Source: Crambe crambe
Taxonomy: Eukaryota > Porifera > Demospongiae > Poecilosclerida > Crambeidae
NCBI GenBank assembly: GCA_963924555.1
Contig: OZ004596.1
Coordinates: forward strand, 1,054,001 to 1,118,000
DNA: 64,000 nt
Direction: 5' to 3'
This document shows positions 1-64,000 of this stretch, in pieces. The notes under the pieces are model-generated. The model saw nothing but the letters and a program-made list of their open reading frames with translations. It made no database searches and was not told the origin of the DNA. Position numbers and translations under genes: made by a program. The number at the start of each line of letters is the position of its first letter. The stretch's first letter is position 1.

Positions 1-278
1 AGGTTAAAGGAAAATTCAGCTCTTGGACCATTCTCTGAGATGTTAGAAACAAAACCTACTATCCATTCGGTGGTGGCATTTCCATCAGCAACCTTTCCAG
101 GCTGAAGGTTCATTATTGGACATTCTTGTTCCTTGCAAGGTTCTTCTCTATCCACTAAACAGCAGTTTGCTTTGATCAGCACCTGCAAATTGCTGAGGTC
201 CAGTTTTATAGGTACCATCTCTGCCTCTGAGCCATAAAATACAGTGAATAGTATTAATAGTGCCTGAACAGCAGCCAT
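1..278 (-). CDS. 5' part of an unrecognised secreted protein, running off the left edge
   Basis: An open frame reads on the minus strand from an ATG at 278 to the window edge, about 92 codons with no stop. The N-terminus MAAVQALLILFTVFYGSEA looks like a cleavable signal peptide. After it comes a region with a CC pair and two further cysteines (EEPCKEQEC), then potential N-glycosylation sites NAT and NIS near the edge, so an extracellular or lumenal protein is likely. I do not recognise the family, and it lacks the six-cysteine pattern of the array further right. It is divergent from GCN2, with 378 bp between the two start codons. The 3' end is outside the window, and a splice site close to the edge cannot be excluded. 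Confidence 0.55.
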   Translation of the reverse strand, partial: MAAVQALLILFTVFYGSEAEMVPIKLDLSNLQVLIKANCCLVDREEPCKEQECPIMNLQPGKVADGNATTEWIVGFVSNISENGPRAEFSFN

Positions 279-656
279 GATTGGTGCTGGAGTTGCAGTC
301 AACTTGGCACAAACTTGGCACAAACTTGCGGTTAGCTTTATGAGCTCCGCCCACGCAATCGGCGCAATCGGCTAATTAGTTGCTTTGGCGATTCGTACCT
401 ACCCGTTATTTATTTTAAACAAAGTAGTGGACTGTTCGTTTCTAAAAGGAGAGCTGACTGGGGCATAGAAATGTGAACTCAGAGGAGAGCAAACCTCTAA
501 GCTAATGGTAAACTCCATAAATATGGAGAGCTAGCTAGCTAGCTAGTTCAGGAAGACAATGTGCCAGCTTATTGACTTAGCTATCTTTTTTAAGTGTGCA
601 GGCTTCAGTATTGAGGTGTTCTTTCGTGGGACTGCATAGCTAGTTAGCTAGCTGCC
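279..656. promoter_or_regulatory. Shared upstream region of two divergent genes
   Basis: This 378-bp stretch separates the start codons of the left-edge secreted protein (minus) and GCN2 (plus), so it probably holds both promoters and 5' UTRs. I see no convincing TATA box at the right place. A run of AGCT units near 531-546 is palindromic. No other coding signal is visible. Confidence 0.4.
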
Positions 657-9029
<8,373 letters not shown>

Positions 9030-9212
9030 TCACTGCAATCTAATCACTTTCACTGACTCTGTAGTGTTGGCATAAAAATTATACAGATAGTACCGTATTT
9101 TTATTTTTTATTCCTTCCCAGATGACATGCGCATGCGCGTAATTATTATACGCATGCGTGTTGACTCACGCTCAGCGCTAGCGCAGCATATCGCATGCAC
9201 ACACACAAAAAA

Positions 9213-11155
9213 ATGTCCTCGTTGGTATCTTACTCTGTTGGCACTAGCCCAGCAATAATCCATGGCTACAACCTTGCTCCTAAATCACCCCTCACTAATC
9301 TACCTTTCATACAAAATGTTTGTCCAGCCAACATACATAAGTTTGATGGTACCACAACCACACACCTGTATAAGCCTCATCTTATTCAAAGAAGAACTGC
9401 AGCTTGTCCGCCTCGATTAGGAGTGATAATAAACAAAGATGAAAGAAACAATAAGACTGAACATTCCTTGACCAAAGAATCATTTCAGCTTCCTGATCTG
9501 GAAAAACAAGCCCTTCAATCTACCCCTGTTAGTAATAAAACTGTGCAGTACTCCACTAGTGAAGCACTTCATAAACAAGACAATAACCGCTTTTACACGA
9601 AGGAGAGTGCCCCAAAGGATCGTAGGACACAGGAATGGATGACTAACTCCAACTCCATAGGAGCAGATAGACGGTTGCAGGGGTCAAATCACTCCACTAT
9701 GCAAGCAGAGTTTGTGGCCAGGCCAATAACACCATCCACAAAGGACCTTGGTGAGTTAGTGCGCAAATTATATACCCACTCCGGAGGACTTGGAAGTCTA
9801 ACAGAAAGTCGTTGTCTTAGATCTGAGTATACAGTAAGATTTGACAAGAAGAAGAAGGATGAGGGAGGGTATAACCCAACAGATACTTCTGTTCCAACCA
9901 ATATCATTACTTGTGAGTTGCATAGCTAGCTAGCTAGCTACATTGGTTGATGCTATAATATAGCTATTACTGATTAAAGGTGAGAGATATGGTGGACATA
10001 GGGGAAATTTAGGAAAGGCTCTTCAGAGTGATAATTACTGTGCATGGCCAGTGGATAGTGATTCTGACAGATATGATCATCACAAAATAGCCCAGAACTT
10101 CAGAGAGAAAACATCTATTGCATGTGGTAAGTCATCAAATCCTATGATCATCAGCTAGCTAGCTATATCCAAACCTTACTGGATTAAATTTCAAACAGGT
10201 GATCGGGACAAGGTATTTCATATAGAAAGTCTCACTCGATTATCCTATCGCAAACCATCCCTCACCAGTACTAAGGCAGACGTGCCATTATTCAACAAGA
10301 CATCTTTCAAGCTTGGTGACTGCAAGAGCCTAAGCAGCTCAAACAAACTCATTAGCACAGCACAAAGTGACTTTCAATATGCCATGGGTATGTAATCATC
10401 ATCAATAAGGATAATATTATCATGTGGAATTGTGGTATTCCTTTTGCAGGAAAGCCATCTTCTCCAGCTGGTAGGGCACAAGATACAAGTTCAATTCTTC
10501 AAGGAGAATCAGATCCACTTCGAGCTAGGGAAAGGATCAACAGTACCACTGCAAGGAGTTCATATTACGCAGTAAATAACAACTCTATCTGGGGGGGGGG
10601 GTGTGGGGGGGGTGTAACATTCACTCATTATTATTCTACATAGCCGTCTGCTGATTCGTACACACCTATCATTTCAACCAAGAAGCATCATTTTCGTCTC
10701 AGCCAATTCAGACTTGGAAGTGTGGAATACAATCCCGAGATAGGACACTCGACCATGGAGGACTCGTATGTTCCTCATGCCCAGTCACCTTCATCCACAA
10801 TTCCTCCACCAAAAGACAGTTTAGCATTTACCTACTATCCAAGTATGTAACTAACACCCAATGTGACCTTTTAGGATTATCTTAATACTGTAGTTAAAGA
10901 TATTTCAATGTCCACTATGAAAGAAACCTATCCTGAACACAAGGAGGCAGATAGAAAGAATTTTTACAAAAAGTCTACAATAGATTTAGTGAGTTGTGAC
11001 TATTGATACATAACTAGCTAATGACTTCATGATATTTTGTGACTATTCGTATTAATTTTCAGGTTTCACAATGGCAACTCCCCTACATGGGACCCCCTAC
11101 TTATACAACAACTCAGAAAACATCATACTCCCCATATCAGATCGATCTATTGTAA
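9213..11155 (+). CDS. Probable axonemal microtubule-associated protein, SAXO5/TEX45-like
   Basis: Seven exons join in frame: 9213-9912, 9980-10126, 10199-10387, 10450-10571, 10644-10842, 10894-10988, 11063-11155 (1545 nt, 514 aa). The protein is basic, Ser/Thr/Tyr-rich, with no signal peptide or membrane segment. The second half has loosely repeated units such as SFKLGD...STAQSDF, ILQGESDP...NSTTARSSYY and HFRLGS...STMEDSYVPH. These resemble the F-x-LG(D)...ST(T/M)...Y/F pattern I associate with TEX45/SAXO5-type ciliary proteins, and PPP1R32 is an alternative. The family call is inference; the gene structure is secure. An upstream in-frame ATG at 9195 would add six residues. The gene begins 183 bp after the GCN2 stop and converges on ODF3/CIMAP1, another axonemal gene. 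Confidence 0.7.
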
Positions 11156-11435
11156 AACATTAATTAATGATGAAGAAAAAAAACTTCAAAGTTCAAAGTG
11201 TATCAGCTAAAAAGTTCTCTTCTGTGGCAGTTAAACATAAATAAGATTAAAGTAGTTTGTTAATAATAGCAGTTGCTAGTGTCATGGTTAGTCAATAGCT
11301 AAACATAGATGGAACTGTTGGTTGGTGAAGTGTGTAATGGATGCCAGGATGTGTGCTCACAACAAAAAAGGGGGAAAAACTAATGGATGAAAAAAGTATA
11401 CTCACATACACACCGAGGAATCGTGATATTCTTAT

Positions 11436-12834
11436 TTATTCAGCGACATCAATGATCAGAGGACACAAGTACTCGGAATGCTTTACTCCGAGGCTGAAAG
11501 CAGGAGATTTCTGTTTATTTACTGTGACCTTTTCAGGATTGTGAGCTCCTGGTCCTGGCTTCTTGGTGGAATCTGCAAACAGCACACACACAAAGAAATG
11601 AACTAATAATCATAGACATTCTTGCCAGTCATGAATGTCATGCAATATTCAACTGTGCATAGCGCCGTTTTTGTTCTATGTGATGAATTTTGGTGCCTTT
11701 TATGGAAATGGTTAGTGGGAGTTGTAGCTGTGATCTACCGATGATCTCTATCTTATAAGCATCACTATAGCAACAGATCACCCATAGAGAGCATGTGTAC
11801 GTACATACCTCCAGGCATATAATTCCGTGCAAGCATGGAATAAGTTGGAGCTTTCTTCTGGTAGATATCGGGAGTTACTGTTCCATAGTTGGCTGGACCT
11901 GGGGTTTTGGCGTAGTCAGTGTCAAAACTTCCAAGGGAGATGCGACCAGGCATGGAGTAGCAAGCCGAAGATGCCCTGTTAGGAACTCGAGGACCAAGCA
12001 TGGATGGAAGAGTATAAGAGTTGGGAGAAGGATTGGCATCCTCTGCAAGTAAAGCATGAACAGTCATGATTAATCAAGGGTGGAGAACAGATTTATATCA
12101 GCTTACTCTTTCTGTATCGTGTTCTTGCACCCATAGAGTAAGAAGGTTGTTGTTTCTCTCCCTGGAAGCAAGTGGGCTTGGATTCAGGTGCATAGGCACC
12201 AGGTCCGGGGGTGTTGAAAGGCATGAGTTCTTTATGTCGTGAGGAGAGGGAGTAATGAGGATTACCGTCAGGTCCATACCGAGTCATGGCGGGATCAATG
12301 CCATGGGCAGGACCTGGTCCAAAGTCCTTTCTAAAGACTGCAGGAAAGAAGAAAAAGGTGTATGCCTTGATTTCAAGACTCTGTCATATCAATGGGAGTA
12401 CCATACAAAAAAAATACACTTTCAAGTATGTGCTATAAAGGGGTTAATAGACCTATTTCACTTTAGTAGTTACAGTATCATCATGAGGTGCTATTACATA
12501 TTTTCACTTGTAGTGGTAATGATGGATAAGGCTATTTTTAAACTATAGCTCTTCTCTCCAAGGTCTATTGCATTTTCTCATCTCCATAAACTTGAGCTTA
12601 CATGATGTTCCCAGTCTTTTCCCAAAGGAGTAGACGGGGTAAGTCTTTCTTGTGAAGTCGTGACCCACACCTCCAGTCAGGGTAGGTAGGGCATACCGTG
12701 CTGGTCCAGGACCTGATGTGTTTGATAATAATGATTATTATGCCTGGAGGGGATTGGGTAGTTAGCAGGCTATCAATACCTCTCTCCATGGCTGCTATCC
12801 TTGGCCTTGCTGTTTGAGCTCCACCTTCTGCCAT
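11436..12834 (-). CDS. ODF3: ODF3/CIMAP1, SHIPPO-repeat axonemal protein
   Basis: Five exons on the minus strand: 12834-12780, 12712-12602, 12337-12107, 12042-11809, 11572-11436, giving 768 nt and 255 aa, about the length of vertebrate ODF3 (254 aa). Sperm-tail PG-rich (SHIPPO) repeats recur through the protein: [38 protein letters not shown], each followed by an aromatic-Ser element such as [28 protein letters not shown] or AFSLGVK. Members of this family sit on or in ciliary doublet microtubules. The start codon is the first ATG in the only frame joining the SHIPPO exons. It is divergent from DAP3 and convergent with the axonemal-type gene on the plus strand. Confidence 0.93.
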
Positions 12835-13222
12835 CTCTAACTCTGCACACTATATACTGCTTGGAAGTGTCAGTTGTTTAGACTTGCAATAACCGCACCG
12901 GCTGAGCTGCACAGCTAGCGAGATCCTCCCACTTTTCTTGCAAGTTGAAAAATGCAGGCCGCAAACTACAACGAGCTGGTGGTTGACTCTCGGAACTAAC
13001 TGGCTACTGGGGGTGTATCTAGGAAGCTATCCAACCTAGATTACTCTAAGGCATTAAAAAAGTTGCAAAGACGGTGCTATGGTTACTACATTCCATTCCC
13101 ACGCATAATTACCAGTCCTATGGATTATCTGGTAAAAGATCGTCTCTAAGACTAAGACATTCTCTGCAAAATTTGAATGCATGCAGCATAAGCTTATCTG
13201 TCGAGCTGGATCAAATTTTCCT
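12835..13222. promoter_or_regulatory. Shared upstream region of ODF3 and DAP3
   Basis: This 388-bp region separates the start codons of ODF3 (minus) and DAP3 (plus). It must contain both 5' UTRs and promoters. I see no repeat and no coding signal with family support in it. Confidence 0.4.
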
Positions 13223-16076
13223 ATGATGATACCATTTAGAAGCGTTAAGGTGAGCTTTCTACTACCCTCGGGGGGAAAAAGGGAAATGCGCTTTAATTGG
13301 AGTATCACTTCTGATAGACTACTGCACTGAATGGGAGGTTGCAGCTGCTACCAGTGTTCAGGAGACACTGTGCAGCCACTACTGCAGTGGAAACAGCACC
13401 TAGTCCTTCAACCACGGCAACCAGAGACCCAGTAAGTTGGAAATGAATCCAATTTCAGCACAATTTATATGCAAAGTGCACCAGCTTGATTTCACAGAGG
13501 GGACAGTCTCAAAGATTTATTCTGTCCCAAGTGCAGAGATGAAGCAAGTGTTTCCTCGTGGACTCTCAAGAGGCTTCAGTTCACAAGTATGAGAATGATG
13601 AGACAAGGATTGGGGTTGAGAAGTGGGGATATCCAAAAAGCATCAGTAATCCTTTTTCTGTAGATGGAGTGCTTCAAGACTGCAGGGTGGGTACTAAGGT
13701 CCCAGTCATACGAGATCATGTCACAGTTGAAGGAGAACAGTGCAGAAAACAAGTTCCTTTTGTGTAAGATCTGAATTATTTATTGTACAGCTTTTATTGT
13801 GGGAATATTTTACACAGTTGGAGAGGATGGAAGTGGCAAGTCCACCTGTTTGAATCAGGTGGTCCATTGGTGTTGGACAGCAGGCTGGTTGGTGATCCAC
13901 GTCCCTGGTGGTGAGTTGATAGTTTTTTTCAAAATAGCATGTTTCACTTCCTCTCACTTACCTTAACTTCGTAGCTCCCTCCCTTCCCTTAACTTCCTCT
14001 ACCTTCTCTCACTTCACTTCTTTCCCTGGCTCTTTCCCCTCCCTTCTTGTCTTTCTATTGGCATGTTTCCTTACCCCCTTCTCATCCTTCCTTCTTTCTC
14101 TGATCTTTCCCTCCACAGTTTCTTTCTGGGCTCATTCGAGGAAGGAATTGCGGCCGTCTTCACGATATCCAGGCACATATGACCAGCCTCATGAGGCCAC
14201 CATTTGGCTAAGGAACTTCAGATCAGTCAATGCAAAGATTTTGAAAAATGTACGCTTGATATTGCAGTTGGTTTGTGTACACTTTGGAGGCTAGGACCTA
14301 AAGTGATGGTATTATGTTCTTACAGTAGAACCCTCTATATGGACTCCCTGAACTTATCAGGACACCTCTATAATCAAGATACCACCCTCTTTAATCAAGA
14401 TACCTCCCTCTTTAATCAAGACACCTCCCTCAAGACACCTTTATAATCAAGGATCAGGCCTTTAATCAGGACACCTCATCAGGACACTTATCTTTCTCCT
14501 AGACTCATTAAGAGTGCCTTTCTAACTTTACTGGTCCTAATAGAGAGGCTTTTCCAGTTGTGGAATGTGTAGTGTTGTGTAGTGTTTCATTATTGTGTCT
14601 CTGGGTATTCCATTATTGTATCTCTGCATATTTTAGTTGCACCTGAGTGAGACGAAGATGTGGACCAAGAGGGAGCAATCGGACAAAGGAGAAGAGATGG
14701 GGAAGGTGATTGAACAGGGGCTCCGAAAACCTGCCATAGCCACGGATATTGTGGGTGTGGTCTTGGAGGAAGTACTCAGAGAGCAGGCAAGGTCAGGTGG
14801 TAGCTGTCAAGTGTGTGGTCCACATGTCCAACGTGATGCTTTCCCTCTGATGGTGGCTATTTTTCTATGACGTGCAGACAGTCCACCGTGCAAGATGGTC
14901 TGAAGCTACTGTTAGCAATGGACGAGTGTAATGCTTGCTTCAATCCCTGTGCAGCTGGCCCCAACAAATGCAAACATGTAATGCAGTAACTTGTATAAAT
15001 AACACACTATAGTAGAGGAGTTGTACCACAAGTGAGTGTGGCCCAAGTTGAATATTTCTTGCACTTAATGGTGCACTTTTGTCACTGGAAAACCTAGATT
15101 CTACCATTCCCTCAAAGGGAATTGAATTGAAGGAATTGATCTCCTCAACATGTACCCATAATGTTATATCCAGTACTGTTTAGAATGTGCCTTGCCTTGC
15201 AGGTGCAGCCCCAGGAACTGAACCTCATCAAGTACTTCAGGAAATTCATTCCTATTGATATGGTATACTCCTGAAATTATGTATTTACAGCTGCTGAATG
15301 ATTATTCTTTCACTACAACAGTTTCCAGGTGCTGTGGTTTTATCACTGTCTCGACGAAAGATGTATTGCTATTTTGCTCCTACTTGTTCTCCTCTGGATG
15401 TGTTGGGGGAAGAGGTGTGCACGTGTGGGCACAGTAATCATTAAGACAGAGGAAATACATAATTTTCAAACAGCCTCAGGATTCAAAGCCCCCCTCCCTG
15501 TGTCACAAGGCCGTAATGTAGTGCACTCTGATCCTGATTAGGGCTCAATTTTTTTTTTAGCATTTTAGGTGTGCTGAAGCATTATAGATAGAACTTTGAG
15601 CATTTAGCTGAAGCATCATAGATAGAACTTTGAGCATTTAGCTGAAGCATTTTAGGTAGGATTTTAGTGGCTGACATTGATATGATGATAAGTATGACGT
15701 GTGTGACGTGTGTATGACTTATTAGGGGATGGAGGAACTTGCAGGATACAAGCAAATAGAGTTGGACAACTTCTCTCAAGAGGAAGTTGAGAATATCCTC
15801 CAGTTCTACAAGGACAACAAGTGGATCACCAAAGGTACTCAATCTACACTATGTATGTGATGATAACTATGTATGCAATGATGCATGTGACTCACACGAG
15901 GGTAACACAATCATATGTGACTGTGTATGGTGATGATGTATGTGAGTGACTCAGTATGCATGTGACTCACACCAATCATTTATATTCTAGGGCCGTTTGA
16001 GAAAGTAAAGCAAGAGGTGTGGCATCTATCAGGAAGCAATCCTGCTGAAATCTGCAAACTCTCCTCTTTGTTTTGA
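13223..16076 (+). CDS. DAP3: DAP3/MRPS29, mitochondrial small ribosomal subunit GTPase-like protein
   Basis: Twelve exons: 13223-13249, 13318-13431, 13500-13586, 13664-13763, 13818-13910, 14119-14249, 14637-14791, 14878-14977, 15203-15262, 15322-15414, 15726-15834, 15991-16076, giving 1155 nt and 384 aa (human 398). The N-terminus, MMIPFRSVK then a basic Arg/Leu/Thr/Ala-rich stretch, looks like a mitochondrial presequence. Family hallmarks follow in order: KQVFPRGLSRGF, P-loop GEDGSGKS, WLRNFRSVNAKIL, MWTKREQSDKGE, GKVIEQGLRKPAIATDIVG, GAVVLSLSR, and a C-terminal ENILQFYKDNKW then HLSGSNP. The P-loop Lys/Ser is intact, so nucleotide binding is expected. DAP3 is a structural protein of the mitoribosome head, also implicated in apoptosis. 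The first short exon is the weakest call; the exon-3 acceptor has two possible AG sites. Confidence 0.92.
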
Positions 16077-16213
16077 CTTCTTTCACCTCATCACTCAATT
16101 CATGATGATTACATACCATTCATTGAATAGATAGGCCAGTAGCAGAATTATCTCATATTCATGAACCCATGACCCAGTGCCTAGAGTGGGGTGGGGCATT
16201 ATTTGCAAAAGAC

Positions 16214-19038
16214 ATGGGTGGTGCTCAAAGCAGTACCGCAAAATCTGCTCTGCTGCTTGCCAGTGAGAAAGGAAACTTTAAAGAAGTAAAAAGATTACTA
16301 CAGAATGGTGCTGAAGTGGATCTACAAGACAAAAGTGGATATTCCTCCCTGATACTAGCAAGTCACTATGGACACAATGAGTTAGTCAAATTACTACTAG
16401 AGAATGGTGCTCAGGTAGATCTGCAAGACAATGATGGATCGTCTGCTTTGATGTTTGCGAGTTGGAACGGACATTTTGAAGTGGCCAAATTACTACTAGA
16501 GAATGGTGCTCAGGTAGATCTGCAACACAAAAGTGGAGGGTCTGCTTTGATGTTTGCGAGTTGGAACGGACATTTTGAAGTGGCCAAATTACTACTAGAG
16601 AATGGTGCTCAGGTAGATCTGCAACGCAAAAATGGATTGTCTGCTTTGATGCTTGCGAGTCTGAAAGGACATTCTGAAGTGGCCAAATTACTACTAGAGA
16701 ATGGTGCTCAGGTAGATCTGCAACGCAAAAGTGGATTCTCTGCTTTGATGTTTGCGAGTCAGAATGGACATTCTGAAGTGGCCAAATTACTACTAGAGAA
16801 TGGTGCTCAGGTAGATCTGCAACACAAAAATGGATGGTCTGGTTTGATGATTGCGAGTGGGAACGGACATTCTGAAGTGGCCAAATTACTGCTAGAGAAT
16901 GGTGCTCAGGTAGATCTGCAACACAATGATGGATGGTCTGCTTTGATGATTGCGAGTGAGAACGGACATTCTGAAGTGGCCAAATTACTGCTAGAGAATG
17001 GTGCTCAGGTAGATCTGCAAAATAATAGTGGAGGATTTGCTTTGACAATTGCAAGTCAAAATGGACATTGTGAAGTTATCAAGTTACTACAAGAGAATGG
17101 CAATGATGCAAGGTCAGCTTTTGTTATTGCAAGTCACAATGGAGATTCCAAAGCACTAAAGAATAGTGGTTATATTGATCAGCAAAATGATGAACACCTG
17201 GTTGTCACAAATCAGAATGGAGCCTCTGAAGTAGTAGTGAAAGATGCTCAAGCTGAAGCTATCACTGATTTAAGTGTTAACCTGGTAAGAGTCTGAATAT
17301 TTATTACAAGTATTTATAAATATAGCTTCCTTATTAGCATGCTATCTTTCTAATGCAGAGAGAAAGTGTTGCTGAGAATGAGGAAGGGAGAAAATTGCTG
17401 AGTGGTGATGCACCAACTACCATCATTGATGAACAACTGAATAATCAGGATGCAACAAATGATTTCCCAGAGGATGAAACTGATCCAGAAACCACTGCAG
17501 ATGATGGTGTGCATGAGAAGGCTAAAATACAGACATCACCAACAAACAATGATGCACAAACCACCTCGGGTGATTTACTACTGAAGGGAAATCCCCCTGC
17601 TAATGATCTGGTTAGCTTCTTTAGAATCATTTTATAAAACTTCACTTTAGTATTTTTAATCCCATTAGAACAAAGGTGCTGGGTATGAAGCTGAAACTCT
17701 CAAGAGCAATAAACAAGAAACATGCTCAAGAATTGCCCAACTCAATTCACAGCAAAGTAGTGATCCATCTTCTCCTAAAGTGCAACAAGTTCATGTCCCA
17801 AATGAAAGTGAATGGTCTACTAGTCATGATGATCAACCACCTACAAATGCAGTAGCTATCAATAGTGCCACTGATGCAAGTGTTGACATGGTAAGAGTCC
17901 TACTTGATATATCTCAGGTTTAATTTTTTAGTTATCTTTCTAATGTAGAGAGAAGGTATCACTGAGGAAGGGAGAAAAGTGCTGATAACCACCATCATTG
18001 ATGTTGATGATGAACAACTGAATCATCAGGATGAAACAAATGATTTCCCAGAGGAGAAAAATGATCTAGATAGCACTGCAAACGACAGAAATATTAAAAT
18101 ACAGGCACCATCAATGAACAATGATGTGCAAACCACCTCAGGTGATTTACTGCTGAAGGGAAATCCCTCTACCAAAGATTTGGTTAGTCACTTTAGAATT
18201 ATATCACACACACTTTACAATATTATTATTAATCCCTTCAGAATGAAAGTGCCATAGTTACCAATAGTGCCACTGATAATTTTTATCATGTTATCCTAAT
18301 GGAGAGAGAGAGTATCACTGAAGGGAGAAAATCACTGAGTGGAGATGCACCAACCACCATCAAAGATGTTGATGACGAACAACTGGATAGTCAGGATGTA
18401 ACAAATACTTTCCCAGTGGTGGAGGAAACTGACAGTGTGCACAAGAGGGCTAAAATACAGACAATGCCAATGAACAACGATGAACAAACTACCTCAAGTG
18501 ATTTGAAGGGAAATCCCCCTGCTAAAGATTTGGTTAGCTGCTTTAGAATCATTTTTATTATATTTTACTGTAGTCCCTTTAGAACCAAGGTGCCATGTAT
18601 GAATGGAGTGAGAAGCAATCCAGTCAGAAAACTTGCTGTCACTTGTTCATGATTATTGCCTTGACAACGATTGCACTAATAGTTCCATACCTGAACCCTG
18701 TGCAGTCTCTCTCCATTGACTCCCAACCAGACCTGAAAATGATGCATAGTATTGATCAACTGAAAGGATCTAAACCAATTCGAATACTAGAGCAAATTAC
18801 TCCAGATTGTGGTCGAGTAGGCATATTCCTGGATCTATCTCCAAGTGTGGTGACAACCGAATGGCAAACTGTAAAAGATCATCCTGAACAGAAGTGCAGC
18901 AACATCATCCATCGATGGTTACTTGGTCAGGGAAAAGTACCCGTCTCATGGAGAACTTTCATACAAATTTTGAGAGAACTTGAATTTAATGTTCTGGCAG
19001 ATGAATTGGAAAACTGGTTTCGAGATGTTCAACATTAA
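16214..19038 (+). CDS. Ankyrin-repeat, transmembrane, DEATH-domain protein
   Basis: Six exons: 16214-17284, 17359-17610, 17669-17890, 17949-18182, 18242-18532, 18583-19038, joining to 2526 nt and 841 aa. Exon 1 encodes about nine ankyrin repeats with consensus ALMxASxNGHxEVAKLLLEN. Exons 2-5 encode an acidic Ser/Thr/Asn-rich linker built from repeated exon modules. Exon 6 holds a hydrophobic segment (LFMIIALTTIALIVPYL) and a C-terminal DEATH-type helical domain ending RTFIQILRELEFNVLADEL. The chosen start gives MGGAQSS, which fits an N-myristoylation signal; an upstream in-frame ATG at 16169 adds 15 residues. DEATH domains recruit partners through homotypic contacts, so a membrane-linked signalling adaptor is plausible. 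The exact partner and topology are unknown. Confidence 0.87.
16230..17099 (+). repeat. 99-bp coding repeats (ankyrin) in one exon
   Basis: Each 33-residue ankyrin repeat is a 99-bp unit. The middle six units share long identical DNA blocks, such as GAATGGTGCTCAGGTAGATC in every unit, while outer units diverge. This pattern points to recent unequal exchange or gene conversion of the central units. Confidence 0.9.
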
Positions 19039-19562
19039 TGATATTCATGATCGTATAATTTAACCACATAAATGTTGATTAATGATTAGCCTTTACACTC
19101 AGCAAAGCTGCAGGTTAATAAGTAGTCACACACTCAAATACTCCAGAAGAGATTAATACATATCATTACATACCATTGTAAACTAGTCAGGGTTAAGACA
19201 TTAGAGAGACTGTACACCACTGCATGCTTATGCTGGGGGGGTCAATCACCTCCAGAGGTTAAGGTCATGTTTCAATATCAAATTTGTATGGCTCCAGTCA
19301 GGGTTCAGGACATGCACTGCACTGGCATTTTTTATAGCATGTTTAAGGTCAAAAAGTCAATCGTGCACTGGAATCTGCCTCCGGAGTTGTCCATAAGGTC
19401 AAGCTAGGGTCACAGGATGTGAGAGGAATATCTGAAGACTTACACATTTCATGTGGGCATCATATAAAAGAGAAGAAGATACTCTATGCTGGGAATTCAA
19501 ATATAATTCTTATTCTGTGTCATCAGATTCTACAGTTGAACAGAGATATAATATAGTCAATG
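19039..19562. other. Intergenic, between the DEATH-domain gene and family gene 1
   Basis: No coding exon, RNA gene or clear repeat is visible in these 524 bp. It should contain the 3' UTR of the DEATH-domain gene and the promoter of family gene 1. Confidence 0.5.
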
Positions 19563-21034
19563 ATGAAGCTGTTCCAGATTATCTGCATTGCATTGGTCCA
19601 GCAAGGTACATAATGATATGTTAGATATTTATTAATCACTTTATTATATTTAATTTTGAGCAGTTTATGCTCAACAGCAGTCAATGGAAACCTGTAATGC
19701 TTTGGATATGATGATTGCCAATCGCAACATGAGAGCTTTCCCACAATGCATGAGAAATTCACTCTGTACGGAGATCACATGCATAAACACCATCCCTATT
19801 CCTGGACCATCTGGTACCTCTGTTGACACCATGACAACTACCACCATAACTCTACTTCCCTGCACGACACCCTTCAGTATCAGAGCCGTCTCTACTGGTG
19901 TGGGATTGAGCACTCCCCTCCTTGAAGTAACACTAATGAGGAGTGCAAATGTGACATCATCAATCTCTTCCCTCGGCTCAACAAATTTCTCTCTGACTCA
20001 AACACCAACAGGAATAAACCTTGGAGTAAGCAAACTAATTAGATACTAATTAATAGAGTTCATACCCTCTATACTATAACTATAGGTCTCTTCGACAGTA
20101 ACAATAAGAGGTATGGCGTTGAGTACCAACTTACTCCCTAATACCGCCATTCCACTTCAGTGTGGTAAGTTTATCAGACAGCACACATACTCACAGAGGC
20201 CTTAATAACTTCTCTTCCCCTGCAAAATTCTGTGGGGAAGAAAAGAGGCACGGAATTGATGAGATTAGCTACAACTCTGCAGGTATGGAAATGACCCCAT
20301 CAACTCAACAGGGAATGACCACTATGGCTACCACTAGACCTCAAATGACCACAACCAGACCTCAAATGCAATCAATGGAGACTTGCAATGCTTTAGACAT
20401 GATGATAGCTAATCGGAACATGGGAGCTTTCCCACAATGCACGAGAAACACATTGTGCACAGAGATTACATGCACTAACACTGTCTCTCTTCCCACTGGT
20501 GACACCATGGCAACCACCACCATAACTCTACTTCCCTGCATGACACCCTTCAGTGTCAGAGCTGTCTCCATTGCTGAAGGATTAAGTACTCCACTCATCA
20601 GTGCAACACTAACAAGGAGCGTAAACGTGACCTCAACCATCCCTACCCTTGGCTCAACAAACTTCACACTGACTCAAATGTCTACAGGAATAAACTTTGG
20701 AGTAAGCACAAATGAATAGATGTTGGTTAGCTGTTAGTAAAGACAAAGATAATATGAATCAAATGTTATACAGGTCTCTTCAACAGTAACAAGAAATGGT
20801 ATGGTGATAAATACAAACTTGCTCCCAAATACTGTCATTCCATTTCAGTGTGGTAAGTTGGAGTCTAAATCCCTTATACATTGAATGCTGGATTAATTAA
20901 TGACACAAGATTATTATCATTACTGAACAGATATGCAGCCCACAATTGGACAAACTGATTCTGCTTTCAAGATGGAGGCACTGATAGGAAGTGTGTTGGC
21001 TTCAGCACTTATTGGAACAATTTATATCATATAA
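19563..21034 (+). CDS. Family gene 1: two six-cysteine domains, predicted GPI-anchored
   Basis: Six exons: 19563-19605, 19664-20025, 20086-20164, 20283-20701, 20774-20852, 20931-21034 (1086 nt, 361 aa). Exon 1 encodes a signal peptide (MKLFQIICIALVQQ). Domain A spans exons 2-3, and domain B exons 4-5. Each domain has six cysteines: ETC at its start, then PQC, TLC, ITC, LLPC, and LQC or FQC at its end. A short Met/Thr/Arg/Pro-rich stalk (TTMATTRPQMTTTRP) precedes domain B inside the same exon, so the stalk/domain intron seen in genes 8 and 9 is absent here. The last exon ends in a hydrophobic tail (LIGSVLASALIGTIYII) with no cytoplasmic segment, as in GPI signals. I do not recognise the domain; surface display is inferred. 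NVTS motifs could be glycosylated. Confidence 0.86.
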
Positions 21035-21251
21035 GACATTCAGTGTGTGTTAATACATACACTGAGTCAAGGACTCTCAGTAGTTTATGCTTACCTAGCT
21101 TATCTATTATACGCCATCTTGAGTGAGAGAAATTCCATGGAAATATTTATTATTATTTTGATATTTAACAATAGTTGACTACAAAAAATAATATAGTTTT
21201 GATCCGATATAAAACTAGTTCAGATTTCTGATTATAAAAGTTATAAACTTA

Positions 21252-26016
<4,765 letters not shown>

Positions 26017-26332
26017 CTATAATAATAATTTTTGACAATCATAAATTTATGTGCTTGCTTGCAGTCCATGTAATTTAAAAAAATTCATACTCAATTCAAA
26101 TCAACCACGAGACAACCAATCATATTCACAGCAGTCATATGACCTTTGAGAGAAGGTATTTGACTATTACTTTTACTTTTGTCATATTTTCCCTCCTTCA
26201 CACTATTCCTCTCACTCCCATAGCTATATGCACTTGAATACATGCCTCCTGAGGAAAGCCAAGGCTGAGTTCTTTAGGGTATTCATAACATTTTTTTTGC
26301 AAAGGTCAGCAGTAAACAAAACAGAAAGAAAA
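26017..26332. other. Gap between the HECT gene and family gene 2
   Basis: About 300 bp separate the first visible HECT exon (minus) from the start of family gene 2 (plus). I searched the minus strand for the rest of a C2 domain and found none. The region is AT-rich with a T-run at 26291-26298 and may hold promoters for one or both genes. Confidence 0.4.
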
Positions 26333-27304
26333 ATGTTGAGGTTACTAAGCTTAGCATCAGTTTTACTTATACTGCCTCAAGGTAAACTATAAAGCTAGTG
26401 TTACTCTTGTATCATGGTTAGAAACTTAGACCAACAATAGGAATGCTATATAATAGGATTGCTATAATTATACATTTGAGGTTGATAACTCAACCTCCTG
26501 GAGAGGTTAATATGTAGAGGCTGATATAATTATGTTGGACCAATAGAATTGCTGCTTATGCCTGTGCAAGTTAGTTATCAACCTTGGTCTTGCTACTTAC
26601 ACTTGGCCCTTGGTGTGTAAATGGTACAGAGACCTACACTACAGACATAATGGATAAATTTTGATGACGCGCTGAATTGTGTATTTCTTTGTATATTCAG
26701 CTTATGGACAGCAACAGCAGACATGTAAAGCATTTGAGAGCCTGATAGCTTCTGCCAACCCAATACTAGGAACATGTGTGAAGGATTCATCTTGTACTAA
26801 CATCTTTTGTTATAATGGATTGAATCAATCATTCACTTTCTATCCTTGTGGTGGAAATGTTAGCCTTGAGTATGTAACAAGCAATGGGATAAATGAAAGT
26901 ACAACCGAAAATATAACAGTACCCATTGGGGGAGCTGAAAGTGTGGACTTAACCCTCATACAGACTGATAATGGTGTCATTTTCCACGTAAGTTAAGAAC
27001 GTTTGCATAAGTATATATTCACCATCATCCTCTTCATTCATGCAGGCACAATCAAGGAATGAGGGAGCAGACAGCCCAGAATCTTTATTCAATATGACTA
27101 ATATTACATTCCAGTGTATGTGTTAAAGATTGCAATTTTATAATGATGATTGTGCTGCCCTTTCCCTTATTCTTTGCAGGTCCAAACAGCGAAACTACCA
27201 ATACCATGACTTCCACCAGTACTGCAAGGGCTATAGGGGTTGGAGTTGGATTAGGAGCTGGATTAGGACTTGGATTGCTGCTTTGTGTGTTGTGTGCTGC
27301 ATGA
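26333..27304 (+). CDS. Family gene 2: one divergent six-cysteine domain with glycine-rich membrane tail
   Basis: Four exons: 26333-26381, 26701-26987, 27046-27115, 27180-27304 (531 nt, 176 aa). Signal peptide MLRLLSLASVLLILPQG, then AYGQQQQTC. The single domain keeps all six cysteines (QTC, GTC, SSC, IFC, YPC, FQC) and the same two-exon structure and intron phases as the other genes, but shares little else in sequence. Several NxT/NxS sites (NQS, NVS, NES, NIT, NMT) suggest heavy glycosylation. The tail is a glycine-rich hydrophobic stretch (GVGVGLGAGLGLGLLLCVL) ending AA, either a GPI signal or a type I membrane anchor with no cytoplasmic part. It is the most diverged member and the one nearest the HECT gene. 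Confidence 0.8.
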
Positions 27305-27983
27305 TGATAAAACTAAAACCAAATAGTGGACACCTTATCTGCATTTATTTATCTATTGCGTTTTGGTCATTTTACTTCTAGTTTTTTTTTTATTGAGTAG
27401 AAGAATGAAGTTATGTTGCATAACTGGCTTTATTGCGAGCAGAAGAGAAAAAATTATGAGAACCATGCTCAGCAGACAGAATAGCATAAATGGAACTATA
27501 TTTATGTGCATGGATAATTGATTTTGATGTGGTAGGTAAAGTTGTCTGACAACATTGAATATCACTACATAATGACATCCCACCAGCCTTGTTCAATGGC
27601 TGAGAAATAGATTCGTGGATAATGATGTTATAGTATAGTACTAAGATGAAGCTCTAGAGTGCCTACAAAAGCAGAGGAATTTGAAATAGAATTATTTTAT
27701 TTATATTTCTACATAGTATGTAACCTGCTTCACATAGCTTGTATAGCATAATTATTAATCAATGACCTATAGCTAGCTAGCTGAAGAATAGAGACAATTA
27801 TACCAGCAGCTTTGGTGAATGTTCATGCACAAAAAGCTTGACAGACTCTTCAGTAATGATTTACCTAGGTCATGCAAGGGTCAAGAATTTCCTGAAAACC
27901 TAAAAGCATACATGTGGGGCTATATAAGAGAGATGTGTTACTGTTCAAATCATAAAGTTCGTCATCTGAATAGCAATAAAACA
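27305..27983. other. Intergenic, between family genes 2 and 3
   Basis: No exon or RNA gene is visible in these 679 bp. The sequence is AT-rich, with an AGCTAGCTAGCT run near 27771. Confidence 0.5.
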
Positions 27984-30270
27984 ATGAAACTCTTTCAGAT
28001 CATTTGCATTGTGTTACTCCAGCAAGGTATGGCATAGTTATAGTTTGAATTAATATGTAAAGGATTGAAGTGATCTATTTGCAGCATATGCTCAACAACA
28101 GTCAATGGAGACCTGCAATGCTTTGGACACGATGATAGCTAGTCGTGATACAGGAGCTCTCCAACAATGCATGAGGAATACCCTCTGTACGGAGATCACC
28201 TGCACCAACAGCTTTCCCTCCACCAGCACCACTGCCACCACAAGGATAATCCTCTTTCCCTGCAGCATACCAATCACCATCAGATACATCTCTGCTGCAG
28301 CACATCTCAGCAATCCCTTCATAGATTTTACCATTACCCAAAATACAACCATTTCTTCCACAAATCTCACCTTGATAAGGACAGCCGCTGGAATAAAGTT
28401 TGGAGTAAGGAGACTCTTACGACATTTTAAAATCATAATTATGATGAATTATTTAAAATATATGATAAATGATGATGACTGATTTATAGATATCTTCAGT
28501 GAGCGGAAACGGACTGACACTGACCAATCACATTCTCCCCATTACTGATGTTCCACTTCAGTGTGGTAAGCTCTGTAACTCGTCTTGTTGTGTGGTATTA
28601 CACATTTGACAATATTTTCTCCACAAGGAATGATCACTACTTCAAGGCCACAAGAAACCACTCAACAGCCATCAATGACTACTTGTAGTGCTTTGGACAG
28701 GATGATAGCTAATCGCAACATGAGAGCTTTCCCACTATGCACGAGAAACACACTGTGCACAAAGATTTCATGTACAAATACTGTCCCTATTCCTACACCA
28801 TCCGGTACCTTCGTCGACACCATGGTAACCACCAACATCACTCTGCTTCCCTGTACAACACCCTTCAGTATCAGAGCTGTTTCCATTGCTGCTGGATCGA
28901 GCACTCCCCTCCTCAATGTAACACTGATGAGGAGTGCAAATGTGACATCATCCATCCCTTCCCTCGGCTCAACGAACTTCATACTAACCCAAGGAACTAC
29001 AGGAATAAACCTTGGAGTAAGCACAAACTTACTTCCCTGTTTAGCAGCTAGATGCTACATCATGCACATCCATGCGATAAATTCTTAATTTTTTATATTA
29101 CAGATCTCAGCAACAGCAGTGGTGAATGGCATGATGTTGAGCTCATTTTTGTTCCCTAATACTGACATTCCACTTGAGTGTGGTGGTGAGTCTATATAGG
29201 GCTGTGTAAGTTCAATGGTATAGCTAATGTCATTGTGCAGGCTTGCCTATGACACCAACTCCACAGGGAATGACCACCACTCCAAGACCACCAATGACTA
29301 CTTGCGGTGCTTTGGATATGATGATTGCCAATCGCAACATGAGAGCCTTCCCACAATGCACAAGAAACACACTGTGCACAAAAATTTCATGTACAAATAC
29401 TGTCCCCATTCCTGGACCATCTGGTACCTCTGTTGACACCATGACAACTACCAACATAACTCTACATCCCTGCATGACACCCTTCAGTATCAGAGCCGTC
29501 TCTACTGGTGTGGGATTGAGCACTCCCCTCCTTAACGTAACACTAACGAGGAGTGCAAATGTGACATCATCCATCTCTTCCCTTGGCTCAACAAATTTCT
29601 CTCTGACTCAAACACCAACAGGAATAAACCTTGGAGTAAGCAAATTAGATGCACAAAAAATGTCTTATTATATGAAAATTTTTACAGGTCTATTCAACAG
29701 TGATAAGAAGAGGTGCTAAGTTGAGTATATTTTTGCTCCCTAGTACTGATATTCCACTTCAGTGTGGTAAGTGTTCAATTGATGACATAGTGACAATAAT
29801 TGAGAGATGCTTTCAATGCAGGTGGTATGCAGTTTACAATATCAACTCCACAGGCCACGACCACATCATCAACTCAACAGAAAGTGACCACTATGGGAAC
29901 ACCATCGACTCAACAGGGAGTGACCACTGTGGGAACACCATCGACTCAACAGGTAGTGACCACTGTGAGAACACAATCAACTCAACAGGGAGTGACCACT
30001 GTGAGAACACCATCAACTCAACAGGGAGTGACCACCATGGGAACACCATCGACTCAACAGGGAGTGACCACCATGGGAACACCATCAACTCAACAGGGAG
30101 TGACCACTGTGGGAACACCATTGACTCAACAGGGAGTGACCACTAGAGTGACCATTCCAAGATCACAAGCCACTGAACAGCAAAGTGCAACAGATTCAGC
30201 TTCTAAAATGAAAACACTGATGGGAAGTGTACTGGCTTTGGAACTTCTGGCAACACTTTATCTGCTATAA
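27984..30270 (+). CDS. Family gene 3: three six-cysteine domains, long mucin-like stalk, GPI-type tail
   Basis: Eight exons: 27984-28026, 28085-28404, 28490-28565, 28628-29016, 29104-29185, 29241-29635, 29688-29766, 29822-30270 (1833 nt, 610 aa). Signal peptide MKLFQIICIVLLQQ. Domains A, B and C each use a long exon with cysteines 1-5 and a short exon ending in cysteine 6. Domains B and C carry their Thr/Pro-rich linkers inside the domain exon. The last exon encodes about eight 12-residue units of type VTTVGTPSTQQG, a Thr-rich stalk likely to be O-glycosylated, then a hydrophobic tail (GSVLALELLATLYLL) ending at the stop. Domains B and C are close to each other and to domain A of gene 1, indicating recent exchange. 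Function unknown; an extended cell-surface protein is inferred. Confidence 0.86.
29867..30150 (+). repeat. 36-bp coding minisatellite in the stalk of family gene 3
   Basis: About eight 36-bp units share the block CATCGACTCAACAGGGAGTG with few substitutions. The unit is a multiple of three, so copy-number change preserves frame and alters only stalk length. The other frames are also open because of the repeat, which explains spurious frames such as STGSDHHGNTI. Confidence 0.92.
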
Positions 30271-32160
30271 AAGCATTCAATTATTAACTAACACGACTGC
30301 AGAATAAGTACTGTATTATTACTATATCACCAGACCCATTGCACATGGAACATCAAATACACAGTCATGTTTAGGGATGGATGTACTCTTTCAAGAATGA
30401 AATTAATTGCATGTACAATATAGCGTAAGCCACCGATTATCGACCATACTTTGCCCCTCGCACCATATCTCCCTAACCGACGGTCGTCAAAGTCTCAAAC
30501 AACAACCATAGGAAAGATAATTTCATCCTCTATAACGTCATATAAATTATTTTTCTTACAATTGGATAGAGATTTTGCTATGCTGAATCTACTACGTCAA
30601 CTAAAAAATCATTTATCGACCACCGACACCAATTTTCGACCACCCGTTGAAAATCATAATATCAATCATCGTCCGTTCCATTCTTTCTTTCAGTTTTGCT
30701 CCACTACATGTTAGGGCCCTTAAAAAGATACTTTTATACTATTTTATGCTATAAAATACATCATCATAATAAATTTTATAAAAAATGAACGAAGCATTTC
30801 TACCATAAACTGCTTCACAATTTAACGGTGGAATGGAACTGCTGCAGAAGCTCTCCTTTTTGTTGGATTCTGGTGATACTTTTCGGAGACAGTCTTCATT
30901 GGTCTGTGTTTCATATTCCTACAGAATCCAGTCATAATCTATCCATACAGTCCTCACTAAACAATCACCAAATTCGACTTTAAGTCGATAGCTTTCGTAC
31001 CTTATAAGTGATCTTCCAGAGCCATGGCGATAGGTAACGTGAGCTAGTAACTTACTTTCATACTGCAGTTGATAAATAAGTGCTGTTGAAGTCCTGTTTT
31101 CTCTCTAGAGCTTGTAAGTTTTTCCCATATATTTTTCAATGCAGCCATTTTCTTAAACTCCGTTTACGTTTGTTTACTACCGTAGACTGTCCGTATACTA
31201 AGTGGTCGATAATTGGTGCTGCCACGGTCGATAATAGGTGCTGGTCGATAATTGGCGGCTTACGCTATATATATATATATAATATATAGCATAAGTGTGA
31301 AAGCTAATAATACAAGTAATGAAAATTGCAAACACAAATTATTATCAGTCTAAAGAATATCTCCCAATTTACTTTCTATAGCTACTGCTGAAATTGATAA
31401 TTATTATAACTGTATGTTTGTCATGCATGCATGGGTTTGGAACTTCTGGCAACATTTTATCTGCTATAAAAGCATGTGATCATTAGCCAACATGATTGCA
31501 CGTATATACGCACGCATGTGAGGTACATCACAAACAGAACATGTTCATTCATCATACTTGTATAATTAGAGATCCTTTACCGCATGTTGAGAGACAAAAC
31601 AGTATATCCATGCACAGACATAACATGAATAGCTATACTGCTGCAATTGGAAATTAATGGAAGGAAGGCCAAGGCCGGATGTGGCAAGCAAGGAGTAACT
31701 GTATAGTGATACAATTTTACAGATTGAATCAGTTGTAAGGAGGGTTAATAGGTGTTACAGAATCAGTTGTAAGGAGGGTTAATAAGTTACAGAATCAGTT
31801 GTAAGGAGGGTTAATAGGTGTTAGTAAATAGTGTATTCACTACTTGCAGCAATAATATCGCTTGGTTGGTCTACCGAGTAATATACTATATACAGAGAGA
31901 TGCATGGATAGCTGTTTCTGGTCTTGAAAAAATTTTTTTTAGGAGAAAGCATAGATTGACACAGTTCTTTATAGGTGATCATGAGATGATCATGAGGTGA
32001 CAATGACGTGATCATGAGGTGACCATGACATGATCATGAGACAGACAGACAACATGATTTACACTAATAACTAAACATATAACATTTGACTATTGAAAAG
32101 GCCAGAACATTATACACAATAGCTCTATCTAGACTTGATAGCTAACTTAGAAGTGAAGAA
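30271..32160. other. Intergenic, between family genes 3 and 4
   Basis: The region holds a probable DNA transposon (30419-31269) and the beginning of segmental duplication A (from about 31285). A short block at 31437-31473 resembles the gene 3 tail exon (GGAACTTCTGGCAACA...TCTGCTATAAAAGC), a likely gene remnant. Near 31721-31820 there are three imperfect copies of CAGAATCAGTTGTAAGGAGG. No intact exon seen. Confidence 0.6.
30419..31269. mobile_element. Non-autonomous DNA transposon with inverted termini
   Basis: The left end TATAGCGTAAGCCACCGATT and the right end (reverse complement TATAGCGTAAGCCGCCAATT) match with two differences over 20 bases, and the match continues into ATCGACCA. Subterminal TCGATAATTGG/TCGACC motifs recur at both ends, as in many DNA transposons. 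About 850 bp, with no recognisable transposase. The flanks are TA-rich, so a TA or TATA target duplication is likely but cannot be fixed exactly. Confidence 0.78.
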
Positions 32161-32879
32161 ATGAAGCTATTCTATATTTTCTTCCTCATAATATTGCTCC
32201 AGCAAGGTGCAAAATCTACTGATTAAGGTGATAATGTTGATCATGTTAATTATGCATGCATGCAGCAAAGAGTCGGCAGCAGTCAATGGAGACTTGCAGC
32301 GCTTTGGATAGGATGATAGCTGGCAATAGTGATCCTTTCAGAATCTGCACAAGAAACACATTCTGTACAGAGGTCACCTGCTTGAAAAATATCACTCCTG
32401 CGATGAATATCACTGAAGAAATCACAATAACCATACTTCCCTGCGAAAGAGTTCCTATTCATATCAGAGTCATTGGCAGCCTGTCAAACCATGTCACTCC
32501 GCTCATAAACACGACTATTACCAAGAGTGTGGGTTTGACCCTTAGCCGTCCAGTACCAGTAATTATAGTCAACTTCACGTTGACTCAGATAACTACAGGA
32601 ATAAACCTTGGAGTAAGCAACTTGAATATGTCTCACTGTTAAGTAACAACAAGCTTCGATCAATTATGCATGTTTTAGATCTCGGTGACAGTACGTGGTG
32701 AAAGGATAGAATTTTTTCCAAATACTGATATTCCATTTCAGTGCAGTGAGTCTATAGTCCTTCCATGACACTGCATGGATATTCACACTCCAGGACTACA
32801 ATCTTCTGCTTTGAAAATGGAGGGACTGATTGGAAAGGTTATATTGTTTGCAACACTTCTGGCAACACTTTGCATATAA
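32161..32879 (+). CDS. Family gene 4: one six-cysteine domain, no stalk, GPI-type tail
   Basis: Four exons: 32161-32206, 32266-32612, 32679-32745, 32794-32879 (546 nt, 181 aa). Signal peptide MKLFYIFFLIILLQQ, then AKSRQQSMETC. Six cysteines are present (ETC, RIC, TFC, VTC, LPC, FQC). Potential N-glycosylation sites include NIT (two), NTT and NFT. The last exon joins directly to a hydrophobic tail (VILFATLLATLCI), so the domain would sit close to the membrane. It is a recent duplicate of family gene 5. Confidence 0.85.
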
Positions 32880-33829
32880 CTATTAACCATATCACATGCA
32901 CTATGGGACAATAATAGATCATGGCACCAACTAGCTCATTATGCATTCATAATTTCTATTATTTTGCTATACTGTATATGGCTGGAAAATTTAAATTTAG
33001 TAGTTTGGTGATTGAGGACTCCAACCACCAAAGTTGGTAAGGATCATTAAAATCACACATGATTAGACTTCGTGAATTTTGCTAAGAACTAGAGATGGTT
33101 CATGACACAGGATTATAGGAGATTTCTCCCCTGAAAATGAGCTAGGTGTATAATTGTGATTATGTAGTCTGTTGAAAGTATTTAGTTGTCAGCAGCTCAA
33201 GTTTGATAAGCATGTGTTTGTCTATAATTTGATTTCACGATTCAAGGCCACTATTTCACAATTCAAGGTAATCTTTCCACCAGCTATAATATTATGGTAG
33301 TACAATTTGTAACCACAAAAAATACTGAGCATGTGTAGCATGGCAACAGTATTAAGTGGGAAGCACTTCACAAGCCACATTTGAGACTCCTGCACAAGCT
33401 GTTTTTGCCCTGCTGTGCATGCACAGCAAGGGGTTAAGCAATCGGTTGGGTTATTAACACTTTAATACTGCTACCTTACAATGTTTTCTTGAAGCCATGA
33501 TGCTGATAACACAAAGAACACTCTCTTGGTGGCTTGAATTGGCTCTGCCTCCAAGGCTATCAATCCTGCCAGATAGTTAAAATAGGCAATGCTAGTTAAA
33601 ATAATTATGCGTTAAAATTAACGATCCTTACTTAATTGGGAGCTGAACAAGGTTGTGCACCTTGCCCCCTAGTATGAATTATGGTTTAACCAGATACTAT
33701 ACAGGCTTATTACAGTGGGGCATTGAACTCTATGACCTCTAGTTTATTTTGAGCAGCTATACTCTACACCCAGAAACATACTCCACTACATCAGCATCAC
33801 ACACCACTCAAGCTATCACACTTCAGGGA

Positions 33830-34105
33830 GGACACACTCCACTACATCAGCACCACATACCACTCAAGCTATCACACCTCAAGGGAGGACACACTCCACT
33901 ACATCAGCACCACATACCACTCAAGCTATCACACCTCAAGGGAGGACACAGTCCACTACATCAGCACCACATACCACTCAAGCTATCACACCTCAAGGGA
34001 GGACACACTCCACTACATCAGCACCACATACCACTCAAGCTATCACACCTCAAGGGAGGACACACTCCACTACATCAGTACCACATACCACTCAAGCTAT
34101 AAAAG
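33830..34105 (+). repeat. 57-bp minisatellite, copy A, stalk-like
   Basis: About five 57-bp units contain CACTCCACTACATCAGCACC and ATACCACTCAAGCTATCACA. In one frame each unit reads HSTTSAPHTTQAITPQGRT, a Thr/Ser-rich 19-residue unit like the stalks of the family. A one-base change in the first unit shifts the frame relative to what precedes it. It may be a stalk exon without an attached gene. Confidence 0.8.
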
Positions 34106-34344
34106 AAGACTTACTTGCTGTAAAAGTGCTAGACACTGAGGCTGGAAGCCATGATCTTCCACTAGGTTCCTGCGTACCTTCAACACAGTTCCTCCATTCA
34201 GTGCACATAAAAGTGTGTTTTAAGAGATCAAAAGCACACTTTTCAGAGGATCTGATCAGTCACAAGTCATGTGACCAGTACTAAGTGGCTAGTGTAAGTG
34301 AATTGTAAGTACTTTGTGTTAGGCATTACAGCTTACAATAATAA

Positions 34345-34872
34345 ACCTTGGAGTAAGCAAATTAGATGCACAAAAAACGTCTTGTTAAATTTTACAGGTC
34401 TATTCAACAGTGATAAGAAGAGGTGCTAAGTTGAGTATATTTTTGCTCCCTAGTACTGATATTCCACTTCAGTATGGTAAGTGTTCAATTGATGACATAG
34501 TGACAATAATTGAGAGATGCTTTCAATGCAGGTGGTACAACATCAACTCCGTAGGCCATGACCACATCATCAACTCAACAGAAAGTGACCACCATGGGAA
34601 CACCATCAACTCAACAGGGAGTGACCACCGTGAGAACACCATTGACTCAACAGGGAGTGACCACCATGGGAACACCATCGACTCAACAGGGAGTGACCAC
34701 CGTGAGAACACCATCAACTCAACAGGGAGTGACCACCATGGGAACACCATCGACTCAACAGGGAGTGACCACCGTGAGAACACCATCGACTCAACAGGGA
34801 GTGACCACCATGGGAACACCATCGACTCAACAGGGAGTGACCACTGTGGGAACACCATCGACTCAACAGTGA
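34345..34872 (+). pseudogene. Fragment of a family gene 3-like copy (last domain exon, stalk)
   Basis: The block matches 29622-30190 of gene 3: the end of a domain exon (AATAAACCTTGGA before a donor), the short exon at 34398-34476, and the 36-bp stalk repeats. It has no signal exon or cysteine 1-5 exon. The cysteine 6 codon is TAT (Tyr) instead of TGT, the stalk frame ends at a TGA near 34870, and the GPI tail is missing, with a MITE inserted just downstream at the matching position. Confidence 0.88.
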
Positions 34873-34919
34873 GTGACCATTCCAAGATCACAAGTCACTG
34901 AACAGCAAAGTGCAACAGA

Positions 34920-35063
34920 TTGTCTTGGTTACCCCTGGCCCCTGACATTGAGCTAGCTATCTATACTTGGCCTGGAGTAGGAAGTACTTGAAGAGTTACC
35001 TTAGCACTAGTACTCATCATAATAAGCACTGTCGATGTCAGGGGCCGGAGGTAACCAAGACAA
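34920..35063. mobile_element. MITE with 29-bp inverted termini
   Basis: The ends TTGTCTTGGTTACCCCTGGC... and its counterpart ...TAACCAAGACAA form a 29-bp inverted repeat with two mismatches around a 144-bp element. It interrupts the pseudogene right after the segment equivalent to gene 3 CAAAGTGCAACAGAT. No coding capacity. Confidence 0.88.
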
Positions 35064-35994
35064 TTTGTGAGCTTGCGAGTGGCACTCTCGCGGTGTTAAT
35101 TGCAACAAAAACGTTGCAAAACCCAATAGCTATATAGCATAAGTGTGAAAGCTAATAATACAAGTAATGAAAATTGCAAACACAAATTATTATCAGTCTA
35201 AAGAATATCTCCCAATTTACCTTCTAATAGCTACTGCTGAAATTGATAATTATTATAACTGTATGTTTGTGTATGTCCAACCATGCATGGGTTTGGAACT
35301 TCTGACATTTTATCTGCTATAAAAGCATGTGATCATTAGCCAACATGATTGCACATATGCTGCTTTGCATGCACGTGCACGCATTTGAGTAATAATTACA
35401 TCAGACTCACTGCATGTACATTCATCATACTTGTATAATTAGTGATCCTTTACCGCATGTTGAGACAAAACAGTATATCCATGCACAGACATAACATGAA
35501 TAGCTACTGCTATAATTGAAAATTAATGGAAGGAAGGCCAAGGGGCCGGATGTGGCACAGAGTCCAAGCAAGGAGTAACTGTATAGCGTTTACAGAATCA
35601 GTGGTAAGGAGGGTTACAGAATCAGTTGTAAGGAAGTTTGTCTGTATTCACTACTTGCAGTAATAATAGTCTACCGAGTAGTATACTATATACAGAGAGA
35701 TGCATGGATAGCTGTTTCTGAGGTTCATCAGTGGGTCTTCCTCCAAAAGAATCATCAGTGCATTGGCTAGTCATATAGTAGAGAGAGAAAAAATTTCAGT
35801 TCTTTATAGCTATAATATAGTGATCATGAGGTGACCATGACGTGATCATGAGGTGACCATGATGTGATCATGAGACAGACAGACAACATGATTTACACTA
35901 ATAACTAAACATATAACATTTGACTATTGAAAAGGCCAGAACATTATACACAATAGCTCTATCTAGACTTGGTAGCTAACTTAGAAGTGAAGAA

Positions 35995-36713
35995 ATGAAG
36001 CTATTCTATATTTTCTTCCTCATAATATTGCTCCAGCAAGGTGTAAAATCTACTGATAAGGTATACTATAATGTTGATCATGTTAATTATGCATGCATGC
36101 AGCAAAGAGTCGGCAGCAGTCAATGGAGACTTGCAGTGCTTTGGATAGGATGATAGCTGGCAATAGTGATCCTTTCAGAATCTGCACAAGAAACACATTC
36201 TGTACAGAGGTCACCTGCTTGAAAAATATCACTCCTGCGATGAATATCACTGTACAAATCACAATAACCATACTTCCCTGCGAAAGAGCTCCTATTCATA
36301 TCAGAGTCATTGGCAGCCTGTCAAACTATATCACTCCACTCATAAACATGACTATTACCGAGAGTGTGGGCTTGACCCCTAGCCTTCGAGTACCAGTAAT
36401 AGCCAAATTCACATTGACTCAGATAACTACAGGAATAAACCTTGGAGTAAGCAATTTGAATATGTCTCACTGTTAAGTAACAACAAGCTTCGATCAATTA
36501 TGCATGTTTTAGATGTTCGTGACAGTACGTGGTGAAAGGATAGAAGTTTTTCCAAATACTGATATTCCATTTCAGTGCAGTGAGTCTATAGTCCTTCCAT
36601 GACACTGCATGGATATTCACACTCTAGGACTACAATCTTCTGCTTTGAAAATGGAGGGACTGATTGGAAAGGTTATATTGTTTGCAACACTTCTGGCAAC
36701 ACTTTGCATATAA
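35995..36713 (+). CDS. Family gene 5: one six-cysteine domain, no stalk, GPI-type tail
   Basis: Four exons: 35995-36040, 36103-36446, 36513-36579, 36628-36713 (543 nt, 180 aa). Same structure as family gene 4, with all six cysteines kept. It differs mainly between cysteines 4 and 5 (NITVQITITILPC instead of NITEEITITILPC) and in the region before the conserved KFTLTQITTGINLG (gene 4 VNFTLTQ). Differences concentrate in the domain while the signal and tail exons are nearly identical. Surface location inferred from signal peptide plus hydrophobic tail. Confidence 0.85.
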
Positions 36714-38523
36714 CTATTAACCATATCATATATAATACATACACTATATGGAACAATAATAGATCATGGCACCTACTAGCTCATTATGCACTCATAGTTT
36801 CTATTATTTTGCTATACTGTATATGGCTGGAAAATTTAGCAGAGATAGTAGTTTGGTGATTGAGGACCAAAGTTGGTAAGGATCTTAAAAGTCACACACG
36901 ACTAGACTTCGTGAATTTTAGCAAGAGCTAGAGATGGTTCATGACACAGGATTATAGGAGAAGGGGAGTCATTTTCCCCCTGAAAATGAGCCAGGTGTAT
37001 AATGTAGCCAGCCTGTTGAAAGCATTCAGCTGTCAGCAGCTCAATGTTCGATAAGCATGTGTTTATATTTAATCTGCCAGTAAGGTAATCTTTCCACTAT
37101 TTCATAATTCTTTCCACCGGCTATGACTATATAATTATTATGGTAGTACAATCATAGGGATTTGTAACCACAAAAAATACTGAGCATGTGTAGCATAAGT
37201 GTGCATGGCAATAGTATTAAGTGGTGAAGCATCACAACAACTTAACAAGCCACAAGCTTTGGGACTCCTGACAAACTATTTTTGCCCTGGTGTGCATGCG
37301 CAGCAAGGGGTTACGCAATTGGTTGGGATTCACTATGGTTATATTATGCCTGTGGCAGAAAATTTTGACAAAGTTCTACTAACACTTTAATATTGCTAGC
37401 TTACAATGTTTTCTTGAAGCCATAATGCTGAAAGAATACTCTCTTGGTGGCTTGAATGCATGTTTTTCTTGTTGGCTCTGCCTCCAAGGCTATCGATTAA
37501 TTCAATCCTGCCAGATAGTTAAAATAGGCAATGCTAGATCCTTACCTAATTGGGAGGTTGTGCACCTAGGCTATAGTGCCCCCTAGTATGAATTATGCTT
37601 CAACCAGATACTATACAGGCTTATTACAGTGGGGCATTGAAGCAGCTATACTCTACACCCAGAAACATACTCCACTACATCAGCATCACACACCACTCAA
37701 GCTATCACAGGACACACTCCACTACATCAGCACCACATACCACTCAAGCTATATCACACCTCAAGGGAGGACACACTCCACTACATCAGCACCACATACC
37801 ACTCAAGCTATCACACCTCAAGGGAGGACACACTCCACTACATCAGCATCATATACCACTCAAGCTATCACACCTCGAGAGAGGACACACTCCACTGCAT
37901 CAGCACCACATACCACTCAAGCTATCACACCTCGAGGGAGGACACACTCCACTGCATCAGCACCACATACCACTCAAGCTATAAAAGAAGACTTACTTGC
38001 TGTAAAAGTGCTAGACACTGAGGCTGGAAGCCATGATCTTCCACTAGGTTCCTGTGTACCTTCAACACATTTCCTCCATTTTTTAGTGCACATAAAAGTG
38101 TGTTTTAAGAGATCAAAAGCACACTTTTCAGAGGATCTGATCGGTCACAAGTCATGTGACCAGTACTAAGTGGCTAGTGCAAGTGAATTATAAGTGCAGC
38201 TGCCTGGTTCTGGAACTGCCACTTAGAAGAATTTATTACAGACAGCAAAATTTATATGCAAATTGTACTGCATAGCCACTGTAGTGTTATGCTATGGAAA
38301 AATGAAGTCTTAAATACTAGTTATGGCTTGCCTACTGTGCCTAGGCTAATATTAGGCTTGCCTAAAGAAAGTGGTGATGATGATGAGGCAAGGGCATATA
38401 CTGAGCATGTGCAGTGCCAAATTGCTAATGGCAACCATAGGTGTTACCGTATCAGAAGCAAACTACAAGGAAAACATATACTACATCTATCTAAGTGGTT
38501 TGTGGTAAATACTACACACTAAA
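36714..38523. other. Intergenic, between family genes 5 and 6
   Basis: It holds the rest of segmental duplication B, including the second 57-bp minisatellite, and the upstream region of gene 6, which is itself duplicated upstream of gene 7 (near 44260-44520). No intact gene seen, but a 197-codon frame (37576-38169) spans the minisatellite and its tail. Confidence 0.55.
37670..37990 (+). repeat. 57-bp minisatellite, copy B, stalk-like
   Basis: About five units of the same 57-bp type as copy A, with changes such as CTCGAGAGAGG, and part of one unit lost at the start. The frame reading TTSAPHTTQAITPQGRTHS stays open through the array and about 60 codons beyond it (IKEDLLAVKVLDTEAGSHD...). Confidence 0.8.
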
Positions 38524-41500
38524 ATGAGTAAGATGATACAATTGATATTCTGCATTCTTATGCTTCAGCAAGGTAGGTACAAATAAGATAAATCAATAAG
38601 ACTCATTCAAATGCACCATGTTTGTGCAGTATATGCTGTGTATCAGCTATCAGATGAGACTTGCAGAGCTTTGGATACGATGCTAGCTTCTCATAGTATG
38701 GCAATTGGTGGAGGCTGCTTCCAATCTAATTGCTCAATCATTTTTTGCGCCAAGTCTATCCGGCATCCTGTTGGCACTCTCCGTGTTCTATCGTTTGAAC
38801 TACTTCCCTGTCAAAGACCTTTTGGTGTTCTAGCAATTTCCTTTGGCCTTTTTCTGGGTACAGAGCTGAATGAAACTATTACTAAGAGCCGAAATGTTCC
38901 AGTAAGCAGTTTAGGTACAGTCAACTTTGTGTTGAATGAAATACCTGGAGGAATAAACTTTGGCGTAAGCTATTAATCTGAGCATCTTTCACTAAAGCAA
39001 AATTAATTTCCTCTTATTAATTTAGGTTTTTGTCAATTCGACAGAGCTATTTTTACCACTCACTGACATTCCACTTCAGTGTCGTAAGTCTTAGCTATTA
39101 TAGGAATTTAAAGCATGTGGAAATTTTAAGTGGGATTTTTGAAGTGTAAGCCACAGTAAAATTCCATCGCATAAATTTTTTAAATTTCCCACCGAGAATC
39201 TAGGGATCTACAATATATAGAACCTGAAGGCCTGGAGCTGTGACAGCCAGAGCACAGCGAGGGTGCTACTACAGGTATGAGGGATTCTAAATACCATGGA
39301 TCCCATTGGTTGAGGTGTCTAATTTTCCCAAGCAGCATTATAGTGTTGACAGTAGCATACATTACTATGAATGCACTCCTGAGAGCGAGGGCACTCTTAA
39401 TTGAGAGAGAGAACTCCACTCTGCCAGACCATTTTCCAATGCAAATCTTTGGCATAAGCCCTAGTACGTTAGGATTCTGAAGATGTCACCTCCAAAATTA
39501 TCAAGACTGTATAACTATCAAGACTGTAACTATATGTATGTATAAATGAGCATGCACATTCACGTTTCTCACTTGCCCATGCAAAGACAACACAAAACTG
39601 TGTACTGAGAGATTACGGATTTTGGTGCATGCACAAACAATGGGTACCAGGCTGGCTCTTTTGTCTGCCTCTTCGGTTGGTCGAGGTGTCTCCAAGAAAC
39701 TCTAACTACATGCAAGTTGTCGTGCCATGCCTCGTTGATGGTGGGAGGAGCATGCAACATGTGGCTCAGCTAAACAAGCTTGCTACTTGTACAGTAGTCT
39801 TTGATGACCAGCAACCATGACAGCTAGTTATCCGTTGTTGTTTTCACTCTAGCTATGGCACCAGTAGTGCTTGTCGTTTTGGAATTAATTCCTTGTTTAC
39901 TAAAAATGGGAGTCAAGGGTAGTCTCGTGTAGCCAGACCCTTTCCCATTTTTTTGGCGCGAGGAGGGAAAGATCTGGCCCACTGATGTTAGACATTTTGT
40001 TCTGAGCTCCACCGGATGCAGGGTGGGCCCGGTATGCTGTAAAAATGAAAGTGTGTACTGCACACTAAATTGTCCCAATACACGTACTATATCAGGGGTG
40101 GATCTAGGAATTTTTAAAAGGGGGGTTGTTTTATTGATCCGCGCATAAGCGCGGAATTTTTTGAAACCACGCCCACTCCCCAAGCCACACCCTCTTTTAA
40201 TTTACTTTTTAATGAGCGTAATAGGTAACTATCTAATGATGGATGATAATGACAACTTAGTAGCTAGTTAATGCTTGAATGATGAAACTGACAAAGAATA
40301 TTCATGATAACAGTGCTGAAGGAATCAGAGCATGTCAATGAGGAAATGATGAAGCATGTTAGTGAATCGAGTGGAGAAAGTCAGTTTAAAAAGTATCATG
40401 CATAACAACAATAAAAAGTATCTAACAACAATAAAAAGTATCATCAATATACATATTAATTGGTAAATTGGGGCAATTCTGAATGGTGGGGTAATTCCCG
40501 ACGGTTCAATATTTCTGAAACTACTGCTCAAAGTTGGAGGATATAATAGTAGCTTCCAACTTTGAGCTTAGAATTCTCAGTAGTTTCAGAAATATTGAAC
40601 CATTCGGAGTGACCCTGCCATTCAGAATTGCCCCGCTTTACGTTAAACCCAACACTAATAACAATATACATACATTTATAGAGGAATTCTTCGATTACAT
40701 ACCAGCTTAAATCTATCAATAATGTCATCATAATCTATTTCTAAATCATGGTGCATGCTCATCATGGTTAAAGCAGATAGCCTCTCCTGACCCACAGTGT
40801 TGTGCAGAGATGTTTTCACTCTCTCAAGAGTACTATTTGCCCTCTCATTTTCGCATGAGGTAACAGGCAATGTACATGCTATTCTTAGCAAAGTATATAA
40901 TGTTAGGGAAAAATCAGTATCACATTGCTGTATGGTTTCCTTTAAAGTACATGGCTGGTCTAGCAATGGTATTACAATGATTCTTCTATAGTACTCTTCA
41001 ATCGAAGTATATTCTGCTGGATTAGGTGGTCTAGCAATGGTATTACAATGATTCTTCTATAGTACTCATCAATTGAAGAGTATATTCAACATTCTCACGA
41101 CCAAGCTGCTGTCCAACAGTTCTAGGAACTGTTGGTTCAACATCAACAGCCAGAGATGCAGCTTGTTCATACCAAGTATGAAGTAATTGGTCATCAGCAC
41201 GTATTGACTTTAATTCCCTAATTACATCTTTAATTTTAGAATAAGCATAAATAATATCATTAGTTCTGTATTGTAGTTTAATGCTAAGAGGTTTGATTAC
41301 TGACATGCAATTCATGGTAACTATAAATGAATTAAAGCCACTAAATGCCTTCAATAGACCATTTGCTGTGACAATTGTGCTAGAATCCCAGTCCATATTG
41401 CCATATGTATTATCATTATTAGTAATTGCTAACATAACACTATGTAAATATCAAAAAAACATTCGTATGCTTTGTGGCGGTAAATCCAGCGAGTCCTGCA

Positions 41501-43848
41501 TAAATCTTTTACTTTAGAAACTTTGGTTTGCTTATCTATTACAAGCTCAAGGAATATTTGCCTTTTGGGGCTACTCTTGAAGAAAAAGGAAGACTCAGTA
41601 CAGTACCATTCATATTCCAAATGGACTGCAAAGAACATGCCTGCACTATACACAAGTTGAGAATATGTGAATTACAATGGATGTATACAGCTTTGCTATT
41701 TTCTTCACTCAATATTCCCTGCACACCATGCCGAGCTGACATGTTAGAGGCCCCGTCATATCCCTGGCCTCTACAATTTTTGAAGTCCAAACCATATTAG
41801 TTAGAGTATCTTTAATATTACAAGCCAAAACTTCTCCTGTTACCCTTTCAGTTAAGATGAAGTCTAAGAACTCTTCACGTATGCAATTACTAATCTTATT
41901 ACTATTGAAACTTGTTCTTTATTAGACACATCACTCACTTCATCACATAAAATGGAGTAATATTTTGCTTCTTTTATTTCACTTAGTATTTTATCTCTAA
42001 TATGATTACCAATGATTTGGTTTTGTATGGTTTTACTAGTGTACGTAGCATTCTTGGAAGTATCTTTGAAATGATGAGCAAGCATAGTATTCCCACACTT
42101 TATGCTATAATTAAGTATTGCCAAAAAATTCTCTTTATTGTCAGAATCAGAAGTGCTGTCATCTCTGTGCCCATGGAGAGTGTGCCACAGAGATGAATAG
42201 CAGAAGCAATATGCTTTATTATAGTCCTATTTTTAGCTATCTCATCTTCTCTAATACCTTTAAGTTGATTATCTATTGCTAATTCAGGCCTATTATGTGG
42301 CTTCAGCCTGAGTGACAGCCAATTTATGGTACTGTTTAGAATTATGATTAGAAAACTTAGAGGTTTTCTTTGTCCAATGATTGAATTTTTCAGTAACCAA
42401 CTGGCCCAACTTCTCTTTACTAGCAAAGAGGACACATGGTAAACAAAATAAGCCATCTTCTTCCTTGCTGTACACAAACCACGGATTATCTACTAAGTAA
42501 GAGTATTGGCAACACCTCTGGCAACCATCCATATATAAATTTACTTGGAAATTTAAAGTTGCTTGGAGGCTTAAAATGATTAGTTAAAATGGAGTATTTC
42601 CTTGATGAAGAAAAATACCGTATAATTATGAGACTGAGGTGTTGATTTCAACAATAAACCAATGTCATAGCAAGGTACGCTGCAAGACTCACTGGAAGTG
42701 CTCATATGCATAGAAGATGGGCCAGGAGAGGCTGGAGTATCAAAATCCACTAAGCAACTAGCTGAGGGATGAGATGGGGGACTAAATAGGGGAGTAGATG
42801 TATCAGAAACATCCAAAGAATGGTGGAGACAGAGATGCTAAAGATTCATCAGCATCAAGGGAAGGGCCTTGAGATATTGAAGAGGCAGGAGCAACAGAAT
42901 GATCACCTTAAACCTCCACTCTGGATCTTTTCCTAGAGAGTAAAAAGTGCAATCAATAGAGTGGCATAGTGCACAAGCTTGCTATAGTAGTAATAGTAGC
43001 TAGAGCATGTTTTTTTACTTCCTAACTAGGTGCAGTAGCAGCTAGCTATCTTGTTGGTTCTGTGGTACCCACCAAAGGTTGATAACTTAACCACTTACGT
43101 GGGAGTTGAAGAAGACTTTGGGAAAAAAGATCCTAGCTTTCTTTGAGTCATCCTGACCTAGGATCAGAATCGCTGACATGTGCTAGAACTTCGAAAAAAA
43201 CCTGGTAACTGAATTGAAACGAACTGCAAGAACTGACAACTGAACTCGATGAGCTTTTAATAGAATAATTCTTATGTGCATGCGTCGAGGGGGAAAAAGG
43301 GGGAACTACGTCAAACCATATTAGATCCGCCACTGCTATATGTTCCACTGGCCTCTAACTGACCAATCAGATTGCAGTACTAAAGCTCCATTTACACGTA
43401 GGTTTCAATCCGGACTCAATCCCAATTTTAGTTTGGTCCACACACCCTCTCTTGTAAAGTGACAGTCTGGTCAGATTAGCAGTGTTTACATGTCAATTTG
43501 GGTGCAATAATCGGGGCTTTAGACTTTAGCATGCAGGGATTTTAATATTGATCAACTTTATTTGAAATTCTAGCGGAGGGAGCTTCAGTAAGGAGCATTC
43601 CTCCAACAACCATTCCTACAACCATTCCTACAACCATTCCAACAACAAGAGCTACCACATTACAAGTCACAACTCAAGCCATCAGAACATCTCGAGTTCC
43701 AGTTGAAATAACTCAGGCTGCAGTAGGTTCTGCACCATCAACTCCTGGACAAACCACAATGACACATTCTGGTGCGAAAATGGAGCGGGTGCAGACTATA
43801 ATATTGGTTGCAATACTTGTACCATTAATTTTATTTGGTCATGTTTAA
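38524..43848 (+). CDS. Family gene 6: one six-cysteine domain, Thr/Pro stalk, GPI-type tail; hAT element in intron 3
   Basis: Four exons: 38524-38572, 38630-38964, 39026-39083, 43574-43848 (717 nt, 238 aa). Signal peptide MSKMIQLIFCILMLQQ. All six cysteines are present (ETC, GGC, SNC, IFC, LPC, LQC). The last exon encodes a Thr/Pro-rich stalk with TTIP units and a hydrophobic tail (TIILVAILVPLILFGHV). Exon 4 is assigned by comparison with gene 7, where the equivalent exon follows only 391 bp after exon 3; here intron 3 is 4490 bp because of a 3.2-kb hAT element. Frame and phase close exactly, so the coding sequence is intact if the intron is still spliced. Gene 7 is its closest relative. Confidence 0.8.
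40033..40085. repeat. Half of an ACTGTAAAAAC-type MITE
   Basis: A segment with TGCTGTAAAAATGAAAGTGT and TGCACACTAAATTGTCCCAA matches one arm of the element at 47485-47606. The second arm is missing; the hAT element begins a few bases further on. Confidence 0.6.
40093..43335 (-). mobile_element. hAT-type DNA transposon with broken transposase
   Basis: The ends are inverted (CAGGGGTGGATCTAGGA on the left, CAGTGGCGGATCTAAT as reverse complement on the right) and the 6-bp sequence CTATAT flanks both sides (40087-40092 and 43336-43341). Minus-strand pieces of a transposase are recognisable in order: a TTF-type zinc finger (CQRCCQYSYL...LFCLPCVLF, 42532-42293), a DUF4371-like region (KYYSILCDEVSDVSNKEQVS, about 42100-41880), GQGYDGASNMS near 41760, a middle region (41435-41043), and a C-terminal hATC dimerisation segment (SCENERANSTLERVKTSL, 40966-40676). 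Frameshifts and stops separate them, so it cannot code for a full enzyme. This is the ZMYM/DUF4371 branch of hAT-like elements. Confidence 0.88.
40470..40634. mobile_element. Small fold-back MITE nested in the hAT element
   Basis: GGGGCAATTCTGAATGG at the left pairs with CCATTCAGAATTGCCCC at the right, and TTCAATATTTCTGAAACTAC with its complement inside. It lies between the hATC coding end and the hAT left terminus, so it probably inserted after or travelled with the hAT. Confidence 0.82.
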
Positions 43849-44523
43849 ATTTTTATGGCTAACATGCGTAATGTATAGCTAATACAACTGCTATTATTAT
43901 TATTAACCCTCAGGTCTCTAAAATGCCGTAGATCCCTCGGTCTCGGTGCATGTCTAACTATTGTTTAGGAGCTTAATCAAATTAACCTTTAGGACCATTA
44001 CTACATAGTTCCAACTATACTAAGCACCACCAACACAGTTCCAACTACACAGAGCACAAAGGTGAACAGATGATTGGGGGAGGGGAGGGGGGGGGGGGGG
44101 CCTTCATTGTTTGACATTGAGTATGTATGATGGAGACTCGACCAAATTCAACCAGAATGATGGATTGTTAACTCCACATTAAGTATGGCAGTTCTATCTG
44201 AGGAGGTGGGTGATCGTGACACAGATTGAAGTGTAACACTTCTATAACTTGTACTGATTGTTCCTGCATGTGGTATAACCACTGTAGTGCTATGCTACCT
44301 AATGTGGATAAGTGCAGTCTTAAATATCAGTTATGGCTCGCCTATACCATGCATGCCTAAGCCTACTGTGCTGGGTGAGGTACTGAGCATGTGCAGTGGC
44401 AAGTTGCTAATGGCAACCATAATAATTATGTAGCAGAAACGTACATATCTATTAAGCAAACTACAAGGAAAACATCTATTAAGCAAACTACAAGGAAAAC
44501 AGATACTACATTAATGGGTTAAG
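43849..44523. other. Intergenic, between family genes 6 and 7
   Basis: No exon seen. A segment near 43913-43975 (GGTCTCTAAAATGCCGTAGA, then GATCCCTCGGTCTCG) recurs in varied form at 51030-51110 and 52917-52990, suggesting a dispersed repeat. The last 260 bp are a duplicate of the region upstream of gene 6. A G-run is at 44081-44100. Confidence 0.55.
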
Positions 44524-45682
44524 ATGATACTGTTGATATTCTGCATTCTTATGCTTCAGCAAGGTAGGTACAAATAAGATAAATCAGTAAGACTCGTTCA
44601 AATGCACCATGTTTGTGCAGTATATGCTGTGTATCAGCTGTCAAATGAGACTTGCAGAGCTTTGGATACGATGCTAGCTTCTCATAGTGTGCCAATTGGT
44701 GGAGGCTGTGTGCAAACTAACTGCTCAGTCATTTTATGCGCCAAGTCTATCCGGCATCCTGTTGGCACTCTCCGTGTTCTATCATTTGAACTACTTCCCT
44801 GTCAAAGACCTTTTGGTGTTCAAGCAATTTCCTTCGGCCTTTTTCTGGGTACAGAGCTGAATATAACTATTACTAGGAGCCGAAATGTTCCAGTAAGCAG
44901 TTTAGGTACAGTCAACTTTGTGTTGAATCAAATACTTGGAGGAATAAACTTTGGCGTAAGCATTATTAAACTGAGCATCTTTCACTAAAGCAAAATAAAT
45001 TTCCTCTTACTAATTTAGGTTTTTGTTAATTCAACAGAGCTATTTTTACCACTCACTGACATTCCACTTCAGTGTCGTAAGTCTTAGCTGTTATAGGGAT
45101 ATAAAGCATGGGATTTTTGAAGTGTAAACCATCCAATGTCTTTGCTTTGAATTTCCTGCTATAGCTACTATCAATCCGATTTGAGACCAATATGCCCTGA
45201 GAGCGAGGGCTACTATAGCCTGGACTCAATCCCGATTTTAGTTTGATCCACACAGCCGACTGTATGCAGAGAATGAAACAACTTGCTTTTGTTCGTCTGG
45301 TTTTTGCAACTTAAAAACATGAATCTGGATTATGCCTTTATGTAAATGGGGCTTTAGACTTTAGCATGCATGCAGGGATTTTTAAATTTAGGGAGGGGCA
45401 ATTTCCCCCACGAAATCATGGCATGTAATATCAATCAACATTATTACTATTATTTGAAATTCTATAGCGGAAATTACAAACACTCCAACAACTATCACTC
45501 CAAGAACAATCACTCCAAGAACAATCACTCCAAGAACAATCACTCCAAGAACAATCACTCCAAGAAGACCATTACCTCAGCCCACTGCTAGATCAGCAGC
45601 TTCCACACTTTCCACATCCAGTGTGAAAATGGAGGCACAGACTATATTGGTTGCAATACTGTACATTTTATTTAAATTTTGA
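44524..45682 (+). CDS. Family gene 7: one six-cysteine domain, short TITPR stalk, GPI-type tail
   Basis: Four exons: 44524-44563, 44621-44955, 45019-45076, 45468-45682 (648 nt, 215 aa). Signal peptide MILLIFCILMLQQ. The domain is nearly identical to that of gene 6, with differences clustered between cysteines 2 and 4 (GGCVQTNCSVILC against GGCFQSNCSIIFC). The stalk is built from four to five TITPR units encoded by a 15-bp repeat, then SAASTLSTSSV and a hydrophobic tail (TILVAILYILFKF). The tail ends with a Lys, which is unusual for a GPI signal but tolerable. Confidence 0.85.
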
Positions 45683-45790
45683 GGCTTAGCTACTTTATAG
45701 CCTATACAACTCTTATGATGTGGTGACTATAATACTGTAAATGTAAAGTTACGCAACCTATAGTGTGGACAAGTGCAGTCTGAAATTGTC

Positions 45791-46230
45791 ATGGCATTAT
45801 GCATTGGAGGCGAGTTGCATTCTTATGCTCCAGTGAGGTAAATCTCCAGGACTCATTACACGTACCCATGCTTATGCAGTTCATGCTCAGTGTCAGCTGT
45901 CAGATAAGACTTGCTAGTTATCATAGTGTCAAGACTATAGGTAAAATTATCAGGCATCCTATTCACACTGTATGTGTCATAGCACTGATTCTACTTCCCT
46001 GTTGAAGATCTCTTAATTGGTGTCTGAGCATAGAGCTAGATGAAACTAAGCCGAGAAACTTTGTTATACCCAACTTTGTAGAAAGTACCTTACATGAAAT
46101 GGGACGTATTTATAACAACAACCACTCTATAATCAGCAGCTCCCACAGAATCAATACCCACTGGCTCTGATTCCAGTGCGAAAATAGAAGCACAGATAGA
46201 AGTTTTTAAGATTAAAAACGTTTCCATTTT
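45791..46230 (+). pseudogene. Decayed copy of a gene 6/7-type family member
   Basis: Recognisable in order: a damaged signal exon (TTGCATTCTTATGCTCCAG, 45825-45843), the domain start (TCATGCTCAGTGTCAGCTGT then GATAAGACTTGC) with most of the ALDTML segment deleted, the GGCATCCTATTCACACTGTA block, and CTACTTCCCTGTTGAAGA where TGA follows the cysteine 5 codon. Then comes a stalk-like remnant near 46110-46180 (CCAGTGCGAAAATAGAAGCA). Deletions and stops rule out a product. Confidence 0.85.
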
Positions 46231-47204
46231 GAGGTAAAGATGATGACGCATGGGTTTGAGAAGGAACACATTCTTAGCCAAAATGCATTAATAGTGTGAC
46301 TGCCGTATTAGTGATTAGTGAGAGGTGGGGGGGGGGGGGGTTTAGATACGACAGATAAAGGGAAAAAAAGCACAATCATTGTATATATCAGTTCCTTGTT
46401 CATTACATAATCATCATCTGTAGGTATTACCGTATTTGTAAGTTCTAGCATGATTCCGTCTGGTGTTTGCAACACTTGTTAATTACTTAAACTTGTCATC
46501 CTTTTTTGTAAGTTTTCATTACGTTTTCACTTGTTAATTACAGTGACACAATGTTCATGGCATATTCAAAAAACAAGGTAATGGAACAAACTATACATAG
46601 AGATACATGCATATGTTCAGTTGTGAGTCAAGCCTTTGCTTGATTACAGATGATCTAATAATTATGACCACAAAAGAGGAATCAATTCCACATAGCTATA
46701 TTTGTACTCCACTGACTGCTGCAAATTGTCAAGTACAAGATATTATGTCAAAGTTCAAAATTTGAAAACTCCCAAGCACCATAATAATTAAGTTGTAGTC
46801 ATAGTAATTGTTTACGTGAAAGTATTAACAGATGGTTTTTGGCTGAACCTTTAACCTTGCTATATAGGCACACCCATACACCTTGACTTATGGGTCTGGT
46901 AGTTTTGTAATCATGCTTCACCCACTAGACTAAACACTAACTGACACTAAAATAACAGGAAGCCAGTCAGAAACAGGAAATTAGTTAGTTAGTGATTTGG
47001 TGGTGCATTTTTGGTGTTGCTGTGCAGGTATACCTCCAAAATTGGTGCAGTGTACATACAGGAAGCTGGTAAGTTGAGCTGCAGTTTAGGGCTAAGCCAC
47101 TGTGGTCATAAGTAGTTTTGTAGATTCTAGCTAGGAGTATCTTAGTACAATATTGATTAAACCTATACTGTTGTATAGACTAACAGAAATAAGCAGAGAA
47201 GATA
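46231..47204. other. Intergenic, upstream of family gene 8
   Basis: No exon seen. A G-run lies near 46327. From about 46850 onward the sequence is duplicated upstream of gene 9 (from about 53345), including the TGGTGGTGCATTTTTGGTGT block, so the two promoters share ancestry. Confidence 0.6.
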
Positions 47205-50200
47205 ATGAAGCTATTTCAGATACTCTGCATTGTTTTGCTCCAGCAAGGTAGGCATACAGTTAGCTATATATATAGTCCCACCAGCTACTGTAACTATGTA
47301 CAATCAGCATGCTTGAATACTCTTTTCTCAAAGAGGCTTCATTTTAAATTCCTTCTAAGCAATACTATAGGTTTTTCACCTGCTAATGCATGCACTATCT
47401 ATCTCCCTGAGATCATACATGGGAGCATTCAATGGAACAAGCATGGGGTATAGAGCCAGTAGAATTATCAACATAACTGAATACTACACTGTAAAAACGA
47501 AAGTGTTTACTGCATACCATTTTGTCCCAATGCACACACTGTTTTTGTTTTTAGTGTGTGTATTAGGACAATTTAGTGTGCAGTACACACTTGTTTTTAC
47601 AGTGTAGACTATAAGTAAATAGCCTCCTCTGATATAGGACTCAATAGAAAGAGAGATGTTAACATGAGTATAGTGGGGGGAAAAACTTCATTCCTGATTT
47701 CTACTTGCCATGGGACCATGAATTTATAACATGTTTCTTATCTTGCAGCATATGCTCAGCAGCAGTCGATGGAAACCTGCAGTGCTTTGGATACCATGAT
47801 AGCCAATCGTGATGATGGAGTGATTGGATCATGCTCGAGGGACACACTTTGCACACAAATCATGTGTAGCAGAAGTATCTCACTCTTCATAACAAGCCTA
47901 ACCATCAGAGTCACCATGACCATACTTCCATGTGATAGACCCATTCGCATCAGAGAAGTGGTGCATGTTTCTGGAGCGGGAAACATCTTGGATGTAACCA
48001 CAGCTCAAACTGAAAGCAGATCAGTGCCGGAAATTGGTGAACTCAGATTCATGTTGACCCAAATACCCACGGGGATAAATTATGGAGTAAGTGAATAACC
48101 ATGGAAGAATTCCTTATCATACTTGTCAAGTAATTTACAGGTCTTACTGGTATCCGGCGGTCAGACGGCACCTGTGCTTCCAACTACTGACATTCCACTT
48201 CAGTGCCGTGAGTATAATATGCAACAGACATTATTGATGGATAGAATATGGCTAACTAATTACGTGCACTTGATGGTCCAGATCCATCATCATTCCCTGG
48301 ATGATACAGCATACACATCCTCTATTATAATTATCAAGATTACCTATACACTGTAAAAACACCCCATTTTTAGGTTATCTGAATTTGCAACTCAGATAAC
48401 CTAAAAATGGGTTGTTTTTACACATTTGTTTTTACAGTGTAGTCTCAATTCTGTAGCATCTTTAACCACCACAACAGCAGCTTCACAAGCCACAGCTTCA
48501 CAAGTCCCCACAACACAAGGTACCAACACCTACCTGTGTACCTTGGCATAAAATATTTGTGGTTTTGAAGGGAATTTACATTAAAATCATTCCAAAACAG
48601 ATCCTCTGCAGCAGTCAATGGAGACTTGCACTGCTTTGGATATGATGATCACCAATCGCAATGTCGGGGGGATTGGAACATGCACGAGAAACACACTCTG
48701 CACTATGGTCACATGCATGAATGGGATCACAGATCCCATCGCCACTACCATCACTAACATCATGACCATACATCCCTGCGAAAGTCCTGTTCAAGTCAGT
48801 GCCACTGCCAGTGCACCTATTCCTTTCCTTGGGACCAGGACTTTCGTAGACGTAACTATTACTGAGAGTAGAAATGTGACTCCTTCTGAACCGGCATCAT
48901 CTCTTGGCGATATTAATTTCATGCTAACCCAAACAGCCACTGGAATAAACTTTGGAGTATGCAATAAACCAAGAACTTATATAGATACTGTAACTTAGTC
49001 ATAATATCTACATGTAGGTTTCAACCACTAGGGACAATCAAAGGACAGTGCTACTCCCAACTACTGACATTCCACTTCAGTGTGGTGAGTATGGCGTTAG
49101 CTATGTTCCCACAAGTTTCATTCCTAAGGGTTCAGTAGAGGTTAATTGCTTGAGTTAATCTTAATTTATTCATGTAATGCAGGATCACAACGTACCACAA
49201 CTCAAAGCACCACACCTCCAACTACACAGAGCACCACTACAGCTCCACACAGTACCACTACTCCAGCTCCAACTACACAGAGCACCACTAACACAGCTCT
49301 AACTACACAGAGCACCACTAACACAGCTCCAACTACACAGAGCACCACTAACACAACTTCACAGAGCACCACTACTCCAGCTCCAACTATACAGAGAACC
49401 ACCACCACCACAGCTCCAACTACACAGATTCCTACAATCACGACATCACAAGGTACATTCATTAGATAGCAAGCTACTGTGTATACATCTTATGTACACA
49501 GTGCAATTGAAAATTACAAGACAATGGCATTATAACTGCAACAGAAATACAAATCATTGTATTCCAATAAAGTTTCAGTCAAAAACATGCATACATGCAG
49601 GTCCTTTGCAACAATCAATGGAGACTTGCACTGCTTTGGATATGATGATCACTAATCGTGATGTTGAAAATATTGGAATGTGCACGAGAAACACACTTTG
49701 CACAATGATTACATGCAGGAGGACTGTCACAATTCCCATCTCTATTATTGTCACTAATGAAATGACCATACTTCCCTGTGAAACACCTGTTGCTGTCAGA
49801 GCAGTCACCACTGCGCTCTTATCTGGTAGTAGTCCTATGACTTTCATAAATGAGACTATTACTGAGAGCAGAGATGTGACTCCTCCAGGCATAGCTGCAG
49901 CACTTGGCACAATTAGCTTCATGCTAACCCAAACAGACACTGGAATAAACTTTGGAGTAAGCTATACTGCATGAACATAATATTAATAAAATAACCCTTT
50001 TAATAATCCCTTTAATTACTCCATAGGTCTCCCTGGTGAATGATCAAAGGACAGTGCTGCTCCCAAATACTGACATTCCACTTCAGTGTGGTGAGTTTGT
50101 CATTCACACACTATAATCATCCATAACTTATCATGCCCATGCATGCAGGGGCAATGATAAACTAGCTAGCTGGTATAACATAATAATAGCATCTTATTAT

Positions 50201-50407
50201 TTTGTCTCACTCAGGGAAAGAGGCCATGCATGCATGCACTTAATCTATGTCATTGATGTTTCACTGAATGCAGGACCATCGACAACTCAAGACCCACTCA
50301 GACAGCAAGGCACTACCAATTCTGCTCTGAGAATGGAGGCTCTTATCAAAAGTGTATCAGCTGCAACACTTCTGGGAACACTTTATGTACTAATACTACA
50401 AGCTTAA
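47205..50407 (+). CDS. Family gene 8: three six-cysteine domains with two stalks, GPI-type tail
   Basis: Ten exons: 47205-47247, 47749-48086, 48141-48207, 48457-48519, 48601-48956, 49018-49084, 49183-49452, 49601-49956, 50027-50090, 50274-50407 (1758 nt, 585 aa). Signal peptide MKLFQILCIVLLQQ. Domain A, a short Thr/Ala/Ser linker exon, domain B, a 90-residue Thr-rich stalk exon (TTQSTTNTA repeats), domain C, and a tail exon (KSVSAATLLGTLYVLILQA). Every module is bounded by phase-1 introns. Each domain keeps all six cysteines (for example ETC, GTC, TLC, VTC, HPC, LQC in domain B). An AATAAA lies at 50494-50499, about 90 bp after the stop. It is the longest-stalked multi-domain member and a duplicate of gene 9 outside its third domain. 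Confidence 0.86.
47485..47606. mobile_element. MITE with TACACTGTAAAAAC termini (intron 1 of gene 8)
   Basis: The left end TACACTGTAAAAACGAAAGT and the right end ACTTGTTTTTACAGTGTA form long inverted arms (GTTTACTGCA...TTTTGTCCCAATGCACACAC pairs with GTGTGTATTAGGACAATTTA). About 122 bp, no coding capacity. Relatives lie at 62722-62823 and, in part, at 40033. Confidence 0.88.
48347..48441. mobile_element. Second MITE type with the same termini (intron 3 of gene 8)
   Basis: It shares TACACTGTAAAAAC ends with the element at 47485 but has a different interior, ATTTTTAGGTTATCTGA pairing with TCAGATAACCTAAAAAT. It ends 15 bp upstream of the exon at 48457, so it lies very near the splice acceptor. 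Confidence 0.85.
49195..49450 (+). repeat. Thr-rich stalk repeats in family gene 8
   Basis: Imperfect coding repeats with ACTACACAGAGCACCACTA as core, giving PTTQSTTNTA-like units. This exon is absent from gene 9. Confidence 0.85.
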
Positions 50408-53400
50408 AGTTGTTTACTTAAAATTTGTTTAAAGTTGTTTGCTTAAAGTTGTTTGTCACTGTATAGTGTTTACATAACTAAAGTCAAAGTTCAAATAAAT
50501 GAAAACATGAAAATATTTTATTTCAATAATAATTATTATTAGAACACAACTCTGTACATTCACAATACAAAAGCAGATCTTCTAAACCTCATAACGTATC
50601 ACAGGGATACTAAGTGCCTAACAGTAGGTTTACTGGGCACTTAGTAAACCTGTGGTGGGCAGCAATTAGAAATATTGTTATGAATCCATAGTAACCAACC
50701 AACCCCGCCTGGTGGGTGTGTGTTAGATAAGAAGACTTGTCAAAAAATAGCTAGTTTCTCGCCTCCTGACACTAGTAAGTACCAACTAAAGCCTAGAAAA
50801 GAGTAACAAGGTACCGAAGGTGGCGTAGAAAGCTTAGTTAGTTCATATTTTCAAGCGTATAAGCTAGAAAGCCTACCTTAGTTCTGGTGATTCTCAGCTG
50901 CTGGATTTTCCGTGCACGGGCTGACTAGCTAACTTTAGCGATTCATTTGAAGCCTTTCTACTTTAGTCTAAGTTCCAAAACTAATATGTTGCTATGTTCT
51001 AAATAAGTTAGGCAACTTGACCAACGGGATCTAAATTATTTAGAGACCCTCGGGCCCTCGGGTCTCTAAATAACTTAGATCCCTAGGTCTCGTTGTCTAA
51101 TTATTATTTGTTTAACGTTGGAGAGAATTAATACTTATCTGACACTATGATGTCATAGGTATGGATACAATCTTTGCTGTTGAGTGATGTAAGTGGCAGG
51201 CAGCTGCATGCATAGAAAGCTGTGTAGTACTTACCACAAAGCACCTAGTGATATATACAATCCACTTGGATAAGTCTAGTGCCTACAATCCACTTACAAT
51301 CCACTTAGATAAGTCTACACTATGCTATAACAAAGTGATGTAGAAATCAATCAAGCGATTTATATTGGAGCATGCCATAAATGTGCAGGGGGCTACATAC
51401 ACCTGGGGCATTTTGGAGTGTAGACCTAGATATATATTGGAAAAAATAAATAAAGAAGGGATGGCTGTGTGCGGTTCAAAAAAGTTCAGAGTGAACTTCA
51501 GTCAAGTAACCCCTTACCCATAACCAGACTACGAGCTAACTATTCCTACTTACTCCCATGATAGGCCAAGATGATATAAAGGGAGCGTAGTTTGGTAATA
51601 TTGGTGATGGGTAAGGGGTTACTTGACTGAAGTTCACTCCCAACTTTTTTGAACCACACACAGCCATCCCTACTTCTCTTTTTTATTAGAATAAATATTT
51701 TTTCCTTTACTTGTTCATCACCTTTTTTGATGTAATGCAGATAGCCATGATGAAAATATGGTGCATGTATAGTCTCAGAGATATGACACTAACTGGATGC
51801 TGTGATCCTCCTATTCATCCCAAACATGTATTGTATGCAGTTCATCGGAGGTTTTATCATAATTAATTTTATTGTCAGCCAAAATGAATTCATCTGGAAG
51901 GATAAATGCTGATGGAGCTTGTATCCATAGTTTATTGTCGTTTTTTAAGGCCTTTACTGGTGTTGTACCTTATATAGGCTCATTCATAACGCTCTGAATC
52001 ATATATGCGGGGTCAAGGTCCAAGAATTACATATAAGATGTCTGCCATGTTATAGGTTGAAAGCTAGCAGGTTGGAAAACGATGACCTATTTTTGAATAT
52101 TTCAAGTTAAAGGTAAAGGATTATAGCGCAGTCAGTAGTGTGGTATAAAAATTATAGCATTTGAATGAACCATTTCTGAAATAATGACGTGAAGGATGAT
52201 GAACGATCAGATGAAAATGGCGATTTTAGAAATCGCTGTAAAATACACTGCTTTATCTTCTGCTCTTCATACTTGAGTCCTAGCACATTGAAGGTGCTCT
52301 GTCTTCAAGACAGGAGTTATTGATAGTAGAAGAGAAGCAACCCTGCATAATGAAACAAGTGTATTGGTGCAATGGGGCAATCTGTGCCATCCCTATCGTA
52401 CTCTCAGATAGAACAATTTCAATGAGTCATGACCTGAAAGTCAGCTCGCTCGCTCCGTTCACTCGCTGAACTAGTTGTTCAAGTGCTCATTGACAATGCC
52501 ACATTTTGCTCCTAACTTCATTTCATAGCAGCTATTTGCATTTATGCATATGCCTCATACATTATCATGATAGCTAATGGAGAAGTTCCATTATATACCA
52601 TTATTACTCCAGCAATTAAGGGGCTATGTCATCTAAACATGGTGTGGTAGATGTATACTTGTATCACCCAGGCAGCTGCATGTAGGAAGCTGTTAATATG
52701 AACCTGTAATGCTTGGACAAAACGCTTACATAAGCCAATAGTGGGTGGCCAACAATCCACTTAGATAAGCCTAGCACCTACAATTCACTTTTGTAGGAAT
52801 AAATCAAGCTAGCCTACCATCTTCAGGAACATCTGTTACTATGGCTATTATTTGTCTGCACATGTGCAGATGTAGGAGTGCCAATTAGGGATGATTGTAC
52901 ATGAACTAAATAATAGTTAGACAACGAGACCAAGGGATCTACGGTCTATTTAGAAACCTGAGGGCCCTGGGCTGTAACGTCCCGAGCACAGCGAGGGCGC
53001 TACCAAGGGCCCTTTCTAAACAGACATAGCTAATCACTGGAGTTGTTTAACTTACCTCAATACGCACTTGGAAACAATAACCACGGTTTTTAAATGCAAC
53101 AAACATGAATCAGAGCACACCTAGAAACAATAACCATAGCCACCGTGATGTGTTGCTAGAATTGGACCAATTGGAAGGACCATCTTTAAGTGCCAGCAGC
53201 ACTTAGAGAACCCGCTCGGGAGGACTCTACAGGATTTAGAGTCCCTCTAACTGACCAATCAGGTAACTGGAATGTGACTAGCTATAGTCTAATGAGGGAA
53301 AATGTATTAGTAAATATTAACCATATGATTATACCAGTAACAGATGGTTTTGGCTGAACCCTTGACCTTGCTATATGGGCATACCAATGACTTAAACGTC

Positions 53401-53696
53401 TAATGGTTTTTTGTAATCATGCTTCACCCACTAGACTAAACACTAAAATAATATGCAGGAAGCCAGTTGAAAAGCAGAAACAGGAAGTTAGTTAGCCGTT
53501 TGGTGGTGCATTTTTGGTGTTTCTGTGTAACCAGGTATACCTCCAAAATTGGTGCAGTGTACATACAGGAAGCTGGTAAGTTGACCATAATAAGGGCTAA
53601 GCCATTGTGGTTGTAAGTAGTTCTGTACTAGGAGTATCTTAGTACAATATTGATTAAACCTATACTGTTGACTAACAGAGATAAGCAGAGAAGATA
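50408..53696. other. Long intergenic region, between family genes 8 and 9
   Basis: No coding exon recognised in 3.3 kb. It contains a MITE (51457-51671) and two copies of a GGGATCTA.../GGTCTCTAAATAACTTAGAT repeat (about 51030-51110 and 52917-52990). Parts (51120-51680 and 52080-52630) are duplicated downstream of gene 9 at 57390-57870 and 57880-58560. The last 350 bp match the region upstream of gene 8. Confidence 0.6.
51457..51671. mobile_element. MITE with AGGGATGGCTGTGTG termini
   Basis: Left AGGGATGGCTGTGTGCGGTT and right AACCACACACAGCCATCCCT form an inverted repeat that extends inward through AGTGAACTTCAGTCAAGTAA and CCCCTTACCCAT. A second copy, with its right half lost, starts at 57701. 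Confidence 0.87.
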
Positions 53697-56600
53697 ATGA
53701 AGCTATTTCAGATACTCTGCATTGTTTTGCTCCAGCAAGGTAGGCATACAGTTAGCTATAGTCCTGTAGCTATGTACAATCAGCATGCTTGCATGAATTA
53801 CTCTTTTCTCAAAGAGGCTTCATTTTAAAATCCTTCTAAGCAATTTAAAAACAGGAAGGTATTTCATTTCACCTGCTAATGCATGCACTATCTCCCTGAG
53901 ATCATACATGGGAGCATGCAAGAGCCAGTAGAATTATCAACATAATCCAGGGTTCTCCCCGGAAAAATTGATCAGAGCAGTGCTTAAACACCACATTAAA
54001 GTATTGACATTCTTGTGGCACTTAATATATTCTTTTAACCACATGAAACAAAAATGAGACACATCAGAGCGGTGCTGCACCACTCTACAGCCCTTTAGGG
54101 AGAACCTTGTAATTGAATACTAGACTACAACTTTGTCGAGCAAATAGCTACTCTTGTAGCCATACCGATTTTGAACTACAAGAACAGATGTGTTGTGGAT
54201 TTATTAGAATGTATGGACAGACATCAATTGAAAATTCTCATGAGGTTTGCACATAATCATGCATGTCAACATGAAACACACAAAATGTCAGAGGTCTGCC
54301 TCACAAACTACACAGCTATTGCCTCTGATAATGGTAGGACTCAATAGAAAGACATCAGCAGTGGGGGAAAGAGAGATGTTAATATGAGCAGTGGGGGAAA
54401 GAGAGATGTTAATATGAGCAGTGGGGGAAAGAGAGATGTTAATATGAGCAGTGGGGGAAAGAGAGATGTTAATATGAGCAGTGAGGGGAAAACTTCATTC
54501 CTGATTTCTACTTGCCATGGGACCATGAATTATAGCATGTTTCTTATCATGCAGCGTATGCTCAGCAGCAGTCGAATGAAACCTGCAGTGCTTTGGATAC
54601 AATGATAGCCAATCGTGATGATGGAGCGATTGGATCATGCTCGAGGGACGCACTTTGCACACAAATCACGTGTAGTAAAAGTATCTCACTAGTCTCACTA
54701 AGCTATTATGCATACATCAGAGTCGCCATGACCATACTTCCATGTGATAAACCCATTCGCATCAGAGAAGTAGTTAATGTTTCTGATGGAGAGGAAAATA
54801 TCTTGGATGTAACCACAGCTCAAACTGAAAGCATATTTGTGCAGGGAATTGGTGAACTCAGATTCATGTTGACCCAAATACCCACGGGAATAAATTTTGG
54901 AGTAAGTAAATAACCATGGAAGAATTCCTTATCATACTTGTCACTGATTTACAGGTCTTACTAGGTCAGACAGCACCTGTGCTTCCAACTACTGACATTC
55001 CACTTCAGTGCCGTGAGTATAATAAACACACATTATTGATAGATGGAATACAGATAATTATGTGCACTTGATGGTCCAGATCCATCATCATATTAAAGTT
55101 ATTCTCCTGGATGCTTGGTCTTTAATCCAGCATACACAGGCAGGTCACATGAACATCTTCAGTCCATGTAAAAGGGGTGTGAGGACTGATGAAAGTTCTG
55201 CCCTACCAAATGGCAGAGATCACACTGACACACTCTCTATAAGGGAAAAAGCATTTCGTGAAATGAAAAAAAGATGTAGGGATGACCACTGCTCAAAAAA
55301 GTAAGGAAACAAGAAGGATGGAAATGGGATCAATCTTTGTTCTGTATATCCAGCCAACAATCCCTACATATACACACATTACTACACTATAATCTGAAGT
55401 TACCTGACGTATATGTAGGGATTGTTGGCTGGATATACAGAACAAAGATTGATCCCATTTCCATCCTTCTTGTTTCCTTACTTTTTTGAGCAGTGGTCAT
55501 CCCTACATCTTTTTTTCATTTCACGAAATGCTTTTTCCCTTACTTGTTCCTGGTCTTTTTTCCTCTCTTTTATGGTTTTAGCTATGATTAGAGTTCATTT
55601 TTCTATGTGTATGCAGGGACAGATGAAAGAAGTTCTCCAATAGCATACCAGCCCAATCATTTATCGAGTCAAGGTGTTGTGTTGTTGAGCCGTACTTGGA
55701 GGTCGAAGATGCTGAAATAGAGTCTACCGTGGTGAATCTAAATCCTCGAATCGATACAGTAGCCTATCATCATCATTATCCAGAGCTAGAGCTAGCTAGC
55801 TAGCTAGCTAGAGACAGCTGAGTAATATTATGATTTCGAATAATTGGATATTGAAATACATGCGCATGCGTATTATAGAAAAGATGGCTTCCTAATTGAA
55901 TTAGTCGAGTGCTGTGCTCCATAGTGTCTCCTTTTTCATCGACTCTTTCGAGGATCAACGAGTAGAAAAGATCGTAGTTCGTAGAATTTAGAGTGGATTT
56001 GTCCAGAAATCATAGCTGTAGCTTGAGTGGTTCGAGAGATATGGTTGTCTAAGAAGAATAATAATAAGAAGAATAATAATAATAATAATAATAATAATAG
56101 AGAAGAAGAAGAATATAGCAATTTACCTGCTTGCCGTATTTCTGAAACGGTAAGCTCCCTGGTCCTGAAACTTGGTCTGCACATTGTAGTAGGCTCTAGT
56201 AGGCTGGATAATCATTCACAGTAGCTTTTGTTAGGTCTAAGTGGGGGAACTGGAATTTCACTTTTGTATTAGTCTATAGGCGGCGCGCGCGGCCGTCCGA
56301 GTCATCCCTACATAGAGAGTGCTACCGCACTCTCTGATAATAGTTCTTTATAGTCTCAATTCTGTAGCATCATTAACCACAACAGCTGCAGCTTCACAAG
56401 CCACAACACAAGCCACAACACAAGCCACAACACAAGGTACTACCTTGGCTTAATTTTTTTGTGATTTTAAAAGTTAACACTTCAATTTTGTAAACTGTGA
56501 AAATTTTACCTCACAAAAATTTCACACTATAATTATGTTATAGCCAGCTCCATAATATTAAGTTCTTAAAATCATTCCAAAAACAGATCCTTTGCAGCAG

Positions 56601-57282
56601 TCGATGGAGACTTGCACTGCTTTGGATATGATGATTGCCAATCGCAATGTCGGGGGGATTGGAACATGCACGAGAAACACACTCTGCACTATGGTCACAT
56701 GCATGAACGGGATCACAGATCCCATCACCACTACCATCACTAACATCATGACCATACATCCCTGCGAAAGTCCTGTTCAAGTCAGTGCCACTGCCAGTGC
56801 ACCTGTTTTCTTTAGTACCGTGACTTTAGTAGATGTAACTATTACTGAGAGTAGAAATGTGACTCCTTCTGAACCGGCATCATCTCTTGGCGATATTAAT
56901 TTCATGCTAACCCAAACAGCCACTGGAATAAACTTTGGAGTAAGCAATAACCAAGAACTTAGATACTGTAACTTAGTCATAATATCTACATGTAGGTTTC
57001 AACCACTAGGGACAATCAAAGGACAGTGCTACTCCCAACTACTGACATTCCACTTCAGTGTGGTGAGTATGGCGTTAGCTATGTTCTCACAAGTTTCATT
57101 CCTAAGGGTTCAGTAGAGGTTAATTGCTTGAGTTAATCTTAATTCATTCATGTAATGCAGGACCACCAACAACTCAAGATCAAGGCACTATCAATTCTGC
57201 TCTGAGAATGGAGGCTCTCATCAAAAGTGTATCAGCTGCAACACTTCTGGGAACACTTTATGTACTAATACTACAAGCTTAA
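53697..57282 (+). CDS. Family gene 9: two six-cysteine domains, GPI-type tail
   Basis: Seven exons: 53697-53739, 54555-54901, 54955-55012, 56368-56436, 56587-56939, 56996-57062, 57161-57282 (1059 nt, 352 aa). Signal peptide identical to gene 8. Domain A (NETC, GSC, ALC, ITC, LPC, LQC), a short linker exon of SQATTQATTQ type, domain B, then tail exon (SALRMEALIKSVSAATLL...). It matches gene 8 exon by exon, except that the long Thr-rich stalk and third domain of gene 8 are missing between its second domain and its tail. Intron 3 (55013-56367) is enlarged by a perfect fold-back element. An AATAAA is at 57349-57354. Confidence 0.85.
54357..54490. repeat. 30-bp tandem repeat in intron 1 of family gene 9
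   Basis: Four to five units of GCAGTGGGGGAAAGAGAGAT plus GTTAATATGA. Gene 8 has only about one unit at the matching place (near 47650), so the array expanded after the duplication. Confidence 0.88.
55241..55541. mobile_element. Fold-back element with about 130-bp identical arms
   Basis: The left arm begins AAGGGAAAAAGCATTTCGTG and reaches CCAACAATCCCTACATATA at about 55372; the right arm (from about 55410 to 55541) is its reverse complement with no difference that I can see. A short spacer of about 35 bp lies between. It sits in intron 3 of family gene 9 and has no coding capacity. TGTAGGGAT(T/G) motifs occur at both inner and outer positions. Confidence 0.88.
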
Positions 57283-59767
57283 AGTTGTTTACAAGCTTAA
57301 AGTTGTTATGTCACTGTATAGTGTTTACATAACTAAAGTCAAAGTTCAAATAAATGAAAATATGTTTACTTCAATAATAATTTAACGTTTGATGATGTGG
57401 ATACAATCTTTGCTGTTGAGTGATGTAAGTGGCAGGCAGCTGCATGCATAGAAAGCTGCATAGTACTTACCACAAAGCATGCACCTAGTGACTGTATATA
57501 ATCCACTTCACAATCCACTTACAATCCACTTAGATAAGCCTAGTCCACTATGCTTTAACAAAGTGATGTAGAAATCAATCAAGCAATTTGTATTGGAGCA
57601 TGCACATAAATGTGCAGGGCACTACATCATTTTGGAGTGTAGACTTAGATATATAAAGAAGCAATGGAAAAAATTTTTTATTCTAAATAAAAAGAGAAGT
57701 AGGGATGGCTGTGTGCAGTTCAAAAAGTTTGGAGTGAACTTCATCAAGTAACCCCTTACCCATCACCAATTTACCAGACTACGAGCTAACTATTCCTACT
57801 TCACTCCCATGACAGGCCAAGATGATATAAAGGGAGTAAAGTAGGAGTAGTTCGCTTATAGTTTGGTAATATTGGTGACTGAAGCAGGTTGGAAAATGAC
57901 GACCTATTTTTGAACATTTCAAGTTAAAGGTAAGGATTATAGCGCAGTCAGTAGTGTGGTATAAAATTATAGCATTCATTAATTTTCTGAAATAATGACG
58001 TGAAGGATGATGAACGATCAGATGAAAATGGCGATTTTAGAAATCGCTGTAAAATGACACTGCTTTATCTTCTGGTCCATACTTGAGTCCTAGCACATTG
58101 AAGGTGTTCTGTCTTCAAGACAGGAGTTGTTGATAGTATAAGAGAAACAACCCTGCATAATGAATAAAATGTTTTGTATTGGTGCAATGGGGCAATCTGT
58201 GCCATCCCTACTTAGAGAGTACTATCTGGTTCTGTCAATGAACTCCGCTCTTCCTTTCTCCTGTGGGAAATCACGTGATCTAATCCTGTTCCTCTCTCGC
58301 ACGTAAGTACTCTCTGATAGAACAATTTCAATGAGTCATGACCTGAGAGTCAGCTCACTCGCTGAACTAGTTGTTCAAGTGCTCATTGACAATGCCACAT
58401 TTTGCTCCAAAGTTCATTTCATAGCAGAAAAAATAGTATTTATGCATGCCTCATACGTATCATGTGATAGCTAATGGAGAAGTTCCATTGTATACCATTA
58501 TTACTCCAGCAATTAAGGGGTTATGTCATCTAAACATGGTGAGAACGCAAATTTCATACCTGTTTTTTACTTCATCATGCATGAATTTATAACATGTTCC
58601 TCACCATACTCCAAAGTTTATCCCTTTGGGTATTTGGGTCAACATGAATATGAGTGGACCCATTTGTGGCACTGATATGTTTCTAGTTTGAGCTGGTTGT
58701 GGTTTCATCCAGGATATTTCCGGTTATGAACCACTTCTCTGATGCGAATTGGGTCTTACTGGTATCTGGCAGTCAGATGACACCTGCACTTCCAACTACT
58801 GACATTCCACTTCAGTGCTGTGAGTTATGTGCTGGCTAGCTAAAGCATACTATAATAGATATGGAAGCCAAGTTGACACGGAAACCACAGATCCTACTGC
58901 CTCTGCTCCCAAAATGGGAGCATCACTTGAAAGTGCCTTGGCCATCACACTTATATTGGAATAACAGTATCAATGTCAACTGAACTGCATATGCTATATC
59001 CAGATAGCCAGGTGCACTAAAACTCCTCAATTGAGTACAGTTTATGTGATAACTAATAAAGTGATTATGATGCAATACACATGCATAGCTAGAATCACAC
59101 AAAGTATTGAATCTTCAAGGTTTGATTTTTGTGACTCAAAATTACAATCGCAAAATTTTTTCATTGATATGGATACACACTCATTAACCAGTGACTAAAC
59201 AATACATTAGTAATGGCACACAAGCCAGGTTGAAATCTCTCCAGACTCAGCCTGCTGAATTAAGTGGGTGTGGTCTGCTTTGTTTTCTCAGGGAGCACAG
59301 CTTCTCAGCCAGAGCTATAGCTACAACTATATGCCTTTTTTTCATGTCTCTATAAACCCACCATTACACCCCCCCACTTAACAATTAGCTGTCACCATAC
59401 CAGCCAAAGCACTTATAGTTACAACTATGTGAACTATGTGATTTGGGGTTTCTATCAGCAGCCATAAAGATTAGCTAATTAACATAATACGGATTATGTT
59501 GGACCTTCAAAAGGAAGTCAGTGCTGATAAAAGTATCTGTAAGACTAGCAACTGTCATATGGTAATCAACTTTGTGAATTTCTATGAGCAACCATAAAGA
59601 TTTTATGTTGGACCTTCAAAAAGGAAATTTGTGAAGTTAATTACACTTGTGTAAAACATATAAGCAAGCTAGGACATTACAGCTACGTTATAGCAAGTGC
59701 CAACTCCTGCTTGTGACGAATCTGTAAGTCATCGTGGAGATAGCTATACAGTCAACGTTGAAGAACA
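57283..59767. other. Intergenic, between family genes 9 and 10
   Basis: It contains duplicated sequence also found at 51120-52630, a half-copy of the AGGGATGGCTGTGTG element (from 57701), and a rearranged family pseudogene (58606-58964). No intact gene seen. Confidence 0.6.
58606..58964. pseudogene. Rearranged family pseudogene with an inverted domain exon
   Basis: The first part (58606-58755) is the reverse complement of the 3' half of a gene 8/9-type domain-A exon: on the minus strand it contains ATTCATGTTGACCCAAATAC and GGGATAAACTTTGGAGTA. The following part is on the plus strand: a short exon equivalent (GGGTCTTACTGGTATCTGGC ... ATTCCACTTCAGTGCTGTGA) and a tail exon (GCTCCCAAAATGGGAGCATC ...) that resembles gene 11 and ends at TAA 58962-58964. 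The inversion breaks the gene. Confidence 0.85.
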
Positions 59768-62499
59768 ATGAGGCTGTTACAGGTTTTTTATCTTGTATTA
59801 CTCCAGGGAGGTATATATGTATGTATCCATGAAATGTAAATACTGGTAGCTGAGTTGTCAATAGCCAGCTCTATAGGTATTGTTTTTTTGTTTGTTATTG
59901 TTTTTGTTTTGTTTTTGTTTTGTTTTGTTATTGTTTTTGTTTTGTTTTGTTATTGTTTTTGTTTTGTTTTGTTATTGTTTTGTTTTGTTATTTTTTTGTG
60001 TTATTTATTTTTTTCAGCATACTGTCAGCAGCAGCCAGCATCAACTTGCAGTGCATTGGACACAATGATAGCCAATCGCAACGTGACGGCTGTTGGAACC
60101 TGCATGAGAAACACACTTTGCACGATGGTTACTTGTGTCAACAGTGTAACCTTCAATGCTGTACTACCTATTACTGTCACAATCACAAACACCTTGACCA
60201 TTTCTCCCTGCGAAAGACCCGTTGCTGTCAGAGCGACCACTACTGCACCTTTATCTGGTATTCCTATGACTTTTGTAGATGAAACCATTACTGGGAGTAC
60301 GGATGTGACTCCTTCTGGCATAGCTGCAGGACTAGGCATAATAAACTTCATGCTGACTCAAACAGCCACAGGAATAAGTTTTGGAGTAAGTGACTGAACA
60401 CACTCTTCATTGTAGCAAAGTACATGCAGTCATGTATATATGAATATATGAATAACACAGCTCTCAGTGACAAGTAATGGAGGAAGGGCAGTGCTGCTTC
60501 CAAATACTGACATTCCACTTCAGTGTGGTAAGTATTATGCCCAGTAGAAAGCTGTAGCCATACCATAATAAGTAATAATATATTAATGAGCAATAAAGTG
60601 GGCTGGCCATAAAGAATCCGTGTTCACCGTCCCCCACCCCCCACATTACACAGCCTCAAATTCCATGGGCCTCCTCCATATATTATGGTTTACAACAAAA
60701 GCATTTAATTCACATGCATGCACTTAGAAGGTCCTCACACTGCACTAATTTCATAAATTCCATGCATAGAGTCATAATTTAAGTATATAGAGACTGTTTA
60801 TATAGGAAGCGTGTAATGCATACATGAGACCCTAGGGCTCAGGTCCCAAGTGCAGCTATGGCACCAGAGCATCTGGTCAAAGGACATGCAGTGCTGATTT
60901 CACAAATAGCTAGCTTATGATAAATAAGAGCATATGGATCTATCATTCTCATGTGCTGTATAGTCTATAGAATGGATCTATTGGTCTGTATATAACTATA
61001 TACCCCACCTAATACATTTACTCCCATAGAGAAAAGTGCTCTTACTGTCATAAATTCCCTCCCTTAGGGTAAAGTGTGTTATGACTCATAAACGCACTGT
61101 TCCCCAGGCTATGAATAACAACAGTTTTAGGTTTTCTGAAGCTGACTGTTGGAAGAAGATGATAATGAAGATAATCTATGAGATAATGATCAGATAACAT
61201 TGTCATTACCTAGCTATTACTAAAGAGTTTATTTCTGTCTCTGGGTAGTTTATAGCTGACTGTTGGAAGAAGATGATTATAAAGTTAACGATCAGTCTAT
61301 AACATTGTCATTAACTATTACTAAAGAATCTATTTCTATCTCTGGGTAGTTTATAGCTGATTGTTGGAAAATGAAGAAGTCATCTGGTGCTGGGTCACAA
61401 GGAAACTTCTTTTTTTTTTTGCAATTTTCCACAAGAAGAAATTATTTCTAAGGCCCATTGATATTTTTTTGGCGTCATACCTTCCGCTAGCTTCGCTGCC
61501 GCTAGCAAACACAAAACGTGGGTGGAGGAACTCGTTAATAGCTAGGTGTGGTGGGCATGGGAGGAGCCTCGTAGTTCGTAGTCTTGCTTGAGAGCAGGAG
61601 GCTCTGTACTGTAGAGTTGGCGTCTGAACAACGGCATATCACAGGACAGGGACAAGTCATGGCAGGAGTTTCGTTTTGTTTCGTAACTAAGGGGTAGCTA
61701 CGCTCTAGCTACAGACCGACCAATGAAATCGTGCGCCCTGGGGATATATAACAGTTAGAACACGGTAGTCCTGGTGATTATGACCAAATAAACAACATTA
61801 TCCTCGGGCTGCGCCCTCAGATTCGGTTGTTTATTGGCCATAATCACCAGACTACCGTGTTCTAACTATTACATATGTCATTATTGAAAATGATGAAGTT
61901 CCATGATTAATATGCCATGCACGTATGGGCAGGTGCCAGGGGTGTGGCCAGTGTGAAATATGAGATTTTGATGATTGAATATCTGGTCTTGCTAGCTAGC
62001 TATATATATCATTCATGTAATGTATGCAGGATCACAAAGTACAACTCCAAGTACACAGAGTACCACTACCACAACATCACAAGGTGGCTATATTGGGAGC
62101 AATGTAGCACCTTATTGTAATACACAGAGCTATTTACAGCAATTGAATAATTAATCGATAATTGCAATTGTTATTTAAAATTGTGGATGAGTGTAAATTT
62201 ACACTGCATGGTTCCTATAATCCAGGTATCCCAGATTCAGTCATTTCAAACTTTTGCCATGTAGCTATAGTCGGATGATCTCCACACACACCAGAAGACT
62301 TATAGTGGTCAAATAAATTTCAACCTGCTCCACAAATCTATAGGGCACCTCATAATAATACTATAGCATCTTTTTGAAACATGACTATAGCTACTTCATT
62401 TCATCCACTGTAGAATCACGAGGCTCTGCTCTGAGAATGGAGGCTCTCATTGGAAGTGTCTTAGCTGCAGCACTTCTGGGAACACTTCATGTGATATAA
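59768..62499 (+). CDS. Family gene 10: one six-cysteine domain with an extra Cys, short stalk, GPI-type tail
   Basis: Five exons: 59768-59810, 60018-60385, 60461-60527, 62030-62083, 62414-62499 (618 nt, 205 aa). Signal peptide MRLLQVFYLVLLQG. The mature protein begins AYCQQQPASTC, with an additional cysteine before cysteine 1, unlike its paralogues; an odd cysteine could form an intermolecular disulfide or be trimmed with the signal. The six standard cysteines follow (STC, GTC, TLC, VTC, SPC, LQC). A short Ser/Thr stalk exon (STTPSTQSTTTTTSQ) and tail exon (LIGSVLAAALLGTLHVI) end the protein. Intron 3 is 1.5 kb and holds a MITE; intron 1 carries a TTTTG-rich repeat. Confidence 0.84.
59879..60015. 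repeat. TTTTG-rich microsatellite in intron 1 of family gene 10
   Basis: About 137 bp of TTTTG/TTTTTG units run up to the acceptor of exon 2 and form its polypyrimidine tract. Open frames here (FCYCFCFVLL) are repeat artefacts. Confidence 0.88.
61754..61866. mobile_element. MITE with GTTAGAACACGGTAGT termini
   Basis: GTTAGAACACGGTAGTCCTG on the left pairs with ACTACCGTGTTCTAAC on the right, and the arms continue through GGTGATTATGACCAAATAAA. About 113 bp, in intron 3 of family gene 10. Confidence 0.87.
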
Positions 62500-62984
62500 G
62501 TTTACTTGTCCATGCACTATACACATACACGTACCTAAACCATGCAGCTGTTCAAGTGCTCATTGACAATGCCACATTTTACTCACAAGTTGTTTTTTTT
62601 TCCATGATATTATTCATCAACAGTGTATCAATAATAATGGAGTGCTATAGCTACTTTAGAAATTCCATATTATATGCTACAAGTCTATTATACAGCAGAA
62701 TTAAGATAAGCAAAGGACGTGGTACTGCACACTAAATTGTCCCAATACACACACCAAAAACAAAAACAGTGTGTGTATTGGGACAAAATGGTGTGCAGTA
62801 AACACTTTTGTTTTTACAGTGTACATAGTTTATGGTAACAAAATACATGCTCAATTATCAGGAAGTAGCTATTGGGTGGTTGGTATAAAAGCTTGCTGCA
62901 TGCATGCATGCCAGCATTAGTACACGCAGTCAGTGGAAAGCTATAGTTACAATCTGCAGCCAAACTAATTCAATAAAGTTTAAG
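62500..62984. other. Intergenic, between family genes 10 and 11
   Basis: It holds a MITE of the ACTGTAAAAAC type (62722-62823) whose left tip is missing. No exon seen. TATAAAA at 62885-62891, about 100 bp upstream of the gene 11 ATG, could be a TATA box. Confidence 0.55.
62722..62823. mobile_element. ACTGTAAAAAC-type MITE, left tip missing
   Basis: GTACTGCACACTAAATTGTC pairs with the right-hand GACAAAATGGTGTGCAGTA, and the right terminus GTTTTTACAGTGTA is intact. Related to 47485-47606. Confidence 0.85.
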
Positions 62985-63871
62985 ATGATGAAGTTGCTTC
63001 ATATTGTCTGCATGATAATTCTCCAGCAAGGTAAATGAATATATTATGTGCTATAGCCATAGCAAACTACATGCTTTACATATACAGGATGCAGTCAACT
63101 CGTGCAGTTAGCTAAAATATCAGAGAATCAGATTCTACAAATTGGTATTTCTTATAACTATCGTTATTTATGTTTGTAGCACGTGCCCAGCAGCAGTCAA
63201 ACGAGACTTACAGTGCTCTGGACACACTGATATCCAGTAGTAACAGTGCCTTTTTGGGACCGTGTACAATTGATACACACACTGAAGTCACATGCATGTT
63301 AATCAATCGCATGACAGTTCCCAATGTGTTTGTTAACCTCTCCACCATCATCACCTTTCTTCCCTGCCAATCACCCATTAGTGTCAGGATTGATGCTGCC
63401 ACGTCAGATGTTACGATCCTAAATGAAACCTTCAGTGAGAGTCAGAACGTAATGGCTCCAAATAACCCAATTTTCATTGAGATGTTTAATGTGATGCTGA
63501 ACCAAATAGATGCAGGAATAAGCTTTGGTGTAAGCTGACACAGGTTGCTTGGTACATATCAAGGCCATAAAAGTCATGTTTATTCTCTATTCAGGTCACA
63601 GCAACAGCCTTTGGTCAAACAGTACCACTGTTCATGGTTACTGACATTCCATTTCAGTGCAATGGTAGGACGTTTGCTCTCATTAAGACGTGTTGTGCAA
63701 ATGCTTTGTACATGATGTAGAATTATAATAGTATTATGCTATCCTCCAGTTGATATGGAAACCACAAATACTGAAGTTGACATGGCTACTGCCTCTGCTC
63801 CCAAAATGGGAGCACCACTTGGAAGTGCCTTGACCACCACAGTTGTTGGAATACTTCTTCTCGTGCAATAA
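62985..63871 (+). CDS. Family gene 11: one domain lacking cysteines 1 and 3, GPI-type tail
   Basis: Four exons: 62985-63030, 63180-63529, 63595-63664, 63750-63871 (588 nt, 195 aa). Signal peptide MMKLLHIVCMIILQQ. The domain aligns along its whole length with the family, but the first cysteine is Tyr (NETYSALD) and the third is His (IDTHTEVTC), while cysteines 2 (GPC), 4 (VTC), 5 (LPC) and 6 (FQC) remain. The open frame, splice sites and tail exon (GSALTTTVVGILLLV) are intact, so this looks like a functional variant rather than decay. Loss of exactly two cysteines suggests they normally bond with each other. Potential N-glycosylation at NLS and NET. Confidence 0.84.
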
Positions 63872-64000
63872 TAACAGTATCAATGTCAACTGAACTGCAT
63901 AGCTACACTTCACCCAATTTTCATTAACCTATTTTGACCAATAGCCAGGAGCAAACTCCTTAGCATGTCATACTTTATAGTCACATTTATATATACTATA

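Follow-up and report, generated by a model that had tools for sequence, protein, structure and literature searches.

A tandem gene family with an apparently undescribed six-cysteine module and GPI-type tails in the sponge Crambe crambe

The window, i.e., the whole stretch of 64,000 nucleotides that was analyzed (C19:1054001-1118000 of a genome of 143 Mb in 119 contigs), carries a family of genes composed of a two-exon, six-cysteine module. As judged from the sequence, the family is known in kind, being a tandem family of surface proteins, and the module itself matches no named family tested. The tandem family put forward in the original prediction was confirmed, with the restriction that its domain is not private to the cluster: it forms one branch of a wider superfamily, another branch of which is apparently transmembrane.

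Gene cluster and gene models

Extraction of the exons bearing the originally described motif gave 17 domain exons between 19.6 and 63.6 kb. In each of them the codons for G(I/V)..(F/L/Y)(G/H) are directly succeeded by a splice donor, GTAAG or GTATG. Joining leader, domain, C6, stalk and tail exons resulted in eleven gene models (Table 1), which are all open from the initial methionine to the stop codon, comprise 176 to 610 residues and contain 49 introns in total. From gene 1 to gene 11 the number of domains is 2+1+3+1+1+1+1+3+2+1+1 = 17. Eleven intact-looking genes with 17 domains had been predicted, and indeed all models translate without interruption and the domain exons lie where they were claimed; what has to be added is that the interval also holds at least three degenerate copies (at approximately 33.7-34.9, 45.8-46.2 and 58.8-59.0 kb). 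Two orphan C6 exons, ending at 34475 and 58818, were found beyond the 16 paired ones.

The location on a single strand holds for the family but not for the interval, in which WW-domain exons (24.1-24.6 kb) and hAT exons (40.7-42.2 kb) are encoded on the minus strand. Within 19501-64000 the C1 motif occurs 16 times and the C6 motif 17 times on the plus strand, and neither occurs on the minus strand. Both were also absent from 30 first-order Markov sequences, the motifs having been picked after the family was known. That all 49 introns are of the GT-AG type is partly due to construction, because GT and AG were a condition for the choice of the borders, sometimes among alternatives; several acceptors, including that of the last exon of gene 6, were chosen in this way. 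Independent support for the models comes from the open frames, the regularity of the intron phases and the donors that immediately follow all 17 domain exons. In gene 6 the last intron is approximately 4.5 kb long and contains the hAT exons.

Table 1. Members of the family, degenerate copies and the module used as an example (positions within the window).
Feature	Position	Strand	Description
Gene 1	19560..21034	+	Leader, 2 domains, Thr-rich linker, hydrophobic tail; 362 aa, 6 exons
Gene 2	26333..27304	+	176 aa, 4 exons; one divergent domain; hydrophobic tail rich in Gly/Leu; an intron interrupts the sixth Cys codon
Gene 3	27984..30270	+	610 aa, 8 exons; three domains; 12-residue repeats rich in Thr (36-bp units); hydrophobic tail
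Gene 4	32161..32879	+	1 domain, no stalk; 181 aa, 4 exons
Gene 5	35995..36713	+	1 domain, no stalk; 180 aa, 4 exons; young duplicate of gene 4
Gene 6	38524..43848	+	1 domain, Thr-rich stalk, hydrophobic tail; 238 aa, 4 exons
Gene 7	44524..45682	+	1 domain, TITPR repeats; 215 aa, 4 exons; duplicate of gene 6
Gene 8	47205..50407	+	3 domains, Thr-rich stalk exons between them; 585 aa, 10 exons
Gene 9	53697..57282	+	2 domains, Thr-rich stalk exon; 352 aa, 7 exons; duplicates parts of gene 8
Gene 10	59768..62499	+	1 domain, short Thr-rich stalk; 205 aa, 5 exons
Gene 11	62985..63871	+	1 domain without C1 (Tyr) and C3; 195 aa, 4 exons
Degenerate stretch	33736..34901	+	Repeats and orphan C6 exon (Cys to Tyr), like the 3' part of gene 3
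Degenerate copy like gene 7	45764..46184	+	Broken frames
Orphan C6 exon and tail	58777..58964	+	No recognizable domain exon upstream
Example module	48606..49084	+	C1-C5 part 48606-48956, phase-0 intron, C6 exon 49018-49084

Two-exon module and predicted fold

The module is encoded by a C1-C5 exon, a phase-0 intron and a short exon of the TDIPLQC type which carries C6. Its pattern reads TC-x-A-L ... C ... C ... C ... PC-x2-P ... F-x-L ... G(I/V)xFG-V, followed by (T/N)TDIP(L/F)QC. Behind 16 of the 17 domain exons the C6 exon follows after an intron of 52-87 bp (borders as chosen) with a phase-0 acceptor and ends in (D/A/V)(I/V)P(L/F)(Q/E)C; for the remaining domain, that of gene 2, the C6 codon is divided by the intron into T and GT. 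Common to the models is an intron of phase 1 before the domain, of phase 0 inside and of phase 1 after it. Symmetric phase 1-1 arrangements permit the duplication and shuffling of extracellular domains, and the module can therefore be duplicated and shuffled.

All six cysteines are present in 16 of the 17 domains, so that the six-cysteine description applies to all but gene 11, where the C1 position reads ETY and C3 is missing as well. Because both residues were lost together, the sequence would fit a putative C1-C3 disulfide bond in the module. Among 19 sequences from both branches of the superfamily (gene 11 left out; mean column identity 29%), C1-C5 are invariant and the proline preceding C5 is nearly so.

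Structure prediction for one domain, which had been suggested as a check, yielded a good partial model. The AlphaFold2 model of the C1-C5 exon 48606-48962 (alignment of 26 sequences; pLDDT 81, pTM 0.72) consists of an N-terminal helix of 15 residues and eight subsequent strands, the C6 strand lying outside the model. A convincing fold match was found neither in the PDB nor in a viral library, and Foldseek gave no match with E ≤ 0.001.

Comparison with named families

The absence of a named family, as originally proposed, stands for the libraries searched (Pfam, PDB sequences, PDB and viral folds), none of which gave a clear match. Pfam returned nothing believable for the family sequences (overlapping sets of 10 sequences at E ≤ 1 and of 17, 6, 19 and 14 sequences at E ≤ 5), and EGF, SRCR, Ly6/uPAR and similar extracellular Cys-rich domains of Pfam did not match above the cut-off. 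No significant sequence match to the module was found in the PDB. The best match below the Pfam threshold was DUF7772, obtained for one of the 17 domains with an E-value of 0.0092. A genome-wide search with the DUF7772 profile gave three matches, the best with an E-value of 0.43 and none in the cluster.

A description of the module was not found in the literature searched, a scope from which subscription journals were mostly excluded. Unnamed proteins of sponges that carry an LPC-x2-PP motif are presumably present in public databases, so that the family sequences are probably undescribed rather than unseen.

The module elsewhere in the genome and in other proteins

Nine protein queries (five domains of the same genome and four outside proteins) were compared with the genome. 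At least 38 places, counted by hand and distributed over six contigs, reached E ≤ 1e-3 in one or more of the comparisons. As lower bounds, 17 of these lie in the window, two on the rest of C19, three on C13, five on C9, one each on C21 and C11, and nine on C20. A stop codon inside the match was present in two of the 38 (C20:2278946 and C9:6076780). At 6.08 Mb on C9 the copies form part of a segmental duplication that corresponds to 25.2-29.8 kb of the window and whose main blocks are 84, 91 and 93% identical; the copy corresponding to gene 3 is damaged.

One of the C20 matches is located at 1.98 Mb, and eight are clustered at 2.27-2.28 Mb together with five weaker ones. The domain exons of this cluster and that at C11:175k resemble those of the window in the cysteine pattern, the PC-x2-P, the final valine and the C6 stretch. 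Within the C20 cluster the motif reads PC-x2-(P/S/Q) and the C6 stretch is of the type IP(L/I)(D/N/E)xxxC, in part sharing an open frame with the next domain. Homology of the two branches was found by profile-profile comparison, which makes the window domains members of one superfamily with those of C20 and C11: the window branch aligned to the C20 branch plus outside relatives with an hhalign probability of 97.9 and an E-value of 4.7e-13 over 92 columns. Single-sequence comparison linked the C11 domain with both, at an E-value of 2.0e-6 for the window and of 7.2e-5 for C20. Unlike the window, the divergent C20 cluster has many domain exons in a row. At one end of its minus-strand part a hydrophobic stretch is followed by RRKKKGQIRFKQLSGDDIDDEDHENM and a stop codon, which, as judged from individual exons, reads as a putative transmembrane helix with a short charged cytoplasmic tail.

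From a large protein collection 8, 7 and 9 proteins were returned for different queries, some of them repeatedly. P0001, P0002, P0005 and P0006 are the window's own proteins, and P0003, P0007, P0009, P0010 and P0015-P0017 correspond, compared by eye, to equal or nearly equal loci of the same genome. P0018, P0013, P0008 and P0011 were compared with the assembly (P0004, P0012, P0014 and P0019 were left out of this comparison), where their best identities were 53% (an exon on C20), 36, 38 and 45%, respectively. No close copy exists there. Unless the assembly is incomplete at these loci, the four proteins probably stem from other species, and the superfamily probably extends beyond this one. A scan of prokaryotes revealed no relatives of the module. 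P0003 represents a second version of the gene 11 domain exon with one different residue, which says little about polymorphism: with clustering at 90% identity, the collection is no basis for either affirming or denying it.

Divergence among the copies

Ratios of dN/dS were read from the 24 pairs with the lowest dS among 136 pairs of window domains; these pairs share sequences and are non-independent. For the four youngest pairs (dS 0.05-0.12) the whole-domain values were 0.91, 0.46, 0.80 and 0.90, for eight pairs with dS 0.24-0.60 they ranged from 0.23 to 0.45 and for twelve pairs with dS 0.83-0.98 from 0.23 to 0.76. None of the 24 pairs exceeded 1.

Along the domain, pN/pS of the four youngest pairs was 0.43 from the start to C4, 0.97 between C4 and C5, 1.19 from C5 to the NF strand and 0.58 beyond it. 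The two middle parts differ from the two outer parts in nonsynonymous changes (Fisher p 0.011) and not in synonymous changes (p 1.0). In this thin, post hoc contrast, with approximately 60 amino-acid changes and a cut set after the alignment had been viewed, the amino-acid change of the young pairs is concentrated in the beta-sheet half. One of the four pairs (38641/44632) shows the opposite trend, and when three older pairs are added the values fall to 0.33, 0.46, 0.60 and 0.48. The pattern would allow diversifying selection and, equally well, relaxation after duplication. In the duplicates G4/G5 (exons 437/457, introns 121/124) and G6/G7 (exons 410/433, introns 113/118) conservation of the exons does not exceed that of the intervening introns, but it exceeds that of the 1 kb upstream (813/894 and 586/852, respectively).

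Surface architecture and proposed function

The predicted surface features were found again: the gene models have an N-terminal hydrophobic leader and a hydrophobic C-terminal tail, and each protein contains between one and nine N-glycosylation sequons. Thr-rich stalks occur in several members; they are absent in genes 4 and 5 and very short in genes 2 and 11. A home-made leader cleavage pattern was recognized in 9 of the 11 proteins (not in genes 6 and 7). GPI-type tails, claimed for the family as a whole, were supported for ten of the eleven proteins by a home-made rule and not for gene 3; as a control, all ORFs of the window that end in a stop and reach 50 aa were examined, those of the family included, and 12 of 439 passed the rule. 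Leader, glycosylation sites, stalks and the small residues before the C-terminal hydrophobic tail together suggest GPI-anchored surface proteins, which the family probably represents. Gene 2 may have kept a plain membrane-spanning tail instead of a GPI anchor.

With moderate confidence we propose that the family comprises surface glycoproteins for recognition or adhesion, roles which the original prediction had considered together with defence. This reading is supported by the open models with their single phase pattern, the constraint at dS 0.24-0.60, the conserved C1-C5, the joint loss of C1 and C3 in gene 11, the GPI-type tails, the fold model and the uneven amino-acid change. Against it speak the post hoc nature of the regional contrast with its one opposite pair and its decrease when older pairs are added, the whole-domain dN/dS below 1 and the similar conservation of exons and introns in the young duplicates. 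The leader would send the proteins out of the cell, and the GPI anchor would probably replace the hydrophobic tail. One to three disulfide-bonded modules would then project from the membrane, with Thr-rich stalks, probably O-glycosylated, serving as spacers in several members. Each module would comprise an N-terminal helix with C1, a C2-C3-C4 knot and a beta-sheet bearing C5, closed by the C6 strand from the short exon. Helix and C1-C4 knot would serve as the constant scaffold and the beta-sheet half as the variable face for extracellular ligands, be it another cell, the matrix or a microbe. Because a GPI protein has no cytoplasmic part, any signal would have to pass via a partner.

The main rival, which we consider possible though rather unlikely, is a structural glycocalyx or mucin-like coat lining the cell surface, whose copies would differ mainly by drift and whose copy number would serve dosage. 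The Ser+Thr content of 17-30%, the Thr-rich repeats in genes 3, 7 and 8 and the lack of dN/dS values above 1 among the 24 pairs would agree with such a coat, whereas a folded six-cysteine module kept across deep divergence and members with no or hardly any stalk argue against it.

A two-tier form of the recognition reading is doubtful. It would combine variable small GPI forms, encoded by the cluster and the scattered copies, with the larger multi-module transmembrane form of C20. If true, the former would act as ligand or co-receptor and the latter as signaling receptor in the recognition of self/non-self or of microbes.

Also doubtful is an allorecognition locus, whose allelic variants would decide on graft acceptance like the Alr genes in Hydractinia. 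Tandem recent paralogs, varying domain number, degenerate copies, surface architecture and uneven amino-acid change would be expected of it. The Alr genes form clusters of related surface-protein genes with many apparent pseudogenes (PMC11067881), a likeness which the sponge cluster shares in its related genes and degenerate copies. Alr proteins are described as single-pass transmembrane members of the immunoglobulin superfamily (PMC11067881), whereas the tails of the sponge family are mostly of the GPI type and no immunoglobulin match was obtained. An Ig-type domain was absent from the Pfam matches of the sequence sets given above. With regard to the Ig beta-sandwich, the fold model covers the C1-C5 exon without the last strand; this part begins with a helix of 15 residues and gave no Foldseek match at E ≤ 0.001.

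Gamete or larval settlement recognition would entail the same surface architecture, which is nothing specific, and is very improbable, zona-pellucida and lectin models being absent from the Pfam matches of the domain exons. That the loci are mostly pseudogenes or a gene-prediction artefact is hardly credible in spite of the degenerate copies, given the eleven open models, the constraint seen at dS 0.24-0.60 among eight domain pairs and the outside relatives P0004 and P0008, whose frames end at, or one residue past, the same FGVS.

Comparison with other surface and adhesion proteins

The SRS (SAG1-related) proteins of Toxoplasma and the 6-Cys (s48/45) proteins of Plasmodium are gene families with one or more six-cysteine modules per protein and a GPI anchor. 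The sponge family resembles them in plan, not in membership, with six cysteines in 16 of 17 domains and a GPI-type tail according to the home-made rule; it differs by the N-terminal helix, the two-exon module and the intron-rich genes. Neither family appeared among the Pfam matches, and neither was found as a significant PDB sequence match.

Sponge aggregation factors are characterized by Calx-beta and Wreath domains. They share with the six-cysteine family that they are extracellular sponge proteins tied to cell adhesion, whereas the latter are small proteins with GPI-type tails and without Calx-beta or another Pfam domain; Calx-beta was absent from the Pfam matches of the domain exons. Aggregation factors are named in a study on the graft response of Amphimedon, which reports none of the expected adhesion genes as enriched and whose main text contains none of the words receptor, GPI, tandem and cysteine (PMC5450542).

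Sponges distinguish self from non-self, yet little is known of the receptors involved. The present surface family, whose unnamed module occurs in GPI-type and apparently transmembrane forms, provides candidates for such receptors. The module merits an entry in a domain library, so that copies become recognizable in other genomes.

Further features of the window

A tRNA-Met gene (anticodon CAT; 3369-3441, plus strand) lies amid the exons of a kinase-like gene at approximately 0.6-8 kb, which is presumably GCN2-like. The region 16127-19038 (plus strand) contains an ankyrin-repeat frame with near-identical 99-bp repeats and, behind it, a frame that presumably resembles a death-type domain. Frames at 22565-25820 of the minus strand include the exons with two WW domains; the stretch at 23.3-23.7 kb, where Pfam gave no match, is presumably HECT-like, and the part at 25.2-25.8 kb is duplicated on C9 along with genes 2 and 3. 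The frames of the hAT-type transposon in gene 6 cover 39824-42489 (minus strand; outer limits deduced from ORFs only), with Dimer_Tnp_hAT at 40.7-41.1 kb and DUF4371 at 41.9-42.2 kb. Two elements of approximately 145 bp (52195-52335 and 58006-58145) are 81-84% identical to DNA near the three domain exons on C13 and may represent a shared promoter, a relic of a 5' exon or a repeat. A tandem duplication of 128 bp is located at 877-1134, its two copies being 100% identical.
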